From the NCBI RefSeq assembly GCF_019396345.1, contig NZ_JAHKRM010000003.1, positions 62,001 to 126,000 on the forward strand: DNA of 64,000 bases. The letters run 5' to 3'. This DNA is from Nonomuraea guangzhouensis (lineage in GTDB: Bacteria; Actinomycetota; Actinomycetes; Streptosporangiales; Streptosporangiaceae). Shown here piece after piece: positions 1 to 64,000 of the stretch. Under the pieces are notes generated by a model. It made no database searches, was not told where the DNA came from, and saw nothing but the letters and a program-made list of their open reading frames with translations. Position 1 is the first letter of the stretch. Each line of letters begins with the position of its first letter. The translations under genes and the position numbers were made by a program.

Positions 1-240
1 TTCGGCGCGTTCGAGCTGGGCGAGCACCTCGTTGGCGTGGGTGAGCATGATCTGGCCGACCGCGGTCAGGCGGACGCCGCGCGCGTCGCGGGTGAACAGC
101 CGGTGGCCCACCTCGTGCTCCAGCGCCCCGAGCTGCTGGGAGACGGCCGAGGGGGTGAGGTGCAGTGCGGCGGCCGCGGCGGTGACCGTGCCATGGTCGG
201 CCACCGCGCGCAACGTACGCAGCCGCCGCGTGTCTATCAC
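1..240 (-). CDS. LysR family transcriptional regulator, N-terminal part, cut by the window edge
   Basis: Only the first 80 codons are inside the window and the gene continues beyond position 1. It starts at a GTG (238-240) and encodes a winged helix-turn-helix of the LysR type: the segment TAAAALHLTPSAVSQQLGAL is the recognition helix region, followed by the usual wing ending in LTAVGQ. It probably regulates transcription from a T-N11-A type site, but the effector domain is not visible. It lies 28 bp downstream of kbl on the same strand, so it may be the last gene of a tdh-kbl-lysR unit and could respond to an amino acid. That link is only positional. Confidence 0.85.
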   Translation of the reverse strand, partial: MIDTRRLRTLRAVADHGTVTAAAAALHLTPSAVSQQLGALEHEVGHRLFTRDARGVRLTAVGQIMLTHANEVLAQLERAE

Positions 241-268
241 GCAGCGAGAATACGTGGGATCCGGAGCG

Positions 269-1444
269 TCAGTGCGAGGCGCGGGCCTGGATGAAGGCGT
301 CGACCGCGCGGTCCACGTCCTCGGCCGAGTGGGCCGCCGACAGCTGGACCCGGATCCGGGCCTGGCCGTGCGGCACGACCGGATAGGAGAACCCGATCAC
401 GTACACGCCGAGCTCCAGCAGCCGCTCGGCCATCGCCCCGGCCTCGGCGGCGTCGCCGATCATCACGGGGGTGATCGGATGGTCGCCGGGCAGGATGTCG
501 AACCCGGCCTCGGTCATCTTGGCGCGGAAGCGCGCGGTGTTCGCGCGCAGCCGCTCCCGGGCCTCGCTGGAGGTCTCCAGCAGGTCGAGGATGCGCAGCG
601 AGGCCGCGGCGATGACCGGGGCGAGGGAGTTGGAGAAGAGGTACGGGCGGGAGCGCTGACGCAGCAGCTCGCAGATCTCCTTGCGGGCCGCGACATAGCC
701 GCCGCTGGCCCCGCCGAGCGCCTTGCCCAGGGTGCCGGTGATGATGTCCACCCGGTCGGTGACGCCGTGCAGCTCGGGCGTGCCGCGACCGGTCGGCCCG
801 ACGAACCCGACCGCGTGGGAGTCGTCGACCATGACCATCGCGTCGTAGCGTTCGGCCAGGTCGCAGATGTCGGCCAGCGGCGCCAGGTAGCCGTCCATGG
901 AGAACACGCCGTCGGTCACGATCAGCCGCCGCCGCGCGTCGGACGCCTCCTTCAGCCTGGCCTCCAGCTCGGCCATGTCGCGGTTGGCGTAGCGGTAGCG
1001 GCGGGCCTTCGACAGCCGGATGCCGTCGATGATGCTCGCGTGGTTCAGGGCGTCGGAGATCACCGCGTCCTGCGCGTCGAGCAGCGTCTCGAAGACGCCG
1101 CCGTTCGCGTCGAAGCACGAGCTGTAGAGGACGGAGTCCTCCTGGCCGAGGAAGTCCGAAAGGCGGGCTTCGAGCTCCTTGTGCACTTCCTGGGTGCCGC
1201 AGATGAACCGTACCGAGGCCATCCCGAAGCCCCAGCGGTCGAGCGCCTCCTTGGCGGCGGCGACCACCTCGGGGTTGTCGGCCAGGCCGAGGTAGTTGTT
1301 GGCGCAGAAGTTCAGCACCTCTCGGCCGGCCACGCTCACCTGTGAGCTCTGTGGCGTGGTGATCACGCGCTCGGGCTTGTGCAGCCCCGCCTCGGTGATC
1401 TCGTCGAGCGTCGCACGCAGCTGATCGCGTACGTTCGTGAACAT
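269..1444 (-). CDS. kbl: Glycine C-acetyltransferase (2-amino-3-ketobutyrate CoA ligase)
   Basis: This 391-residue PLP enzyme cleaves 2-amino-3-ketobutyrate with CoA into glycine and acetyl-CoA, the second step of threonine catabolism. It belongs to the alpha-oxoamine synthase family. The PLP lysine is K241 in [14 protein letters not shown], and the substrate loop NNYLGLAD and the segment [10 protein letters not shown] are intact. The length is normal for Kbl. The same frame stays open upstream to 2188, but the ATG at 1444 is right because it overlaps the tdh stop (TGATG) and starts the usual [10 protein letters not shown]-terminus. It is translationally coupled to tdh, which makes its substrate. 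Confidence 0.96.
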
Positions 1445-2472
1445 CAAGCGCTCCAATCCAGGATGACCTTGCCCGTGCGGCCGCTGGCCGCCGTGTCGAA
1501 GGCGGCGTCGAAATCGCGGTACGAGTAGCGGTCGGTGATCACCGGGGACAGGTCGAGACCCTTCTCCAGCAGCACCGACATGTTGTACCAGGTCTCGTAC
1601 ATCTCCCGGCCGTAGATGCCCTTGATGGTGAGCATCGAGGTCACCACCGTGGCCCAGTCGATGGCGAACTCCTCGGCGGGCAGCCCGAGCATCGCGATCT
1701 TCCCGCCGTGCGTCATGTTCGCGATCATGTCGCGTACGGCCCGCGGGTTCCCGGACATCTCCAGCCCGACGTCGAAGCCCTCGCGCAGGCCGAGCCGCGT
1801 GATGCCCTCGGCGATCGAGGTCCGCGCGACGTTCAGGGCCAGGGAGACGCCGAGCTTGCCGGCCAGGTCGAGGCGTTCCTCGCTGACGTCGGTGATCACC
1901 ACGTTGCGCGCGCCCACGTGCGTGGCCACCGCCGCCGCCATCAGCCCGATCGGGCCCGCGCCCGTGATCAGCACGTCCTCGCCGACCAGGGGGAACGACA
2001 GCGCGGTGTGTACGGCGTTGCCGAACGGGTCGAAGATGGCCGCCACGTCGGGATGGACCGGCACCCGGTGCTTCCAGACGTTGGAGGCGGGCAACGTGAC
2101 GTATTCGGCGAAGGCGCCGTCCCTGTTCACGCCGAGCCCGATGGTGTTGCGGCACAGATGGCGGCGCCCGGCCATGCAGTTGCGGCACTTGCCGCAGACG
2201 ATGTGCCCCTCGCCGCTCACCAGGTCGCCGACGGAGATGTCCTCGACGCCGGGTGCGACCTCGACCACGTGCCCGGAGAACTCATGCCCCACGATCAGCG
2301 GAAGCTTCAGAGTATGCCGCGCCCAATCGTCATATTTCCGGATGTGGAGGTCGGTGCCGCAGATGCCGGTACGCAGCACCCGGATCAGCACCTCACCCGG
2401 ACCAGGTGTGGGCTCCGGCACGTCGGCCAGCCACAATCCAGGCTCGGCTCGCTCCTTGACCAGCGCTTTCAT
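1444..2472 (-). CDS. tdh: L-threonine 3-dehydrogenase
   Basis: This 342-residue zinc-dependent medium-chain dehydrogenase oxidises L-threonine to 2-amino-3-ketobutyrate with NAD+. The catalytic zinc cysteine is C38 in GICGTDLHI, followed by GHEFSG. The structural-zinc lobe has the expected four cysteines in [15 protein letters not shown]. The Rossmann motif is [14 protein letters not shown]. Length and residue numbering agree with the family. The stop codon shares one base with the kbl start, so the two enzymes form a tdh-kbl operon turning threonine into glycine and acetyl-CoA. The 177 bp upstream are divergent with the oxidoreductase at 2650 and should hold promoters for both directions. 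No regulator site was recognised there. Confidence 0.96.
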
Positions 2473-2649
2473 GGCTCCATCTCTCCCTCTGCCCCGAACC
2501 TAACGCACTGTGCCCGCTCGCTTGGGGACGTGTCCATCGAAGGATTCTTAAGTGCCCCCACAGCTTCCCTTCACGCCACTCGTACGGCGTGCCCGATATC
2601 GCACTATTGGCGCTGGTTTTTTGCATAAACGAGCGCTAGCCTCGCTTGG

Positions 2650-3825
2650 GTGGAAGACCTGCGCATCGGAGTCATCGGCCTCGGCCTCCGCGCCGCCCTG
2701 GCACGCTACGCGCATCAGCCTGGTCAAGGATCGGTGGTGGCCGCGCTCTGCGACTCCGACCCGGCGGTGCTCAAGAGCCAGGCCGGACGGTTCGACGGGG
2801 CGTTCCTGACCGAGGACCACCACCGGCTGCTCGACCGCCCGGACCTCGACGCGGTCATCGTCGTGACGCCCGACGACACGCACGAGCGCGTCGCGATCGA
2901 CTGCCTGGAGGCCGGCAAGGCCGTCTACCTGGAGAAGCCGCTGGCCATCACCGTGGAGGGCTGCGACAACATCCTGCGCGCCGCGCGGCGGACCGGGACC
3001 CGGCTGTACGTGGGGCACAACATGCGGCACATGGGCGTGGTCCGGCTGATGCGCGACATCATCCAGCGGGGCGTCATCGGCGAGCCGAAGACGATCTGGG
3101 TGCGCCACTTCGTGTCCTACGGCGGGGACTACTACTTCAAGGACTGGCACGCCGACCGCACCCGGACCACGGGCCTGCTCCTGCAGAAGGCCGCGCACGA
3201 CCTCGACGTGATCCACTGGCTGGCCGGCGGCTACACGACCAGGGTGAACGCCCTCGGCGACCTCATGCTCTACGGCGACCTGCCGCGCCGCGAGCCGGAC
3301 ACGCCCAGGCCGGAGGGCTGGCTGCGCGAGTACGACTGGCCGCCGGCCAGCCGCGGCGACCTCAACCATGTCATCGACGTCGAGGACGTGTCGGTGATGA
3401 ACATGCGCCTCGACAACGGCGTCATCGCCGCCTACCAGCAGTGCCACTTCACCCCCGACTACGTGCGCAACTACACGGTGATCGGCACCGAGGGCCGGCT
3501 GGAGAACTTCGGCGACGGCCCCGGCGACACGGTCAAGGTCTGGAACACCGGCCCGTCGGGCTACCGGAACGACGGCGACATCGCGTACCGGGTGCCCGAT
3601 GCCACCGGCTCGCACGGGGGTGCCGACACGAACATCATGCGAGAGTTCTGCGGGTTCGTCCGGGACGGTGGGGTCACCGACACGTCCCCGGTGGCCGCGC
3701 GGATGAGCGTCGCCGCCGGCTACATGGCCACCATGTCGCTGCGCGACGGCGGCATGCCGTACGACGTCCCGGCGATCGACCCGGAGCTGGCGGCGTACTT
3801 CGACCGTGGGCAGTTGGAACCCTGA
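2650..3825 (+). CDS. Gfo/Idh/MocA family oxidoreductase
   Basis: This 391-residue NAD(P)-dependent oxidoreductase probably acts on a sugar, inositol or related polyol. The N-terminal Rossmann fold begins IGVIGLGLRAALA. The family motif EKPLAIT, which contributes the active-site lysine, lies near residue 98. The C-terminal alpha/beta domain carries the HDLDVIHWL segment with the catalytic histidine. The start is GTG at 2650; no clear ribosome binding site precedes it, so a short-leader or leaderless transcript is possible. It is divergent from tdh and ends 3 bp before the first possible start of the sigma factor gene. The substrate cannot be assigned from sequence. Confidence 0.9.
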   Translation: MEDLRIGVIGLGLRAALARYAHQPGQGSVVAALCDSDPAVLKSQAGRFDGAFLTEDHHRLLDRPDLDAVIVVTPDDTHERVAIDCLEAGKAVYLEKPLAITVEGCDNILRAARRTGTRLYVGHNMRHMGVVRLMRDIIQRGVIGEPKTIWVRHFVSYGGDYYFKDWHADRTRTTGLLLQKAAHDLDVIHWLAGGYTTRVNALGDLMLYGDLPRREPDTPRPEGWLREYDWPPASRGDLNHVIDVEDVSVMNMRLDNGVIAAYQQCHFTPDYVRNYTVIGTEGRLENFGDGPGDTVKVWNTGPSGYRNDGDIAYRVPDATGSHGGADTNIMREFCGFVRDGGVTDTSPVAARMSVAAGYMATMSLRDGGMPYDVPAIDPELAAYFDRGQLEP

Positions 3826-3828
3826 CGT

Positions 3829-4443
3829 GTGTGCGGACAGTTCCTTTGTGTGGATATGTCGACACGTGCCCGGATACGTGCCGGGGACAAGGCGGCCTTC
3901 GCGCAGCTCTTCGACGACTACGCGAAGGCCGTGTACAACCATGCCTTCCGCCTGACCGCGAACTGGTCCGCGGCCGAGGACGTGATGGCGCTGACCTTTC
4001 TGGAAGCTTGGCGATTACGCGGCAGGATCGACATCGAGGGCGGTTCGCTGCGGCCATGGCTGCTCGGCATCGCCACCAACGTGGCCCGCAACGCCCGCCG
4101 GGCCGCCCGCAGGCACGACGACGCCCTGGCCAGGATGCCCAGGGGCGAGGCCGTGCCGGACTTCGCCGACGAGATCGTGGGCCGGATCGACGACGCGGAA
4201 CGGCTGGCCGCCGTCCGCGCGGCCTACGGCTCGCTGCGCCGCCAGGAGCAGGACGTGTTCGCGCTCTGCGTCTGGTCCGGGCTCGGTTACGCGGAGGCGG
4301 CCGAGGCGCTCGGCATCCCCGTGGGCACGGTCCGGTCCCGGCTGTCGCGAGCGCGCCAGAAACTCGGCCGGCTCGCGGAACCGCCGCCCGCGCCCCGACA
4401 GGTAGTAGGAGACAAAGGCCCCGCAAAGGAGGAGATCCGATGA
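3829..4443 (+). CDS. ECF-type RNA polymerase sigma factor
   Basis: This sigma-70 family factor of the extracytoplasmic-function type directs RNA polymerase to a small regulon. Region 2 spans roughly residues 20-90 (FAQLFDDYAKAVYNHAFRLT, then the AAEDVMALTFLEAWR helix). Region 4 is near residues 130-185 (YAEAAEALGIPVGTVRSRLS). Starts at GTG 3829, GTG 3850 or ATG 3856 are all possible and none has a strong ribosome binding site; conserved region 2 begins well after all three. The stop overlaps the start of the next gene (ATGA), which has the strong site AAAGGAGGAG. The downstream membrane protein is therefore probably its partner or anti-sigma factor. Confidence 0.93.
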   Translation: MCGQFLCVDMSTRARIRAGDKAAFAQLFDDYAKAVYNHAFRLTANWSAAEDVMALTFLEAWRLRGRIDIEGGSLRPWLLGIATNVARNARRAARRHDDALARMPRGEAVPDFADEIVGRIDDAERLAAVRAAYGSLRRQEQDVFALCVWSGLGYAEAAEALGIPVGTVRSRLSRARQKLGRLAEPPPAPRQVVGDKGPAKEEIR

Positions 4444-5006
4444 GCCGACCATACGACCGCGATCTTCCCGAGGGCCGTCACCGACTGCTCAAGGAGTTCG
4501 TGATGACCGAGATCGACAAGCCGAAGCGACGCCTGCTGCGGCCCATCGTCCTGGCGCCCGCGCTTGGCCTGGCCGCCGCAGCGGCCGTGGCCATCCCGCT
4601 GCTGCTCGGCGGCACCCCCGCGTACGCCATCGCTGACAACCCCGACGGCACCGTCAACATCCAGATCAACGAGGTGAAGGACGCCGACAAGCTCCAGTCG
4701 GACCTGCGCGCCAAGGGGATCAACGTGGTGGTGAACTACATCCCCCGGGGCAAGAAGTGCAGCCCGCAGCCCCGTGCCGCGCACTTCCTGCCGAAGGAGG
4801 TGGGGCTTGTGGTCTGGCCGCCGCCGGAGGGAGCGAACTTCACCATCGACCCGAGCGTCATCAAGGAAGGACAGACCGGAGTGCTGGAGTTCAGCGTTGG
4901 TGGCGTCCAGGGCTCCGTGGTGGCTGGCATCTGGGCGCGCGTCGCCGAGGGCCCGGTCGCCGACTGCACGCTGGTCGACACTACGGACGCGCCGCTGTCG
5001 CACTGA
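4440..5006 (+). CDS. Membrane-anchored partner protein of the ECF sigma factor, function unknown
   Basis: This 188-residue protein has a short cytoplasmic N-terminus (about 35 residues), one hydrophobic segment at about 38-57 (alanine- and leucine-rich, ending in LLLGGTPAYA), and an extracytoplasmic domain of about 130 residues with two cysteines. Its ATG overlaps the sigma factor stop and has a strong ribosome binding site just upstream. Membrane proteins coupled to ECF genes often act as anti-sigma factors or sensors. However, no zinc-finger anti-sigma motif (HxxxCxxC) is seen here, so it may be a non-classical partner. A second module of the same layout lies at 39669-41134. Confidence 0.8.
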   Translation: MSRPYDRDLPEGRHRLLKEFVMTEIDKPKRRLLRPIVLAPALGLAAAAAVAIPLLLGGTPAYAIADNPDGTVNIQINEVKDADKLQSDLRAKGINVVVNYIPRGKKCSPQPRAAHFLPKEVGLVVWPPPEGANFTIDPSVIKEGQTGVLEFSVGGVQGSVVAGIWARVAEGPVADCTLVDTTDAPLSH

Positions 5007-5022
5007 GGCCCGCCCTACGCGG

Positions 5023-5853
5023 TCATACGGGGAAGGCGGTGCTGAGGGTCAGCTCCTTCCACCCGTCGAAGTCGCGTCGGAGCGTGTCGAGCTTGGCGTT
5101 GGCGACGTTCAGGGCGTCACCCCCCAGAAGCAGGCGCAGCGGCGGGTTCGCCGACCGCACCACGGTGAGAATGGCCTCGGCGGCGCGCACGGGGTCACCG
5201 GGCTGGCTCCCGTACGTGCCCAGGGTGGTCTCCCGGCGCTTGCCGGCCGTCTGGGAGTAGTCGTCGATGCGGGTCCCCGACTGCTTCATCGAGGGCCCCG
5301 ACCAGTTCGTACGGAAACCGCCGGGTTCGACGATGGTCACCCTGATCCCGAGCGGCGCCACCTCCGCCGCGAGCGACTCCGACAGCCCCTCGACCGCGAA
5401 CTTCGTGGCGTGGTAGTAACCGGTGGCCCCGAAAGCGGCGAGACCGCCGACCGAGGACACGTTGAGGATGTGGCCGTGCCGCCTGGCCCGCATGCCGGGC
5501 AGCACCGCCTTGGTGACGGACACGAGCCCGAAGACGTTGGCCTCGAACAGCTCGCGGACCTGCGCGTCCTCGCCCTCCTCGATCGCCGCGAGGTAGCCGT
5601 ACCCCGCGTTGTTGACCAGCACGTCGATGCTGCCGAAGACCTCCTCGGCGCGCTCGACGGACGCGGTGACCTGCGCGGGGTCGGTGACGTCCAGCGGCAG
5701 GGCCAGGGCCCGGTCACCGTGGTCGGCCACGATGTCGGCGACCTGGTCCGGGTCGCGGGCGGTCACCACGGCCCGCTCGCCGCGGTCGAGGACGAGCGTG
5801 GCCAGTTCCCGGCCGAAGCCGGTGGAGCATCCGGTGATGAACCAGACAGACAT
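5023..5853 (-). CDS. Short-chain dehydrogenase/reductase (SDR)
   Basis: This classical SDR has 276 residues. The NAD(P)-binding motif TGCSTGFG is at the N-terminus, NNAGYG near residue 90, the catalytic serine in LNVSSVGG, and the YxxxK pair in YYHATKFA. The ATG at 5853 lies 2 bp after the stop of the XRE regulator gene and has an upstream GGGAAAGG ribosome binding site, so the two genes form one transcript. The substrate is unknown. Pairs of an MmyB-like regulator and an SDR are common in actinomycetes, and the regulator probably controls this enzyme. The gene converges with the sigma-partner gene, ending 16 bp from it. Confidence 0.92.
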   Translation of the reverse strand: MSVWFITGCSTGFGRELATLVLDRGERAVVTARDPDQVADIVADHGDRALALPLDVTDPAQVTASVERAEEVFGSIDVLVNNAGYGYLAAIEEGEDAQVRELFEANVFGLVSVTKAVLPGMRARRHGHILNVSSVGGLAAFGATGYYHATKFAVEGLSESLAAEVAPLGIRVTIVEPGGFRTNWSGPSMKQSGTRIDDYSQTAGKRRETTLGTYGSQPGDPVRAAEAILTVVRSANPPLRLLLGGDALNVANAKLDTLRRDFDGWKELTLSTAFPV

Positions 5854-5855
5854 GA

Positions 5856-6713
5856 TTACCTTTCCCGTTCGGTCATGGCGATGTCGCGCATCACGGGCGG
5901 CGCGGTGAGGCTGCCCAGCAGGGACAGCGCCTGCTCGGAGGCACTTCCAGGATGGGCTTGATAGACGACGAGCTGCTGGCCGGGGGCGCTGTTGACGGTC
6001 AGGGCCTCGTAGCTGAGGTCCAGCTCGCCGACCACCGGATGACGCAACCGCTTGAACTCCGCCGTCTTGCCGCGTACTTCGTGACGTGCCCACAGGCGGG
6101 AGAAATCGGGGCTCTTGAGCGACAGCTCACCGACCAGGTCGGTCAGGCGGGGATCGTCCAGATCCGCGCCGGCGGTCGCCCGCAGGGACGCGACGCAGTC
6201 CTGGGAGACCTTCTGCCAGTCGCGATAGAAGTCGCGGGCCTGCGGATCGAGGAACACCGACCGGACCAGGTTGCGATCGCTCAGCCAGCCGAACAGCGCC
6301 GCGCCGAGCGCGTTGCAGGCCAGCACGTCCAGGTAGCGGCCGAGCACCAGCGCCGGGGTGTCCGGCCAGCGCTCCAGCAGCCGGACCAGCCCCGGGCCGA
6401 CCCGCTCGGGCCGTCCCGCACGCCGCCTGCGCCGCGGCTGCGGGCGGGCCAGCTCGTGCAGGTGCGCGACGGCGTCCTCCTCCAGGGTCAGCGCGTTGGC
6501 CAGCGCCTCGAGCACCTGCGCCGACGGATGTTTGTCCCGGCCCTGTTCGAGGCGGATGTAGTAGTCGGTGCTGACCCCGGCGAGCATCGCGACCTCTTCC
6601 CGCCGCATTCCGGGAGTGCGGCGGCGGCCCGCGGCGGGCATCCCATGGGTTTCGGGCCTGGCCAGCTCCCGCCGCGCTCGCAGGAAATCGCCCAGCCGGT
6701 TGTCGCTGTCCAT
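5856..6713 (-). CDS. XRE family regulator with MmyB-like ligand-binding domain
   Basis: This DNA-binding protein of about 285 residues has an N-terminal helix-turn-helix (residues about 8-75) containing RREEVAMLAGVSTDYYIRLE. A C-terminal MmyB-like domain follows, with the segments ALVLGRYLDVLACNALG and QQLVVYQAHPGS that are typical of the family, which is thought to bind a small, perhaps lipid-like ligand. The chosen start is the ATG at 6713 (MDSDNRLG); an in-frame ATG 18 bp upstream is possible. It probably represses or senses for the SDR gene 2 bp downstream. The divergent intergenic region to 6834 contains an inverted repeat. Confidence 0.92.
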   Translation of the reverse strand: MDSDNRLGDFLRARRELARPETHGMPAAGRRRTPGMRREEVAMLAGVSTDYYIRLEQGRDKHPSAQVLEALANALTLEEDAVAHLHELARPQPRRRRRAGRPERVGPGLVRLLERWPDTPALVLGRYLDVLACNALGAALFGWLSDRNLVRSVFLDPQARDFYRDWQKVSQDCVASLRATAGADLDDPRLTDLVGELSLKSPDFSRLWARHEVRGKTAEFKRLRHPVVGELDLSYEALTVNSAPGQQLVVYQAHPGSASEQALSLLGSLTAPPVMRDIAMTERER

Positions 6714-6815
6714 GCCTTCGAGGTTATGCACGACCAGGCAGAACAGGGTGGACCTGGCACTCCCAGGGTGCGGGTTGGGGCTCCTGGCTTGGAAATGCCG
6801 TTCTAAGTGTGTAAC

Positions 6816-6828
6816 ACTGTTGCACAGT
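6816..6828. promoter_or_regulatory. Inverted repeat in divergent promoter region, candidate operator
   Basis: ACTGT-TGC-ACAGT is a 5-3-5 inverted repeat just upstream of the small gene at 6835 and about 100 bp upstream of the XRE regulator gene. It could be an operator for the XRE regulator or for the HTH protein encoded at 7077. Low information content; function is a guess. Confidence 0.35.
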
Positions 6829-6834
6829 TAGAAC

Positions 6835-7080
6835 ATGGTTGGTCGAGGAAGACATCAGCACAACGAGATCAACGCGGCTTTCAAGAGGCTGCGCAAGATC
6901 CAGACACTGACTGTGGTCGAGGACCACAACGGGCATCGCTGGGGGTGCATCCAGTGCTCATGCGGAGCCACACCCTTCAAGGTGTGGTCGACGCCACGTA
7001 ATCCGGGAAACCATGCCAAAGGCATTCTCGAATGGGCTTACGAGCATGCTGAGTGCGGCACGAGAGAGGAGGGCTCATGA
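6835..7080 (+). CDS. Small HicA-like protein, putative toxin-fold partner of the downstream HTH protein
   Basis: This 81-residue basic protein contains the segment GHRWGCIQCSCG followed by TPRNPGNHAKGILEWAYEH. The pattern of a strand-forming region, paired cysteines and then a conserved histidine in a TPRNPxNHA motif recalls small HicA-like (dsRBD-fold) proteins that I associate with toxin-antitoxin pairs. This assignment is by eye. Its stop overlaps the start of the next gene (ATGA, with a GAGAGGAGGG ribosome binding site), so the two are translationally coupled as in toxin-antitoxin modules. No strong ribosome binding site precedes its own ATG. Confidence 0.6.
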   Translation: MVGRGRHQHNEINAAFKRLRKIQTLTVVEDHNGHRWGCIQCSCGATPFKVWSTPRNPGNHAKGILEWAYEHAECGTREEGS

Positions 7081-7715
7081 CCACCTGGAACTTCCGCGTC
7101 ATGCTGAACCGGGTGCCCAGTGACGAGGAGACGGACACCCTCTACGAGGCTGGTCTGGACGACTGCGCTGTGGCAGGGGACCCGGATGGCGGCGTTTACC
7201 TCATGTGTGAGCGCGAAGGGGAGAGCCTCCTGGAGGTGATCACTTCCGTGCTCATCCAGATCGGTTCGGTCGACAAGCTGTGGGCCGTCGGTGTGGGGCA
7301 AGGTGACGCGGTGACGCTCGGCGACGCGGCCCGGCGGCACGGTGGCCGCACGCAGGCCAGCTTCCGCCAGTTGGCGAGCGGGCAGCGTGGGCCCGGCGGC
7401 TTCCCCGAACCGCTGATAGAGGCTGACAACGTCAGCCTCTACTCCTGGGCGGAGATCTCCGAGTGGCTGATCACCAAAATGGGCGACAACGTTCCGGAGA
7501 CGAACCGGGACGTCACCCTGGCCGATGCGGCGGTCAAGCTGGCCTGTCGGGCCAGTGTCGTGCACCGGGCGCCTCAGGTGCGGGATCTGTTCGACGTGGC
7601 CTCCCGTCCCACCCTCGTCGAGGCCAAGGTCGAGCCCAAGGTCGAGGCCAAGGTCGAGCCGACGGCCGCCCAAGGGGAGCCGGCGCCGCCAAAACCAAAA
7701 GTGCCCGCCGCGTGA
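7077..7715 (+). CDS. Two-domain protein with N-terminal ferredoxin-like domain and HTH, putative antitoxin or regulator
   Basis: This 212-residue protein starts at the ATG overlapping the previous stop; the same frame is open a little further upstream, but that region lacks a ribosome binding site. Residues 1-75 (MTTWNFRVMLNRVPSDEETD onward) look like a small alpha/beta domain reminiscent of HicB-like partners. Residues about 80-145 hold a helix-turn-helix: VTLGDAARRHGG, then the motif SGQRGPGGFPEP and a tryptophan-containing SWAEISEWL, typical of Xis/MerR-like DNA-binding proteins. The C-terminal tail is low complexity with VEAK/VEPK repeats. The pair could be an autoregulated toxin-antitoxin system in which this is the DNA-binding antitoxin. 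Function is unproven. Confidence 0.7.
   Translation: MTTWNFRVMLNRVPSDEETDTLYEAGLDDCAVAGDPDGGVYLMCEREGESLLEVITSVLIQIGSVDKLWAVGVGQGDAVTLGDAARRHGGRTQASFRQLASGQRGPGGFPEPLIEADNVSLYSWAEISEWLITKMGDNVPETNRDVTLADAAVKLACRASVVHRAPQVRDLFDVASRPTLVEAKVEPKVEAKVEPTAAQGEPAPPKPKVPAA
7617..7664 (+). repeat. 12-bp coding tandem repeat, four units
   Basis: Four consecutive 12-bp units encode VEAK, VEPK, VEAK and VEPT in the C-terminal tail of the HTH protein. The units differ by one or a few bases. They make a charged, flexible tail and could vary in copy number between strains. Confidence 0.85.
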
Positions 7716-7728
7716 TCGCGGCGGGCAC
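7701..7728 (-). terminator. Rho-independent terminator of the NfeD-slipin operon
   Basis: A perfect 12-bp inverted repeat (GTGCCCGCCGCG with its complement) surrounds the 4-base loop TGAT. Read on the minus strand the stem is followed by TTTTGGTTTT (7691-7700), the U-rich tail expected for termination of the minus-strand operon. The loop contains most of the stop codon of the convergent HTH gene, so the stem overlaps the last four sense codons of that gene. The hairpin may also slow transcription from the plus strand. Confidence 0.85.
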
Positions 7729-7737
7729 CCGGCCGGG

Positions 7738-8811
7738 TCAGCGCTCCTGACGCTCCTTCTCCAGATCGGGGAAGGCGGCCGACGGGTCCTCCACACCCTG
7801 TGTGAGCTGGCGGGGCCCGTTGGGGCTCTCGGCGTCCTGGGCGTCGGCCACGGCCTCCGCCGCCGCCTCCGAGGCCCGGGCGACTTCCTCGTCCGCCGCC
7901 GAGCTCTCCGGCATGTCGTCCCGTGTCGCCGCCGACCTGGGCAGTGCTTCGGTGAACGCCTTCTGCACGCCCTGCAGCGCCGAGGTGACCTCGCTGGGGA
8001 TCACCCAGAAGGTGTTGCCGGGACCCTGGGCGAGCTGCGGCAGCATCTGCAGATACTGATAGGCGAGCAGCTGGGGGTCGGGATCGTTGCGGTGGACCGC
8101 CTGGAAGACCTGGTCGATGGCCCGCGACTGGCCCTCCGCCTCCAGGATGGCCGCGGTGCGCTGGCCTTCGGCGCGCAGGATGCGGCTCTGCTTGTCGCCT
8201 TCGGCGGTGAGGATCTGCGACTGGCGCTGGCCTTCGGCGTTGAGGATCGCCGCCCGCTTGTCACGCTCGGCCCGCATCTGCTTCTCCATCGCGTCCTTGA
8301 TGGTCTTCGGCGGGTCGATGGCCTTGACCTCCACGCGGTTGACGCGGATGCCCCACTTGCCGGTGGCCTCGTCGAGCACGCCGCGCAGCTGGCTGTTGAT
8401 GTGGTCGCGGGAGGTGAGCGTCTTCTCCAGGTCCATGGCGCCGATGACGTTACGCATGGTGGTGACAGTGAGCTGCTCTATCGCCTGGAGGTAGTTGGCG
8501 ATCTCGTAGGCCGCCGCCCGGGGATCGGTGACCTGGAAGTAGATGACGTTGTCGATCTCGACGACCAGGTTGTCCTCGGTGATGACCGGCTGTGGGCGGA
8601 AGGTCACGACCTGCTCGCGCAGGTCGATCATCGAGTAGACGCGGTCGACGTACGGGATGACGAAGTTGAGTCCCGGCTTCAGCGTACGGTTGTAGCGGCC
8701 GAGGCGCTCGACGTTGCGGGCGCGTGCCTGGGGCACGATCCGCACGGCCTTGAGCACCGTGAACACCGCGAAGAGTATGACGAGCAGTCCGACCACCAAC
8801 AGCGGATCCAT
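7738..8811 (-). CDS. SPFH/band 7 (slipin/stomatin-like) membrane protein
   Basis: This 357-residue SPFH-domain protein is anchored by one N-terminal membrane segment (residues about 3-22, LLVVGLLVILFAVFTVL). The band-7 domain is at about 25-200, followed by a coiled-coil with repeated QSQILTAEGDKQS-like heptads (about 205-245). Such proteins form oligomeric microdomain scaffolds and are usually encoded with an NfeD protein, as here. The ATG at 8811 has GGGAG five bases upstream. A GTG at 8817 overlapping the NfeD stop is the alternative. The C-terminus is acidic and probably disordered. Confidence 0.93.
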   Translation of the reverse strand: MDPLLVVGLLVILFAVFTVLKAVRIVPQARARNVERLGRYNRTLKPGLNFVIPYVDRVYSMIDLREQVVTFRPQPVITEDNLVVEIDNVIYFQVTDPRAAAYEIANYLQAIEQLTVTTMRNVIGAMDLEKTLTSRDHINSQLRGVLDEATGKWGIRVNRVEVKAIDPPKTIKDAMEKQMRAERDKRAAILNAEGQRQSQILTAEGDKQSRILRAEGQRTAAILEAEGQSRAIDQVFQAVHRNDPDPQLLAYQYLQMLPQLAQGPGNTFWVIPSEVTSALQGVQKAFTEALPRSAATRDDMPESSAADEEVARASEAAAEAVADAQDAESPNGPRQLTQGVEDPSAAFPDLEKERQER

Positions 8812-8813
8812 GG

Positions 8814-9245
8814 TCACTCCCGGGGATATACGAGGGCTGTGGCGCCCTCGATCTCTATGACATCGACGGTCGCGCCCGTGGGGATCACCAAGGTCTCGTC
8901 ATAGGCGCGCGCGGACCACTCCTCGCCGCCGATGCGGACCCTGCCCTCGCGTCCAGTGACCTCCGACAGGACGTACGCCTGCCTGCCGACCAGCGCCTCC
9001 ACGCCGAAGCGCTGCAGTTGCGGCTGCTGGAGGTGGCGCAGGGCGACCGGCCGGATCACGATCAGACCGGCCGTGGAAGACAGGGCGAAGACCAGCAGCT
9101 GCAGGGGGACGGGCAGACCGATGGCGGCGGTGGCCGCGGTGAGGAGGGCGGCCGCGCCGAGCAGCCCGAGCGCTGCGGTGACGGTGAAGATCTCCGCCAC
9201 GCCGAGGACGACTGCCAGGATTATCCAGATGATCCATTCATCCAT
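8814..9245 (-). CDS. NfeD family membrane protein
   Basis: This short NfeD protein has 143 residues: two or three membrane segments in the first 70 residues, then a soluble OB-fold domain (residues about 80-140) with the typical LVGRQAYVLSEV and RVRIGGEEWSARA segments. It lacks the N-terminal ClpP-like protease of long NfeD proteins. NfeD proteins partner with SPFH proteins in membrane microdomains, and the gene is directly upstream of the slipin gene, overlapping or 2 bp away depending on its start. No function beyond this scaffold role can be read from sequence. Confidence 0.93.
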   Translation of the reverse strand: MDEWIIWIILAVVLGVAEIFTVTAALGLLGAAALLTAATAAIGLPVPLQLLVFALSSTAGLIVIRPVALRHLQQPQLQRFGVEALVGRQAYVLSEVTGREGRVRIGGEEWSARAYDETLVIPTGATVDVIEIEGATALVYPRE

Positions 9246-9317
9246 GTTCCGGCCCTCCTGATGGCATAACGGGCCTGAGTACTCGGCTGGTTCCCCCCTC
9301 CTACCGTAATGCCGGAA

Positions 9318-10484
9318 TCATTGCTGTGGCAGGGGCGCGGGGCGGTACAAGGCGCTGCCTTGCCGCCACTTCTCCCACGGCAGTTGCCAGAACCCCCAGC
9401 CGTTGTCCCACCGGAGTGGGCGGGCGGTGCCGGTGATCGTCACCGGGTCGCCGCGCAGCGAGGTGGCGAAGAACCAGGCCGCCTGGTCGGGGCGGGCGTT
9501 GACGCAGCCGTGGCTGACGTTCGCGTGGCCCTGGGCCCATATGTTGTTCTTGGCGTGGACATATTCGCCGCTGTTGGAGATGCGCACGGCATGGTCGATC
9601 AGTACGTCGTAGAAGCCGGGCTCGCCCTTGACCCGGCCCGGCGAGATCATCCGGACCGGGTTGCCCTTGTCCATGGTCAGGTGGATGCCGCTGGTCGTGG
9701 TGTATTCGGGGGTGGTGGCCATGCCCGCGCTGATGGCCATGCGCTGCGCGATCCGGTCGCCGCGCCTGACGACCATCTGGTGGGTCCGGGTGTCGACCGA
9801 GCTGGACTGCTCGCGGCCCACGGTGAAGGCGAACGTGCGGTCGGTCACGCCGTAGACGCCGGGCGCCATGCGCACTCCGGTCAGGTGGGCCGTGACCGCG
9901 ATCTGCTGATCCGGCGTCCAGAAGTCGCGGGTGCGATAGATCACCCGGGTGTCGCCGACCCAGCGCCACGCGCCCTCGGTGGTGGGTTTGACCTCCAGCG
10001 CCCGCTCCACGGCCGCCTTGTCGCGCACCGGGGTGTCGAAGTCGAGAATGATCGGCATGCCGACGCCGACGGTCTCGCCCGGCATCGGGGTGACGGCGGC
10101 GACCTGGAACGTGTGGCCGGCGTCGCGGGTGCGGAAGCGGCCCATGGCCACCGTCGACGGGGCGCCTGAACGCGCAGCGGTGGCGGTCACCGTGTATTCG
10201 GACCCGGGGGCCAGCGTCCAGGAGGAGCGCCAGGTCGTACGGGACGCGTCGAGCGTGCCCGGCACCGGCGCGCCCGCCACGAAGGCGAGCACCTGGCTGA
10301 GCTTGCCGCCCTGCGCCTTGACGACCAGGCCCTGATCCGGGCGGGCGCGCACCGCGTCGAAGGCCGGGGAGATCTGGACGACGGGTGGCGCGGGCGTCGG
10401 CCGCTCGGCGGTTACCGAGCCGCAGCCCGCGGTGAGAGAGGTGAGGAGTAGGGCCACGAGAAAGGTGGCCGCGGCGCGCCGCAT
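9318..10484 (-). CDS. L,D-transpeptidase lipoprotein (YkuD domain with Ig-like domains)
   Basis: This 388-residue exported enzyme cross-links peptidoglycan by 3-3 bonds. It begins with a lipoprotein signal (MRRAAATFLVALLLTSLTAGC; the lipobox LTAGC predicts acylation of C20). Two Ig-like domains (about 35-140 and 145-225) follow, in the layout of mycobacterial LdtMt2. The YkuD catalytic domain is at about 230-355, with the motif SHGCVNA and catalytic C327. A conserved tryptophan-rich C-terminal tail ends the protein. It stands alone between the NfeD and fah genes. Confidence 0.95.
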   Translation of the reverse strand: MRRAAATFLVALLLTSLTAGCGSVTAERPTPAPPVVQISPAFDAVRARPDQGLVVKAQGGKLSQVLAFVAGAPVPGTLDASRTTWRSSWTLAPGSEYTVTATAARSGAPSTVAMGRFRTRDAGHTFQVAAVTPMPGETVGVGMPIILDFDTPVRDKAAVERALEVKPTTEGAWRWVGDTRVIYRTRDFWTPDQQIAVTAHLTGVRMAPGVYGVTDRTFAFTVGREQSSSVDTRTHQMVVRRGDRIAQRMAISAGMATTPEYTTTSGIHLTMDKGNPVRMISPGRVKGEPGFYDVLIDHAVRISNSGEYVHAKNNIWAQGHANVSHGCVNARPDQAAWFFATSLRGDPVTITGTARPLRWDNGWGFWQLPWEKWRQGSALYRPAPLPQQ

Positions 10485-10554
10485 CTCAATCCTGCTTTCC
10501 GGGAAGGGGATATCCAGGTTAGCGGGGAGTCACTGAATGAGCACGTCGAGTCAC

Positions 10555-11658
10555 CTATCGGATGGTTCCGGAAACCTCCCCCAATGTGCGGCCGCCGGCC
10601 GTGGCTCTGATCGTCACGGTGTCGCCGTCCTCCAGGAATGTCCTGGTCTCTCCTCCGGCGAGCTTTATCGGATCGGTGCCGTTCCAGGTCAACTCGATGA
10701 GCGAACCCCGCTCCTCGCGCTGCGCGCCGGAGATCGTGCCGCTGGCGAACAGGTCGCCGGTCCGCAGGGAAGCGCCGTTGACCGTCATGTGGGCGAGCAT
10801 CTGGTCCGGCGTCCAGTACATGGCGGAGTACGGCGGGCGGGACACGACCTCGCCGTTGAGCGACACCTCGACGGAGACGTCCAGCCCCCAGTCGCTCTGC
10901 CTGCGCAGGTAGTCGAGCGGTTCGGGATCCTGCGCGCGGCCGGGTATCCGGGGCAGCGCCTCCAGCGGCGTGATCCACGGCGAGATCGAGGTGGCGAACG
11001 ACTTGCCGAGGAACGGCCCGAGCGGCACGTACTCCCACGCCTGGATGTCGCGCGCGCTCCAGTCGTTGACCAGCGTCACCCCGAACACGTGGTCCTCGAA
11101 GGCCCCGGCGGGCGCGCCGAGCTCGGACGGCACGCCGACCACGAAGCCCAGCTCGGCTTCGATGTCGAGCTTGGCGGACGGCCCGAACCGCCCGGCCCCG
11201 AGCTGGCCGTGCGGCCGGGTGATCGGGGTCCCGGCTACCACGACCGTGCCCGCCCGGCCGTGGTAGCCGATCGGCAGATGCCGCCAGTTGGGCAGCAGCC
11301 CCTCGGTGCCGGGCCGGAAAATCCGGCCGACATTGGTGGCGTGCTCCAGCGAGCAGTAGAAGTCGACGTAGTCGGCCACCTCGAACGGCATGTGCAGCCG
11401 CACCTGGTCCAGCGGGACCAGGTGTGGCTCGGTGATCGCGAGGTCGGAGGTGAGCTTGTTGACGATCAGGGTCCTGGTGTCGTGCCAGGCGGTGCGCCCC
11501 CTGGCCATGAAGGGGTTGAGGGTGGGCGCGGCGAACACCTCGTCGTGCAGCGCGGCGGCCAGGTCGAGGACCCGGTCGCCGTAGCGCACGCCCACCCGTG
11601 GCGCCTCGCCGCGCCGGGAGAACACCCCGTAGGGCAGGTTGTCGGCACCCCAGGTCAC
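10555..11658 (-). CDS. fahA: Fumarylacetoacetase
   Basis: This 367-residue enzyme hydrolyses fumarylacetoacetate to fumarate and acetoacetate, the last step of tyrosine/homogentisate breakdown. Typical segments are visible: DFYCSLEHATNVG, LPIGYHGRAGTVV, the metal-binding LDIEAELGFVVG, and LVNDWSARDIQAWEYVPLGP. The start is a GTG overlapping the stop of the unknown gene upstream (GTGA) with a GAGGAGGAC ribosome binding site. The open frame upstream of it is antisense noise. It is the third gene of the hmgA-unknown-fah operon. The intermediate isomerase is not encoded in the window. Confidence 0.95.
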   Translation of the reverse strand: MTWGADNLPYGVFSRRGEAPRVGVRYGDRVLDLAAALHDEVFAAPTLNPFMARGRTAWHDTRTLIVNKLTSDLAITEPHLVPLDQVRLHMPFEVADYVDFYCSLEHATNVGRIFRPGTEGLLPNWRHLPIGYHGRAGTVVVAGTPITRPHGQLGAGRFGPSAKLDIEAELGFVVGVPSELGAPAGAFEDHVFGVTLVNDWSARDIQAWEYVPLGPFLGKSFATSISPWITPLEALPRIPGRAQDPEPLDYLRRQSDWGLDVSVEVSLNGEVVSRPPYSAMYWTPDQMLAHMTVNGASLRTGDLFASGTISGAQREERGSLIELTWNGTDPIKLAGGETRTFLEDGDTVTIRATAGGRTLGEVSGTIR

Positions 11659-12410
11659 GCGTCCTCCTCGATCAGTCCCAGCGTTCGCAGGTCGTCCAGC
11701 GGGGCCCCGGTGTTGCACGAGCCGTAGCTCACCAGCAGCGCCCTGGCCCGTTCCGCCGTCTCCTCGGACACGGCGCGGGCCAGCTGGACGAGGTGGCCCA
11801 CATCCGTGGTGCGCAGCACGGGCACGGGGTCGCGCTGCTCCACGGCCTCACAGACGGCGAGCAGCAGGTTGAGGAAGCCGTGCCGGTCGACGCCGAGCGT
11901 GGGGTCGAAATGACGTACGGCGTGATGCAGACCGGCGGTGGCCTTGAACGGTATGTCGTGCTCCGCGCAGAACCGGATGAATGCCCCGAGATGCTCGGCC
12001 GGTGGGAAGGCTTCGGCGGTCAGGCCGCCGCAGCGCACCTTGAGCGCGGCGCCCTTGGGCACGTCGGCGACGTACTTCCCGGCGGGCACCTCGACGAACA
12101 ACCGCACGTCCGGCGGGAGGCCGCCTGCGGGCAGCAGCGCGAGGGCGTCCACGCGTATCTCGACCGAGTCCACGGGCAGATCGTCGAACGGCGGGATCTC
12201 CGGCGTGTCCACGATCAGCCCGATCCGGCGCGGCGGGGCGTCCTCGCGGCGCAGCCCGTCGAGGCGGCTGGCGGGGCAGAGGAAGCGGTGGGTCAGCACC
12301 TGGGAGGCCCGCTCCTGGTCGCGCTGGTGGCGGGCCAGCGCTTCTGACATGTGCAGGGAGGTCGGCGGGAACAGGCCGGCGTCGTCGACCAGCGCGATGT
12401 AGAGCATCAT
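11655..12410 (-). CDS. Conserved protein of unknown function inside the homogentisate operon
   Basis: This protein has about 251 residues, no membrane segment and no signal. The chosen ATG at 12410 overlaps the hmgA stop (ATGA); an in-frame ATG at 12425 inside hmgA is less likely. Segments such as RLFVEVPAG, ALKVRCGGL and FKATAGLHHAVRHFD alternate predicted strands and helices, which suggests a TIM-barrel-like fold; that is only an impression. It is overlapped by hmgA upstream and fah downstream, so it is co-expressed with homogentisate catabolism. It could act on an intermediate such as maleylacetoacetate, whose isomerase is otherwise missing here. No catalytic motif is recognised. Confidence 0.75.
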   Translation of the reverse strand: MMLYIALVDDAGLFPPTSLHMSEALARHQRDQERASQVLTHRFLCPASRLDGLRREDAPPRRIGLIVDTPEIPPFDDLPVDSVEIRVDALALLPAGGLPPDVRLFVEVPAGKYVADVPKGAALKVRCGGLTAEAFPPAEHLGAFIRFCAEHDIPFKATAGLHHAVRHFDPTLGVDRHGFLNLLLAVCEAVEQRDPVPVLRTTDVGHLVQLARAVSEETAERARALLVSYGSCNTGAPLDDLRTLGLIEEDA

Positions 12411-13576
12411 CGGGCCCAAGTCCATGCGTAGCCGGGGTCCTCGCAGGTCAGAGCCGCCTGGCCGAGGTCGAGCGGGCGGAAGGTGTCGACCATCACGGCC
12501 ATCTCGCTGGTGGTCGTGATGCCGCGGCTGACCGCGTCGATGACCGCCTCCACCGCCCCGGGCTGCGGACCGTGCGTGAAGCCGGCCGGATGCAGCGAGA
12601 TCGAGCCGACGTCGATGCCGGAGCCCTTGCGGGCCGAGTAGTCGCCGCCCACGTAGAACATGAACTCGTCGGAGTCGACGTTGTGGTGGTTGTAGGGGAT
12701 CGGTATGGACTCGGGGTGGAAGTCCAGCGGACGCGGGCAGAACGAGCAGACCACGAACCCCGGCCCCTCGAACGTCTGGTGGACCGGCGGCGGCGCGTGC
12801 GTCTTCTTCACGATCGGCTCGAAGTCATTGATGTTGAACGCGAACGGGTACAGGTAGCCGTCCCAGCCGACCACGTCGAACGGGTGGTTACGGTAGACCA
12901 GCCTGGTGAGCCCGCCCCGGGTGCGGACCAGCACCGGGACCTCCTCGCCCTCGACGACGAGCGGCTCGGCCGGACTCCGCAGGTCGCGCTCGCAGTAGGG
13001 GGCGTGCTCCAGGAACTGCCCGTACTGGGAGAGATAGCGCTTGGGCGGCCTGATGTGCCCGGCCGCCTCGATGGCCAGCACGCTGACCTGCCCGTCGGGC
13101 ACCCACCGGTGGATCGTGCCGGTCGGGATGACGATGTAGTCGCCCGCGCCGGCCTCGATGACGCCGTACGTCGACTCGAAGCGGGCCCGGCCCGCCTGGA
13201 CGTACACGCACTCGTCGCCCATGGAGTTGCGGTAGAGCTCGCTGGGCCGGTCGCTGGTGGCGTACGACAACCGGACGTCGGCGTTGCCGGCCAGCTGCAT
13301 CCGCCCCGCCACCAGGTCGCCCGCGCTGCCGAGGTCCTGGGTGCGGAAGTGGCGCGGCGACAGCGGCAGGTTCGGCTCCAGGCGGACGTCCGCCGGCGGC
13401 GTGACGGCCTCGGCCTTGACGATCGCGGTCGGCAGGTAACGGTGGTAGAGCAGCGAGGAGTCGGACGAGAAGCCTTCCTCGCCCATCAGCTCCTCGGCGT
13501 AGAGACCGCCGTCGGGCCGCCTGAACTGGGTGTGCCGCTTACGGGGCACCTCGCCCACGACGCGGTAGTAAGGCAT
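12407..13576 (-). CDS. hmgA: Homogentisate 1,2-dioxygenase
   Basis: This 389-residue cupin-type non-heme iron dioxygenase opens the ring of homogentisate to maleylacetoacetate. The C-terminal half holds the iron ligands in PYNHHNVDSDEFMFY and the later HPAGFTHGPQPG segment. The length is slightly shorter than the roughly 430-residue eukaryotic enzyme but usual for actinobacterial forms. It is the first gene of the operon, with a 76-bp leader after the repeated sequence that contains overlapping inverted repeats, probable operators of the upstream IclR regulator. Expression is likely induced by tyrosine or phenylacetate-derived homogentisate. Confidence 0.95.
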   Translation of the reverse strand: MPYYRVVGEVPRKRHTQFRRPDGGLYAEELMGEEGFSSDSSLLYHRYLPTAIVKAEAVTPPADVRLEPNLPLSPRHFRTQDLGSAGDLVAGRMQLAGNADVRLSYATSDRPSELYRNSMGDECVYVQAGRARFESTYGVIEAGAGDYIVIPTGTIHRWVPDGQVSVLAIEAAGHIRPPKRYLSQYGQFLEHAPYCERDLRSPAEPLVVEGEEVPVLVRTRGGLTRLVYRNHPFDVVGWDGYLYPFAFNINDFEPIVKKTHAPPPVHQTFEGPGFVVCSFCPRPLDFHPESIPIPYNHHNVDSDEFMFYVGGDYSARKGSGIDVGSISLHPAGFTHGPQPGAVEAVIDAVSRGITTTSEMAVMVDTFRPLDLGQAALTCEDPGYAWTWAR

Positions 13577-13591
13577 CGTCGCCTCCAGAGC

Positions 13592-13616
13592 GTCCGCTTA
13601 TCGGACATCTGTGTCC
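13592..13616. promoter_or_regulatory. Overlapping inverted repeats upstream of hmgA, candidate IclR operator
   Basis: Two inverted repeats share the bases CGGAC: GTCCG-CTTAT-CGGAC (13592-13606) and GGACA-TCTG-TGTCC (13603-13616). They lie 16-40 bp upstream of the hmgA start, where a repressor would block transcription. The IclR family gene directly upstream makes it the most likely binder. Confidence 0.5.
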
Positions 13617-13652
13617 TCTATCTGCAACTACCGTCCGCCATCGGGCGGGCGA

Positions 13653-13722
13653 TGTCAACCCAGCGCGCCGTCCAGCTCGGCGGCGGCTGTCAACCCAGCG
13701 CGCCGGCCAGCTCGGCGGCGGC
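13653..13722. repeat. 35-bp tandem duplication covering the 3' end of the IclR gene
   Basis: Two adjacent 35-bp copies (13653-13687 and 13688-13722) differ at a single base. The second copy contains the last codons and TGA of the IclR gene; the first copy lies just beyond the stop. The duplication therefore leaves the protein intact and extends the region between the IclR gene and hmgA. Confidence 0.95.
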
Positions 13723-14319
13723 CTCGACCACGCGCAGCCCGGCCGACTCGTCGAGCGACCCGAACGTCACCACGCCGACCGACGCCTCCAGCCACGGCAC
13801 CCCGGTAACGGGCGCGGCGATGCCCCGCGCGCCCTCCTGCAACTGCCCCTCCGTCACCAGATAGTCGTCGCGGCCCTCGCGCAGCGCCAGGATCGCCTGC
13901 CCGGCGGCGCCCCGCAGCAGGGAGTGACGCGACCCTTCCCGGTAGGCCACGTGCATGTTCGTCCACGACGGCTCGACCACCGCCACGGCCAGCCCGTCGT
14001 CGCCCTCCGCCACGGTCAGGTGCGCGGTCGCGCCCACGTCCTCGGCGAGCCGCCGCAGCGTCGGCAGCGCCGCCGCGCGAAGCAGCGGTTGTACGGCCTG
14101 AGCCAGCACGAGCACCCCGAACCCGAGATGCACCCGCCCCTCGGCGTCCCGGCGCACGAACCCCTCGCTCAGCAGCGTGGTCACCAGCCGGTACACCACC
14201 GGCCGCGACAGCGACAGCTCGGCGCTCAGCTCGGTAGGGGTCCGCCCGCCCTTGCCGTCGGCGAGCAGCCTCAGCAGGCGGAGCCCACGTTCCAGGGTCT
14301 GGGCGGATTCAGCGGCCAT
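13690..14319 (-). CDS. IclR family transcriptional regulator
   Basis: This 209-residue regulator has an N-terminal winged helix-turn-helix (about residues 5-65; TPTELSAELSLSRPVVYRLV) and a C-terminal effector-binding domain (about 75-205) with TAHLTVAEGDDG and GAAGQAILA segments. It is slightly short for IclR (about 250). The ATG at 14319 is the natural start; the frame is open much further upstream but that part is antisense to the secreted protein gene. It is transcribed towards hmgA and probably controls the homogentisate operon, binding the inverted repeats at 13592-13616. Confidence 0.92.
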   Translation of the reverse strand: MAAESAQTLERGLRLLRLLADGKGGRTPTELSAELSLSRPVVYRLVTTLLSEGFVRRDAEGRVHLGFGVLVLAQAVQPLLRAAALPTLRRLAEDVGATAHLTVAEGDDGLAVAVVEPSWTNMHVAYREGSRHSLLRGAAGQAILALREGRDDYLVTEGQLQEGARGIAAPVTGVPWLEASVGVVTFGSLDESAGLRVVEAAAELAGALG

Positions 14320-14400
14320 GAGCCGATTATCTACGCGTGAGCCAGGAGTAACGCTGCGCGGTGCCGGGGTACGTATCGGGGAGACAGACCGGGGGGCGAA

Positions 14401-15030
14401 ATGCGGCTGACGTGGGGATTGGTTGTTGCCGGGTTGGGATTGTGCGCGTTGGTTCCCGCGCTGCCGGTCACGCGGACCGTGGCCGTGTCGAGCGACCTGC
14501 CCGTCCTGCACGTTGATCCCCCGACCAAGCGGCTCGTCGAGACCGTCTTCTACGTCACGCAGGGCATCGAGGTGGATGATCACCTGATGCCGTTCGAGGA
14601 CGACGTCACGATCCGCCCCGCCGCCCTCGCACCGGGCGTGACCTTGGACGCCGCGGGCCGGCTGCACGGCATCCCCCAGCGTCCCGGTACCTTCGCCGTG
14701 CCCGTCCAGCTCTGCCGTGGCCAGGACTGCGCCGATCAGCAGATCACGATCGTCGTGCTGCGGAACCTGCCCTGGCAGCCGAGCGAGCTGGCCTTCCCCG
14801 GCAAGGTGGGCAACCGTTACGACGAGCAGATCACGATCGAGGGCGGCCCCACGGGCGTGCCACCCACGTTCTCCGTCACCGACCACGGCAAGCTGCCGAA
14901 AGGCGTCACGATCGGCCCCGACGGTCACATCGGCGGCATCCCGGAGTCCGCCGGGGTGTCCGAGGTGCCCGTACGTATCTGTGTGGCGGGCAACTGCGCG
15001 GGCGTGGTGGTGACGCTGATCGTCGTCTGA
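14401..15030 (+). CDS. Secreted protein with two putative Ig-like (He_PIG) repeats
   Basis: This 209-residue protein has an N-terminal signal-like hydrophobic segment (residues 3-25) and two similar domains of about 75 residues. Each domain ends in a GVTLDAAGRLHGIP-like motif, then a strand, then a Cys-x4-Cys pair (LCRGQDC and ICVAGNC). The pattern phrase 'GVT...DG.I.GIP...G...VPV..C' is typical of putative Ig domains of the He_PIG type in surface proteins. It is probably exported and may bind carbohydrate or protein partners. It is divergent from the IclR gene and has no obvious functional neighbour. Confidence 0.75.
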   Translation: MRLTWGLVVAGLGLCALVPALPVTRTVAVSSDLPVLHVDPPTKRLVETVFYVTQGIEVDDHLMPFEDDVTIRPAALAPGVTLDAAGRLHGIPQRPGTFAVPVQLCRGQDCADQQITIVVLRNLPWQPSELAFPGKVGNRYDEQITIEGGPTGVPPTFSVTDHGKLPKGVTIGPDGHIGGIPESAGVSEVPVRICVAGNCAGVVVTLIVV

Positions 15031-15132
15031 CGGTAGTGCCAGCCTGACCAGCCATTCGGGGGACGGCGTGCCTGATCCGGCGGGGTCGCGCGGCGCACAC
15101 TTGCCAGGAAGCGATCACCCTGGAGGCCCGTC

Positions 15133-15684
15133 ATGACCATGCTCAAGCCCCGCTCGGCGCCGAACCCCACCGAGCCGCCCCCCACCGAGCCGCCCCCCAC
15201 CGTGCAGGCCGCCGCCACGCTGTGGCTGGTCGCGGTCGCGGCAGGGGTGTTCGAGACCGTCCTGGTCGTCGGCGACCTGCTGTCCTCGGGGACGGCCTCG
15301 GCGGGCGAGTTGCTGTCCGGAGTCGGGATCCGGCTCGTCGTCTTCGTCACGGCCGTCTTCCTGGCGCTGCGGCTCAGGCGGGGCGCGAACTGGGCCCGCT
15401 GGACGCTGGCGGTGACGCTGGGCGTGTTCGGCACGCTCTCGCTGGTCATCGGGCCCATCCAATGGCTGATGGACGGCCACTCCGTCGCCGAGGCGTTCGC
15501 CGGGGCCGACGCGATGGGCCTGATGTTCGCCGGCAGCCGGGTGCTGCACGTGCTGGCCGTGCTCGGCGCCGTGACGCTGATGTTCCAGCCGAGGGCCAAC
15601 GCGTACTTCCGCTCGGCCCGGCGCGACCTGGCCGAGGACGACTCAGCCCGGCACGCTCTCGGCGACCGGATCGGGCGCGCGTAG
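15133..15684 (+). CDS. Four-helix integral membrane protein, unknown function
   Basis: This 183-residue protein has a short proline-rich N-terminus containing a tandem PTEPP repeat (15-bp DNA units at 15166-15195), then about four hydrophobic segments (roughly residues 27-48, 60-82, 90-112 and 130-152), and a charged C-terminal tail. There is no recognised family motif. The coding sequence ends 42 bp inside the convergent MFS gene. The start could be ATG 15133 (MTM) or ATG 15139; the GGAGG at 15122-15126 supports 15133. Confidence 0.7.
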   Translation: MTMLKPRSAPNPTEPPPTEPPPTVQAAATLWLVAVAAGVFETVLVVGDLLSSGTASAGELLSGVGIRLVVFVTAVFLALRLRRGANWARWTLAVTLGVFGTLSLVIGPIQWLMDGHSVAEAFAGADAMGLMFAGSRVLHVLAVLGAVTLMFQPRANAYFRSARRDLAEDDSARHALGDRIGRA

Positions 15685-16893
15685 GTCGCGTACCCCGGGA
15701 GCCAGCAGTGCGGCGAGCGTGGACAGCACGACGAGGGCGGCGCAGCCCAGCAGCGCCGCTCGCGTGCCGACCAGGTTCGCCACCGGTCCGGCCAGCATGA
15801 GCCCGATCGGGCCGAACATCATCGAGCCCAGCGCGTCGTACGAGCTGACCCGCGACAGCGACTCCGGCGGGATCTCGCGCTGCATGGTCGTCTGCCACAG
15901 CACGCCGAACACGTCGAAGCAGACGCCCAGCATGAACGCGCCGGCCACGATCGCCCACAACGGCGCGCCGGTGCCCAGCAGCACGTACGGCAGGGCGGTC
16001 GGCAGGCAGAGCAGCGTCCCGACCAGGATGGGCCGGCCGGGCCGGACGCGCAGCGAGACGATCACCCCCACGATCGTGCCCACCGCCTCACCGGCCAGGA
16101 ACGCCGACCAGGCCGCGGGCCCGCCCAGACTCTCCTTGGCCAGCAGCGGCCCGAGCACGCCGTGACCCGCCTGGAGCGCCATCACGAGCACGGAGAACTG
16201 CGCGACCACCACCCAGATCCACTGCCGGGACCTGAACTCGTGCCACCCGTCACGCAGGTCGGCCAGCACGGAATGCCCGGCCGCCGCGTCCCGCGCGCCT
16301 GGCGTGAGCCGCAGCGCCGCGATCAGCACCCCGGCCACCGTGAACATCAGCCCGCTCACGGCCAGCGCCCACCCGCCACCGAACAGCACGACCGTGCCAC
16401 CGCCCAGCACCGCGCCGGCCACCCGCGAGCTGTTGGCGCCCAGGCCGAGCAGCGCGTTGCCGGCCTGCAGCCGGTCGGCGGGCACGACCTCGGGGATGAT
16501 GCCGGTGAGCGCGGGGAACATCATCGCCATCGCCACCCCGCTGCAGGCGGCGGCGGTGGCCATCGCGGGCAGCGGGGTCCAGCCCGACAGCATCATCGCG
16601 GCCAGGGCGAAGAAGGCCAGCGCGCTCATGAACTCGCTGACCGTCATCACCCTGTACCTGGGGAACCGGTCCGCGACCACCCCGCCGACCAGCATGAACA
16701 CCACCATCGGCAGCGCCTCGGCGGTGAGCACCACCGAGAGGGTGGTGGCGTCCGCGCCGGGCAGGGCGAGGATGCCGAAGGCGAGCGCCACGGGCGCGAA
16801 GGCGCTGCCCAGCACCGAGATGGTCCTGGCGGTCAACAGCAGCGTGAACCGCCGATCTCGGAGCAGGCCGAGATCGTGAAGATAGCCCTGCAC
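15643..16893 (-). CDS. MFS transporter (DHA3/enterobactin-exporter-like)
   Basis: This 416-residue permease of the major facilitator family has about 12 membrane segments. It begins with a short cytoplasmic N-terminus and RRFTLLLTARTISVLGSAF, and carries the MFS motif A-like VGGVVADRFPRYRVM between helices 2 and 3. It resembles the macrolide/siderophore exporter group. The substrate is unknown. The 3' end overlaps the convergent membrane protein gene by 42 bp. The 188 bp upstream are divergent with the acyl-AMP ligase gene, so the two promoters are close, but a functional link is unproven. Confidence 0.9.
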   Translation of the reverse strand: MQGYLHDLGLLRDRRFTLLLTARTISVLGSAFAPVALAFGILALPGADATTLSVVLTAEALPMVVFMLVGGVVADRFPRYRVMTVSEFMSALAFFALAAMMLSGWTPLPAMATAAACSGVAMAMMFPALTGIIPEVVPADRLQAGNALLGLGANSSRVAGAVLGGGTVVLFGGGWALAVSGLMFTVAGVLIAALRLTPGARDAAAGHSVLADLRDGWHEFRSRQWIWVVVAQFSVLVMALQAGHGVLGPLLAKESLGGPAAWSAFLAGEAVGTIVGVIVSLRVRPGRPILVGTLLCLPTALPYVLLGTGAPLWAIVAGAFMLGVCFDVFGVLWQTTMQREIPPESLSRVSSYDALGSMMFGPIGLMLAGPVANLVGTRAALLGCAALVVLSTLAALLAPGVRDLRAPDPVAESVPG

Positions 16894-17081
16894 TTGGTGG
16901 CCCCCTAATCGCCCAAACGCTCACTATTGTGCGGGTTCCTGGCATCAGCTGTCGTCTGGATTTCTGCCGCTTGTTACGCCGCTGATAAGACCGAAAGCGG
17001 AATGTGACGGCGTTTGGCAAGAATCGCAATGCTTTCTGCCGTAATTTTCTAGGTTCCTGCAGTCGGCGAGGGGACCCGGGC

Positions 17082-18752
17082 ATGCCCGAGGCACTGATCG
17101 AGCGCGTGGCGCGATGGGCGCGGGAGATCCCGGACGCGCCCGCCTACACGTTCGCCGACTACCTGGGTGACGGGTCCCGCGAGACGCTGACCTGGGCTCG
17201 GGCCGATCTCAAAGCGCGGGCGCTGGCCGTACGGCTGCGCGAGGTCGCGGGGCCCGGGGACCGGGTGGCGATCCTGGCTCCCCAGGGACTCGCGTACGTG
17301 GTGGCGGTGCTCGGGACCTTCTACGCCGGGGTCGTGGCGGTGCCGCTGTTCGCGCCCGACCTGCCGGGGCACGCCGACCGGCTGGCCCGCGCCTACTCCG
17401 ACGCCGATCCGGTCGCCGTCCTCACGACCACGGCCGTGCTGCCCGGCGTGCGGGACTTCGCCGTGGGTGCCACGGTGATCACCGTCGACACGGTCTCCGA
17501 CCTGCTCGCCGAGGAGTGGGCGGCCGTACGGGTCGAGCCAGGTGATCTGGCGTATCTGCAGTACACCTCCGGCTCCACCCGGGCGCCCGCCGGGGTGGAG
17601 ATCACGCACGGCAACCTCGCGGCCAACGCCGCGCAGCTGTGGGAGATGTTCCGGGCCAGGCCGCGTACCTCGGTCGCGGCGCTCTGGCTGCCGCTCTTCC
17701 ACGACATGGGGCTGGTCGCGACGGTCGCGCTGCCTATGGTGGCGGGCAACCAGGTGGCGTTCATGGATCCGGTGGCGTTCGTCATGAGTCCGGTGCGCTG
17801 GCTGCGGCTGCTCAGCGAGTTCGACGACGTCTATACCGGTGGGCCGAACTTCGCCTTCGAGTACACGGCGGCCAGGGTCGGCGCGGTCGACAAAGAAGGG
17901 CTGGACCTGTCCGGGGTGCGGGTCATGCTGAACGGCGCGGAGCCGGTACGGCCCGGCACCGTCGAGGCGTTCAACGCCGCGTTCGGCGGGTGCGGCCTGC
18001 GGCCGGAGGCGCACACCCCGGCGTACGGGCTGGCCGAGGCCACGGTCTTCGTCGCCGCCATGCGGCCTGACGAGGCCGTCGTGGCCACGGCCTTCGACCG
18101 CGACGCCCTGCGCGACGGCCGCGCCGTGCCGTACGACGGCGGGTTCGGGGACCTCACCACGCTGGTGTCGTGCGGGCGGGCAGGCGGTCAGCGGGTGCGC
18201 GTCGTCGGCGAGCGCGGCCGGGCACTGCCGGACGGGCACGTGGGGGAGGTCTGGGTCCAGGGCCCGAACGTGGCGCGCGCCTACTGGCGCGATCCTCTGC
18301 GCACGGCCGAGGTGTTCGGCGCGACGCTGGACGGCGAGGACGGCACCTGGCTGCGGACGGGCGACCTCGGGGTCGTGTCCGACGGGCTGCTCTACATCAC
18401 CGGCCGGATCAAGGACCTGATCATCGTCGACGGGCGCAACCACTATCCCCAGGACATCGAGGTCACCGTCCAGGAGGCGCACCGGGCCGTGCGCCGCGAT
18501 CACGTGGCGGCCTTCTCCGTGCCGGGGGAGGAGACCGAGCGGCTGGTGGTGGTGGCCGAGCGGTCGCGCGGGGGCGCGGAGACCGATTCGGCCGAGGTGG
18601 CGGCCCAGGTACGCGCAGCGGTCCGGAAATTTCATGATTTATCCGTGCACGACTTCGTGCTGACGGGCACCGGCACCGTACCCCGGACGACCAGCGGCAA
18701 GATCGCCCGGCGGGCCTGCCTGCGGGCGTACCTGGAGGGCGCCCTTGTTTGA
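17082..18752 (+). CDS. Fatty-acyl-AMP ligase, FadD32-like
   Basis: This 556-residue adenylate-forming enzyme activates a fatty acid as acyl-AMP and hands it to an acyl carrier protein instead of CoA. The ATP loop YTSGSTRAPAGVEITHGNL is of the FAAL type (compare TSGSTRTPAGV in mycobacterial FadD32). Further motifs are WLPLFHDMGL, GGPNFAFEYTAARV, LNGAEPV, the AYGLAEATVFVA segment, and the terminal catalytic lysine in TTSGKIARRA. The ATG at 17082 is preceded by GAGGGG. Its stop lies inside the next gene, MmpL, so they are coupled. The likely acceptor is the N-terminal ACP of the PKS at 27466, as FadD32 serves Pks13. That pairing is inferred. Confidence 0.93.
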   Translation: MPEALIERVARWAREIPDAPAYTFADYLGDGSRETLTWARADLKARALAVRLREVAGPGDRVAILAPQGLAYVVAVLGTFYAGVVAVPLFAPDLPGHADRLARAYSDADPVAVLTTTAVLPGVRDFAVGATVITVDTVSDLLAEEWAAVRVEPGDLAYLQYTSGSTRAPAGVEITHGNLAANAAQLWEMFRARPRTSVAALWLPLFHDMGLVATVALPMVAGNQVAFMDPVAFVMSPVRWLRLLSEFDDVYTGGPNFAFEYTAARVGAVDKEGLDLSGVRVMLNGAEPVRPGTVEAFNAAFGGCGLRPEAHTPAYGLAEATVFVAAMRPDEAVVATAFDRDALRDGRAVPYDGGFGDLTTLVSCGRAGGQRVRVVGERGRALPDGHVGEVWVQGPNVARAYWRDPLRTAEVFGATLDGEDGTWLRTGDLGVVSDGLLYITGRIKDLIIVDGRNHYPQDIEVTVQEAHRAVRRDHVAAFSVPGEETERLVVVAERSRGGAETDSAEVAAQVRAAVRKFHDLSVHDFVLTGTGTVPRTTSGKIARRACLRAYLEGALV

Positions 18753-21516
18753 GTCGGCGGGGCGCCTGATCTACGGCGGCAGGTGGACGCTGCTGGTGCT
18801 GAGCCTGGTGGCGGCCATCCTGGTCGCGCCCTTCGGGCTGCAGCTGTTCGGCCGGATGGCCGACGGCGGCTTCGCGGACCCGGCCGCCGACTCGACCACC
18901 GCCGCCCGCTGGAACGACGCCTGGTACAGCGGCAACACCCCCGACGTCGTCGTCCTCTACCGGCACCCGCAGGTCAAGGTGCGCGACGCGCGGTTCAAGA
19001 AGGCCGTGCACGACTCGCTGCGCGCCCTGCCCGCCCAGTACGTCCGCAAGCTGGCCACGTACTGGACCACCGGCTCCAAGGAGCTGATGTCCACCGACGA
19101 GCACGCCACCTATGCCCTGATCACCCTGAAAGGCGCCAAGCAGCAGGCGTACGCCGCGATCAAGGACCTGCTGCCAGTCGCGAACCTCCAGGTCCAGGTC
19201 GGCGGCTCGGTGCCGCTGCTGAAGGAGCTCAACGACCAGACGGCCGCCGACCTGGCGCGCGCCGAGGCGATCTCGATGCCGGTGCTGCTGGTCATGCTCG
19301 TGGTGGTGTTCGGCAGCCTGGTGGCCGCCGGGCTGCCGCTGCTCGTCGGGCTGCTCGCCGTGATCGGCGCGCTCGTGCTGCTCAGACTGCTGACCGAGGT
19401 GACGGAGGTCTCGGTCTTCTCGCTGAACGTCGTCACCATGCTCGGGCTCGGGCTGGCCATCGACTATTCGCTCTTCGTGCTGACCGCCTTCCGCGAGCAG
19501 ATCAGGTCCGGCCTGCCGACCCGGGAGGCCGTGGTGCGCACCATGGCGACGGCCGGTCGTACCGTCGCCTTCTCCGGCTTGACCGTGGCGACCTCGCTGC
19601 TGGGACTGCTGCTGTTCCCGCAGATGTTCCTGCGCTCGATCGGGTTGGGCGCGGCGGCCGTGGTGCTGGTGGCCATGGTGTCGGCGCTGGTCGTCCTGCC
19701 CGCCGCGCTCGCCGTCCTGGGTCCCCGCGTGGACGCTCTCCGCGTCACCCCTCACTTCGGCGCGGCCCGCGCGGGCGCCGGGGTCTGGCACGCGATCGCC
19801 TCCAGCGTGATGAAACGGCCCGTGCTCTACCTGGTCGCGGTCACGTCCGTACTCCTCGCGCTGGCCGGGCCGTTCGCCCACGTACGGTTCGGCAACGTGG
19901 ACCACCGGGTCCTGCCCGCCGCCTCCGAGAGCCGCCGCGTCGCCGAGACCGTCGACCGCGACTTCGCCAAGAACTCGATGGCCACGATCGACGTCCACGT
20001 CCTCATCGAACGCTCCTTCACCACCCGCCCCGCCGCCCCCGGCCCCCTCGGTCAGGGCTACTCGCCGATCAGCGCCGTCACCCCGATCGACCCCACCGAC
20101 GCCAAGCCCCTCGCCGACCGCCTGCGTAAGCTGCCCGGGGTCACGGGCGTCGACCTCGCCGGCTTCTCCCAGGCCAACGGCGCGATCCGCCTGGCGGTCC
20201 GCTACTCCTACGACCCCATGTCGGACGCGGCCCAGCACCTGGTGACGCTGATCAGATCGATGGCCCCGGAGCCGAACGTCCGCCAGATCGTCGTCGGCGG
20301 CCCGACGGCCGCCCAGATGGACCTACTGTCCAGCCTGCTCGGCCGGCTTCCCTGGATGGCGTTGGTGGTCGGCGGGGTCACGTTCCTGCTGCTGTTCGCC
20401 GCCTTCGGCTCCGTCGTCCTGCCCGTCAAAGCCCTGCTCATGAACGTCCTGTCGATCGGGGCCTCGTTCGGGGTGATCGTCTGGGCCTTCCAGGACGGCC
20501 ACCTGGCACCGTGGCTGCGCTTCACGTCCACGGGGACCATCGAGGCCACGGTGACGGTGCTGATCCTGGCGGTGGTGTTCGGGCTGTCGATGGACTACGA
20601 GCTGTTCCTGCTGTCGAGGGTGCGGGCGGAGTGGCTGCGGACCGGCGACAACACGGCGGCGGTGGCGACCGGTCTGCAGCGGACCGGGGGTGTCATCACC
20701 AGCGCGGCGCTGCTGTTGCTGGTGGTGATCGGGGCCTTCTCGACGGCCGGGATCACGATCGTGAAGCTGCTCGGGGTGGGGATGTTCGTGGCGATCGTGG
20801 TGGATGCCACGCTCGTGCGGGCTCTGCTGGTGCCGGCGACGATGCGGCTGCTGGGTGGGGCGAACTGGTGGCTGCCGGGGGTGTTGCGGGGGGTTCATCG
20901 GCGGATCGAGTTCCGCGAATCTCCACCGCCGGACGGGCGACGGCCTTCTGGGCGTGCGCTTCCTGAACTCCCGCTTTCTGGGCGGGCGGCCTACGGGGAT
21001 GCGGGTTCCGAGGACGCGGCCTCCCCATCGGCGCCGTTCCAGGGCGCCGCGTCGGCGAATGCGGGCGTCGGCGGAGCTCGGCGCCACGAGGCGGCGCTCA
21101 GCCCGCGTCCCGGGAGGGCGATCAAGCCCAACCCGGACGGCCCCGGCTGGCACTGGGCCGAGGACGATCCTGGGGGCGCAGCGGTAACCGTCAACGGCCG
21201 CCCAGCCATCTTCGGCGTGGACACGGACCCCATCCCGGTATCCGCCGAACACGACCCCACGCCTGCCTCGGGGGCCGCCGTTCCCGCGCCTGGCCGTCCC
21301 GTCATCGCGCCCGCCCCGGCGCCCCCCGTCAGAAAGCGGCCCTACAGCACCGCCAAGTCCGCGGTCCCCAAGCGGCCACCGGCCACCGACGACCCGGACG
21401 CTTCCGGCTCCGAGACGCAGCGGCCCACCTGGGAGAAGGTCACCGCCGGTCGTACCAGGGTCGTCAGGGCGAACCCCGACGGACCCGGCTGGACCTGGGC
21501 GGAAGTGGACACGTGA
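18745..21516 (+). CDS. MmpL/RND family lipid exporter, MmpL3-like, with repeat-bearing C-terminal tail
   Basis: This 923-residue RND-type transporter has two six-helix halves with large extracytoplasmic loops after the first helix and after helix 7. The proton-relay Asp-Tyr pairs of MmpL3 are both present: D240-Y241 (AIDYSLF) and D617-Y618 (GLSMDYELF). After the last helix and the segment LGGANWWLPGVLR comes a cytoplasmic, low-complexity tail of about 200 residues containing two copies of NPDGPGW-x-WAE (796-806 and 910-920). The start is TTG at 18745, overlapping the ligase stop by 8 bp. Its position between an acyl-AMP ligase and a glycosyltransferase suggests export of a lipid or glycolipid. 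Confidence 0.92.
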   Translation: MFESAGRLIYGGRWTLLVLSLVAAILVAPFGLQLFGRMADGGFADPAADSTTAARWNDAWYSGNTPDVVVLYRHPQVKVRDARFKKAVHDSLRALPAQYVRKLATYWTTGSKELMSTDEHATYALITLKGAKQQAYAAIKDLLPVANLQVQVGGSVPLLKELNDQTAADLARAEAISMPVLLVMLVVVFGSLVAAGLPLLVGLLAVIGALVLLRLLTEVTEVSVFSLNVVTMLGLGLAIDYSLFVLTAFREQIRSGLPTREAVVRTMATAGRTVAFSGLTVATSLLGLLLFPQMFLRSIGLGAAAVVLVAMVSALVVLPAALAVLGPRVDALRVTPHFGAARAGAGVWHAIASSVMKRPVLYLVAVTSVLLALAGPFAHVRFGNVDHRVLPAASESRRVAETVDRDFAKNSMATIDVHVLIERSFTTRPAAPGPLGQGYSPISAVTPIDPTDAKPLADRLRKLPGVTGVDLAGFSQANGAIRLAVRYSYDPMSDAAQHLVTLIRSMAPEPNVRQIVVGGPTAAQMDLLSSLLGRLPWMALVVGGVTFLLLFAAFGSVVLPVKALLMNVLSIGASFGVIVWAFQDGHLAPWLRFTSTGTIEATVTVLILAVVFGLSMDYELFLLSRVRAEWLRTGDNTAAVATGLQRTGGVITSAALLLLVVIGAFSTAGITIVKLLGVGMFVAIVVDATLVRALLVPATMRLLGGANWWLPGVLRGVHRRIEFRESPPPDGRRPSGRALPELPLSGRAAYGDAGSEDAASPSAPFQGAASANAGVGGARRHEAALSPRPGRAIKPNPDGPGWHWAEDDPGGAAVTVNGRPAIFGVDTDPIPVSAEHDPTPASGAAVPAPGRPVIAPAPAPPVRKRPYSTAKSAVPKRPPATDDPDASGSETQRPTWEKVTAGRTRVVRANPDGPGWTWAEVDT

Positions 21517-22862
21517 CCCTGGCCTTCACCCCAGCCCAGCCCGCCACCCGCTCCCCGCTGCTCCTGACGGTCGTCGGGTTGGCCGGGTTCGTGACGACGC
21601 TGGACAACACCGTGGTCACCGTCGCCCTGCCCAGCATCCAGCGCGACCTCCACACCCGCCTGAGCGCGCTCGAATGGGTCGCCACCGGCTACATCCTGAC
21701 CTTCGCCGGTCTCATGATCGCCGGTGGCCGCCTGGCCGACGTGTACGGGCGGCGCAAGGTGCTGCTCGCCGGACTCACCGTCTTCACCGTGGCGTCGCTC
21801 GGCGCCGGGCTGGCCACGTCGATCGAGCCGCTGGTCGCCGCGCGGCTGGCGCAGGGGGCCGGGGCGGCGCTCATCCTGCCCGCGACGCTGGCCGTACTGG
21901 CGGGCCGGGCGGATCGGTCGCTGGGGGTGGCCGTCTGGATGGCGTCGGGAGCCGGGGCGCTGGCGCTGGGGCCGGTGGTCGGCGGGTACCTGAGCCAGCA
22001 CGCCCACTGGAGCTGGGTCTTCCTGATCAACGTGCCCCTGGGGGCGGCCGTCATCGCACTGGCCGCCGTCGCGATACCGGAAACGCGCTCCGAACAGCGG
22101 CTCAGGGTGGACGTGCCCGGGTCGCTGGCATCGGTGGTGTTTCTGGCTTGCGGGACGTTCGCGCTGATCCACGGCGGCGAGTACGGCTGGGCGTCGCCGC
22201 CCATCGTGCTCGCGGTGGCCGGATGCGCGGGCGGGGGAATGCTGTTCCTGATGGTGGAGCGTGGGGCGCGGGAGCCGATGGTGGAGCTGGGGCTGTTCGC
22301 GGTCAGGAGCTTCGCGGGCGGGGTGCTGGCTCAGGTGCTGTGGGGGCTCGGGGTCAATGGGGTGTTCTTCTACACCGCGCTGTTCCTGCAAGGGGTGCTC
22401 GGGTTCACGCCTACGGCCTCTGGGGTGGCGTTCGTGCCGTTGGCGTTGCTGGTCGTGGTCGTCACGCCGCTGGTGCCGGTGATCGAGCGGCGGCTGGGGA
22501 GCGGGCGGACGGTCGCCTGCGGGCTGGTGCTGGTGGCGGGTGGGATGGTCGTGGCGGCGTTCCTGGAGGCGGGGGACGGGTGGGCGCGGTTGGGGCCCGC
22601 CGTCTGCGCGATCGGGGTGGGGTCGGCGTTGACCATGCCGCTGGGGTCGGCTGTGCTGGGAGCGGTGCCGGAGTCTCGGGCCGGGGTGGCGGGCGGGATC
22701 TTCTCCGTAAGTCGTGAGATTTCCGGCCTGTTGGGGATTGCGGCTATTGGGGTGATCGTGCACGAGGCCGGGAGCTTTTCTCAGGGGTACGCGCTCGGGT
22801 TACTGGTGGCGGCGGCCCTCGTACTACTGGGCGCGTTGATCGCCTTGCTGGCACTGCCGTGA
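21513..22862 (+). CDS. MFS transporter, DHA2 (14-helix) type
   Basis: This 449-residue permease has the antiporter motif LDNTVVTVALPSIQRDL in helix 1 and motif A in GGRLADVYGRRKV, with about 14 hydrophobic segments as in EmrB/QacA drug exporters. The GTG start overlaps the MmpL stop (GTGA) and its own stop overlaps the glycosyltransferase start, so it belongs to the same operon. In this context it may export a lipid precursor or provide self-protection. The substrate cannot be told. Confidence 0.92.
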   Translation: MTLAFTPAQPATRSPLLLTVVGLAGFVTTLDNTVVTVALPSIQRDLHTRLSALEWVATGYILTFAGLMIAGGRLADVYGRRKVLLAGLTVFTVASLGAGLATSIEPLVAARLAQGAGAALILPATLAVLAGRADRSLGVAVWMASGAGALALGPVVGGYLSQHAHWSWVFLINVPLGAAVIALAAVAIPETRSEQRLRVDVPGSLASVVFLACGTFALIHGGEYGWASPPIVLAVAGCAGGGMLFLMVERGAREPMVELGLFAVRSFAGGVLAQVLWGLGVNGVFFYTALFLQGVLGFTPTASGVAFVPLALLVVVVTPLVPVIERRLGSGRTVACGLVLVAGGMVVAAFLEAGDGWARLGPAVCAIGVGSALTMPLGSAVLGAVPESRAGVAGGIFSVSREISGLLGIAAIGVIVHEAGSFSQGYALGLLVAAALVLLGALIALLALP

Positions 22863-24088
22863 GGGTCGCGGTGCTGGCAATGGGGTCGCGGGGGGACATC
22901 CAGCCGTGCGTGGCGCTGGCCCAGGAGTTCGGTGCGCGCGGGCACGAGGTCACGCTCGTGGCGCCGGAACGCTACGAACGCCTGGCGGTGGGGCGCTATG
23001 AGCGTCCCGGAGTGCGGTTCGCGGCGTTAGGGGTGGATCCCGTCGCGATCGTGGAGAGCGAGGAAGGACAGGCGTGGTTGCGTAGCGGGCCGCTGGGGTT
23101 CGTGCGGGGCCTGCGAGCCGTCGTCGAGCCCCTCGCCGCGACGCTCCTCACCGAGGTGGACGCCGCCTGCGCGGACGCCGAACTGGTCCTCGCGCCCGCC
23201 CTCGGCTCCTTCGGCAGGCACCTGCACGAGAGGTACGGCATGCCGTACGGGATCCTGCAGTTCCAGCCCAGCGAGCCGACCGGCGAGTTCCCGAACCCGC
23301 TGATCCCGCGCCGGACCCTGGGCAGGATCGGCAACCGGGCCAGCTATGCCGCGGTCGAACGGCTCGGCTGGCTGATGCTGGCCCCGATGGTGAACCGGCT
23401 GCGCGGGCAGGTGCTCGGGCTGCGGCCGTTACGGGGCAGCCCGTTCGCGGCCGACCGGCGGGATCGGGTGCCGGTGCTGTGCGGGGTCAGCCCGCTGGTG
23501 GTGCCCAGGCCGTACGACTGGCCCGACTATGTGCACCTCACCGGCTACTGGTGCCTCTCACCCGACCCGGGCAGCTCGCTCCCCTCCGACCTCGCCGGCT
23601 TCCTGGACGATGGGCCGCCTCCTGTGTACGTCGGGTTCGGCAGCATGGTGCCGGACGAGCCGGAGGCGGTCGCCGAGCAGGTGGTCGCAGCAGTGCGGCT
23701 GGCCGGGGTACGGGCGGTGGTTCAGGGGCTGCCCGTGGCGGCGTCGGCGGACGTCTGCCCGGTGGGAGAGGTGACGCACGAGGTGCTGTTCCCGCGAATG
23801 GCCGCCGTTGTGCACCACGGTGGGGCGGGGACCACGGCGGCGGGGCTGGCGGCCGGGGTGCCCAATGTCGTCTGCCCCTTCTTCTCCGACCAGCCGTTCT
23901 GGGGACGCAGGGTGGCGGTGTTGGGGGCGGGGCCGCCGCCGTTGCCGATCAGGGCGCTGAGCGGGCGGTCGCTGGCCGCGCGGCTGCGGGCTGTACCGGA
24001 ATATAACGATAAAGCCGCGCAACTCGGGAAACTACTAAAGGTTGAACGCGGCGTGAAGAACGCCGTTGATCTCATTGAAGGTAGCTGA
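22859..24088 (+). CDS. Glycosyltransferase family 1 (UGT/sterol glucosyltransferase-like)
   Basis: This 409-residue GT-B enzyme transfers a sugar from a nucleotide sugar to a lipid or other small acceptor. The N-terminal domain begins RVAVLAMGSRGDIQPCVAL, the signature of sterol/MurG-like enzymes. The C-terminal donor site contains PVYVGFGSMVPDEPEA and the motif VVHHGGAGTTAAGLAAGVP, then PFFSDQPFWGRRV. The start is GTG overlapping the MFS stop. It ends the FAAL-MmpL-MFS-GT operon and could glycosylate the lipid made by this locus. The last codons (24000-24088) are visibly less GC-rich than the rest. Confidence 0.93.
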   Translation: MRVAVLAMGSRGDIQPCVALAQEFGARGHEVTLVAPERYERLAVGRYERPGVRFAALGVDPVAIVESEEGQAWLRSGPLGFVRGLRAVVEPLAATLLTEVDAACADAELVLAPALGSFGRHLHERYGMPYGILQFQPSEPTGEFPNPLIPRRTLGRIGNRASYAAVERLGWLMLAPMVNRLRGQVLGLRPLRGSPFAADRRDRVPVLCGVSPLVVPRPYDWPDYVHLTGYWCLSPDPGSSLPSDLAGFLDDGPPPVYVGFGSMVPDEPEAVAEQVVAAVRLAGVRAVVQGLPVAASADVCPVGEVTHEVLFPRMAAVVHHGGAGTTAAGLAAGVPNVVCPFFSDQPFWGRRVAVLGAGPPPLPIRALSGRSLAARLRAVPEYNDKAAQLGKLLKVERGVKNAVDLIEGS

Positions 24089-24140
24089 TCATCCAGATAT
24101 TGTGCGATGTGTCCACGATCACCCCTTGGAGTAAGGCGCC

Positions 24141-25424
24141 ATGCGACTGAGGAAGATTTTCGTCATCGGATTGGCACTCTCACTGTTAGGCATAGGTGTT
24201 CCAGCCTGGTCGGAGGACGATCCGCGTAGCTGTAACGACCTGATGTCCGGTGACACGCCGGCGTACGTCGTCTGCCGCTGGATGGCCACGCCGGAAGAGG
24301 CGCTCGACATCGCCAACTTCTGGCTCGCGAACGACGGCGAGCACCTGCAAGAAGCCGGCCCGATGGACCCGATCACCGTCGACTGCACCGAAGCCGGCAA
24401 CGAGTGCGCCAACGACTCCGAGGGCGACGGCCAGCTGCACGACGTCGACTCGCCCGACGTCGAGGGCGCCGAGGACGGTGGCTCGCCCGAGTGCCAGTCC
24501 GGTGAAGAGTGCTTCGTCAACCCCGAGGGCCTGTCGGCGGCCGAGATCCAGGCCGCCGAGAAGACCGCGGGTGGCCAGGCCGTCAAGGCCGCCGCCGCGG
24601 CCGGGATGCGCGTCTGGATCGACGCCGAGCTGGCCGACGACTGGAAGGCGGGCAAGCTCGCCGAGGCGGCCAAGAAGGTCGCCGCGGTCGCGGCGCAGCA
24701 GGGGGCCGTGGGGATCAGGTTCAGCTCGCAGCTCGGGTTCAACAAGACGTTCGAGACGGCTGACGAGATCGACAAGTTCGTCACCGAGGCCACGACCACG
24801 CTCCACAACCTCGCGCCGGGCAAGAAGCTGGCCGTGCACACGGTGGTGCCGCTGCTCGGCTGTGGCGCCAACGACGCGTGCAAGGCCGAGATGACCAAGA
24901 AGTACCCGCTGCTCGACCCCGAGCGGATCGGCGCCTGGCTCACCAAGGGCCTGGTCGACCAGCTCGCCCTGGACAGCGGTCACCTGGCGACGGAGTACGC
25001 CACCTGGAAGATCGACGCCACCGAGGCCCAGCGCAACCAGTGGATCCAGGTCCGGGCGCGCGCGTGGGACGCCTACGGTCAGATCGCCGCGGAAGACGCG
25101 GGCTTCGCCACCGTGGGCTCGCCGCAGCTCACCACCGAGCAGGCGACCAAGTCGATCACCGACCGCATCGCCGCCCCGCTCCAGGCCGACGCCGCCGAGA
25201 CGGTCAACCTCTGGTCCCGCTGGCAGAACGACCAGGGGCAGGTCAGCAGGCTGTACGGGGAGAAGTGGGCGGAGAACGCCACCTGGGAGCAGCTGAAGAA
25301 GCTGACCTCGATCCGTCCCCGGCTGGCCACGATCTACGACCCGTCGGCGCCGGAAGTCGACACGGCTACGGACCTCAAGAAGCTGTCCGAGGTGTTCGGC
25401 CAGGTGTACCTGCACACCGCCTGA
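24141..25424 (+). CDS. Secreted protein of unknown function, 427 residues
   Basis: An N-terminal signal peptide (MRLRKIFVIGLALSLLGIG, cleavage near PAWS) precedes an acidic, cysteine-bearing region (about 30-130, four or more cysteines, many Asp/Glu). A larger alpha/beta region (140-427) contains MRVWIDAELADDW, a segment resembling a sugar-hydrolase barrel strand, and later helices. A GGAG precedes the ATG by 12 bases, at the long end of the usual spacing. It lies 52 bp after the glycosyltransferase gene on the same strand and is followed by a strong terminator, so it may be the last gene of that transcript. No family is recognised; a glycoside-hydrolase-like barrel is only a guess. Confidence 0.75.
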   Translation: MRLRKIFVIGLALSLLGIGVPAWSEDDPRSCNDLMSGDTPAYVVCRWMATPEEALDIANFWLANDGEHLQEAGPMDPITVDCTEAGNECANDSEGDGQLHDVDSPDVEGAEDGGSPECQSGEECFVNPEGLSAAEIQAAEKTAGGQAVKAAAAAGMRVWIDAELADDWKAGKLAEAAKKVAAVAAQQGAVGIRFSSQLGFNKTFETADEIDKFVTEATTTLHNLAPGKKLAVHTVVPLLGCGANDACKAEMTKKYPLLDPERIGAWLTKGLVDQLALDSGHLATEYATWKIDATEAQRNQWIQVRARAWDAYGQIAAEDAGFATVGSPQLTTEQATKSITDRIAAPLQADAAETVNLWSRWQNDQGQVSRLYGEKWAENATWEQLKKLTSIRPRLATIYDPSAPEVDTATDLKKLSEVFGQVYLHTA

Positions 25425-25443
25425 CGTACCGACACAAGAAAAG

Positions 25444-25472
25444 GCGCGTCTTCGGCTCAGCCGGAGGCGCGC
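25444..25472 (+). terminator. Rho-independent terminator after the secreted protein gene
   Basis: A 13-bp stem (GCGCGTCTTCGGC paired with GCCGGAGGCGCGC, two G-U pairs) with a TCA loop lies 20 bp past the stop codon at 25424 and is followed by TTCTGTCGTTGTT. It should end the 17-25 kb operon. Confidence 0.75.
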
Positions 25473-25737
25473 TTCTGTCGTTGTTCGCGGTGGCGATTTC
25501 CGGTAGCACGAACTGGCCAGACGGCTTGGGCCCGGGGAGCGCGAGAGGCCGGACGGCCATCTCGCCGGAAGTGTGGGGACTTGCCCCCACTATCACCGCC
25601 TGAGCTCCAAACGACGCTGAGCGCCTGAAGGCGATGACCATGCTTTCATGGGCCGGGCCCGATAACACGCGTCAAGACAGACCGACAGCGCCCTCTGGCG
25701 AACGCTGCCTGCGGGTTTCTGTATTGCCAGGCTGGTC
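25473..25737. other. Intergenic stretch without a recognised gene
   Basis: Together with the terminator this makes a gap of about 310 bp between the secreted protein gene and the convergent small gene at 25738. A hairpin GTGGGG-ACTTGC-CCCCAC is at 25573-25590, without a T-run. The open frames here lack ribosome binding sites or conserved-looking content. Nothing else is seen. Confidence 0.6.
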
Positions 25738-25962
25738 TTAGAGCTTGATCAGCTTGGCGTATGGGGTGGTGATCCGTTCCTGGCGTGAACCGAAGTCGAT
25801 GAGCACGGCTTCGTCCTCGACGCCGATGACCCGACCGAGACCATAGCGGTCGTGGGACACCTGGTCGTCCAAGGTGAAGACCTCGACCGGCGGGGCCGGG
25901 GGCGGGGGTTTGAAGGGGCTGGTGGGCAGGTGGCGCCGGGTCGCGGCGCTGGGCGGCTTCAT
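25738..25962 (-). CDS. Small Tudor-like (UvrD C-terminal-like) domain protein
   Basis: This 74-residue protein has a basic, proline-rich N-terminus of about 28 residues, then a compact beta domain: DQVSHDRYGLGRVIGVED, followed by AVLIDFGSRQERI and ending YAKLIKL. The pattern 'V.H..YG.G.V..V......VDFG......L....L..L' is that of the Tudor/SH3-like domain found at the end of UvrD/PcrA helicases and in CarD-like proteins. On its own it may bind RNA polymerase or nucleic acid. It stands alone, with no operon partner. Confidence 0.7.
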   Translation of the reverse strand: MKPPSAATRRHLPTSPFKPPPPAPPVEVFTLDDQVSHDRYGLGRVIGVEDEAVLIDFGSRQERITTPYAKLIKL

Positions 25963-26020
25963 CTACTCCAGTATGCGCCACCCTGAGATCTTAGAACGCC
26001 ACATTCGCCGCAGTGGTTAG

Positions 26021-26038
26021 GTTTTCGGGCGCGAAAAC
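26021..26038. promoter_or_regulatory. Perfect 7-bp inverted repeat with 4-base loop
   Basis: GTTTTCG-GGCG-CGAAAAC lies between the antigen-85-like esterase gene (ends 26089) and the small Tudor-like gene. It is about 50 bp downstream of the esterase stop and about 60 bp upstream of the small gene's start. It could be an operator of the small gene or part of the esterase terminator; the lack of a T-run favours an operator. Confidence 0.4.
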
Positions 26039-26088
26039 CGGGGAAAACCAGCGGTTTGTCGGTTTGAGGGCGCCCGGAAAGCTGCGGT

Positions 26089-27249
26089 TTACGGCCGGGA
26101 CGCCAACTCCCAGTCATGCCGGTTGTCCACCTTGGGCGAGCCGCCGCCCGGCAGGCCCAGCGCGGCCAGGATCATGGGGTAGGAGTTCTTGAACTCCCTG
26201 ATCCAGTACGGCCAGGTGTGGGTGCCGTTGCCGTACAGGTTCAGGGTGTGCTGGATGCCCAGGCTGTTCAGCCGCTTGCTTAGGGCCTTGGCCGTGTAGG
26301 CGGAGATGGGTTCGCCGAGGTGGGCCGGGTGCCAGGGGGAGCCGGGCGGGTCCAGGGGGCCCATGAAGCTGTTCGTGCCGCTCGAGATGTAGATGGAGAC
26401 GCCCTTGAGGCCCGGCGCCAGGGCCACGGGGTCGTTGGCCGCCCAGACCCTGCTGTCGCGGAGGGGGTCGCCCCAGAGGGCCTTGGGGTCCTGCTTCTCG
26501 CTGGCCTGGGCGTTCATGATGATCGCGGGGATGCCGGGGAGCCGGGTGGCCATGATGCCGCTGTACGCACCGGCGAAGCGGAACATTCCCGGATAGCGGG
26601 CCGCGTACTTGATCGCCCCGTACGCGCCCATCGACAGCCCGGCGACGGCTCGGCGGGTGCCCGCGCGGTAGCCGATCTCCAGCAGCCGCCGCACCTCGTA
26701 CGTGTGGAACGTGGCCCACGCTGGTGTGCCGCCCTTGCCGTTGTTGTACCAGTCTGAGTAGTTGCCGGCTCGGCCTGCTTCCGGCATGACGACCATGGCG
26801 TCCAGGTTCTCGGTGAAGGCGGCGATGTCCGTCATGCGGGTCCAGGACGTGTAGTTGTCGGCGCCGCCGTGCAGGAGGTACAGGACGGGCCAGGTTCGGT
26901 TCGCGTTCTTGGACCAGCCCTTGGGGAGCAGCAGGCGGACCGGGGTCATCTGGCCGATCGACGGTGAGGAGATCAGAAGGTCGAGCATGCGGGGGCTCAG
27001 CCACCGCTCCCGCACGACGCGGGCGCTGCCGGGGAGGGCCTTCTGGCCGGGCACATAGTTCGCGGTCCCGGGGTCCGCCGCTGGCCGCCGACCATCCGAA
27101 CCGGCGCGATGGGCGTCGGTGGTCGGCGGCTGCGTGGCCGTCTTGCCGTCGGGCACGATCGACCAGCCTGGATCGGCGAGCGCGGGAGTGGCGCTCGACC
27201 CGACGAGGAGCACCGTCGTCGCCAGTGCCAGCAGGCCGTGGGATCGCAT
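26089..27249 (-). CDS. Secreted alpha/beta-hydrolase of the antigen 85/esterase D family
   Basis: This 386-residue exported protein has a signal peptide (MRSHGLLALATTVLLVGSSA, cleavage near ALA-DP), a disordered linker to about residue 75, then an alpha/beta-hydrolase domain. Landmark segments match mycobacterial antigen 85 mycolyltransferases: YSDWYNNG, the nucleophile elbow GLSMGAYGA (S206), FAGAYSGIM, and the histidine motif GNGTHTWPYW (H344; antigen 85 reads GTHSWEYW). The ATG at 27249 has AGAGGAG upstream; the longer open frame is not used. It is divergent from the PKS gene with 216 bp between. It could transfer acyl groups outside the cell or act as a simple esterase. Confidence 0.9.
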   Translation of the reverse strand: MRSHGLLALATTVLLVGSSATPALADPGWSIVPDGKTATQPPTTDAHRAGSDGRRPAADPGTANYVPGQKALPGSARVVRERWLSPRMLDLLISSPSIGQMTPVRLLLPKGWSKNANRTWPVLYLLHGGADNYTSWTRMTDIAAFTENLDAMVVMPEAGRAGNYSDWYNNGKGGTPAWATFHTYEVRRLLEIGYRAGTRRAVAGLSMGAYGAIKYAARYPGMFRFAGAYSGIMATRLPGIPAIIMNAQASEKQDPKALWGDPLRDSRVWAANDPVALAPGLKGVSIYISSGTNSFMGPLDPPGSPWHPAHLGEPISAYTAKALSKRLNSLGIQHTLNLYGNGTHTWPYWIREFKNSYPMILAALGLPGGGSPKVDNRHDWELASRP

Positions 27250-27321
27250 GAGGGCTCCTCTCCGCAAGTGAGACCGTGGCGAGGCTAGGGGCCACGGCAC
27301 CGGCCCAGCTATGACCCAATG

Positions 27322-27340
27322 CAACGAAATATCGTCGTTG
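27322..27340. promoter_or_regulatory. Inverted repeat between the esterase and PKS genes, candidate operator
   Basis: CAACGA-AATATCG-TCGTTG is a 6-7-6 inverted repeat in the 216-bp divergent region. A regulator binding here could control both the secreted esterase and the PKS-CCR operon. No regulator gene is adjacent except PucR at the far end of the operon. Confidence 0.4.
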
Positions 27341-27465
27341 GTTGCGCTCTGCCGGACAAAACCGGGGGGTTGTCACCGGCGTGATAAATCGAACCCGAAG
27401 AATGTTCGGTACGGGGCTGCCCCAGCGCCGGAGGGCGCGGGTATGTTGGCCGACCACCCGGCAGC

Positions 27466-30400
27466 ATGGGAGCCCTCGTGAACGTACTGGGTGAAGCCGA
27501 CATCCGCCGCTTCCTCACCGAGCGGATCGCGTCACGCGGAGCCGAGCGGGTCGATCCGGAACGTCCGCTGGAGGAGTACGGCCTGTCGTCGCGTGACGCG
27601 GTGGCGATCGCGGGCGAGCTGTCCGAACTGCTCGGCAGGGAGCTGAGCCCGACCCTCGCCTGGGAGCACCCGACGATCAACCGCCTGGCCCGCGCACTCG
27701 CCGCGCCGCCGCGGGAAAGCGAGCCGCCGAGGGAAAGCGAGCCATCGCGGGAAAGCGAGCCGGGAGCCCCCGGTGTGCTCGGGGAGCCGGTGGCGGTGGT
27801 CGGGGTGGGGTGCCGGTTGCCGGGCGCGCACGGCCCAGGGGCGTACTGGGACCTGCTGCTCGAAGGGCGGGACGCGGTCGGTGAGGTACCCGCCGGCAGG
27901 TGGGAGGCGTTCGACGACGGGTCGACGCGCACGGAGGAGGTGCTGGCCAGGACGACCAGGCATGGCGGGTTCCTGGCGGATGTGGCGGGGTTCGACGCGG
28001 AGTTCTTCGGGATCGCGCCGGGCGAGGCGGCGCTCATGGATCCGCAGCAGCGGTTGCTCCTGGAGACGGCTTGGGAGGCGCTGGAGCACGGCGGCATCGC
28101 CCCGAGGTCGCTGGGCGGCAGCCGTACCGGGGCGTTCGTCGGCATCTCCAGCACCGAGTACGCCTATCTGACCAGCGCGGACCTGTCCGGCGTCGGTGCG
28201 TGGACGGCCACCGGCGCGGCGCCCAGCATCGCCGCGAACCGCCTGTCATACCTGCTCGACCTGCGCGGCCCCTCGATGGCGGTGGACACGGCCTGCTCGT
28301 CCTCGCTCGTCGCCACCCACCTCGCGGTAGGCGCCCTGAGATCGGGGGAGTGCGACCTGGCCCTGGCCGCCGGCGTGAACCTGCTGCTGTCACCCCTGGT
28401 CACGGTGGCGTTCGACCAGGGCGGCGGCACGGCGGCGGACGGGCGGTGCAAGGCGTTCGACGCGTCGGCCGACGGCATGGTGCGGGCGGAGGGCTGCGGC
28501 GTCGTCGTACTCAAACGCCTGGCGGACGCCGAGCGGGACGGCGACCGGGTGCTCGCGGTGATCACGGAGACCGGCGTCAACCAGGACGGCCGCTCGAACG
28601 GCCTCGTCGCCCCGAACCCCGAGGCGCAGGAGGCCCTGTTGCGCGAGGTGTACGAGGGGCTGGACCGGGGGCCCGACTACGTGGAGGCGCACGGAACGGG
28701 CACGTTCCTCGGCGACCCCATCGAGGCGCGGGCCATCGCCGCGGCGTTCCCCGGGCCGGTGCTGCTCGGCTCGGCCAAGACGAACCTCGGCCATCTGGAG
28801 GCGGCTGCCGGGGTTGCGGGGCTCATCAAAACGGTCCTGGCGCTGTGGCACGGCGTGATCCCGCCCAGCCTGCACTTCCGGCAGCCGAACCCGCACATCC
28901 CCTGGGAGACGCTGCGGGTCGTCACCTCGCCCACGCCTTGGCCCCGGCCGGACGCGCGAGCGGGGGTGTCGTCGTTCGGCTTCGGCGGCACCAACGCGCA
29001 CGTCGCCCTGGCGGCGTACCGGGCGCAGGAGGCGGCAATCGCCCGGCCCGTCCCCGCCAAGCACGTCTTCGTCCTGACCGGTGCCACCCCCGATCGCGTC
29101 AGGCAGCACGCGGAGACCCTGGCCGCCTGGCAGCCCACGGCCGACCTCCGCGACGTGGCCCACACCCTGGCCAGGCGGGCCGGTCCTGCTCGCAGCGCCA
29201 CAGCAGTGCTGGCCGCCGACATACCCGAGCTGAGAGAACGACTCGCCGCCGTCACCCCCCGACCCGTCCCCCTGGCTCCGGTCGGGCCGGTGTGGGTCTT
29301 CAGCGGCTACGGCTCGCAGTGGCAGGGGATGGGCCACCACCTCTACGAAACGGAACCGCCCTACAGACAGGCGATCGACGAACTCGCCCCCCTTCTCCAT
29401 GCCGAGGCCGGCATCGATCTTCAGGCCCAGGGCGTCACCACGGTTCAGCCCATGATCTTCGCCGTCCAGGTGGCCTTGGCCCGCCTGTGGCAGGCGTACG
29501 GCATCGAGCCCGCTGCGGTGATCGGCCACTCGATGGGCGAGGTAGCGGCCGCGGTGGTGGCGGGCGGCCTCGACCTGCCCGACGCGGTACGGGTGATCTG
29601 CCGCCGCGCCCGCCTCCTCGGCACCGTCGGCAGCGGAACCGGGGCCATGGCCGTGGTCGGGGTGGGCGCCGGGGAGGTGCCCGGTGACCTGCATGTGGCG
29701 GTTCATGCCGCGCCCAGCCAGACCGTCGTCACCGGTGACCCCGAGCGGATCGCCCGGTTCGTGGCGGAGGTCGAGGCCAGAGGTCTGTTCGCCAGGACGC
29801 TCACCACCGAAGGCGCCGGTCATTCACCCCAGGTCGCCCCCTTGCTGCCGAAGATCCGGGCCGAGCTCGCCGCCATCGCCCCGGCCAGGCCGCGCCTGTC
29901 GTACTACTCCACGGTCTTCGACGACCCCCGCGAGACCCCCACGTTCGAGGCCGCGTACTGGGCCGCGGGTGTGCGCCGCCCGGTGCGGCTGCTCCAGGCC
30001 GTACGGGCCGCCGCGGAGGACGGCTTGACCGTCTTCACCGAGGTGAGCCCGCACCCCTTGCTGAGCCAGGCGCTCCAGGACACGCTCCCGGCCACCACGC
30101 TGATCACCCACTCCCTCGAACGCCGTCACGACCACGCCTTCCACACCCAGCTCGCCACCGTGGCCACCGCCATCACGCCCAGGACGCGGGGCCGGGTGGT
30201 GGACGTACCGGGAGCGCCGTGGCGGCACACGCGCCACTGGGTCACCCCGTACCGCCGCCCACCGGGACACCGCCTGCTCGGCGCGCACGTCGAGTCCCCC
30301 GCCGGACACTCGTGGAGCACCACGCTCGACGACCTCGCCGACGCGCCCTGGCGGCTGGAGTCGTCCGGCTGGCATCGCCACGGCCACCCCGTGCTCCCGC

Positions 30401-33132
30401 TCAGCGTCGTGGCCCGGCTCGCGCACGCGGCCGCCACGGAGGTGTACGGATCGGCGGAGGTGTACGAGGTGGCCCTGCACGCGTTGCTGCCCCTGCCCGC
30501 GCGGGTGACGGTCACGTTGACGGGCACCCGGATAGAGCTGGCGGCCAAGAACGCCGCGGGCTCCTGGACGGTCTACGGCTCGGCCTGTCTCACACAGACG
30601 GCACGGCCGACTGAGGCCCTGGAGAGGGTACAGCGGGTGGCCGCGGACGGCACGCTCCACGGGGTCGGTACCCGGGAGATCCCGGCGTCGAGCATCCCGG
30701 TGCCCCTCGACGACAAGCTCGTCGAACGCGTCTGGGTCCCCGCCCCCTTGCCGGCGACTCCGACGGGTGGCGGGTCGGGTGCCGTCGTACGGGTGCCACG
30801 GCTGCTCGATCCTCGGGCGGCTCAGCGGATGATCCTGAAACTGGCCCACCTCGCCGACCAGGGGACAGAGCTCACGATCGTCACCGAACGCGCTCAGACC
30901 GTACGGGACGGAGAAGCGGCCGATCCCGGTCCCGCCTCGGTGAGCGGGCTGGTCAGGGTGCTGGCGTTCGAGCGCCCAGAAGTGCGCGTCAGGCTGGTGG
31001 ATGTCGACGACCTCAACGCGCTGGCACAGGAACTCGCCGCTGACAGCGGGGAAGACGAAGTGGCCTGGCGCGATGGCACGCGCTATGCGGCCCGGCTGCG
31101 CCGCGTTCCCCTGACGCCCGGGTCGCATCCCCCGGTCGCCGGGCCCGGTGGTTATGTGATCACCGGTGGGAACGGAAGGCTCGGGCTGGTCGTCGCGCGC
31201 TGGCTGGCCGGTCGCGGTGCCACCCGCATCGTGCTGAACGGCCGCTCCGCCGCTCCCGTGCCGAGTGATCTCGTGGGCGTCGCCGAGGTGGTGGTGGGCG
31301 ATCTGGCCGCTCAGGGTACGGCCGAGCAGCTCGTGGCGGCTGCGACCGACGGAGGGGTACGGCTACGCGGAGTCGTACACGCCGCCGGCGTCCTGGACGA
31401 CCGGCTGACAGCCGATCTCGACCTGGGCAGCCTCCAACGGGTCTGGGCCGCCAAGGTGGACGGCGCGCTCCGCCTTCACCAGGCCACCGAATACCTGGAC
31501 CTCGACTGGTGGGTGGCCTTCTCCTCGGCCGCCGCACTGCTCGGGTCCCCTGGCCAGGCCGCTTACGCCACCGCCAACGCCTGGCTGGACGCCCTCTGCC
31601 AGTCGCGTCGTGCGCGGGGGCTGCCCGCCGTCGCCATCGGCTGGGGTACGTGGGCCGGGGCGGCCGCGATGCCCGGGGTCGAGCCGTTGACCGTTGAGGA
31701 GGGTGTCGAGGCGTTGGAGGCGTTGATCCAGCGTGACCGGTGCGCTGGGGTGGTCAGGGTCGCTCCGGCCGCGGCTTTGTCGGTGTTCCCGGGGATCGGT
31801 CGCCTTCCGTACTTCTCGGAGGTCGCCCCGGAAGCGGCGCGCGATCTCGCCGAGCGGGGGCCCGAGGAGGTCGTGCGGCAGGTCAGGGAGCGGGTCGCGG
31901 CCGTGCTCGGGGTGGAGCCGGAGCGGCTCGACGAGGGAGCCGTGCTCACCGGGCTGGGGCTCGACTCGCTGGCCGCCACTCGGCTGCGTGGCACGATCGA
32001 GTACGACTTCGGTGTCACGATCCCGACGGCGCCGCTGCTCAACGGCGGGACGCTGGGCGACCTGGCCCGCACCGTCCTAGGCATCACACAGCCTGAACCG
32101 GCGAGCGCGATGGTGGGCCCGAGGGATGCGGCGGAGCGGCAGGTGGTCAGGGTGCTGACCGGCCTGCTCGGACGCGTGCCCTCGGTCACCGAGACGATCG
32201 CGCCGGACGTGCTGGCGACCGCCCTCGACCTCCTCAGCCACGAACTCGGCAGACCGGTCGAGACAGGCTCTGGGGTCCGGGTGGCCGAGATCGCCGATGC
32301 CGTACGCCAGGGCGAGGTCGCCGAGGCCGGGCTCGCCGTCGTCAGACCCCTCACCACACGGACCGGCGGCCGGCCGCTGTTCCTGGCGCACCCCGCCGGT
32401 GGCACCACAGGCGTGTACGCCCTGCTGGCCGCCCGCCTGGACCTCCCGGTCATCGGCCTGGAACGGCTGGACGACGCGGCTGAGCTGGGCATCCCCGAGC
32501 GGGCCGCCCGCTACGCCGAGGCCGTCAAGCGGACCTGTCCCGGGCCTTACCGGCTGGGCGGATGGTCGTTCGGCGGGACTCTGGCCTTCGAGATCGCCAG
32601 ACGGCTGGACGACGACGCCGAGCTGGTCGCGATGATCGACGCGGGCCTGCCGACGAGGGTGCCGGAGGAGCGGCGGCGGGAGATCCAGGCCCAGCGGTAC
32701 GCCGATTTCGCGACATATCTGCATAACACCTACGGCGTTCAGGTCCGCCTGGACAAGCACGAGCTCCGGCAGCTCGACGAGCGCGCGCAGCTCACGCTGG
32801 CCGAGGAGCGGATCGCGGAGTCCGGCGTGCTGGACCTGCTCAGCCCGGCCATCCTGCGCCACCAGATCACCTCGCACGAGGACACCCGGGCCCTCGACCG
32901 GTACGAAGCCGGGCCGTACCAGGGCGAAGTGGTTCTCTACCGTTCCACGGAGCCGACCCCCTGGACGGTCGAGGACGTGCGGTACGCGCACCAGGACGAT
33001 CCGGCGCGCGGCTTCCGCCCCCACAGCCCGCGCCTGGAGATCGTCGAGATCGCCGGCTCGCATCACCTCAACCTGCTCGACCCACCCCACGTCGAAGGCA
33101 TCGCCGACGACCTGAAGAGGAGGCTCGCATGA
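27466..33132 (+). CDS. Pks13-like type I polyketide synthase, ACP-KS-AT-(DH)-KR-ACP-TE
   Basis: This 1888-residue single-module synthase has the following domains. N-terminal ACP (about 5-75): S42 in [10 protein letters not shown], as in Pks13. KS (about 109-520): C277 in DTACSSSL, H409, H443. AT (about 606-900): S689 in GHSMGE and GAGH at 783-786, where other ATs read YASH or HAFH. A DH-like remnant (about 940-1050): W969 stands where the catalytic His of HxxxGxxxxP should be, so it is probably dead. KR (about 1080-1420): TGGNGRLG 1233-1240, S1354, Y1367 and an LDD motif (B type). C-terminal ACP: S1501. TE: S1701 in GWSFGG, H1866/H1867. Likely product: an alpha-substituted beta-hydroxy acid. 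GTG 27478, preceded by GGGAG, may be the true start. Confidence 0.93.
27712..27765 (+). repeat. 18-bp coding tandem repeat in the ACP-KS linker
   Basis: Three 18-bp units encode [12 protein letters not shown] and RESEPG between the N-terminal ACP and the KS of the PKS. The repeat lengthens a flexible charged linker and may differ in copy number among relatives. Confidence 0.9.
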
Positions 33133-34421
33133 CGCTGGCAGAGGCCGTGGTGGCGGGCGCGGGGCCCGCCGAGCTGGCGAGCCTGGAGGTGCCGACCCGC
33201 TACCGGGCCTTGTACCTGCGCAAGGACGAGGTCGGCATGTTCGGCGACATGAGCGACAAGGACGTACGGAAGTCGCTGCACGTGGGGGAGGTGCCGATGC
33301 CGGAGCTGGCGCCCGACGAGGTGCTTGTCGCGGTCATGGCCAGTGCGATCAACTTCAACACGATCTGGTCGGCCATGTTCGAGCCGATCCCGACGTTCGC
33401 GTTCCTGGAACGGTTCGGGCGCACCGACCCGCGCCACGACCTGCCCACCCACGTGCTCGGCTCCGACGCGGCCGGGGTGGTGGTCAGGACGGGTCAGGCC
33501 GTACGGCACTGGCGGGCCGGGGACCGGGTGGTCACCAGCCCCGCCTACCTCGACGGCCAGGACCCGATCGTGCAGCACGACGGGATGCTGGCCGCGGACC
33601 TGCGCGCGTGGGGGTTCGAGACGAACTTCGGGGGGCTGGCGGAGTTCGCGGTGGTCAAGGCGACGCAGTTGCTGCCCAAGCCGCGGCAGCTGAGCTGGGA
33701 GGAGGCGGCGTGCAACATGCTGTGCGCGTCGACCGCGTACCGGATGCTGGTCGGCGAGCGCGGCGCCCGGATGAAGCAGGGCGACGTGGTGCTGCTGTGG
33801 GGGGCGTCGGGCGGGCTCGGCGCGTACGGCGTGCAGCTCGTCAGGAACGGTGGCGGCATCCCCGTCGGCGTGGTGAGCTCCCCGGAGAAGGCCGCGCTGC
33901 TGCGCCGGATGGGCTGCGAGCACGTCGTCGACCGCTCACGCTTCGACGACCTGACCGATGAGAAGGGGTGGCGCGGGCTGGGGGCGGAGATCCGGCGCCA
34001 GGTGGGCGAGGACCCGGCCATCGTGTTCGAGCACACCGGAAGGGACACTTTCGGCGCTTCGGTATATGTCGCGAAAAAGGGCGGGAAGGTGGTCACGTGT
34101 GGGTCGTCCAGCGGGTACGACCACGCCTACGACAACCGGCACCTGTGGATGCGGCTCAAGCAGATCATCGGCTCCCACGGCGCGAACTACCAGGAATGCC
34201 ACGAGGTCAACCGCCTCATCTCACTCGGCATGATCCACCCCACGCTCTCCCGCGTCTACCCGCTGGCCGAGGCGGCGGACGCCGCGCGGGCCGTCCAGCT
34301 CAACCAGCATGTCGGGAAGGTCGGCGTGCTGACCCTGGCCCCCGGCCCGGACCTCGGCATCGAGGACCCCGCCCACCGCGACCGCATCGGCGAGGACCGC
34401 CTCAGACTGTTCCGTTCCTAG
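33129..34421 (+). CDS. ccr: Crotonyl-CoA carboxylase/reductase (CCR)
   Basis: This 430-residue medium-chain reductase converts a 2-enoyl-CoA, CO2 and NADPH to a (2S)-alkylmalonyl-CoA extender unit. CCR hallmarks are clear: FEPIPTFAFLERFGR, WGFETNFGGLAEFAVVK (F163 and E164, CO2-binding positions), LLWGASGGLGAYGVQL, FEHTGRDTFGASVYVAKKGG, and H350 in IIGSHGAN. Ethylmalonyl-type CCRs read GSHFAN here, so the Phe-to-Gly change may enlarge the acyl pocket. The ATG overlaps the PKS stop (ATGA), so the enzyme is made together with the PKS and most likely supplies its extender. It ends 4 bp before the convergent PucR gene. Confidence 0.94.
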   Translation: MTLAEAVVAGAGPAELASLEVPTRYRALYLRKDEVGMFGDMSDKDVRKSLHVGEVPMPELAPDEVLVAVMASAINFNTIWSAMFEPIPTFAFLERFGRTDPRHDLPTHVLGSDAAGVVVRTGQAVRHWRAGDRVVTSPAYLDGQDPIVQHDGMLAADLRAWGFETNFGGLAEFAVVKATQLLPKPRQLSWEEAACNMLCASTAYRMLVGERGARMKQGDVVLLWGASGGLGAYGVQLVRNGGGIPVGVVSSPEKAALLRRMGCEHVVDRSRFDDLTDEKGWRGLGAEIRRQVGEDPAIVFEHTGRDTFGASVYVAKKGGKVVTCGSSSGYDHAYDNRHLWMRLKQIIGSHGANYQECHEVNRLISLGMIHPTLSRVYPLAEAADAARAVQLNQHVGKVGVLTLAPGPDLGIEDPAHRDRIGEDRLRLFRS

Positions 34422-34425
34422 AGAC

Positions 34426-35616
34426 TCACAGCGGGCGGGCGGCCAGGGCGGCCGCCCGGCGGGCACGCAGCACGATCTCCAGCTCGAAGCGGATGTCCGG
34501 ATCGGCGAGCTGGTCCCCGTAAAGCTCCTCCAACTGCCGCAGCCGATACCGAACCGTCTGCGGATGCACATGCAGCCGAGCCGCCACCTCCCCGGCTCCC
34601 CGGCCGTACCGCAGCCAGGCCAGCAGCGTCTCTGCCAGCCGGTCCTGCTGGGTGGGCCGCAGGTGGGCCAGCGGCGCCAGCCGTACCTCCGCCAGCGCCT
34701 CGACCAGCTCCTCGTCCTTGAACACGACCAGCGTCGCCATATGGTCCGTGCAGCGCAGCAGACCGCGCGGCAGCACGCCGCGCCCGGACAGCTCCAGCGC
34801 CTCGGCCGCCCACCGCAGCGACGACGCGGCGGCGGGCAGGGGCACGGCGGGCCCGATCGCGCCCAGGTAGCCGCGGAGCGCGGTCTCCAGCATGCGGGCC
34901 TGGCCGGGGCCGTTCGGGTCGGGTACGAGCAGGCATGGCGTGGTTCGTTCCAGGCCGATCAGCACGTCGGGCGGCAGCGCGGGGGAGCGGCAGGTGCCGT
35001 GCTGGTCGTCGAGCGCGACGCAGGCCACGGTCTTCGGCAGCCGCCACCCGGCGGCCTTGGCCAGGTCGGAGATGGCCTCAGAACCGGCGGGCGGCCGGCT
35101 CAGCAGCAGGTCGAGCAGCCGGTTGCGGCGCCGCTCGATCTCGCCCGCCGCGTGTGCCCGAGCTTCGTCGAAGCCCTCGGCCGCGGCGTCGGCGAGTTGG
35201 TCGAGGTAGATGAAGATGGCCTCGCCCAGGTCGTACAGGGACTGTGGGGAGAGCCCGAGCGGGTCGGCGATCTCGGTCAGCCGCCGCCAGCCGACCCGGG
35301 CGCCCAGCCGCATCGCGGCCTGCAGCGGCTCCAGGTTGCGGCCCTCCGCCGCCTCGCCCTTGCCGATCATGCGGAACGGCTCGGGGTCCCAGGGGGCGGC
35401 GGGGTCCTGGATGTGGTCGAGGAAGCCGTCGATGGCCTGCTCGACGGTCATCCTGACGACCTTGATGTAGACCTCGTCGGATGGGCGGGCGTACTCGGGG
35501 ATGCGGGCCTGGATCTCCCCGATCACCTCGGCGGAGATCCGGCCGATTCCGGCCCTGAGCGTCTTCACGATGTCCGCGGAGATCCGGGTGTCGCTGGTGT
35601 CACTCTTGCTGGCCAT
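34426..35616 (-). CDS. PucR family transcriptional regulator
   Basis: This 396-residue regulator has a C-terminal PucR-type helix-turn-helix (about residues 335-390: EVAARLHVHPQTVRYRLRQL, then a FELEIVLRARR helix). An N-terminal all-helical sensory region (about 1-180) and a middle GGDEF-like/CdaR region complete it. The start at ATG 35616 has AGGAGGG four bases upstream; ATG 35634 is in frame but lacks a site. It converges with the CCR gene. PucR proteins respond to small metabolites such as purines or sugar acids. It might regulate the PKS-CCR operon, but only position suggests it. Confidence 0.9.
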   Translation of the reverse strand: MASKSDTSDTRISADIVKTLRAGIGRISAEVIGEIQARIPEYARPSDEVYIKVVRMTVEQAIDGFLDHIQDPAAPWDPEPFRMIGKGEAAEGRNLEPLQAAMRLGARVGWRRLTEIADPLGLSPQSLYDLGEAIFIYLDQLADAAAEGFDEARAHAAGEIERRRNRLLDLLLSRPPAGSEAISDLAKAAGWRLPKTVACVALDDQHGTCRSPALPPDVLIGLERTTPCLLVPDPNGPGQARMLETALRGYLGAIGPAVPLPAAASSLRWAAEALELSGRGVLPRGLLRCTDHMATLVVFKDEELVEALAEVRLAPLAHLRPTQQDRLAETLLAWLRYGRGAGEVAARLHVHPQTVRYRLRQLEELYGDQLADPDIRFELEIVLRARRAAALAARPL

Positions 35617-35675
35617 CGTCCCTCCTGTCGCCATTGTTACCCGCGCGGCAGAGGTTTGTGTAGCAAGTGCTTGTT

Positions 35676-35879
35676 TTACTTCTGTACGAAGGCGCCGAAC
35701 TCCTCCACGTCGATCAGGCCGTCCCCGTCCTTGTCGAGCCGCTGCACCCCGGCCTGTGCCGCCTCCAGTGTGATCGGCTGACCCAGCACCTCCATCAGCT
35801 TCACCAGCTCTACGGCGGAGATCCGGCCGTCCTTGTCAGCGTCGATCAGGTCGAAGGTGATCGTGTAATCGGTGCTCAT
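35676..35879 (-). CDS. Two-EF-hand calcium-binding protein
   Basis: This 67-residue protein consists of two EF-hands. The first calcium loop is DADKDGRISAVE (about residues 13-24) and the second is DKDGDGLIDVEE (about 49-60). Both have the ligand positions 1, 3, 5 and 12 filled with Asp/Glu. Small EF-hand proteins like calerythrin are common in actinomycetes and probably buffer or sense cytosolic calcium. It is a single gene, with a short leader containing GGGCGACC before the ATG. It has no signal peptide. Confidence 0.93.
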   Translation of the reverse strand: MSTDYTITFDLIDADKDGRISAVELVKLMEVLGQPITLEAAQAGVQRLDKDGDGLIDVEEFGAFVQK

Positions 35880-35908
35880 GGGTCGCCCTTTCGCGAGATC
35901 CGTGTCGG

Positions 35909-36787
35909 TCAGACCTTAGTGGCGCTTTCTCGGAGTGCGTCGATGAATGCCCTGACTTCTGGCCTTTTATCGCCGGAACGCCAGGCGATGGCCAGCTCGC
36001 CCGGCGGGAGCCCGGTCACCGGGCGGTAGACCAGGCCGGGCCGTTTGTACAGCGCGGCGTTGCCCTCGGCCACCAGGACGACGCCCAGACCGCTGGTCAC
36101 GGCCTCGAACACCTCTTCAGGCGTGTTGGCCGTGACCCCGATGACCGGCTCGTCGTCCCGGAACTCGCGGGCGAGCCAGTAGTCGCGCAGCGGCCCCGCC
36201 GAGGTGGGCAGCGCGATGAACGGCTCGTCGCGCAGGGCCGCGAACGGGATCTCCGCCAGCCCGGCGAGGGGGTGATCGTCCGGCATGGCCACGCCTCTGC
36301 CCTCAGTGGCGAGAACATGCGTGTTCAGCCCCTCGGGCACAGGCAGCCAGATGAAGGCCACGTCAGAACCGCCGTCGGTGAGGCCGCCACTGGGATCGTC
36401 CCAGCCGACCAGCCGCAGCGACACCTCCCAGCCGGGCATCGCCGCGCGGAACAGGCGCATCGCCTCCTGCTGGATCCCCCGCCCGACCGCCGTCTGCATG
36501 CCGATGACCAGGGTGCCCGTGGGCGCCGCGGCCCGCGCGGTCTCCAGCCCGGCGTTCCACCGGTCGAGCAGCTCGCGCGCGGTCGGCAGCAGCGCCTCGC
36601 CCTGCCTGGTGAGGACCACACCGGAGGGCACCCGCTCGAACAGGTCGAAGCCGAGCTGCCGTTCCAGCGCCCTGAGCTGCTTGGACAGTGCGGGCTGGGA
36701 GACGAACAGCCGCTCGGCCGCCCTGGTCACGTTCAGCTCCTCGGCCGTCGCGACGAAATAACGCAGGTCCCGCAGGTGCACGTCCAT
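35909..36787 (-). CDS. LysR family transcriptional regulator
   Basis: This regulator of about 292 residues begins MDVHLRDLRYFVATAEELNV, with an N-terminal HTH (AERLFVSQPALSKQLRALER) and a C-terminal periplasmic-binding-like effector domain. ATG 36787 or ATG 36793 could be the start, with no good ribosome binding site for either. It is divergent from the aldo/keto reductase gene. A palindromic T-N11-A site overlaps its start, the classic layout in which a LysR protein regulates itself and the divergent gene. The inducer is unknown. Confidence 0.93.
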   Translation of the reverse strand: MDVHLRDLRYFVATAEELNVTRAAERLFVSQPALSKQLRALERQLGFDLFERVPSGVVLTRQGEALLPTARELLDRWNAGLETARAAAPTGTLVIGMQTAVGRGIQQEAMRLFRAAMPGWEVSLRLVGWDDPSGGLTDGGSDVAFIWLPVPEGLNTHVLATEGRGVAMPDDHPLAGLAEIPFAALRDEPFIALPTSAGPLRDYWLAREFRDDEPVIGVTANTPEEVFEAVTSGLGVVLVAEGNAALYKRPGLVYRPVTGLPPGELAIAWRSGDKRPEVRAFIDALRESATKV

Positions 36788-36800
36788 AACCATCGGTTAT
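36786..36800. promoter_or_regulatory. LysR-type operator (T-N11-A palindrome)
   Basis: ATAACC-ATC-GGTTAT is a perfect 6-3-6 palindrome that fits the T-N11-A rule, located at the LysR start codon and about 40 bp before the aldo/keto reductase start. It is the best candidate binding site for autoregulation and for control of the divergent enzyme. Confidence 0.6.
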
Positions 36801-36840
36801 AGCAGAAGGTCTTGGACGCGTCGCCCGTACCGGAAGCAGG

Positions 36841-37833
36841 ATGAACCACATGAAGACACGTGAACTTGGAAACAACCTGCGGGTCCCCGCGATCGGCTTC
36901 GGCGCGATGGTGCTGTCCCCCGGCGTGTACGGCGACATCGACGACACCCGCGCCGAGACGGCGCTCAAGGCGGCACTCGACGCCGGAGCGACCCACATCG
37001 ACACCAGCGACGCCTACGGCGCGGACGGCCACAACGAGCGCCTGGTCGGCCGGGCGATCAAGGGCCGGCGCGACGAGGTGGTGGTCGCCACCAAGTTCGG
37101 CCTGGCCATCCCGGAGGGGGAGGCGAGCAGATCGCAGCCGGTGGGCTACGCGTTCGGCGAGCTGCGGGTGAACGCCGAGCCGCGGATGATCCGCCGTTAC
37201 GCCGAGCGGAGCCTGCGCAACCTGGACACCGACGTGATCGACCTCTACTACTCGCACTACGTGGACCCGGGCGTGCCGATCGAGGAGACGGCCGGAGCGG
37301 TGGCCGAGCTGGTCGAGGCCGGGCTGGTCAGGCACCTCGGCCTGTCGAACGTGACCGCCGACGAACTGCGCAGGGCGCACGTCGTGCACCCGGTGGCGGC
37401 CGTGCAGAACGAGTGGTCGATGTGGCGGCCGGTCGATCCCGACCTCCTCAAGACGGCCCGCGAGCTGAACGTGGGCATCGTGGCCTGGAGCCCGCTCGGC
37501 AACGGCTTCCTCACCGGCACCGTCCAGCAGCTGGGCGAGGGCGACTTCCGGCACAACGCGCCCCGCTTCTCCGCCGACAACCTCGCGAGCAACAACGATC
37601 GCTACGCCCCGATCAGGGACCTGGCCACCCGCCTGGGCATCACCCCCGCCCAGCTGGCCCTGGCCTGGCTGCTGCACCAGTACGAGCACGTGGTGGCCAT
37701 CCCGGGCAGCCGCACGCCCGCGCACATCGAGGAGAACCTGGCCGCCGCCGACCTCGTCCTGCACCGCGACACGCTGGCCCGCGTCGACGAGGCGCTCGCC
37801 GGATTCGAGGTGACCGGCGGCACCCTGCTCTGA
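36841..37833 (+). CDS. Aldo/keto reductase
   Basis: This enzyme of about 330 residues reduces aldehydes or ketones with NADPH in a TIM-barrel fold. The motifs are AIGFGAMVLSP at strand 1, the catalytic tyrosine in DTSDAYGADGHNE, KFGLA with the catalytic lysine, and the cofactor segment IPGSRTPAHIEENL near the C-terminus. ATG 36841 and ATG 36850 are both possible starts. It is divergent from the LysR regulator, which probably controls it. One base separates its stop from an upstream in-frame ATG of the GH13 gene, so the two may be co-transcribed. Confidence 0.93.
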   Translation: MNHMKTRELGNNLRVPAIGFGAMVLSPGVYGDIDDTRAETALKAALDAGATHIDTSDAYGADGHNERLVGRAIKGRRDEVVVATKFGLAIPEGEASRSQPVGYAFGELRVNAEPRMIRRYAERSLRNLDTDVIDLYYSHYVDPGVPIEETAGAVAELVEAGLVRHLGLSNVTADELRRAHVVHPVAAVQNEWSMWRPVDPDLLKTARELNVGIVAWSPLGNGFLTGTVQQLGEGDFRHNAPRFSADNLASNNDRYAPIRDLATRLGITPAQLALAWLLHQYEHVVAIPGSRTPAHIEENLAAADLVLHRDTLARVDEALAGFEVTGGTLL

Positions 37834-37866
37834 ATGTGCGACCGGCTCCTGGGTAGCGGTGGCGCC

Positions 37867-39528
37867 ATGCGACTGACGTACACGTCTGATTTGTGGTGGA
37901 AGAACGCCGTTGTCTACTGCCTGGACGTCGAGACGTTCAAGGACGGCAACGATGACGGGGTCGGCGACTTCCGCGGGCTCACGCAGGAGATCGACTACCT
38001 GGCGGGGCTGGGGGTCACCTGCCTGTGGCTGATGCCGTTCTTCCCGACCCCCAACCGGGACGACGGCTACGACATCACCGACTTCTACGCCATCGACCCG
38101 CGGCTCGGCACGCTGGGCGACTTCGTGGAGTTCATGCGGACCGCCAAGGACCGCGGTATGCGGGTGATCGCGGACCTGGTCGTGAACCACACCTCCGACC
38201 AGCACCCCTGGTTCATCGAGTCGCGGTCGAGCAAGAAGTCGCCGCTGCGCGACTGGTACGTCTGGTCGGACAAGCCGGAGCCGGACGATCCCCAGCAGGT
38301 GGTCTTCCCCGACAAGGAGGACAGCATCTGGCAGCTCGACACCTCGACCGGCCAGTACTACCTGCACAGCTTCTACCGCCACCAGCCCGACCTGAACGTC
38401 AGCAACCCCGAGGTGCGCGACGAGATCGCCAGGATCCTGGGCTTCTGGATGGAGCTGGGGCTGTCGGGGTTCCGGGTGGACGCGGTGCCGTTCCTCATCG
38501 AGAACGTCCAGCCCCAGCTGGCCGACCCGCACGAGTTCCTGGCGGACCTGCGGGCCTTCATGACCCGGCGTGAGGGCGCCTCGGTGCTGCTCGGCGAGGT
38601 CAACCTGGCCTACAAGGACCTGCTCGGCTACTTCGGCGAGGGGCTGGGCGACCAGCTCACCATGTGCTTCGACTTCATCGGCATGCAGCGCGCGTGGCTG
38701 GCGCTGGCGCGCGGCGAGGCCGAGCCGCTCGCCGACGCGCTCAGGTCCCGGCCCCGGCCGCCCAAGGACTGCCAGTGGGCGATGTTCCTGCGCAACCATG
38801 ACGAGCTGACGCTGGACAAGCTCACGGACGAGGAACGTCAGGAGGTCTTCCAGGCGTTCGGCCCCGAGAAGGACATGCAGATCTACGGCCGCGGCCTGCG
38901 CCGGCGCCTGCCGACCATGCTGGGCGGGGACATGCGCCGCATCAAGATGGCCTACAGCCTGCTGTTCTCGCTGCCGGGCACCCCTGTCATGTTCTACGGC
39001 GAAGAGATCGGCATGGGCGAGAACCTCGAGGCGGAGGGCCGCATGGCCGTACGGGTGCCGATGCAGTGGTCGCCGGACGGCGGCTTCAGCCGGGGCGCCC
39101 CCGAACGCGAGATGCCGGCCGGCGCCTACGCGCCCGCGCGGATCAACGTGGCCGACCAGAAGCGGGAGCAGGACTCGTTGCTGCGCTGGTTCCAGCTGCT
39201 CATCGAGCGCTATCGCGAGTGCCCGGAGCTGGCCTGGGGCGACTGCACGGTGCTGGAGACGGCCGATCCCGCGATCCTGGCGCACCGCTGCGACGCCGAC
39301 GGCGCCACGGTGGTGGTGCTCCACAACCTCGGCGAAACCGCGCAGGACGTGGAGCTGAAGCTGGCCGGGCTGGAGTCGCACACGCTCACGGACCTCCTGG
39401 TGGACGGGACACTGGATGTCTCGGAGGAGGGCGTGGCCCGGCTGACACTGGACCCGCACGGCTGCCGCTGGCTGCGCGCCTCGCCGAAGGAGATCCCCGC
39501 CGAGGACGCCTCGGTCATGTCTCACTAG
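37867..39528 (+). CDS. GH13 alpha-amylase family protein, trehalose-synthase-like
   Basis: This 553-residue enzyme resembles maltose alpha-D-glucosyltransferase (TreS), which interconverts maltose and trehalose. GH13 residues are D205 (GFRVDAVPF, nucleophile), E244 (LLGEVN, acid/base) and D312 (LRNHDELTL). The segments GIGDFRGL-like GVGDFRGL, DLVVNHTSDQHPW, HSFYRHQPDLN and MQWSPDGGFSR are typical. It lacks a fused maltokinase. ATG 37867 starts the conserved region; an in-frame ATG 33 bp upstream is possible. Its identity as TreS rather than another GH13 hydrolase is likely, not certain. Trehalose is the usual acceptor of mycolates in mycobacteria, which makes its position 3.4 kb from the PKS-CCR operon notable. 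Confidence 0.85.
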   Translation: MRLTYTSDLWWKNAVVYCLDVETFKDGNDDGVGDFRGLTQEIDYLAGLGVTCLWLMPFFPTPNRDDGYDITDFYAIDPRLGTLGDFVEFMRTAKDRGMRVIADLVVNHTSDQHPWFIESRSSKKSPLRDWYVWSDKPEPDDPQQVVFPDKEDSIWQLDTSTGQYYLHSFYRHQPDLNVSNPEVRDEIARILGFWMELGLSGFRVDAVPFLIENVQPQLADPHEFLADLRAFMTRREGASVLLGEVNLAYKDLLGYFGEGLGDQLTMCFDFIGMQRAWLALARGEAEPLADALRSRPRPPKDCQWAMFLRNHDELTLDKLTDEERQEVFQAFGPEKDMQIYGRGLRRRLPTMLGGDMRRIKMAYSLLFSLPGTPVMFYGEEIGMGENLEAEGRMAVRVPMQWSPDGGFSRGAPEREMPAGAYAPARINVADQKREQDSLLRWFQLLIERYRECPELAWGDCTVLETADPAILAHRCDADGATVVVLHNLGETAQDVELKLAGLESHTLTDLLVDGTLDVSEEGVARLTLDPHGCRWLRASPKEIPAEDASVMSH

Positions 39529-39668
39529 CTTTCTGGAAGATGTCCCGCTGCTGGGTGACGGTTGTGCGCGGACCGATGGAGCGGACGCGCCTCAGCCCGT
39601 GCGGACCACGCGCCCGGGCACGATACGGTTCGCGACACACCTGCGGGCCTGCCGGACATGAGCTAGGC

Positions 39669-40250
39669 ATGAACGTCACCGACATCGAGCCGCCGGAGCG
39701 CACCCAGCGCTTCGCGCATCTCTACGAGCAGACGTATGCCGCGTTACTGCGGTTCGTCGAGCGTCGCGTCCACCCCTCCCACGCCGAGGACGTGGTCGCC
39801 GACGTGTTCCTCGTCGCCTGGCGGCGCCTGGACGACGTGCCACGGGCGGCGGACGAGGCGCGGGCCTGGCTGTTCGGCGTCGCACACCGCACTCTCCGCA
39901 ACGGGCTGCGGGCCGACCAGCGGCGACAGGCGCTCACCGTCCGCATCGCCGACGACCAGCTGACCGGCGCTGCGGCGGCCGGGCTGAATCCCGAGCTGGT
40001 GGCACGCCGGCTCGACCTCGTCCAGGCGTGGCGGCGGCTCAGCCCGCTCCACCAGGAGACGCTCGCCTTGGCCGTGTGGGACGGCCTCACAGCCCCACAG
40101 GCCGCGCGGGTGCTCGGTATTTCCCCCGTCGCGTTCCGGCTTCGACTTACCCGGGCCCGGCGCGCCCTGCGCCACCACGCCGACGCGGCTCCCACCACAG
40201 AAACCCAGCCCGTGGCGACCGCCACCGTCGACTCCCGGAGCACGCGATGA
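39669..40250 (+). CDS. ECF-type RNA polymerase sigma factor
   Basis: This 193-residue sigma-70 factor has region 2 at about residues 15-85 (HLYEQTYAALLRFVERRVH, AEDVVADVFLVAWRRL) and region 4 at about 115-170 (LSPLHQETLALAVWDG, TAPQAARVLGISPVAFRLRL). The start is ATG 39669; the longer open frame upstream is antisense noise from the GH13 gene. The stop overlaps the next start (ATGA), so sigma factor and membrane partner are made together. It is the second such module in the window. Confidence 0.92.
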   Translation: MNVTDIEPPERTQRFAHLYEQTYAALLRFVERRVHPSHAEDVVADVFLVAWRRLDDVPRAADEARAWLFGVAHRTLRNGLRADQRRQALTVRIADDQLTGAAAAGLNPELVARRLDLVQAWRRLSPLHQETLALAVWDGLTAPQAARVLGISPVAFRLRLTRARRALRHHADAAPTTETQPVATATVDSRSTR

Positions 40251-41134
40251 ACGACACCCTCGACCACGCCCTGCGCGACCTGGACCCAGCTGTCACCCCG
40301 GCCGACCTGGACACCAGCACCGACCCCAAGGCTCGGGCCCTGCTGGCCCGGGTAATGGACACCGACCCGATGGGGGCGCCCACACCGACGATCAGCCGCC
40401 CTCGCGTGCTCACTGCCCGGCGGCTCACCATGATCGGCGGAGGGGTGGCCGCCGGCATCGCGGCGGTGCTGCTGCTGCCCGGCGTGTTCGGCGGCGGCGC
40501 GGCGATGGCAGCGTGGAGCGCGACGCCGCACACGGTGAGCGGTGACCAGGCCGCCGAGGCCCAGGAGAAGTGCCTTGACCACGCCCAGGACGCCGCCAAG
40601 CGCACAACCGGGCGCGAGCTCGGTTTCCGGCCCGTGGTGACCGAAGGCCGGGGGCCATGGACGCTCGTCTACGTTAACGACGACAGCAGCCATCTGGCCG
40701 AGATCAGGTGCCTGTTCCGCGATGGCGACATCGCTGCCGTGGGTGGCACCACGCCGGGGTCCGGCGCGCAGCCGCTTCCGCCGGTTCCCGCCGGGTCGGC
40801 GCGGGCCGCCCTCGGCTCGGTCGTGAGCTCGAGTGAGGAGAGCGTGCGTATCGTGACGGGCAGGGTCGGTGCCGGCGTGGTGGGTCTGGAGCTCTCTACG
40901 GAGGCGAAAGGCAGCGTGACCGCGACCGTCACCGGCGGCTATTTCGCGGCCTGGTGGCCGGACGCGCCGACGACGGAGGAGCGCGAGAACGCCTCACGTC
41001 GGGGCGGCGTCACGGGCGTCACGACAATCCTCCAGGACGGGTCGCGGCACAGCGTCTCCATCGAGGAGCTCACCGGCCGGACGAGCGCGCAGCTGAACAC
41101 ACCGGCCACGGGCGGCTCCGTCAAGCTCGACTGA
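40247..41134 (+). CDS. Membrane-anchored partner of the second ECF sigma factor
   Basis: This 295-residue protein has a cytoplasmic part of about 55 residues containing LDHALRDLDPAVTPADLDTS (a pattern seen in actinobacterial ECF partner proteins), one membrane segment at about 59-82, and an extracytoplasmic domain of about 210 residues with two cysteines. No zinc-binding anti-sigma motif is seen. The ATG overlaps the sigma stop. It is likely an anti-sigma factor or an envelope sensor that transduces a signal to the sigma factor. This follows from layout rather than from a recognised domain. Confidence 0.8.
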   Translation: MNDTLDHALRDLDPAVTPADLDTSTDPKARALLARVMDTDPMGAPTPTISRPRVLTARRLTMIGGGVAAGIAAVLLLPGVFGGGAAMAAWSATPHTVSGDQAAEAQEKCLDHAQDAAKRTTGRELGFRPVVTEGRGPWTLVYVNDDSSHLAEIRCLFRDGDIAAVGGTTPGSGAQPLPPVPAGSARAALGSVVSSSEESVRIVTGRVGAGVVGLELSTEAKGSVTATVTGGYFAAWWPDAPTTEERENASRRGGVTGVTTILQDGSRHSVSIEELTGRTSAQLNTPATGGSVKLD

Positions 41135-41141
41135 CCTGGTT

Positions 41142-41450
41142 CTAACGGGCTCTTCCGGACAACAATCCGGTCCAGATCGCCCGAGTCTCATTGATCGGCC
41201 GGATAGAGGTCTCGTGTACCTCGTGCTCGCGGCCGAACTGGACGGTGCGGCGGATGTACGCCTGCCCTGCGCTCTCGCACAGCTCGTAGACCGTCGTCCG
41301 GCAGAAACAGGTCCAGGCCACTACGCGCGCCCGCGCCAGCACCGGGTACGGCGTGCGCCACTCCAGCCGCACATGATCACGCTGAACCATGGCCACGTGC
41401 GGACTCAGACACTCATCCAGCACAGTCGGGGTGGTTGTGGAGTTGTCCAT
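41142..41450 (-). CDS. Small protein of unknown function in the Scr1/DUF397 cluster
   Basis: This 102-residue protein begins MDNSTTTPTVLDECLSPHVA, with GGAGGTGCGACCC in front of the ATG at 41450 as a good ribosome binding site. It is basic near the C-terminus (INETRAIWTGLLSGRAR), with several aromatic and cysteine residues (WTCFCRTTVYELC). No family is recognised. It lies 145 bp downstream of the ATPase-like gene on the same strand and converges with the sigma-partner gene. Genes of this kind are often seen beside XRE/DUF397 pairs in actinomycetes, but that is from memory. Confidence 0.65.
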   Translation of the reverse strand: MDNSTTTPTVLDECLSPHVAMVQRDHVRLEWRTPYPVLARARVVAWTCFCRTTVYELCESAGQAYIRRTVQFGREHEVHETSIRPINETRAIWTGLLSGRAR

Positions 41451-41595
41451 GGGTCGCACCTCCAGTGTGTGGTCAAGGGCTCGCCGGACGAGTTCGAGTC
41501 GTTTCGGCGAGTCCGTTGTCGCAGCATGTTTCGCCAATCTCGCGGCCTTGTTGCGCGGCTGCCCCGCCCGGCTTCTGCCCAGGTGGGTGCACCTG

Positions 41596-42039
41596 TCAGG
41601 TGTGGGGATCTATGGGAATTCGGGCTTGAACTATGCGTTCATGACTCTCCGTCAGGCTCGTATCCCAGGCGCCGTTGCAAATATGATCAACGATCTGTAG
41701 TCCCCTGCCTCCCGCTATGAGGCCGCTCAAGCCCCGCGAGTCTGCCAGGCGCCGTTGCGGATATTCAGTGGGATGGCCAGGGTCCGTCACCGTCACGCGG
41801 ACGCACGCTGGATCCGTATCGATGCTGAGTTGAACCCATTCCCGACCCGGGGTGAAGTGTGCATGCTTCAGGGAGTTGGTCACCAATTCGGAGACCACCA
41901 ACAAGACATCCTCCAGCAGGTCACTTTTCAGCCCCAAGTCGAGGGCTGACCATATGCGCACGATTTGGCGGGCTTGATGTGGAGTGTCGGGACTGGCGCG
42001 AAGCAACGTCCGGTGTACTTGGGAGCTATGTGCATACAT
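41596..42039 (-). CDS. ATP-binding protein of the HATPase_c/RsbW-like anti-sigma family
   Basis: This 147-residue protein has the GHKL ATPase fold: the N box LLVVSELVTNSLKHA, the G1 box VTVTDPGHP, and the G2 box GRGLQIVDHI. It is the single-domain form common in Streptomyces near XRE/DUF397 genes (AbaA-type clusters), thought to act as anti-sigma or regulatory kinases. The start is taken as ATG 42039 (MYAHSSQVHR); ATG 42072 (MSDLVSP) is possible. It is divergent from the XRE gene with 192 bp between. The targets are unknown. Confidence 0.88.
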   Translation of the reverse strand: MYAHSSQVHRTLLRASPDTPHQARQIVRIWSALDLGLKSDLLEDVLLVVSELVTNSLKHAHFTPGREWVQLSIDTDPACVRVTVTDPGHPTEYPQRRLADSRGLSGLIAGGRGLQIVDHICNGAWDTSLTESHERIVQARIPIDPHT

Positions 42040-42231
42040 GGATCCACCCTGGGGTGATACAAGATCGGACATACCTGGGGCATCTGGACTTACAGTCCTA
42101 CGATTTCGGTAGGCCCTCTCACAATGGCGTTCTATCCCTGTCCAGTCCTCAAAAGTAGGCGTACAGTTTCTTCCGGATTCACCGCGTGGGCGTAAGTGAG
42201 GGAGCACGGGCAGAGGGTCGAAAGGGTTGTT

Positions 42232-43053
42232 ATGGCCGAAAATGGGCAGGATCCTGGTAGGAAGGCATGGAAGGAATTCTCCTCCCGCCTCCGTTCGTAC
42301 CGGACGAAACAAGGGTTGAGCCAAGAGCGTCTAGCGGAGCGACTCACCTACAGCGAGAGCGCCGTGGGGCACGTTGAGCGCATGATGCGCAAGCCGAGCG
42401 AAGAGCTGACGCGAGAGATCGAGAAAGCTCTTGGCCTCCACGGACAGCTCCTGGAACTCCTCCCACAGATCCACAACTCTCTCGGGCCGAAGTGGTTCCA
42501 GGAGTGGCCACGTGTAGAAGCCGCCGCGCACACCATACGTACCTCGGAGCCGATGATCATTCCCGGTCTGCTCCAGACGGAAAGCTACGCAAGGCGAGTC
42601 TTCCTAGGTAAGCCAGGCGCGACAGAGGATGAAGCCGAGAAAGCGGTACAGCTTCGAATTCGACGGCAGTCTGTATTTCTCCGAAAGCCACCTCCGATGT
42701 ATTCGTCCCTGGTCGATGAAAATGTTCTTCACCGACCAGTGGGCGGAAAAGAGGTGATGCGCGAGCAGCTTGCGAAAATCCTGGAGATCCTCAATCCTCC
42801 TTACGTCACGGTCAGGGTGCTACCCCTTGCGGCAGGGCTGACCACGGGCCTGCTGGGCGCGTTCGAGGTGGCTACTCTGAGGGACGGCGGACCTGACCAC
42901 GCCTACATAGAGAGCGCTGAGGAAGGTCTGGTAACCAATCGCACTCAGACCGTACAAGCGCTTATTGTGCGATGGGATGCCCTGTCCAACATGGCGCATC
43001 CCGTTGACGCCAGCAGGGAGATCATACGCGAGGTGATGAGCCGCTATGAGTAA
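42232..43053 (+). CDS. XRE family regulator, Scr1-type (DUF5753)
   Basis: This 273-residue protein has an N-terminal helix-turn-helix (about residues 12-70; QERLAERLTYSESAVGHVE) and a C-terminal DUF5753 domain (about 90-270) with EPMIIPGLLQTESYARRV, RQSVFLRKPPP, and VRVLPLAAGLTTG, the standard features of the Scr1-family TA-like antitoxins. ATG 42232 with AAAGGG upstream is chosen over GTG 42196. The stop overlaps the DUF397 start by 8 bp. DUF397 partners are thought to be small toxin-like or co-regulatory proteins affecting development and antibiotic production. Confidence 0.93.
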   Translation: MAENGQDPGRKAWKEFSSRLRSYRTKQGLSQERLAERLTYSESAVGHVERMMRKPSEELTREIEKALGLHGQLLELLPQIHNSLGPKWFQEWPRVEAAAHTIRTSEPMIIPGLLQTESYARRVFLGKPGATEDEAEKAVQLRIRRQSVFLRKPPPMYSSLVDENVLHRPVGGKEVMREQLAKILEILNPPYVTVRVLPLAAGLTTGLLGAFEVATLRDGGPDHAYIESAEEGLVTNRTQTVQALIVRWDALSNMAHPVDASREIIREVMSRYE

Positions 43054-43264
43054 CACACCAGGTCTGCCGGTAGGAGTCTGGACCAAGGCGAAAGCGTCGG
43101 GCGACAACGGCGGTAGCTGCGTCGAGGTGATGCGGCGCGCCGATGACTCGGTTCTGGTGAGGGACACCAAGGATCAAGGATCGGGGCCCGTTCTGTCGTT
43201 CACTCACGCAGAGTGGTCAGCCTTCCTGGACGGAGCCGGCAAGGGAGAGTTCGACCTCTCCTAG
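43046..43264 (+). CDS. DUF397 domain protein, partner of the Scr1-type regulator
   Basis: This 72-residue protein consists of a DUF397 domain: VGVWTKAKASGDNGGSCVEV, then VLVRDTKDQGSGPVLSFTHAEWSAFLDG. It is the usual partner downstream of an XRE/DUF5753 regulator (compare the BldB/WhiJ neighbourhoods in Streptomyces). The ATG overlaps the upstream stop. A good hairpin terminator follows at 43279. Its function is unproven; regulator or toxin-like roles are proposed for the family. Confidence 0.93.
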   Translation: MSNTPGLPVGVWTKAKASGDNGGSCVEVMRRADDSVLVRDTKDQGSGPVLSFTHAEWSAFLDGAGKGEFDLS

Positions 43265-43278
43265 CTCATTCTCCGTAG

Positions 43279-43308
43279 AAGGGGTCCGGCTTGAGCTGGG
43301 CCCCTTTT
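43279..43308 (+). terminator. Rho-independent terminator after the DUF397 gene
   Basis: An 11-bp stem (AAGGGGTCCGG paired with CTGGGCCCCTT, two G-U pairs) with a 6-base loop is followed by TTTTCC overlapping the stem end. It lies 14 bp past the stop at 43264. Confidence 0.75.
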
Positions 43309-43461
43309 CCCTGCCCGAGATTTCCTGCGCCGAAAGTATAGGAGGCATCTGTACACGCCATGCTGCGGAATTCACGCTCCAGTCATTGCGCTATGACTCT
43401 GCGTTGATCTTGCCGCGCCGCCGTTCGTGATCTACGCTCACTCCTGGATTTTCAGACTGTC

Positions 43462-46212
43462 ATGATCTTCATGGAGATGGCGCCTTTGCGTTCTAGACGG
43501 TTATTACGAAGCTCAGCTCTCGCCGTCACAACGGGTGCGGCCCTCGCCGCCTCGGTCCTCAACCCTCCGCTCGTCCAAGCACAAGAAGCCGGCCCGTCGC
43601 CTGTTTCTATGGCGGCCGCGACCAAGCAGCCACCAGGCGAGATCCTGGGCGCCGCCACAGAATCCCGGCGAGTGGTCCGCCGGCAAGACGGGCAGGTGGT
43701 CATCGAAACCTGGTCCCTACCCGTGCGGCTCAAGCAGAACAACGGAGCATGGGCCTGGATCGACACGGGGCTCGTCGAGAAGGACGGCGCTCTTCGGCCG
43801 AAACTCGTAAAGGCTCCGCTCGCTTTCACGGCAGGCGGGAAGTCCGAACCGTTCGCCCAGCTGTCGACCACCGCAGGCCAATCGCTAGCCTTGTCATGGC
43901 CGACCCCGCTCCCGCGCCCTCAGGTCTCGGCGAACCGAGCGACGTACGACCTGGGCGACGGTGCCCAGCTCGTGGTCAGCGCCATGGCAACGGGATTCCG
44001 CTACGAGATCGTCCTCCAGCATCGCCCGGCGAAACCCCTGGACCTCACGCTTCCCGTACAGGTGAAGGGCGCCTCATCCGGCGAGCGGCGGGAGGAGCTC
44101 GTGGACGCCCAGGGACGAACTGCTCTGCACGCGTCAACACCCCGCCTGCACATCAAGCCGGGACGGGGCACGGCCGCGAAATCAGCCCTCGGCGCGTTCA
44201 AGAGCGAGCAGTCCGGCGACAACCTGCGGGTGGCCCTGGACGGCGCGAAGCTGGACACCGCGGCCTTCCCCGTGACGATCAGCGGCTCGGTCGCGATGCC
44301 GACGAGCGCGGACGTGGGCGTCTCCGACGAGGGCGGCACGGGAGACCCGTCTTCGCCGTTGCTGATGGCCGGCGGCATCTTCGGCATACGCAACCGCGTC
44401 CTGCTGCGCTTCGACACCATGGCTCTCACGGGTCAGCGCATCATCGACGCGAAGCTGTCGGTGGTGAACACCGATGGCCCGGGCTGCGGAGAGGTTGGAG
44501 ACGGCATCCAGGTCCGGCGGACCACCAGTCGCTGGGATCCGTACAACCTCACCTGGGCCAACAAGCCGGCCACGACCACTGAGGGTGCCACGATCGTCAC
44601 CCAGTCCCACGCCAGCGACTGCGGCAGACGGACACTCGACTGGCCTGTCAAGGAGATCGCCGCAGCCTGGGCTAGCGGCAGCCCCAACTATGGGCTCACA
44701 CTGCAGGAGCCGAACGAGGCCAACACCTCCGACAACTTCCGCGAGCTCGCCTCCACCGAGTACGGGGACCCCGGCACAGACGTGCCGAAGCTGACGGTCG
44801 TCACCGAACCGGTCCCGTCACCTCAAGTCCTATACCTGGCGGGGCCCGATGGTGTGGAAGTGTTCACCGCGCCCGCGGACTGGAAGCTGGACACCCTCCC
44901 GGTTTCCTCTGAAAATGTGCACGCGTTGAACGGTGCTGACGACCGTGCACAGGCCAACGCCACCACCTTGGCCCCGCCGTACTTCGACCCGGCCAGCGGG
45001 CGGGTGGTCGCTCCCGCGACATTGGCGGGCAAGGACACCGCGAGCCAAGTGCTGAGCGGGATCGCGGTGGACAACGGCGACGCCGACGAGACCCTCGCGA
45101 TCGGATTCGAGAGCGAGGATTCGCCGGCGGCCCGGACTTCTGCGGTGGCCGCTCCGGAAACCCCGTACTCGATCACTCCCCGGTACACCGAGGTCGCCAA
45201 CAGCTACCAGGCGCTGAACGCCATCACTGACCAGGTGCTCGATCTGGACGAGACGATCCCGGCGGGAACCGCGCTGTTCGCTACGCAGACCTGGCCCCAG
45301 CGCAACCTGGTCGTGGTGCAGTCCACCGACGCATCCGCCGGGCTTCGAAAGGCGCTGGCGGACCGGTACGGCACGTACAACGTGGCCATCTGGCTGCGTT
45401 CGGAGAGTGACCGTCCGCACCTGAACGTCCAGGCGAACCCCTCCGCAGCTGAAGACTCCTTCGCAGCCGACGACACCCGGCAAAAGGACACGGGTAAGCT
45501 CAACGGCGGTTCTGTGTTCACTACCAGAAAGTCTGACAACACCACTGTTTACGGGGCGTGCACGACCGCGTTCGCCATGGGGCGCGCGTCCGACGGCCTC
45601 ATGGTCAGCGCCGGGCACTGTGCTGAGGGAGATGGGAGGCTCGCGAGCGCTGGCATCGTCGAATGGACGAACTGGCGGGATGGTCAAGGAACGATCAAAC
45701 TGCCGAACCAGCCGACCTACTACGGCGACGTGTCCCTGATCCAGACGCTGCTCGGCCGGGTCACGAGCCCCACCATCTTCATCGGCGACAGGAACTCATC
45801 CGTCAAGGAATGGGTGGGCGGACGGTTCTCGGTCCGCGCTCGGGAAGGCGACCAGTACTGCATCGGCGGCGCCAGTCCAGCCAAAGATCCAGATCCAGTA
45901 TCCTGGGGCCAGATCTGCCGCTTCAAGGTCACCGACATCGCCTGGAAGATCGAATACACAGACCGGAAAACCGGAGAATCTGACGGCACGGTTCGGTGGG
46001 TTCAGGTCGGCAAGAAGACTGGCAGGTGCCCGGTCAGCGGTGATTCAGGCGCGCCGGTCTACACTTTCCGCCAGAGCGATGGATACGTGATAGCCAAGGG
46101 CATCTACAGTGGCGGAAAGGGCAATGAGAATGTCCAGTCCACCTGCGTGAGCTACTTCACCGACTTCCATGATGTGATGAAGGCTGTCGGTAAGGACATC
46201 TACAAGAAATGA
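43462..46212 (+). CDS. Secreted DNRLRE-domain protein with C-terminal trypsin-like protease domain
   Basis: This 916-residue exported protein starts with a signal peptide (residues about 1-40, LAVTTGAALAASVLNPP) followed by a beta-rich region of about 230 residues. A DNRLRE-type module comes next (about 285-455; NRVLLRFDTMALTGQRIIDAKL, WANKPATT, KEIAAAWASG). A linker and a chymotrypsin-fold domain (about 695-916) complete it, with the full triad: H719 in SAGHCAE, D756 in YYGDVSLI, and S862 in SGDSGAPV. The last matches streptogrisin-like S1 proteases. ATG 43462, 43471 or 43477 may be the start. It is unusual to find a DNRLRE module fused to a protease domain. The next gene is coupled to it. 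Confidence 0.9.
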   Translation: MIFMEMAPLRSRRLLRSSALAVTTGAALAASVLNPPLVQAQEAGPSPVSMAAATKQPPGEILGAATESRRVVRRQDGQVVIETWSLPVRLKQNNGAWAWIDTGLVEKDGALRPKLVKAPLAFTAGGKSEPFAQLSTTAGQSLALSWPTPLPRPQVSANRATYDLGDGAQLVVSAMATGFRYEIVLQHRPAKPLDLTLPVQVKGASSGERREELVDAQGRTALHASTPRLHIKPGRGTAAKSALGAFKSEQSGDNLRVALDGAKLDTAAFPVTISGSVAMPTSADVGVSDEGGTGDPSSPLLMAGGIFGIRNRVLLRFDTMALTGQRIIDAKLSVVNTDGPGCGEVGDGIQVRRTTSRWDPYNLTWANKPATTTEGATIVTQSHASDCGRRTLDWPVKEIAAAWASGSPNYGLTLQEPNEANTSDNFRELASTEYGDPGTDVPKLTVVTEPVPSPQVLYLAGPDGVEVFTAPADWKLDTLPVSSENVHALNGADDRAQANATTLAPPYFDPASGRVVAPATLAGKDTASQVLSGIAVDNGDADETLAIGFESEDSPAARTSAVAAPETPYSITPRYTEVANSYQALNAITDQVLDLDETIPAGTALFATQTWPQRNLVVVQSTDASAGLRKALADRYGTYNVAIWLRSESDRPHLNVQANPSAAEDSFAADDTRQKDTGKLNGGSVFTTRKSDNTTVYGACTTAFAMGRASDGLMVSAGHCAEGDGRLASAGIVEWTNWRDGQGTIKLPNQPTYYGDVSLIQTLLGRVTSPTIFIGDRNSSVKEWVGGRFSVRAREGDQYCIGGASPAKDPDPVSWGQICRFKVTDIAWKIEYTDRKTGESDGTVRWVQVGKKTGRCPVSGDSGAPVYTFRQSDGYVIAKGIYSGGKGNENVQSTCVSYFTDFHDVMKAVGKDIYKK

Positions 46213-46685
46213 ATTCCGTTGGCCCGTCCTTCCTGTGGCGCGTTTGCTGCCTCCTGGTGTTGGCCGTCGCGATATCCATGGTGACCTCCATACGGGAGTC
46301 TCGGCCGCCTGAACCACCCTTCAACGGGTGGATCGACATGGTCGAGGTGGAAGGACGGGTCCTCATCCTGCAAGCGGTTAGCGGGACGAACTCCACGGAA
46401 TGCCTCAAGGCCGATAAAACTGAAGTGGCCGAGTCCAAGACGAGTGTGCGGGTCCGTGTGGTGCTTCGCGACGTCTGCCCTCGACGTGAGCGCACGCTAC
46501 TGGAGAAGTGGCGGGACGAGTTGTGGCCGCGATCGTACATCGGTACCGGCGGAGTTGTCGTTGTGCCCGTCACGCTCGACCGCCCCTTGGGACGCCGGAA
46601 GATTTTCGACGAGCAGGGGCATGAGGTCCAGGTCTGCCCGATCACGGGCTCGCAAGTGAAGACCATGCAACAGTGCCTGACGTAG
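46209..46685 (+). CDS. Small membrane-anchored or secreted partner of the protease-domain protein
   Basis: This 158-residue protein has a hydrophobic N-terminal segment (about residues 8-27, FLWRVCCLLVLAVAISMV) and a soluble extracytoplasmic part with four cysteines. Its ATG overlaps the stop of the large secreted protein (ATGA). No family is recognised. Because of the tight coupling it may be a chaperone, inhibitor, or surface anchor for the protease-domain protein. Codon use is less GC-rich than the flanking core genes. Confidence 0.7.
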   Translation: MNSVGPSFLWRVCCLLVLAVAISMVTSIRESRPPEPPFNGWIDMVEVEGRVLILQAVSGTNSTECLKADKTEVAESKTSVRVRVVLRDVCPRRERTLLEKWRDELWPRSYIGTGGVVVVPVTLDRPLGRRKIFDEQGHEVQVCPITGSQVKTMQQCLT

Positions 46686-46949
46686 GGTGCGGGTGCCGAA
46701 CACTGCAGCCAAGCGCACATTTGGAGTTGGTGGCACGATTCCTGATGTGCGCCGCCCTTATTTGGGTGCCGGTAAGACCGGAGAGGACGTCCTGCAGCGT
46801 CGTCCCGGACGAGATCCCGACGTGGGTCACGATCACCGGACAGCCCACTCAGTGGGTCGTGCCCACAGGGACAGCGGACCGTTGATCCGGGAGTCAAGGG
46901 GTCGCTTGGATCGCGGGGCTGTCACGATCTCAATGTCTGAACTTGGAGG
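46686..46949. other. Intergenic stretch between convergent genes
   Basis: Contains no supported gene. A 70-codon frame (46673-46885) with hydrophobic and proline-rich residues and the phrase PTWVTITGQPTQ is present, but it has no ribosome binding site and overlaps the preceding gene. No clear hairpin terminator is seen. It marks the end of the lower-GC insert before cydB. Confidence 0.5.
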
Positions 46950-47690
46950 TTACAGGTAAGACGGCCCGGTCACCCGGTGCCGGAACGTCCACCAGACCCA
47001 TGCCTGTGAGGCCACCAGGAACGGGATCAGCGTGAGGATGACCGGCACCAGGAACGCGCCCGAGGTCCCCGGCGCCAGCGGCAGCCGGAAGCCGGCCAGC
47101 ACGCCGATCACCACAAGGGCCGTCGCGGTCAGGGCATAGGTTCGACCCTCGCCGGTGCCGCCGGATAGCACCGCAGCCCGCGCGCGCAGCACGCCCCGCA
47201 GCCGCAGCGCCGCGAACGACAGCCCGTGTGTGGCGAACAACGCGGCCACCAGCAGGGCGGGGAGCAGCGCGAGAGGCCCGTGAATGCCGAGCAGCACGTC
47301 GCTGAGCAGCGCACCCCAGCTCAGCGCCAGCCCCCAGCTACCGGCCACGACGGCGCCGTCCCAGAACCCCTGCCACCGGACGCCCGGCAGCCGCCCGCGC
47401 AGCCACAGCCCCATGTCCCGGATGACCCAGGACAGCAGCAGCGCCACGACGAGCGAGTAGTTGCCGCTCAGCAACGAGCCCTCCAGCGAGGGGAAGAGCC
47501 CGGCGAGCACCCCCGCGGTGGCCACCAGCCACACCTCGTTGCCGAGGAAGAACGGCGCGATCGCGGCGATCGCCTCGCGCCGCTCGTCCGCGCCGCGCCC
47601 CAGGTACGGCAGCACCATGCCGACGCCGATGTCGGCCCCGGCCAGCACGAGGTAGCCGAGGGCGAAGAAGGCCAGGATCAGGATCTCCAT
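46950..47690 (-). CDS. cydB: Cytochrome bd oxidase subunit II, short form
   Basis: This integral membrane subunit has about six to seven helices and supports the heme-bearing CydA in a low-oxygen quinol oxidase. The N-terminus MEILILAFFALGYLVLAGAD and DIGVGMVLPYL, then FFLGNEVWLVATAGVLAGLFP, are characteristic of CydB. At 246 residues it is shorter than the more usual 330-380, so one or two helices appear to be missing relative to the long form. It lies 9 bp from the cydA stop, so the two are co-transcribed with cydA first. Loss of the extra segment may be lineage-specific rather than a defect. Confidence 0.88.
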   Translation of the reverse strand: MEILILAFFALGYLVLAGADIGVGMVLPYLGRGADERREAIAAIAPFFLGNEVWLVATAGVLAGLFPSLEGSLLSGNYSLVVALLLSWVIRDMGLWLRGRLPGVRWQGFWDGAVVAGSWGLALSWGALLSDVLLGIHGPLALLPALLVAALFATHGLSFAALRLRGVLRARAAVLSGGTGEGRTYALTATALVVIGVLAGFRLPLAPGTSGAFLVPVILTLIPFLVASQAWVWWTFRHRVTGPSYL

Positions 47691-47699
47691 GACGGCTCC

Positions 47700-48950
47700 T
47701 CAGAAGGTCAGAGTGGGGGCTACGAGCGCAAGTGGCCGGTCGCCCAGCGTGACGGCGTCCGGTCCCTTGCGGGCGGTCCTGGCCAGCAGCCAGTAGTTGA
47801 CCAGGATGAGCACGGCGAACACGGTGACGAACGCGGTCAGCGAGAACCTGATCTGGCCGTACGACACCGGTGACATGGCGTCGGCCGTCTTCAGCAGGCC
47901 GTACACGGCCCAGGGCTGGCGGCCCATCTCGCGGAAGATCCACCCGGCGATCATGGTCACGAACGGGACGGGGATCAGCGCGGTCAGCAGCCAGTGCCAG
48001 GGCCGGAAGCCGCGCACGACCGGCCGGAACAGCATCAGCAGGAAGCTCACCCCGGAGACGAAGAAGAGCACCGCGAAGAGCGTCAGCATGGTGATCCCGC
48101 CGGCATGCACCCAGCCCAAAGGTGGCAGGTAGTCACCCGGGCCGTACTTGGCCACCATCTCCGCCTGCGCCTCGGCCAGCCGGTGCGTGCTGCCCGACCA
48201 GGCGGCCAGCTTGGTCGGCTGCAGCGTCTGGAAGCCGATGCCGCCGAACGTCGCGGTGAACAGCGTCGCGGGCAGCGCCACGCCGATCCCGAGGCGCAGC
48301 GACTTGCGGAAGAAGTCCTGCTCGGCGGTGCGCTTGGCCAGGTGGTAGGCGCTCACTCCGGCCATCAGGAAGCCGCCGACGATCAGCGCGCCGCCGCCGA
48401 TGTGGAAGAAGGCGACCAGCGCCGCCGGGTTGGCCACCAGCGCGCCGAAGTCGGTGAGTCGCAGGACACCGTCCTTGAGCTGGTAGCCCACCGGGTTCTG
48501 CAGGAAGCCGTTGGAGATCAGGATCCAGAACGCCGAGGCGTAGGCCGTCAGCGTGACGACCCAGATCAGCGCCAGGTGCGCCCACCGGTTCAGCTTGTTC
48601 CAGCCGAAGATCCACAGGCCCAGGAAGGTGGACTCGATGAAGAACGCCACGATCGTCTCGATCGCCAGCGAGGAGCCGAACACGTTCCCGGCGAACTCGG
48701 TGAGCCCGCTCCACGACAGCCCGAGCTGGAACTCCATGACCAGCCCGGTGACGATGCCCATCGCGTAGTTGATGATGTAGAGCTGGCCCCAGAACCGGGT
48801 CATCCGCAGGTGTACCGGGCTGTTGGTCAAGGTGGCCCAGGTCTGGATGACGGCCACCAGCGTCGCCAGCCCGAGGGTCAGCGCGACGAACAGGAAGTGC
48901 GCCCCCGCGGTGAGGGCGAACTGCAGGCGGGCGAGGTCTACGGTCTCCAT
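47700..48950 (-). CDS. cydA: Cytochrome bd oxidase subunit I
   Basis: This 416-residue heme subunit oxidises quinol and reduces oxygen, giving high-affinity respiration at low oxygen. It begins METVDLARLQFALTAGAHFLF, with the histidine near residue 18 likely to bind high-spin heme; the FFHIGGGA segment has another. The GWIFREMGRQPWAVYGLL motif is the conserved GRQPW region. The short Q-loop is typical of actinobacterial CydA. It is followed by cydB. No Rex operator is evident in the 96 bp upstream. No cydDC genes are in the window. Confidence 0.95.
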   Translation of the reverse strand: METVDLARLQFALTAGAHFLFVALTLGLATLVAVIQTWATLTNSPVHLRMTRFWGQLYIINYAMGIVTGLVMEFQLGLSWSGLTEFAGNVFGSSLAIETIVAFFIESTFLGLWIFGWNKLNRWAHLALIWVVTLTAYASAFWILISNGFLQNPVGYQLKDGVLRLTDFGALVANPAALVAFFHIGGGALIVGGFLMAGVSAYHLAKRTAEQDFFRKSLRLGIGVALPATLFTATFGGIGFQTLQPTKLAAWSGSTHRLAEAQAEMVAKYGPGDYLPPLGWVHAGGITMLTLFAVLFFVSGVSFLLMLFRPVVRGFRPWHWLLTALIPVPFVTMIAGWIFREMGRQPWAVYGLLKTADAMSPVSYGQIRFSLTAFVTVFAVLILVNYWLLARTARKGPDAVTLGDRPLALVAPTLTF

Positions 48951-49046
48951 GCTCAGAGGTTCCGGTCAAGGTCACCTCCGCCGCGTCATGCCGGGGCGTG
49001 CACCTGTCGTACACCTGTGGTGTCAACGGGCCGCCCGCCGTACATC

Positions 49047-49715
49047 TCAGGGAGTAAGCCAGCCCGGGGTGATCATGCCGGCCTCGTAGGCGAGCACCAC
49101 GATCTGCGCCCGGTCGCGCGAGCCGAGCTTGGTCATGATGCGGCTGACGTGCGTCTTGGCCGTGGCCGGGCTGAGCACCAGCCGGGCCGCGATCTCGTCG
49201 TTGGACAGCCCGGCCGCGACCAGCGCCATGACCTCCCGCTCGCGCTCGGTGAGCGCGTTGAGCCGGGGGCCCGGCTCCGGGCGCTTGACCCGGCCGGCGA
49301 ACTCGGCGATCAGCCGCCGGGTCACCGAGGGCGCGATCAGCGCGTCACCTCTGGCCACCACCCTGACCGCGTGGATCAGCTCGGCCGGCTCGGTGTCCTT
49401 GACCAGGAACCCGCTCGCGCCCGCCCGCAGCGCGCCGTAGACGTAGTCGTCGAGGTCGAACGTGGTCAGGATGATCACCTTGACGCCGTCGAGCCGCGGG
49501 TCGGTGACGATCACGCGGGTCGCCTCCAGGCCGTCCATCTCGGGCATCCGGATGTCCATCAGCACCACGTCGGGCCGCAGCTCGCGGGTCCTGGCCACGG
49601 CCTCGGCGCCGTTGGCCGCCTCGCCGACCACCTCGATGCCGTCCTCGTCGCTCAGGATGGACCGGAATCCGGCCCGTACGAGGTTCTGGTCGTCGGCGAG
49701 CAACGTGCGGATCAT
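49047..49715 (-). CDS. LuxR-type response regulator
   Basis: This 222-residue NarL/FixJ-type regulator has a receiver domain (residues about 1-120) with the phosphoacceptor aspartate in VVLMDIRMPEMDG, and a C-terminal LuxR HTH (about 150-215): LTEREREVMALVAAGLSNDE, AKTHVSRIM. Its ATG overlaps the stop of the sensor kinase (ATGA), so it is the direct partner. It lies upstream of cydAB on the same strand, 96 bp away, but this does not show that it controls those genes. Confidence 0.95.
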   Translation of the reverse strand: MIRTLLADDQNLVRAGFRSILSDEDGIEVVGEAANGAEAVARTRELRPDVVLMDIRMPEMDGLEATRVIVTDPRLDGVKVIILTTFDLDDYVYGALRAGASGFLVKDTEPAELIHAVRVVARGDALIAPSVTRRLIAEFAGRVKRPEPGPRLNALTEREREVMALVAAGLSNDEIAARLVLSPATAKTHVSRIMTKLGSRDRAQIVVLAYEAGMITPGWLTP

Positions 49716-50845
49716 CGCACTCCGTTCAGTGGAAGGTCGGCGACGACCAGGAAGCCGCCGCCAGGCCGGGGACCCGCCTCCAGGGTGCCGCCCAGCGCGG
49801 TGGCGCGCTCGCGCATGCCCCGCAGACCGAACCCGCTCCCGTCGGTGTACGTCGCTCCCGGCCCATCATCCTCCACGCGGATCACGATATGTCCGGACTG
49901 GTTGGTCACGCTCAGCCGCGCCTCAGCGGTTCCCGAATGCCGGGAGACGTTCGTCAGGGCCTCCCTGATGATGCGGGTCGCGGCCAGGTCCACCTCGGTC
50001 GGCACCTCGTCCAGCGGCCCGGACAGCTCGGTCCGCACGTCCAGCCCCGAGCCGGCGACCAGCGCCTCCATCCGGGCCAGGCTGTCGGCGGGCGCGGTCG
50101 GCGCGCCCTCGTCCACCTGCCGCAGCACCCCGAGCGTGGTCCGCAGCTCGCGCAACGTCTCCTTACTGGTCTCCTTGATCGTCCTCAGCGCGGCCTCCGC
50201 GTCCTCCGGCCGCTTCTTCAGCCCGTGCAGCGCCGCCGCGGCCTGTACGTTGATCATCGAGATGTTGTGCCCGAGTACGTCGTGCAGCTCCCTGGCGATG
50301 CGCAGCCGTTCCTCGCTCGCCCGCAGCCTGGCCTCCTCCTCCTTGCTGTGCAGGGCGTCGAGCACGCGCCGCTCGGCCTCCCGCAGGTAGGCGCGGCGGT
50401 TGCGGGTCACGCCGCCACCGGCGACGGCGGCCACCACCCAACCGGCGATCATCAAGAACATGCTGTCGTCCACGTGCCGGGTCCCGCCGGTCTCGCCCAG
50501 CCCCATGGCCAGCAGCGAGGCCGCGCCCGCGGCGATGGCGGCGATCAGATGGCCCAGCTCGGCGGCGGTGTACAGGACCACGAACGACAGGACGATCACC
50601 GGCCCGTCGAGCCGGGCGAACGGGTAGTAGAACGCGACGGCCATCAGCACGATGATCAGCGCCGCCACCGGATAGCGCTGCCGTACCAGCACCCCGGCAC
50701 TTGCCGCGAGCGGCAGCAGGACGTCCAGCGCGTTCGGCGCGATGTCCGGATGGAGGAAGGACGTGGCGACCGTGCCCGCCAGCACGGCGATGACCACCGC
50801 GAGCGACACGATGGTGCCGGCCGACAACGTCCGCATGCCGCCCAT
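49712..50845 (-). CDS. Sensor histidine kinase, HisKA_3 type
   Basis: This kinase of about 377 residues has five to six N-terminal membrane segments (about 10-165). The HisKA_3 dimerisation domain has the H box RIARELHDVLGHNIS near residue 190, and the HATPase domain carries TNVSRHSGTAEARL, VRVEDDGPG and GFGLRGMRERA. ATG 50845 or ATG 50836 may be the start. It forms a two-component system with the overlapping LuxR regulator. The membrane-sensing part suggests an envelope or membrane-state signal (DesK/LiaS-like). Confidence 0.95.
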   Translation of the reverse strand: MGGMRTLSAGTIVSLAVVIAVLAGTVATSFLHPDIAPNALDVLLPLAASAGVLVRQRYPVAALIIVLMAVAFYYPFARLDGPVIVLSFVVLYTAAELGHLIAAIAAGAASLLAMGLGETGGTRHVDDSMFLMIAGWVVAAVAGGGVTRNRRAYLREAERRVLDALHSKEEEARLRASEERLRIARELHDVLGHNISMINVQAAAALHGLKKRPEDAEAALRTIKETSKETLRELRTTLGVLRQVDEGAPTAPADSLARMEALVAGSGLDVRTELSGPLDEVPTEVDLAATRIIREALTNVSRHSGTAEARLSVTNQSGHIVIRVEDDGPGATYTDGSGFGLRGMRERATALGGTLEAGPRPGGGFLVVADLPLNGVR

Positions 50846-50902
50846 TCTGTACGTCCTGCCCGCCAGGTGCCCAACCGCCCCGCAAATGGGTAGAGCCGGA
50901 GC

Positions 50903-51115
50903 ATGAGCGTAGAAGACGAGTTGCGTCAGGTCGAAGAGGACCTGACCAGGTTGCGAGCCCAGACCAAGGATCTGCGCGACCAGATCGGTGACATGGGCGC
51001 CACCGACCAGGTGGAGATCGGCGCGATGATCAGCATGGCCGACGAGCAGGAAGAGCTGATCGCGGACCTGGAACGTCGCCGCGACGACCTCCTCCGGCGT
51101 CGCGACGGCGGCTGA
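50903..51115 (+). CDS. Small coiled-coil protein
   Basis: This 70-residue, highly charged protein is predicted to be almost entirely alpha-helical coiled coil, with heptad-like patterns in LRQVEEDLTRLRAQ and ELIADLERRRDDLLRRR. There is no signal or membrane segment. The start ATG follows GCCGGAGC. It abuts the convergent desaturase gene (stop codons adjacent) and is divergent from the histidine kinase. Its function is unknown. Confidence 0.7.
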   Translation: MSVEDELRQVEEDLTRLRAQTKDLRDQIGDMGATDQVEIGAMISMADEQEELIADLERRRDDLLRRRDGG

Positions 51116-52129
51116 TCAGCGTAGTGGGGCGCCCACTTCGTGCAGGTGACGCAGCGCCTGGCCGTAGGAGGCGAACAGCCCGGTCTCCAGGTAGCTGACA
51201 CCCAGATCGGCGCAGTACTGCCGGACGATCGGCTGGGCCTTGCGCAGGTTCGGCGACGGCATGTTGGGGAACAGGTGGTGCTCGATCTGGTAGTTGAGTT
51301 GGCCGAGCGCCACGTCCACGAACACGCCGCCCTTGACGTTGCGCGAGGTCAGCACCTGCTTGCGGAGGTAGTCGAGCTTGTCGGCCTTGGTGAGGATCGG
51401 CATGCCCTTGTGGTTCGGCGCGAACGTGCTGCCCAGGTAGACGCCGAAGAGCCCCTGGTGCACCAGCACGAAGACCAGAGCCATGCCGATCGGCAGCACG
51501 GTGAAGACGATGCCGAAGTAGCAGGCGAAGTGCGCCAGCAGCAGCGCCCCCTCCATCCTGCGGTGCTTCGTCGTCGGCGCGAACACCGCCTTGACACTGG
51601 CGATGTGCAGGTGCCAGGCCTCCAGCGTGAGCAGGGGGAAGAACCAGAACGCCTGCCACTTGGCGATGAACCTCGGCAGGCCCCGGCTCCGGCGCACCTG
51701 ATCGGTCGACCAGACGATCACGGCAGGGGAGACGTCGGGGTCCTCGTCCTCGTGGTTGGGGTTGGCGTGGTGGCGGTTGTGCTTGGTGTTCCACCAGCCC
51801 CAGCCCAGCCCGATGCCGAAGTCGCCGATGAGCAGCCCCACGACGTCACTTACCCGGCGGGTCCTGAAGACCTGCCGGTGCCCCAGGTCGTGGGCGACGA
51901 ACCCGATCTGCGCGGAGGCCACGCCGAGCGCGACGGCCACCAGCAGTTGCCACCATGAGTCGCCGACCCACCAGAACAATGCCCACATACCGACGTATGC
52001 GGCCAACACCAGGGTCAGCCGCACGGCGTAGTAGACGGGACGCCGGTCAAGCAGGCCGGCGTCCTGGATTTGTCGGGCCAGTTTCGCGAAGTCACTACCA
52101 CGGGTTTCGAGCGTGCCTGTATCGGCCAC
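51116..52129 (-). CDS. Fatty acid desaturase (acyl-lipid/front-end type)
   Basis: This 337-residue integral membrane di-iron enzyme introduces a double bond into a fatty acyl chain. The three histidine boxes are HDLGH, HNRHH, and QIEHH; the Q-x-x-H-H third box is typical of front-end or delta-6-like desaturases. Several membrane segments lie at about 40-80, 95-115 and 190-230. GTG 52129 is chosen because GAGGAG precedes it; a GTG 12 bp upstream is also in frame. There is no fused cytochrome b5. A separate electron donor is not in the window. Confidence 0.93.
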   Translation of the reverse strand: MADTGTLETRGSDFAKLARQIQDAGLLDRRPVYYAVRLTLVLAAYVGMWALFWWVGDSWWQLLVAVALGVASAQIGFVAHDLGHRQVFRTRRVSDVVGLLIGDFGIGLGWGWWNTKHNRHHANPNHEDEDPDVSPAVIVWSTDQVRRSRGLPRFIAKWQAFWFFPLLTLEAWHLHIASVKAVFAPTTKHRRMEGALLLAHFACYFGIVFTVLPIGMALVFVLVHQGLFGVYLGSTFAPNHKGMPILTKADKLDYLRKQVLTSRNVKGGVFVDVALGQLNYQIEHHLFPNMPSPNLRKAQPIVRQYCADLGVSYLETGLFASYGQALRHLHEVGAPLR

Positions 52130-52176
52130 AGGTCTCCTCACTTAGAGGTGGAAGTTGCCCCCACCCTGCGCATTCT

Positions 52177-52198
52177 CCGTGATGACGGGAGATCACGG
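52177..52198. promoter_or_regulatory. Inverted repeat between desaturase and monooxygenase genes
   Basis: CCGTGAT-GACGGGAG-ATCACGG is a perfect 7-bp inverted repeat, 50 bp upstream of the desaturase start. It may be an operator or an RNA hairpin in the leader. No matching regulator is adjacent. Confidence 0.4.
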
Positions 52199-52326
52199 CT
52201 AGTATCCGCCGTCGCGCCTGCAAATAGTCTCGTCTAAGTCAAGCCATGGTTACGCCCATGTCGCACGCGAATCCCGTGGCAGCCGCTGACAGAGATCTGG
52301 CAGCGGTCGCGCGCATCGTGGCCGGC

Positions 52327-53649
52327 ATGACACACGTACTCATCGTCGGCTCCGGGCCGACAGGACTGACCCTGGCCATCGAGCTCGCCCGCCGCGGCGT
52401 GGACCTGCGCATCGTCGAGAGGTCGGCCGAGCCGCCCACGGGAGTGCGCGGCAAGGGGCTGCAGCCCCGGACGCTGGAGGTCTTCGACGACCTCGGCGTC
52501 ATCGACGAGATCCTCGCCACCGGGAGCGGCTACCCGGGCATCAGGAGCTACAAGGGCGAGCAGATCGTCTGGGAAGGCCGGATGGACGAGCCCAAGGAGC
52601 CGTCGCCGGGTGTCCCGTACCCGAACCTGACCATGCAACCGCAGTGGCGCACCGAGCGGATCCTGCGTGACCGGCTCGCGGAGCTGGGCCATCGGGTCGA
52701 GTTCGGCACCGAGGTGACCGGCTTCGAGCAGGACGGGCAGGGCGTGACCGCCACGCTCGGCGGCGGCGAGACCGTCCGCTGCGCCTACCTCGTCGGCGCC
52801 GACGGTGGCCGCAGCACCATCCGCAAGCGGCTCGGCGTCGGCTTCGCGGGGGAGACGTACGAGAGCGAGCGCATGCTGCTGGCCGACGTCAAGACCGGCG
52901 ACCTGGACCGCGACTACTGGCACCTCTGGGGCTCCATGGAGGAGCAGGTCATGTACTTCGGCCTCTGCCCGCTGCCGAACACGGACGTCTTCCAGCTCGT
53001 CGCGCCGTACACGGGCGAGGACGACCTGCGCGCGCTCGTCACGAAGCACGCCCCGCACGTCCACCTCGACGAGATCCTGTGGCGCTCGGACTACCGGGCC
53101 AACGTCCGGATGGCCGAGCGGTTCCGGGTGGGCCGGGTGTTCCTGGCCGGGGACGCCGCGCACGTGCACTCGCCGGCCGGCGGGCAGGGGCTCAACACCG
53201 GGGTCCAGGACGCGTACAACCTGGGCTGGAAGCTCGCCGTCGGCTCGGCGGCGCTGATCGACACCTACGAGGACGAGCGGATGGCGGTGGCCGCGCACGT
53301 GCTGGGTCTCAGCACCCGGCTGCACCGGGAGCGCGACATCGAGCGCGGCGACGACACCAACCAGCTCGACCTGGCCTACCTCGGCAGCGCCCTGTCCGTG
53401 GGCGAGCGGGGCGGCGAACGCCTGGGGACGCTCTTCGACGAGCAGCGCGGCACGCACTTCCTGCTGCTCGGCGCCACCGGCCGGGAGTACGGCGACGCGA
53501 TCAGGGTCCTGCCGCCGCTCGACGGGCAGGAAGGCATCATCCTGGTCCGCCCCGACGGCTACATCGGCTATCACGGGGACGAAGGCGGGCTCAGCGCGTA
53601 CCTCTCGGGGTTCGGGATCGACGCCCCCTTGACCAGGGCCTCCTCATAG
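52327..53649 (+). CDS. FAD-dependent aromatic monooxygenase
   Basis: This 440-residue group A flavoprotein hydroxylase begins with the FAD motif VLIVGSGPTGLTLAIELARR. The second FAD/NADPH motif is LVGADGGRSTIRKRL and the third is RVFLAGDAAHVHSPAGGQG, diagnostic of the phenol hydroxylase/tetracycline-modifying type. At 440 residues it lacks most of the C-terminal thioredoxin-like domain of the longer members (about 540). ATG 52327 is the conserved start; upstream sequence in frame from 52246 is not conserved-looking. The 3' end overlaps the convergent AfsR-like gene by 79 bp. The substrate is unknown. Confidence 0.92.
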   Translation: MTHVLIVGSGPTGLTLAIELARRGVDLRIVERSAEPPTGVRGKGLQPRTLEVFDDLGVIDEILATGSGYPGIRSYKGEQIVWEGRMDEPKEPSPGVPYPNLTMQPQWRTERILRDRLAELGHRVEFGTEVTGFEQDGQGVTATLGGGETVRCAYLVGADGGRSTIRKRLGVGFAGETYESERMLLADVKTGDLDRDYWHLWGSMEEQVMYFGLCPLPNTDVFQLVAPYTGEDDLRALVTKHAPHVHLDEILWRSDYRANVRMAERFRVGRVFLAGDAAHVHSPAGGQGLNTGVQDAYNLGWKLAVGSAALIDTYEDERMAVAAHVLGLSTRLHRERDIERGDDTNQLDLAYLGSALSVGERGGERLGTLFDEQRGTHFLLLGATGREYGDAIRVLPPLDGQEGIILVRPDGYIGYHGDEGGLSAYLSGFGIDAPLTRASS

Positions 53650-56468
53650 CGCCGCGCGCCCAGTGCCGCCCGGCAGCGCGCGGCCAGCGCGACCACGAAC
53701 GGGTCGGCCGACTCGCTGATCCCGCGGAGCACCCTGGCCGCCCCCAGCAGCTCGGCGGCCGTCTGGGGCTCGCGGTGCTCGGCCACGCCTTCGAGCACGG
53801 TCGCGCGGGCGGTCCTGTCCTCGCAGATGGCCATGAGCTCCAGCGCCCTGCGCAGCGGCTCGTCCGGCTCGGCGACGCGGGCCAGCTCGACGTTCATGAA
53901 CGCCCTGAACTGGGGAGGAGCATCCATGTCCATCGCCAGGGCGCTGCGCAGCAGCCGGGCGGCCTCACCCCGATCGCCGGAACGCCTGGCCAGCTCGGCC
54001 CTGGCGTGCGTCACCCGGGCGATGGTCAGCGAGTCTTCGGACCGCAGCGCTGCCTGCCAGGCCCGCTCCAGGGCGGTGGCGGCGCCGGCGTGGTCGCCCG
54101 AGCGCGTCATGAGCTGGCCGAGCCGCAGCAGGAAACTCATCGGCCCGAGCGGCGCCCCCAGCGCGGCGAGCTCCGCCGCGATCGGCTCCGGCTCCTTGGC
54201 CAGGACCAGCGCGCGGGCGAAGTCGCCGCGGTTCTCGGCGGCCAGCGACAGCCAGTAGTAGGCGGTCCACTGTCCCCAGCGGTCGCCGGTCCTGCGCAAG
54301 CCGTCGAGCGCCGGCTCCAGCAGGGACTCGGCACCGGCGACCGCCCCGTACTCGAACCGGACGATGCCCGCCACCAGCAGCGCCGTAGACCTGGTCCAGG
54401 TGTCGGGATGATCGCGCAGCCGCTCGGCGCCCGCCTCCGTCATGGCCACCACGTCGGGGGGCGGACCCAGCGCGCTGCCCATCGCCCACGAGTGCAGCGC
54501 CGCCGGATGGTCCGACTCCAGGATCGCCCGGGTCGGCTCGGCGCCCATGGCGGCCATCATGCAGAGCCCGTGGGCCAGCTCCCGCCCCTCGGGCGGGACC
54601 TCGCCGACCCGGCGCAGCACGGCGGTCGCGTGCGCGGTGATCTCGTGCCGCCGCCCGCGCATCATCCACGGCCACAGCCTGGGCAGGATGACCCGGAGCG
54701 GGTCGTCGGAGTGCCGGAGCGCCGCGTCCAGATTGCCCTGCTCGGCGTCGAGCAGCGCCAGCCACTTGACCTGCTCGCCCGTCCGCAGGTGCGGCTCGGC
54801 GGCCTCGGCCAGCTCGGCGTAGTAGCGGGCGTGGGCCTGCCTGATCTCCGGGAGGTCGCCCGTGACGTACTGCCTGATCGTCTCCAGCATCGTGTAGCGG
54901 TCACCGGAGACCGCGATCAGCGACTTGTCGACCAGCGAGGAGAGCAGCTCCAGGTCACCGCCGCAGATCCGGGCGATCGCCTTGGCCGTCGCGCCGCCGG
55001 AGAACACCGACAGCCCCCGCAGCAGCTCCCGCTCCTCCTCCGACAGCAGGTTCCAGCTCCAGTCGATGACCGCGCGGAGCGTGCGGTGCCTGGGCTCGGA
55101 GGTACGGCTGCCGCGGAAGGCCAGCCGGTCGCCGAGCTGCTCGACCAGCATGGACACCGACATCGTCCGCAGCCGGGCGGCGGCCAGCTCGATGGCCAGC
55201 GGGATGCCGTCGAGCTCGCGGCAGATCCGCGCCGCCTCGTCCGGCGCCAGCACCAGGTCGGGGCGGGCGGCGGCGGCCCGGTCGCGGAGCAGCTCCACGG
55301 CGGGCTCCTGCGGTAACGGGAGCACGGGGTGCAGGGACTCGCCGGGGATGTTCAGCGGCTCCCTGCTGGTGGCGATGATCCGCAGCCCGGCCACCTCGCC
55401 CAGCAGCCACTGCGCCACCCGCGCGGCCTCGTCGATCAGGTGCTCGCAGTTGTCCAGCACGATCACGGGTGACGTGCCGCGCAGCGCTCTGACCAGGTCG
55501 GACGTCTTGAGCACGGCTTCCAGCGCGGCCCGTACCCCGGCGGCCGGGGCCAGCTCGACCAGCCACACCCCGTCGGGCACCCGCAGCGTCGCGGCGGCCT
55601 CGACGGCCAGCCGGGTCTTCCCCGCCCCGCCCGGCCCCACGAGGGTGATCAGCCGGGCGTCCGTCAGCGTCCGGATCCGGGAGACGTCGTCGTTCCGCCC
55701 GACGAAACTGGTCAGCCGGGCGGGCAGGTTGGTCCGCGGCGCCGGTTCCTCGTCACGCAGCGCCGCGAGGTGCGCTTCGCGCAGCTCGGCTCCCGGATCG
55801 ACGCCCAGTTCGTCGGCCAGCTCCGCCCTGATCCGCTCGAAGACCTCCAGCGCCTCTCCCCGCCGCCCGCTCGCCACCATGGCCCGCATCAGCAGCGCGT
55901 GGAACGGCTCGCGCAGCCGGTGCTCGGCGACCAGCTCCTCCAACTCGGCCACGAGGTCGCCACCCCCGACATCGCCGCCCACGACATCGCCACCTCCGAC
56001 ATCGCCGCCCACGATGCCGCCGCCCGCGGCGAGGTCGTCGGCGATCCTGGTCGCCAGCGCCGCCAACCGCAGCTCCTCCAGCCGCGCGGCCGGAGCCTCC
56101 GCGAAGGGCAGATCGACACCGGCCAGCGCCGGTCCGCGCCAGAGCGCCAGCGCCGCGTGCGCGTCGCCCGCGCGGGTCAGCCGCTCGAACGCCCACGCGT
56201 CCACCTCACCGGCCGGGACGTCGAGCAGGTAGCCGTTCGGATGGGAGGCGATCAGGCCAGGCGCCTCCCTGCGCGCCCTGGACACCAGCGACTGCAGCGC
56301 GGCCATCGGATGCTCGGGCGGCTCACCCGGCCACAGGTCGTCGATCAACCGGTCGGTCGTCACCACCCGCCCAGGGTCGAGCGCCAGCCGTACCAGCAGC
56401 GCCCGCACCCGCGCGCCGCCGACCGCGGCCCCCGCAACCTGGAGCGGCCCCAGGATCCCGATCCGCAT
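53571..56468 (-). CDS. AfsR/SARP-like regulator with BTAD, NB-ARC-type ATPase and TPR-like region
   Basis: This 965-residue signal-integrating regulator has an N-terminal OmpR-type DNA-binding domain (about residues 1-85, RALLVRLALDPGRVVTTDRL) and a BTAD domain (about 90-240). It continues with an ATPase domain (Walker A GPGGAGKT near 285; Walker B-like PVIVLDNCEHL), and a long alpha-helical repeat region (about 550-960). Within BTAD a 10-residue Gly/Asp/Val repeat is inserted, encoded by a 30-bp tandem repeat. Such proteins often activate secondary-metabolite genes. It may control the neighbouring FAD monooxygenases, one converging (79-bp overlap) and one directly upstream. Confidence 0.93.
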   Translation of the reverse strand: MRIGILGPLQVAGAAVGGARVRALLVRLALDPGRVVTTDRLIDDLWPGEPPEHPMAALQSLVSRARREAPGLIASHPNGYLLDVPAGEVDAWAFERLTRAGDAHAALALWRGPALAGVDLPFAEAPAARLEELRLAALATRIADDLAAGGGIVGGDVGGGDVVGGDVGGGDLVAELEELVAEHRLREPFHALLMRAMVASGRRGEALEVFERIRAELADELGVDPGAELREAHLAALRDEEPAPRTNLPARLTSFVGRNDDVSRIRTLTDARLITLVGPGGAGKTRLAVEAAATLRVPDGVWLVELAPAAGVRAALEAVLKTSDLVRALRGTSPVIVLDNCEHLIDEAARVAQWLLGEVAGLRIIATSREPLNIPGESLHPVLPLPQEPAVELLRDRAAAARPDLVLAPDEAARICRELDGIPLAIELAAARLRTMSVSMLVEQLGDRLAFRGSRTSEPRHRTLRAVIDWSWNLLSEEERELLRGLSVFSGGATAKAIARICGGDLELLSSLVDKSLIAVSGDRYTMLETIRQYVTGDLPEIRQAHARYYAELAEAAEPHLRTGEQVKWLALLDAEQGNLDAALRHSDDPLRVILPRLWPWMMRGRRHEITAHATAVLRRVGEVPPEGRELAHGLCMMAAMGAEPTRAILESDHPAALHSWAMGSALGPPPDVVAMTEAGAERLRDHPDTWTRSTALLVAGIVRFEYGAVAGAESLLEPALDGLRRTGDRWGQWTAYYWLSLAAENRGDFARALVLAKEPEPIAAELAALGAPLGPMSFLLRLGQLMTRSGDHAGAATALERAWQAALRSEDSLTIARVTHARAELARRSGDRGEAARLLRSALAMDMDAPPQFRAFMNVELARVAEPDEPLRRALELMAICEDRTARATVLEGVAEHREPQTAAELLGAARVLRGISESADPFVVALAARCRAALGARRYEEALVKGASIPNPERYALSPPSSP
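55957..56016 (-). repeat. 30-bp tandem repeat within the AfsR-like gene
   Basis: Two 30-bp units with a few mismatches encode the ten-residue pattern VVGGDVGGGD and IVGGDVGGGD in the BTAD domain. Smaller internal repeats of GACATCGCC are also visible. The Gly-rich insertion probably forms a flexible loop. Confidence 0.85.
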
Positions 56469-56503
56469 CCACCCTCCAAGCCTCGCCCCCTACGGTACGG
56501 CGC

Positions 56504-57754
56504 TCACGCGAAGACCTTCGCCTTGAGCGACGGGAAGCGCTGGACCGTACGCAGGAACGTCTTGAAGCCGATCCTGGCGGCCCGGCTCTCGCCGATGAAC
56601 TGCTCGGCCGCCCGGAGCGAGTCCCGCACGGCCGCGAAGCCGTACTCGCGCATCCGCTCCTCGTAGTCCGCGATGGCCTCGACCGTGTCCCGCCCGCCGG
56701 TCAGCGCCAGGCAGAGCAGGCGGGCGTCGCGTAGCGCGGTGTTGGCGCCGATGCCGCGCATCGGCGTCATGCTGTGGATGGCGTCGCCGAGCAGTGTGAT
56801 GGTGGTGGCCGGCCACGGTTCGATCGGGATCGAGGTACGGATCGGCAGCAGCGAGACCGTGTCGGGGTCCGACAGGTCGATCAGCTTGCGCAGGTCGGGA
56901 TGCCAGGACTCGACCATCCCCGCCACCGCCTGCTTGAGCCGGACGCCCGGCAGCACGGCGACGTCGGCGGGGAAGCGGTCCTTGGTGGCGCCCACGGCCC
57001 ACAGGATGTAGCTGCCGGCGTTGTCCATCAGCGCGCCCCGCTGCTCGGTCGCCCCGATGGCGCCGACCGGCGCCACGTCGCCCAGGTCGTGCGGGGCGCA
57101 GAACAGGCCGAGGCCCTTGGGCGGGACGACGGTGTTCGGCCCCTCGACGAGCCGCCGGGAGATGAGCGCCCTGGTCTCGTCGGTGAGCGGGAACTTGCCG
57201 GCCACCGTGGTGATGCCGGTGTCGACCCGTTCGGCGTGCGGCAGATACTGCTTGCGCACCCGCGAGTTGCCGCCGTCGGCGGCGACCACGATGTCGGCCG
57301 TGTCGCTGGACCCGTCGGCGAAGAACAGCTCGACGCGCCCGTCGGGCAGCCGCTCATAGCGCTCGTACGTCTTACCGAACCGCACCACCTCCTCCAGCCC
57401 GCTCAGCAGCACCTGCCTGAGCGTGATGCGGCTCACGGAGTGGTGGTCGTCGACCGGGTCGGCCGCGGGCGGGGTCTCGATCAGCGCCAGCGTCCTGAGG
57501 CGCTCGGTGAGGAAGCCGAAGTCCTGACCACCATGCCCGGTCGTGGCGAGGAACGCCTGCCAGAGTGCCGCCGGCAGGCAGTCGTGGAGGGCGCGGGCGC
57601 CGTTGGGGTCGATGTGCACCCGGTAGCCCTGCAGCCGGTCGGCCGGGGTGCGGTCCCGCTCGTAGACGGTGACGTGCTTGCCGGCCTTGAGCAGTCCTTG
57701 GGCGAGGCAGAGGCCGCCGACCCCGCCACCGATGATCGCGATGTGCTCTGTCAT
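56504..57754 (-). CDS. FAD-dependent monooxygenase
   Basis: This 416-residue flavoprotein hydroxylase has the FAD motif IAIIGGGVGGLCLAQGL at the N-terminus, VVAADGGNSRVRKQY in the middle, and TLLGDAIHSMTPMRGIGAN, the third FAD motif, near residue 320. This combination is typical of tetracycline/aromatic ring hydroxylases and antibiotic-modifying enzymes. ATG 57754 begins the conserved sequence; the frame open further upstream is not used. It is divergent from a TetR gene, and the 64 bp between contain near-palindromic operators, so it is almost certainly the target of this repressor. Confidence 0.93.
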   Translation of the reverse strand: MTEHIAIIGGGVGGLCLAQGLLKAGKHVTVYERDRTPADRLQGYRVHIDPNGARALHDCLPAALWQAFLATTGHGGQDFGFLTERLRTLALIETPPAADPVDDHHSVSRITLRQVLLSGLEEVVRFGKTYERYERLPDGRVELFFADGSSDTADIVVAADGGNSRVRKQYLPHAERVDTGITTVAGKFPLTDETRALISRRLVEGPNTVVPPKGLGLFCAPHDLGDVAPVGAIGATEQRGALMDNAGSYILWAVGATKDRFPADVAVLPGVRLKQAVAGMVESWHPDLRKLIDLSDPDTVSLLPIRTSIPIEPWPATTITLLGDAIHSMTPMRGIGANTALRDARLLCLALTGGRDTVEAIADYEERMREYGFAAVRDSLRAAEQFIGESRAARIGFKTFLRTVQRFPSLKAKVFA

Positions 57755-57765
57755 GTCCACGACTA

Positions 57766-57806
57766 TCAACCGTACGGATAATTCTGTCAACCATCCGGAT
57801 GGATGA
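57766..57806. promoter_or_regulatory. Two TetR operators in the monooxygenase/tetR divergent promoter
   Basis: A 20-bp near-perfect palindrome TCAACCATCCGGATGGATGA (57787-57806) has only one mismatched pair; its core CCATCCGGATGG is perfect. A second related element, TCAACCGTACGGAT (57766-57779), contains the palindrome CCGTACGG. The two share TCAACC-N3-CGGAT and lie 21 bp apart, as expected for two operator sites of one dimeric repressor controlling both directions. Confidence 0.7.
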
Positions 57807-57818
57807 TAAAGTCCGGAC

Positions 57819-58421
57819 ATGAGACGAGAGCCGGAGGAGAAGCAGCGCGACCCGGAGCGCACCAAGGCCCGCATCCTGCAGGCGGCGCTGGAGGAGTTCG
57901 CGGCCAAGGGGTTCGCGGGGGCGCGGGTCGGCGAGATCGCGGCCAGGGCCGGGGTCAACAAGCAGCTGATCTCTTACTACTTCGGCGGTAAGGAGGGGCT
58001 CTTCCGCGCGCTGAACACCCGCTGGCAGAGCGAGGAGAGCGTGTTCGCCGACCGGGGATCGTCGCTGGGCCGGCTCGTCGCGGGCTACGCGCGCGCCAAC
58101 TCCAGCCGCCGCGAGTTCGGCAAGCTGATGCTCTGGCAGGGGCTCACCGACGACGGCCCGCCCGATCCCGCCCTCGCCGAAGACGTGCGGCGCGACCTGG
58201 AGCATCTGCGCGCCCGCCAGGAGGCCGGGGAGTTCCCCGCCGACCTGGACCCGGCCGCGTTGATGGTGGCGCTGTTCGGGATGGCCGCGGCCGGGATCGC
58301 CTTCCCGCAGCTCGTCCGTGCCGCCTGCGGCCTCGACCCGGGCTCACCTGAGTTCGGCGACTACTACGCCGAGCAGTTGGAGAGACTGGCCGACCACTTG
58401 CGCGACGCTCCGGCTCCGTAA
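57819..58421 (+). CDS. TetR family transcriptional regulator
   Basis: This 200-residue repressor has an N-terminal HTH (about residues 15-60: AALEEFAAKGFAGARVGEIA, NKQLISYYFGGKEGL) and a helical C-terminal ligand domain. It is divergent from the FAD monooxygenase and probably represses it through the palindromes at 57766-57806, releasing in the presence of the monooxygenase substrate. Its 3' end lies antisense to the remnant of a multicopper oxidase gene, overlapping the last codons of that frame. Confidence 0.94.
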   Translation: MRREPEEKQRDPERTKARILQAALEEFAAKGFAGARVGEIAARAGVNKQLISYYFGGKEGLFRALNTRWQSEESVFADRGSSLGRLVAGYARANSSRREFGKLMLWQGLTDDGPPDPALAEDVRRDLEHLRARQEAGEFPADLDPAALMVALFGMAAAGIAFPQLVRAACGLDPGSPEFGDYYAEQLERLADHLRDAPAP

Positions 58422-58637
58422 GCCGTCGAACCGGATGAGGATCTCGGCCCGCCCGCCGCTGTCGAGGTTCACGGTGTCCTTCCAACCGTGGTTGAACGGC
58501 CCGGGATCGTCGTTGCCGTCCTTGCCGACGACCTGGAACGGGGCCAGGTGGATGTGGATGGGGTGCTCGACGTTCTGCGAGCGGATGATCCATCGTTCGG
58601 CGGCGCCGAGCCTGAGCAGCGCCCGTCTGGACAACAT
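58344..58637 (-). pseudogene. Internally deleted multicopper oxidase remnant
   Basis: The frame begins MLSRRALLRLGAA, the start of a Tat-type signal of a multicopper oxidase, and then jumps straight to ERWIIRSQNVEHPIHIHLAP, part of the C-terminal cupredoxin domain. Roughly 400 or more residues are missing between. After RFDG (about 58425) homology stops, so the final HCH-type copper motif is also lost, and the frame runs on antisense to the tetR 3' end. Only the first copper-ligand motif (HPIHIHL) remains, so the product cannot be an active oxidase. The ATG shares one base with the stop of the upstream membrane protein gene. Confidence 0.8.
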
Positions 58638-59035
58638 CAACGCACCCCGCGCAGGCGCTGTAGCAGCACCGCGAGCAGGCCGCAGGCCGCCCCCCAGATC
58701 AGGTTGGTGATGAGGATGGACACGCTGCCGAAGATCACGACGAGGGGGCCGCGCAGTGCCAGACCGCTGGTCGCGATGGCGACGACCCCGTACAGGAGGC
58801 CGGCGAGCACCAGCGTCAGCACGGGCCTGCGCACCTTGGTCAGCCCGACGATGAGGATCCAGGCCAGCGAGATCGCGACCGTCAGGACGATCGGCGTCGC
58901 CGGCTTTCCGAGCGCGTCCGACAGGCCCACGATGGAGAACAGCGGCCGAATGAGTGCGATGCCCGCCAGACCGACAATGAGCAGCCAGTTGAGCGAATGA
59001 AGAAGGGACTCCGGAGGTTGCTGGTTCGACGTCAT
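58637..59035 (-). CDS. Four-helix membrane protein, unknown function
   Basis: This 132-residue integral membrane protein has about four hydrophobic segments (roughly residues 16-36, 46-66, 70-92 and 98-122), with a short charged N-terminus. ATG 59035 starts MTSNQQPPES; GGAGG lies about 15 bp upstream of the first helix codons rather than at the start. It is followed immediately by the multicopper oxidase remnant (TGATG overlap), so it may originally have been the membrane partner of that oxidase. It is divergent from a histidine kinase gene. No family motif is recognised. Confidence 0.75.
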   Translation of the reverse strand: MTSNQQPPESLLHSLNWLLIVGLAGIALIRPLFSIVGLSDALGKPATPIVLTVAISLAWILIVGLTKVRRPVLTLVLAGLLYGVVAIATSGLALRGPLVVIFGSVSILITNLIWGAACGLLAVLLQRLRGVR

Positions 59036-59206
59036 GCGGTCGAACGTACGAACGCGTGGTCCCGCCGCGCATCGCCCCTCAAGCGTCATTTCGCGGCCCG
59101 TTTGTACGTCGAGAAGCGACATCTGCGCGGTCCGGCCCGACCCGCCGCGCACCAGGCCGCAGACTAGGACGGGACAGGCGAGGCATATCAGAGCAGGACG
59201 GATCGC

Positions 59207-60388
59207 ATGTTCCAGCACGGACGACCCCAGGACGCTGACGGCGTCCCGGATTGGGTGTTCCTGACCCTCGTCGCCTGTGGACAGACGTTCGCGATCTCGC
59301 TCATCATCGCGGTCGGCGCCCCGAGCAGCGGCTACAGCGGGTGGGGCGCTTACGCCTTCGCGAGTGGGTTCGGCGTCCTGCTGCTCGCGCACCGAGCCGC
59401 CCCACTCGCGGTGCTCACGACGACCATTCTCGGCATCTTCACCTACTACGCCATGGACTATCCACCGATCGGCATGGCCGCCCCCGCCGCCGCAGCGCTC
59501 TACTTCGCCGCCGAACGCAGGAACATCCGGTGGCCACTGGGCGCGGGAGTGGTACTGCTGGCCGTGTCCGCCTTCTTCCGAGCCGTCAACGAGCACCAGC
59601 CGGGCGACGTTCTGTCCTACGACCTGCTGACCAACGCCGCACTGATCGCCTGCGCGATCGCACTCGCCTCAACCGTGCGAAGCCGCCACCAGCTGCGCGA
59701 GCAACAGGAAGTCATCATCACTCTGGAACGCGAGCGAGAACGCGACCGCCTCGAACGCGCCATGCAGGAGGAGCGCATCGGCATCGCCCGCGACCTGCAC
59801 GACACGATCGGGCACGCCCTGGCTGTCGTCACCGTGCACGCCAACGTCGCCGGCGAGGCCGTCGGGCGCGACGACGCCACAGTGACCCGATCGCTGTCCA
59901 ACGTGACCGACGCCACCACGCGATCTCTGCGCGAACTCCGTGCCACCGTGTCCATGCTGCACTCCCCGGCGCGGACGGGCCACGGCGATCGCGCGCCCCA
60001 CACGCTGGAAGGCATCCAGACCATCATCGAGACCGCCCGGCAAGCCGGTCTCGCCACGCGCGCCGAGCTGGCCGCCGACCCGGCGCGCGTGCCACCCACG
60101 ATCGCCACCGCCGCCCACCGCATCGCCCAGGAGGCCGTGACCAACGTGATCAAGCACGCCGGCGCGACCACCCTCACCGTCACGACCAGGATCGAAGACG
60201 ACACGCTCTACCTGACCATCGGCGACGACGGCAAGGCGACAACCGAGCCGAGCGTGGGCGGGCGCGGCATCGCCGGGATGCGCGAGCGGGCGGCCCTCCT
60301 GGGAGGCGCACTGAGCACCAGCAGGTCGTCGACGTCCGGCACCGCCGTGAGCGCCCGGCTGCCGCTGACCCGGGAGCCCCGTACATGA
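59207..60388 (+). CDS. Sensor histidine kinase, HisKA_3 type
   Basis: This 393-residue kinase has five or six membrane segments in the first 165 residues, then a coiled linker rich in RERERDR. The HisKA_3 H box IGIARDLHDTIGHALAVV is near residue 200. The HATPase domain follows, with TNVIKHAGATTLTV, the GDDGKA segment, and GIAGMRERAALLGG. The stop overlaps the start of the response regulator (ATGA). It is the second LuxR-type two-component system of the window. The signal is not known. Confidence 0.95.
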   Translation: MFQHGRPQDADGVPDWVFLTLVACGQTFAISLIIAVGAPSSGYSGWGAYAFASGFGVLLLAHRAAPLAVLTTTILGIFTYYAMDYPPIGMAAPAAAALYFAAERRNIRWPLGAGVVLLAVSAFFRAVNEHQPGDVLSYDLLTNAALIACAIALASTVRSRHQLREQQEVIITLERERERDRLERAMQEERIGIARDLHDTIGHALAVVTVHANVAGEAVGRDDATVTRSLSNVTDATTRSLRELRATVSMLHSPARTGHGDRAPHTLEGIQTIIETARQAGLATRAELAADPARVPPTIATAAHRIAQEAVTNVIKHAGATTLTVTTRIEDDTLYLTIGDDGKATTEPSVGGRGIAGMRERAALLGGALSTSRSSTSGTAVSARLPLTREPRT

Positions 60389-61038
60389 TCAGGATCGTCA
60401 TCGCCGAGGACGAGCCGCTGCTGCGCTCGGGCCTGCGCGCGCTGGCCGAACACGACAGAGACATCGCCGTCGTGGCCCAGGCCGGCGACGGCCAGAGCGC
60501 GGTCGACTCGGTACGCGCGCACCGGCCCGACATCGTGCTCATGGACATCCGCATGCCCGTGCTCGACGGCATCACCGCCACCAGGCGCATCCTCGACGAC
60601 CCCAACCTGGACAGCGTCCGGATCATCGTGCTCACCACGTTCGACGAGGACGAGAACGTCTTGGACGCGATCCGCTCGGGCGCCTCCGGATACCTCCTGA
60701 AGGACATCAAGCCGCAGGACCTGCGCGATGCCATCCGCCTCGTGGCCGGCGGCCAATCGCTGCTCGCGCCGTCGATCACCGAGAAGGTCATGCGCGCCGC
60801 CGCCTCGGCGCACCCGCGGACCAGGCCGGAGCTGGTCGAAGGCCTGTCCGGCCGCGAACGCGAGGTCCTGGCCGCGATCGGGCGCGGCCTGAACAACCAG
60901 GAGATCGCCGCCGAGCTGTTCATCAGCCCCGAGACCGCACGCACCTACGTCAGCAGGCTGCTCACCAAGCTGCCCGCCCGCGACCGCACCCAACTGGCCA
61001 TCATCGCGTACCAGAGCGGCCTCGCAGGGAGCGGTTAG
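60385..61038 (+). CDS. LuxR-type response regulator
   Basis: This 217-residue regulator has a receiver domain with the phosphoacceptor aspartate in IVLMDIRMPVLDG and the conserved TTFDEDENV, then a C-terminal LuxR HTH (LSGREREVLAAIGRGLNNQE, ARTYVSRLL). It is coupled to the kinase gene by an ATGA overlap. It converges with the VOC gene, sharing three bases of stop codon sequence (TAG against TAA on the other strand). The regulated genes cannot be told; the divergent membrane protein is one possibility. Confidence 0.95.
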   Translation: MIRIVIAEDEPLLRSGLRALAEHDRDIAVVAQAGDGQSAVDSVRAHRPDIVLMDIRMPVLDGITATRRILDDPNLDSVRIIVLTTFDEDENVLDAIRSGASGYLLKDIKPQDLRDAIRLVAGGQSLLAPSITEKVMRAAASAHPRTRPELVEGLSGREREVLAAIGRGLNNQEIAAELFISPETARTYVSRLLTKLPARDRTQLAIIAYQSGLAGSG

Positions 61039-61424
61039 CCGGCCTGGTGAGCGATCTGGATCAGGTTGCCGCAGGTGTCGTCGAGCACGGCGGTGGTCAC
61101 CGGCCCCATGTCCACGGGCTCCTGGGTGAAGCGCACGCCGAGGCCGCGGAGCCGCTCGTACTCGGCCTTGACGTCGTCGACGGCGAAAGAGGTGAAGGGG
61201 ATGCCGTCGGTGACGAGCGCCTCCTTGAACGGATTGACCGCCGGGTGGGCGCCGGGTTCGAGCACCAGCTCGGTGCCGTCCGGGTCCTGCGGCGACACCA
61301 CGGTCAGCCACCGGTGCTCGCCGAGCGGGATGTCGTGCTTCTTCACGAACCCCAGCACCTCGGTGTAGAAGCGCAGCGCCTGCTCCTGGTCGTCAACGAA
61401 CACGCTCGCCAGGTGGATTCTCAT
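61035..61424 (-). CDS. VOC family (glyoxalase-like) protein
   Basis: This 129-residue protein of the vicinal-oxygen-chelate fold has the pattern ASVFVDDQEQALRFYTEVLGF, then TVVSPQDPDGTELVLEPG, and a second half ending in VLDDTCGNLIQIAHQ. The metal-binding positions of glyoxalase I (His/Glu) are partly recognisable. Proteins of this kind can be glyoxalases, dioxygenases or drug-binding resistance proteins. The start ATG 61424 lies inside the ArsR gene, overlapping it by 32 bp, so the two are co-regulated as an ArsR-VOC pair, a common actinobacterial arrangement. Confidence 0.93.
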   Translation of the reverse strand: MRIHLASVFVDDQEQALRFYTEVLGFVKKHDIPLGEHRWLTVVSPQDPDGTELVLEPGAHPAVNPFKEALVTDGIPFTSFAVDDVKAEYERLRGLGVRFTQEPVDMGPVTTAVLDDTCGNLIQIAHQAG

Positions 61425-61719
61425 GCCGGTCCCCTTCGGGCTTGGTGAGCCACCGCTCGATGATCGGTTCGAGCGGCGTGGTGTTGATGTAGTGGAACTT
61501 GTACCGGCCCTCACGCCTGGTCTCGACCAGGCCGGCAGCCTCGAGAACGTCGAGATGCTGCGAGATCGCCTGCCGCGACGAACCGAGCCCATGCTTGGTG
61601 GTCAGCCGGGCGCAGATCTCGAAGAGCGTCTGTCCGTTGCGGTCGGTCAGCTCGTCGAGGATCGTCCGGCGCGTGGAATCGGCCAGGGCCTTGAAGACGT
61701 CACCCACATGCCGCACCAT
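61393..61719 (-). CDS. ArsR family transcriptional regulator
   Basis: This 108-residue winged-helix regulator begins MVRHVGDVFKALADSTRRTI (the DPTRR-like signature) and has the recognition helix GSSRQAISQHLDVLEAAGLV and wing RREGRYKFHYI. There are no cysteine metal ligands in the usual ArsR positions, so it is likely a non-metal sensor of the type often paired with SRPBCC or VOC proteins. ATG 61719 is chosen; a TTG 6 bp upstream is in frame. The inverted repeat at 61722-61737 overlaps its promoter region. Confidence 0.93.
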   Translation of the reverse strand: MVRHVGDVFKALADSTRRTILDELTDRNGQTLFEICARLTTKHGLGSSRQAISQHLDVLEAAGLVETRREGRYKFHYINTTPLEPIIERWLTKPEGDRHENPPGERVR

Positions 61720-61721
61720 AG

Positions 61722-61737
61722 GCAAGTGGATGCTTGC
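61722..61737. promoter_or_regulatory. Inverted repeat at the ArsR gene start, candidate autoregulatory operator
   Basis: GCAAG-TGGATG-CTTGC is a 5-6-5 inverted repeat that starts 3 bp upstream of the ArsR start codon. It is well placed for autorepression of the ArsR-VOC operon. Confidence 0.45.
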
Positions 61738-61784
61738 ATGTCAACTGAAGGATCGGCTAATGATCGGCCTCGGCCCGATGAGGG

Positions 61785-62120
61785 TCAGCTCTTGGGGGCG
61801 GCGCTCTGGACGACCTCGAACGACCAGACCTGCGATCCGGAAGCGGCGGGCCCCTGGCCGTGGCCGTGCCCCTGGGCGGCCTGGGCCTGCGCGTGCCCGC
61901 GCTGGAAGGCCTGACCCTGCTGCCACGTCTGGAAGTCGTCCTCGCTGCGCCAGCGGGTGTAGACCAGGTACTGGTCGGTGCCCTCGACCGGCCTGAGCAG
62001 CTCGAACCACTCGAACCCGTCGGCCGACTCCACCATGCCCGCCCGGTTGGAGAAGCGTCGCTCCAGCTCCTCCCGCATCTCCGCCGGCACGGTCAGGACG
62101 TTGATCTTCACGACTGACAA
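61785..62120 (-). CDS. Heme-degrading monooxygenase, MhuD/HmoA-like (ABM fold)
   Basis: This small protein of about 111 residues has the antibiotic-biosynthesis-monooxygenase (ferredoxin-like) fold. It resembles mycobacterial MhuD, which opens heme to mycobilins and releases iron: VVKINVLTVP at the N-terminus with the Asn, FELLRPVEGTDQYLVYTRW with the Trp, and the His in FQRGHAQA that should bind heme iron. A Gly/His/Gln-rich insertion (GHGHGQG) sits near the C-terminus. No ATG exists near; TTG 62120 after AGGAGAGGGG or GTG 62111 are likely starts. It stands alone on its strand. Confidence 0.85.
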   Translation of the reverse strand: MSVVKINVLTVPAEMREELERRFSNRAGMVESADGFEWFELLRPVEGTDQYLVYTRWRSEDDFQTWQQGQAFQRGHAQAQAAQGHGHGQGPAASGSQVWSFEVVQSAAPKS

Positions 62121-62218
62121 CGGAACCCCTCTCCTCCCCTCCAACGCTAGCGTCAGCGCGCGACGCCTCGCGATCTGGGTACGCGCACCGCGCGGAGGGC
62201 GCCGAACCGTCCGGCTTC

Positions 62219-62794
62219 TCAGCCGGCGACCGGGGAGGCGATGACGACGGTGACGTCGGCGGGGATGTCGTCGGTGCGGTAGCGGTGCGGGGCGTCTCCG
62301 GCGAAGGCCAGCATGTCGCCGGCCGCCAGGCGGCGGAGATCGTCGGCCGGACCTGCGAGGAGGCTGCCGGAGGAGACCAGGAGGTGCTCGGTCGTGCCGG
62401 GGGCGTGGGGGATGCCGTCGACGGTGGTGTTCGGTGGGAGGCGCAGTCGCCAGATCTCCAGGCTGTGGCCGCCGCTGATGCGGCGCAGCAGTTCGCGGGT
62501 GGGTTCGTCCTGGCCGGCGATCGTCGAGGCGATGTGCACGGTGCCGGGGTCGCCGTGGCGGATGAGCAGGTCGGTGAGCGGGATGGCCAGGGCGACGGCG
62601 ATGGAGTCCAGGGTGTCGATGGTGGGGTTGCCCATGCCCGCCTCCAGCTGTGACAGCGTCGCCTTGCTCAGCCCGGTCCGCCGGGCCAGCTCGGCCTGGC
62701 TCATGCCGCGCTGCTGCCGGCGGCGCTGGATCTGGGCACCGGCAGCGGCGGCGGCACTGCTGGTCGGACGGCGGTCCCGGCCAGGGGCGCTCAT
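62219..62794 (-). CDS. XRE family regulator with C-terminal cupin domain
   Basis: This 191-residue regulator has an N-terminal helix-turn-helix (about residues 18-75; SQAELARRTGLSKATLSQLE) and a cupin domain (about 110-190; HAPGTTEHLLVSSGSLLAG, GDMLAFAGDAPHRY). The ATG overlaps the stop of the alanyl-tRNA-editing-like gene, so they are co-transcribed with the regulator second. Such XRE-cupin proteins bind small polar ligands. A role in controlling the operon through the palindrome at 63503-63517 is plausible. Confidence 0.93.
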   Translation of the reverse strand: MSAPGRDRRPTSSAAAAAGAQIQRRRQQRGMSQAELARRTGLSKATLSQLEAGMGNPTIDTLDSIAVALAIPLTDLLIRHGDPGTVHIASTIAGQDEPTRELLRRISGGHSLEIWRLRLPPNTTVDGIPHAPGTTEHLLVSSGSLLAGPADDLRRLAAGDMLAFAGDAPHRYRTDDIPADVTVVIASPVAG

Positions 62795-63510
62795 CGCGAC
62801 GACCTGTGCGCGGCGGTGTAGGAGACGCGGACGCGGCCCTTCTTCAGCTTCACGGCGGAGATCGTCACCTCTCGCAGGTCGGCGAGGCTGCGCACGTGAG
62901 TGCCGCCGCAGGGGGCGGCGTGCATGTCGCCGAGCCGTACGACGCGGTGTCCCTCGTCGTCGAGTTCGGCGGTGACCGGCAGGTCGTCGGCGATGGCCGC
63001 GGCCACGAACACGCGCAGCCGGTCGGCGGCCTTCTCCCTCTCCTCGCCATCGGCGAGCCGCGAGCCGGCCTCGGGCGGGGTGAGCTCGACGCGGGCCTGG
63101 CCGGGGAAGTGGTTGCTGCCGGCCAGCGTCCAGCCTTCGGGCCGGCCCGCCGCTTCGACGAGGTGGCCGGCGGTGTGCAGCGCGGCATGCAGCAGGCGCA
63201 GGTCGGCGTCGATGCGCGCGCGAACGACATCGCCCTCGGACAGGCCGTCCAGCCCGGCACCCTGGCTCTCGGCCGCGTGGAGCACCACGAGGCCGGTCCC
63301 GGCATGGCGTACCGGGACGACCTCGCACTCGCCCAGCCGGCCGCGGTCGGCGGGCTGGCCGCCGCCTTGCGGATGGAAGATGTTGTGCCGCACCGCGACC
63401 CACTTGCCACCGGTCTCGTCGTATCCGGTCGCGGTCACGCTGGTGTCGACGCTGGTGAGGTAGGTGTCCTCCAGGTAGAGGGCGTTCTGTGCTCCGATAT
63501 GATGAACCAT
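62791..63510 (-). CDS. AlaX-type alanyl-tRNA editing protein
   Basis: This 239-residue free-standing homologue of the editing domain of alanyl-tRNA synthetase hydrolyses mischarged Ser- or Gly-tRNA-Ala. An N-terminal beta-barrel-like region (about 1-95, with NIFHPQGGGQPADRG) precedes the zinc site: HTAGH (about residue 113) and CGGTH (about 206), the canonical HxxxH and CxxxH motifs. It is translationally coupled to the XRE-cupin regulator. Its start codon overlaps a palindromic site. Confidence 0.93.
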   Translation of the reverse strand: MVHHIGAQNALYLEDTYLTSVDTSVTATGYDETGGKWVAVRHNIFHPQGGGQPADRGRLGECEVVPVRHAGTGLVVLHAAESQGAGLDGLSEGDVVRARIDADLRLLHAALHTAGHLVEAAGRPEGWTLAGSNHFPGQARVELTPPEAGSRLADGEEREKAADRLRVFVAAAIADDLPVTAELDDEGHRVVRLGDMHAAPCGGTHVRSLADLREVTISAVKLKKGRVRVSYTAAHRSSR

Positions 63511-63517
63511 AGGTTCA
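63503..63517. promoter_or_regulatory. Palindrome at the AlaX start codon, candidate operator
   Basis: TGAACC-ATA-GGTTCA is a perfect 6-3-6 palindrome overlapping the ATG of the AlaX gene, followed by CTATAT on the upstream side. The XRE-cupin regulator encoded second in the operon is the most likely binder. Confidence 0.5.
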
Positions 63518-63531
63518 CTATATCGAACGCT

Positions 63532-64000
63532 TCACGGGCAGTGGACGATCATGCCCGCGTACGACAGGTTCCCGCCGAACCCGAAGAGCAGCATCGGCGC
63601 CCCCCGCCGCACCTCACCCCGCTCCAGCAGCTTCGACAGCGCCAGCGGGACGCTCGCGGCCGAGGTGTTGCCCGACTCGACCACGTCACGGGCCACGATC
63701 GCGTTGACCGCGCCGATCTTCTGCGCGATCGGCTCGATGATCCGCAGGTTCGCCTGGTGCAGCACCACGGCCGCCAGTTCCTCCGGCTGGACGCCGCCAC
63801 GCTCGCACGCGCGCCGGGCGATGTCCGGCAGCCGCGTGGTGGCCCAGCGGTAGACGGTCTGGCCGTCCTGGGCGAACCGGGTGGGCGTGCCGCCGATCCG
63901 CACCGCATCGCCCAGCTCGGGGGCCGACCCCCAGACGACGGGCCCGATCTCCGGCTCCGCCGCCGCGCTCAGCACCGCGGCTCCGGCGCCGTCGCCGGTC
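63532..64000 (-). CDS. 3-oxoacyl-ACP synthase III (FabH-like), C-terminal part, cut by the window edge
   Basis: The visible 155 or so residues are the C-terminal half of a thiolase-fold KAS III. They start within TGDGAGAAVLS (the frame continues past 64000) and contain the catalytic histidine in VVLHQANLRI and asparagine in ESGNTSAAS, then LLFGFGGNLSYAGMIV. The active-site cysteine lies outside the window. Such enzymes start fatty acid or polyketide chains or make beta-ketoacyl signals. It ends 21 bp before the AlaX start, on the same strand, so it may be upstream in the same transcript. The short spacing supports this. Confidence 0.93.
   Translation of the reverse strand, partial: TGDGAGAAVLSAAAEPEIGPVVWGSAPELGDAVRIGGTPTRFAQDGQTVYRWATTRLPDIARRACERGGVQPEELAAVVLHQANLRIIEPIAQKIGAVNAIVARDVVESGNTSAASVPLALSKLLERGEVRRGAPMLLFGFGGNLSYAGMIVHCP

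Follow-up and report, generated by a model that had tools for sequence, protein, structure and literature searches.

Mycolic acids are the defining feature of the mycolata, and how these lipids arose is still an open question; the Nonomuraea group is thought to be without them. What, then, does a row of genes resembling the machinery of mycolate synthesis, export and transfer do in the soil actinomycete Nonomuraea guangzhouensis? The preliminary description of the window (i.e., the whole stretch of 64,000 nucleotides that was analysed) had placed a FAAL, an MmpL3-like exporter, an MFS pump, a glycosyltransferase (GT), an esterase, a PKS with an N-terminal ACP and a CCR between positions 17082 and 34421, and all seven are present there, on the + strand except for the esterase:

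17082..18752, + strand: FAAL, FadD32-like; ATG start after a purine-rich stretch (longest open reading frame from 17004)
18745..21516, + strand: RND lipid exporter, MmpL3-like; its long C-terminal tail contains the motif NPDGPGWxWAE twice
21513..22862, + strand: MFS pump of the DHA2/EmrB type (PF07690; TIGR00711 at 219.8 bits, cut-off 230.2)
22859..24088, + strand: glycosyltransferase of the GT1/GT28 type, sterol-glucosyltransferase-like (PF06722, PF03033)
24141..25424, + strand: secreted protein of 427 aa, family not assigned (no Pfam or NCBIfam match)
26089..27249, - strand: secreted esterase of the PS1/antigen-85 mycolyltransferase type (PF00756); ATG start (longest open reading frame from the TTG at 27324)
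27466..33132, + strand: PKS of the Pks13 clade, 1888 aa, ACP-KS-AT-dead DH-KR-ACP-ACP*-TE
33129..34421, + strand: CCR homologue, CinF-like (TIGR01751; PDB 4a0s)

Neighbouring genes overlap by 8 bases (FAAL/MmpL) or by 4 bases each (MmpL/MFS, MFS/GT and PKS/CCR), and the gene-family matches are far above chance (E values of 5.8e-136 for FAAL and FadD32, 3.2e-108 for MmpL and MmpL3, and 1.6e-47 for the esterase and PS1). The answer depends in the first place on the PKS, whose parts are the following:

27493..27705 (approximate), + strand: N-terminal ACP, motif YGLSSRDAV
27784..29010, + strand: KS domain (PF00109/PF02801)
29290..30132, + strand: AT domain (PF00698), with GAGH at the specificity site
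30268..30645 (approximate), + strand: decayed DH, N-terminal half, homologous to the DH* of Pks13
31147..31656, + strand: KR domain (PF08659, 161.9 bits), catalytic Lys, Ser and Tyr and LDD motif intact
31879..32073, + strand: C-terminal ACP (PF00550), motif GLDSL
32107..32370 (approximate), + strand: ACP*-like segment before the TE, with PRDAAER, as in Pks13
32371..33129, + strand: Pks13-type thioesterase/acyltransferase (TE), with GWSFGG and the Asp and His motifs

The initial reading of this enzyme as Pks13-like stands for the KS clade, the N-terminal ACP, the TE, the DH* and the ACP*, but not for the AT, the score of the whole protein or the NCBIfam cut-off. In the KS tree, 16 sequences of the family of this PKS, two PKSs from Streptomyces-like genomes (set f3) and nine Pks13 form one side of a branch supported at 100/100, opposite 27 other KS (several from the f4 genomes; MAS and PpsD among them are not picked out by name). 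Within that side Pks13 is a separate 100/100 group of its own, and a tree in which the family of the PKS forms a clade by itself passes the AU test (p-AU 0.405). DTACSSS is kept in the KS of 120 of the 121 aligned sequences, the remaining one being gapped at the site. When ranked against the PDB, the N-terminal ACP finds a mycolate PKS ACP first (7wrp, E 1.4e-11), an unrelated carrier second (4hkg, 9e-11) and Pks13 third (4.8e-10) and also fourth, while the top seven matches of the TE are all Pks13 (E 4.5e-35 to 1.9e-32, the following match being at 1.6e-14). The decayed DH matches PKS_DH_N under its cut-off (E 9.5e-6) and aligns in hhalign with the Pks13 DH* (96.3%, P 1.9e-9, compared with 0.069 at best in 30 shuffles), as the ACP*-like segment does with the Pks13 ACP* (96.4%, P 1.3e-9, compared with 0.1 at best in 30 shuffles); the vestigial DH* of Pks13 is described in section 21 of PMC11649247.

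Other measures point elsewhere. Against solved structures the AT scores 229.3 bits with MAS, 186 with PpsA and 178.5 with Pks13, and is not of the Pks13 type by this comparison; the whole PKS likewise prefers MAS (829 bits) to Pks13 (763.1), and with NCBIfam both the Pks13 model NF040607 (1081.9 bits, cut-off 2100) and the top model NF045894 (1083.5, cut-off 1740) stay below threshold. GAGHS occurs in the AT of at least 118 of the 121 sequences, and GAGH is taken by us as the sign of a long-chain AT. MAS/Pks2 enzymes also share the KS-AT-DH-KR order, but they have no Pks13-type TE and the KS of the family studied here lies apart from the 27 others; in MAS, moreover, the DH is active and an ER is present. 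Pks13 itself carries no ketoreductase and depends on a separate reducing enzyme, whereas here the KR is in cis, so that the early claim of a KR built into the synthase is borne out by a domain with intact motifs. HxxxGxxxxP was not found in the window PKS, and the DH motif is missing in 115 of the 121 sequences; together with the KR in cis, this makes the beta-hydroxy product that had been foreseen the right prediction. The enzyme is an evolutionary cousin of the builder of mycolic acids, and this hints at a related lipid that has been overlooked and at a chemistry with a wider origin.

Do its partners tell the same story? The ligase best matches FadD32 in the PDB (5d6j, 457.5 bits), far above CoA ligases, and shares with it an aligned insertion that we take to be FAAL-specific. 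In the tree, its group is nearest, as sister, to nine FadD32 and three other f4 FAALs, and apart from the FadD21/28-like group. This placement is tentative, with a branch support of 87/83, and the NCBIfam scores fall short (PRK12476 FAAL, 572.6 bits against a cut-off of 922; FadD32 NF038339, 553.5 against 975). It is predicted to load a fatty acid onto the N-terminal ACP of the PKS. The CCR passes the equivalog cut-off of TIGR01751 (514.8 bits, cut-off 378.55) and resembles the octenoyl-CoA reductase/carboxylase CinF (4a0s, 568.9 bits) more than the crotonyl types (at most 496.9). It has the Ala before WGFETN and the Gly in GSHGAN of CinF, where crotonyl types have Ile and Phe; the Ala recurs in 34 and the Gly in 33 of 37 CCR loci, those of our genome included, and in the other loci the motif was not found. 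These pocket residues are assumed here to be the rule for long-chain (CinF-type) substrates. CinF serves a different kind of pathway, while the CCR here adjoins a Pks13-clade PKS, which confirms the placement behind the idea that it replaces AccD4 as extender supplier.

The MmpL scores 366.8 bits with MmpL3 and 104.3 with MmpL5 in the PDB, and 441.8 with the MmpL3 model NF052608 (cut-off 1400). Asp-Tyr pairs in two of its membrane helices, to which we ascribe a functional role, align with MmpL3, and GWxW near its C-terminus is constant in 15 aligned sequences. The GT is closest in the PDB to a sterol 3-beta-glucosyltransferase (149.1 bits) and in NCBIfam to the rifamycin glycosyltransferase Rgt (113.2, cut-off 800). 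The esterase belongs by its Ser and His motifs to the antigen 85/PS1 fold family: it aligns with PS1 (6sx4, 165.9 bits at the E value given above) over GLSMG and HTWPYW, with Cmt1 (77.2) and Ag85A (66.5) behind; it may transfer acyl chains to a sugar. No Emb-type arabinosyltransferase (PF04602) was detected in the N. guangzhouensis genome, nor any above cut-off in 18 genomes of the genus (one weak match, E 2.8e-4), while three are present in the f4 genome G038 and the C. glutamicum control was positive. Since the Emb enzymes of true mycolate walls are missing, the notion of a mycolate-like locus in a non-mycolate actinomycete is fair as far as a mycolate-like lipid is meant, but not a mycolate (mAGP) cell wall.

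The genes also travel together. Among 297 genomes of Streptosporangiales, 98 of the 101 with the TE also have the FAAL; 77 TE-FAAL pairs share a contig, 71 of them within 30 kb and 70 of these on the same strand. The CCR adjoins the PKS in all 29 loci examined (the best-scoring of the order search) and the FAAL adjoins the MmpL in all 67 loci with a FAAL. Among the 47 FAAL loci of sufficient length, 8 have no PKS in reach and only 26 have the esterase. Two Nonomuraea genomes with no FAAL, GT or MFS at the locus also have no TE match genome-wide (two controls have one), a co-loss in line with the expected linkage of the two operons. Nonomuraea, Streptosporangium, Planomonospora and Planobispora keep both operons side by side, and Actinomadura, Thermomonospora and Spirillospora have them in a rearranged form. 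Of the conditions set to refute the preliminary description, those on operon conservation and on the grouping of the ligase did not do so. In two loci (L018 and L027) the MmpL and the secreted protein are left on their own, without FAAL and PKS, so that the MmpL may also serve another role; as MmpL3-like genes occur without a FAAL in 11 further loci, the link of the exporter is looser. The cluster is patchy within the genus (20 of at least 40 genomes, ours included), and the TE/PKS is present in 59 of 65 genomes of one Actinomadura-like genus. A second cluster, elsewhere in our genome (on C95), reads FAAL-PKS-CCR-MFS-esterase, with no MmpL or GT match in the surrounding 40 kb. Across 396 genomes of the phylum, a TE search at E<=1e-25 gave two copies in our genome and a single match in each of two f3 genomes and 14 f4 genomes. 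In nine f4 genomes examined, the PKS that was matched stands by a FAAL and has as neighbour an ORF whose length would suit AccD4 (514-560 aa).

What is directly seen are the genes and how their linkage is conserved, a KS that groups with Pks13, and catalytic motifs either intact or lost. We consider it likely (with a probability of roughly 65%) that a mycolate-like acyl lipid is made and exported by this locus through Pks13/FadD32 chemistry with two steps re-engineered. The FAAL would adenylate a fatty acid and load it onto the N-terminal ACP; the CCR would reductively carboxylate a medium- or long-chain 2-enoyl-CoA to an alkylmalonyl-CoA, to be loaded by the AT onto the C-terminal ACP; Claisen condensation by the KS would give an alpha-alkyl-beta-keto acyl chain, and the KR, downstream of the dead DH, would reduce it to the beta-hydroxy acid. 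The Pks13-type TE would then hand the chain to a sugar or similar acceptor, the GT would add or supply sugar, the MmpL and/or the MFS would export, and the secreted PS1/Ag85-like esterase would transfer acyl chains outside. The product is thus probably an alpha-alkyl-beta-hydroxy acyl chain, reduced in cis, glycosylated and exported; substrates, chain lengths, acceptor, envelope role and the order of the last two steps (TE transfer; GT, export and esterase) are what we infer.

The same chemistry could instead lead to a diffusible glycolipid natural product (a biosurfactant or antibiotic), such as a glucolipsin- or cycloviracin-like macrocyclic glucoside of a beta-hydroxy acid, rather than to an envelope lipid: the GT would glucosylate the beta-hydroxyl, the TE or esterase would join the carboxyl to C6 of the sugar, and the MFS would export. 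In the available part of PMC4365757, which gives no gene cluster, glucolipsin has two glucose units and C18 acyl chains with a C2 methyl and a C3 hydroxyl, C6 of glucose being joined to C1 of the acyl chain. The resemblance in beta-hydroxy acyl chains on glucose, alpha-branched in glucolipsin, agrees with this alternative, as do the sterol/antibiotic type of the GT, the drug-type MFS pump and the patchiness in Nonomuraea, but those compounds have a methyl branch or none instead of a long alkyl, and the CCR here is CinF-like. Presence in 59 of 65 genomes of one Actinomadura-like genus would also be unusual for a natural-product cluster, and an MmpL3-type exporter and a PS1/Ag85-type esterase stand alongside, which altogether makes it unlikely.

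A FAAL with a PKS is also the logic of PDIM, and an AT scoring higher with MAS and PpsA than with Pks13 would suit the phthiocerol-like lipid pathway proposed for a homologous PKS of Actinomadura sp. K4S16. In PMC7256010 (Table 5, in the part available), K4S16_13_05730 is a lone ACP-KS/AT/DH/KR/ACP/ACP-TE PKS (t1pks-1), named phenolphthiocerol-like because it matches, at 87%, a record that bears the name M. tuberculosis PpsD; that part mentions no FAAL, MmpL, CCR or esterase context. This enzyme, whose domains follow one another as in the PKS of N. guangzhouensis, down to the two ACPs ahead of the TE, is probably the PKS of locus L064 (same strain, record number 13). Such a pathway seems nonetheless highly improbable, given a KS that falls with Pks13 and apart from the other KS, an N-terminal ACP and a TE that best match the mycolate PKS, a single condensing module and a FAAL apart from the FadD21/28-like group. 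Hardly any credence is due to a PKS-FAAL-CCR unit for a beta-lactone (the ebelactone/lipstatin type) or free beta-hydroxy acid with the MmpL and secreted protein as unrelated neighbours, as their survival in L018 and L027, where the PKS is lost, and the second cluster without an MmpL match might indicate, against a FAAL adjoining the MmpL in 67 of 67 loci, a TE of the Pks13 acyltransferase type and a PS1-like esterase.

How does the mycolate-like lipid locus relate to the Pks13 (Rv3800c) system with FadD32, AccD4, MmpL3 and Ag85? Both have an N-terminal ACP beside a FAAL gene, the KS clade, AT, DH*, C-terminal ACP, ACP* and TE, with an MmpL3-like exporter and a PS1/Ag85-like esterase nearby; here, however, a KR stands between DH* and ACP, a CCR takes the place of AccD4, a GT and an MFS are added, Emb is absent, the AT is nearer MAS and NCBIfam cut-offs are not reached. 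The f3 loci L141 and L142 likewise have a FAAL, a Pks13-clade PKS and a PS1/Ag85-like esterase in a row, with a PucR-type regulator by the L141 esterase, but a carboxyltransferase (PF01039) instead of the CCR (order carboxyltransferase-FAAL-PKS-esterase); the L141 PKS has no KR, no DH* is seen in L142, and DAAER is in neither. In a wider search, 17 of 20 f3 loci had the esterase directly beside the PKS. One can tentatively propose, at odds somewhat short of even, that the synthesis of mycolic acids branched from an older, wider actinobacterial pathway to alpha-alkyl-beta-hydroxy acyl glycolipids, in which Streptosporangiales would have kept the KR, taken a CCR extender and come to make a mycolate-like surface lipid that has gone unrecognised. 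The dead DH* and the ACP* in Pks13 would then be remnants of a reducing PKS still found in this family, and some Streptomyces-like genomes would hold an AccD-type-carboxylase intermediate. If so, routine chemotaxonomy may have overlooked a mycolate-like lipid in these non-mycolate bacteria, and a sister condensing system would explain in a testable way why Pks13 has a dead DH* half-domain, besides supplying homologues of the Pks13-type TE and ACP and of MmpL3 from non-pathogens for the study of mechanism.

Absent from the earlier gene list were the degenerate DH and the extra ACP-like segment (PRDAAER) ahead of the TE, as well as the secreted protein of 427 aa (24141-25424). The latter was not found in the Actinomadura-type loci examined and occurs in those of Nonomuraea, Thermoactinospora, Planomonospora, Planobispora and Streptosporangium; its model (pLDDT 63.7) is TIM-barrel-like behind a low-confidence N-terminal part, with weak structure matches of a generic TIM-barrel kind.

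Open reading frames and domain searches bear out the gene list of 17082-34421 on which the preliminary description had claimed a mycolic-acid-like lipid locus, although three items had been overlooked there, namely a secreted protein of 427 aa, a dead DH domain in the PKS and an ACP-like segment before its TE. The locus, situated on contig C51 of a genome of 13.67 Mb in 127 contigs, is laid out as follows.

17082-34421, first genes, in this order: FAAL (FadD32-like fatty acyl-AMP ligase), MmpL, MFS and GT, one operon with overlapping genes
After the GT: secreted protein, 427 aa, of no known family
After the 427-aa protein, minus strand: secreted PS1/Ag85-like esterase
After the esterase, closing the locus: PKS and CCR (crotonyl-CoA carboxylase/reductase homologue), with a 4-base overlap

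In Pfam, the PKS matches KS, AT, DH_N (below threshold), KR, TE and, twice, PP-binding, and the best match of its N-terminal ACP is the ACP of a mycolate PKS (7wrp, E 1.4e-11), followed by an unrelated carrier protein and then by Pks13. Motifs were counted in an alignment of 121 sequences (the window PKS and 120 listed homologues), with the nine commonest variants per motif shown: DTACSSS of the KS is present in 120, GWSFGG of the TE in all 121, and GHSMGE and GAGHS of the AT in at least 119 and at least 118, respectively, while the motifs of the KR, the C-terminal ACP and the TE Asp and His are retained in the variants shown. An active DH was rejected, since HxxxGxxxxP was not found in 115 of the 121 aligned sequences; given this, and the Trp that the alignment places at the DH His position of the window PKS, the chain should end at the beta-hydroxy stage. 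The six literal matches to HxxxGxxxxP include a metagenome protein, P0183, which is apparently intact, and the homologues P0196 and P0199, which are possibly so.

The kinship of this PKS with Pks13 was assessed domain by domain. The KS tree, with 54 domains, separates the window PKS and its homologues (the family; 16 rows, for which 14 of the 120 listed homologues were used), two PKS of the Streptomyces-like family f3 and nine Pks13 with 100/100 support from 27 other KS, taken among the best-scoring ones of six genomes; f3 and the mycobacterial-type f4 are named so from their gene content. Inside that clade the Pks13 and Streptomyces-like KS pair at 92/97 (not starred), and a clade of the family alone was neither shown nor rejected (p-AU 0.405). 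Searched by itself, the TE has Pks13 as its top match (E 4.5e-35), the first other class following at E 1.6e-14. Cryo-EM of the M. tuberculosis protein identified a dead DH* as an N-terminal dehydratase half (PMC11649247), and the same article places a non-functional ACP immediately before the TE. By profile comparison, the post-AT segment of Pks13 matches the decayed DH of the family with 96.3% and P 1.9e-9, the best value among 30 column shuffles being 0.069. The Pks13 ACP* matches the PRDAAER segment with 96.4% and P 1.3e-9, against 0.1 for the best among 30 shuffles. From these profiles, the Pks13 DH* would be most readily explained as what is left of a reducing PKS like those of this family. 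A merely generic PKS similarity was rejected on the KS tree, the searches with the TE or the N-terminal ACP alone and the DH* and ACP* profile comparisons. Contrary to that rejection, MAS scores higher both with the AT (229.3 bits, against 186 for PpsA and 178.5 for Pks13) and with the whole chain (829 against 763.1 for Pks13).

The partner proteins have relatives of their own. FadD32 heads the solved relatives of the FAAL (457.5 bits). In the FAAL tree, those of the family and one Actinomadura-like FAAL (L193) join the Streptomyces-like ones (97/94), FadD32 and three other f4 FAALs come on the next branch (87/83), and ten FAALs labelled FadD21/28-like from their NF004509 scores stand apart. 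The exporter scores 366.8 bits with MmpL3 against 104.3 with MmpL5, the esterase 165.9 bits with PS1, 77.2 with Cmt1 and 66.5 with Ag85A, and the GT 149.1 bits with a sterol glucosyltransferase. In its C-terminal part the MmpL (18745-21516) has an extended Pro-rich tail in which the motif NPDGPGWxWAE occurs twice; the final GWxW is invariant in 15 aligned sequences. For the secreted 427-aa protein, the predicted model is TIM-barrel-like, of moderate confidence (pLDDT 63.7), and its structure matches are generic only. As for the CCR, it reaches 568.9 bits with CinF and at most 496.9 with crotonyl types, and at the positions of Ile and Phe in crotonyl CCRs it carries Ala and Gly, like CinF; we take these two residues to open the pocket to long chains, a rule that did not turn up in the open papers searched. 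Among 37 loci, counting those of the own genome, 34 show the Ala and 33 the Gly; in the others the motif was not located.

Are these genes together by chance? This was rejected on the pairing of TE and FAAL and on the adjacency of CCR and PKS and of FAAL and MmpL. A scan with the MmpL alignment confirmed 283 stretches, and among the best 80 loci kept the FAAL lies directly upstream of the MmpL in all 67 that bear one, being missing in the other 13. Where at least 9.5 kb downstream was covered, as for 47 of the FAAL loci, an MFS is present in 44 cases, a GT in 43, a PKS in 39, an esterase in 26 and the secreted protein in 20; the CCR, mostly beyond the stretch covered, was seen in three. Across 297 genomes of the Streptosporangiales, the TE (E<=1e-25) and the FAAL (E<=1e-130) each occur in 101 and both in 98, a co-occurrence for which the Fisher test ignores phylogeny. 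The pair is on one contig in 77 genomes and at most 30 kb apart in 71, on the same strand in 70 of these 71; in the other 24 genomes with a TE its contig is without a FAAL, three of them giving no FAAL match at all. The TE is found in 59 of 65 genomes of an Actinomadura-like genus and in 20, the own one included, of at least 40 of Nonomuraea. The CCR adjoins the PKS in 29 of 29 loci of the order, these being the best-scoring and leaning to closer relatives; CCR genes for unusual extenders are described in PMC5187497 as invariably clustered with the PKS supplied.

The link of the MmpL looks looser. In two Nonomuraea loci, L018 of N. rhizosphaerae (10001-13736) and L027 of N. fuscirosea (10001-13771), the MmpL and the secreted protein stand side by side with no FAAL, MFS or GT there, and the TE had no match in either genome (one of only 5.9 Mb), two control genomes being positive. 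This joint loss supports PKS, FAAL, GT and MFS forming one unit, and the MmpL and the secreted protein may have a separate role in these two genomes. The five best named relatives of the window MmpL, all from Nonomuraea, are 83-88% identical to it. More distant MmpL3-like genes (about 51% identity; L035, L036, L038-L043, L047, L053 and L065) occur in Dactylosporangium, Virgisporangium, Phytohabitans, Jiangella, Herbidospora and Streptomyces, and within the stretches covered neither FAAL nor PKS was found beside them.

Two further arrangements belong to the Pks13 clade or resemble its mycobacterial setting.

G000:C95:240653-252617 (L140, 6653-18617): second cluster of the own genome, FAAL-PKS-CCR-MFS, with a PS1/Ag85-like esterase on the opposite strand
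L141 4741-16187 and L142 5168-14856: f3 INTERMEDIATE form, carboxyltransferase-FAAL-PKS-esterase

In the former, the FAAL lies immediately before the PKS, an order also seen in the nine loci of mycobacterial type that were retrieved. Since the own genome was scored 7% contaminated, this cluster could in principle stem from another organism; its KS is closest in the tree to a Nonomuraea protein, P0187. The f3 set is close in content to accD4/fadD32/pks13/fbp, and certain f3 loci look like an AccD4 version of the same pathway, the PKS of L141 being without a KR. The TE is present in 26 of 200 f3 genomes, in reading frames differing widely in length (430-2772 aa), and 17 of 20 f3 loci have the esterase next to the PKS.

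In the proposed pathway, the FAAL would load a fatty acid, the CCR would make an alkylmalonyl-CoA and the KS would join the two units; the KR would then reduce the product, a step for which mycobacteria use a separate enzyme (PMC2568869). The Pks13-type TE would transfer the resulting alpha-alkyl-beta-hydroxy chain to an acceptor, and GT, exporter(s) and esterase would finish it; acceptor, chain lengths and a role at the cell surface are what we infer. No Emb-type arabinosyltransferase was matched in the own genome, so that, judged from gene content, the probable product is a free glycolipid rather than an ester of arabinogalactan. A phthiocerol-type product is kept as a rival reading. In Actinomadura sp. 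K4S16, the PKS K4S16_13_05730 (ACP-KS/AT/DH/KR/ACP/ACP-TE), a probable homologue of the window PKS, was suggested in PMC7256010 to give a phenolphthiocerol-like product; the record of this strain numbered 13 is the one that contains L064.

The locus, whose chemistry is predicted from sequence, matters for its bearing on the origin of mycolic acids. Among the papers listed from the open literature, with subscription journals mostly outside it, none, judged by title and opening of the abstract, links such a PKS to a FAAL, an MmpL3-like exporter, a CCR and an esterase, or to Pks13, and neither "Streptosporang-" nor "Nonomuraea" occurs in the accessible part of a review of how the mycobacterial envelope arose (PMC6194230).

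Regarding the surroundings, a PucR-type regulator (34426-35634, minus strand) adjoins the CCR and recurs in 18 of 29 related loci at 89-100% identity over the part seen, and a weaker PucR adjoins the esterase in eight of 20 Streptomyces-like loci; a PucR-type protein is thus a possible regulator common to these loci. On the other side, 9318-16893 (minus strand) encodes an L,D-transpeptidase, a fumarylacetoacetase, a homogentisate dioxygenase-like protein, an IclR regulator and an MFS, which looks like tyrosine/homogentisate breakdown, and a block of this type flanks the locus in many other Nonomuraea too. Further downstream, 41142-46685, which encodes a helix-turn-helix/DUF5753 protein and a protein of 916 aa matching CBM96, has a lower third-position GC and was possibly acquired.
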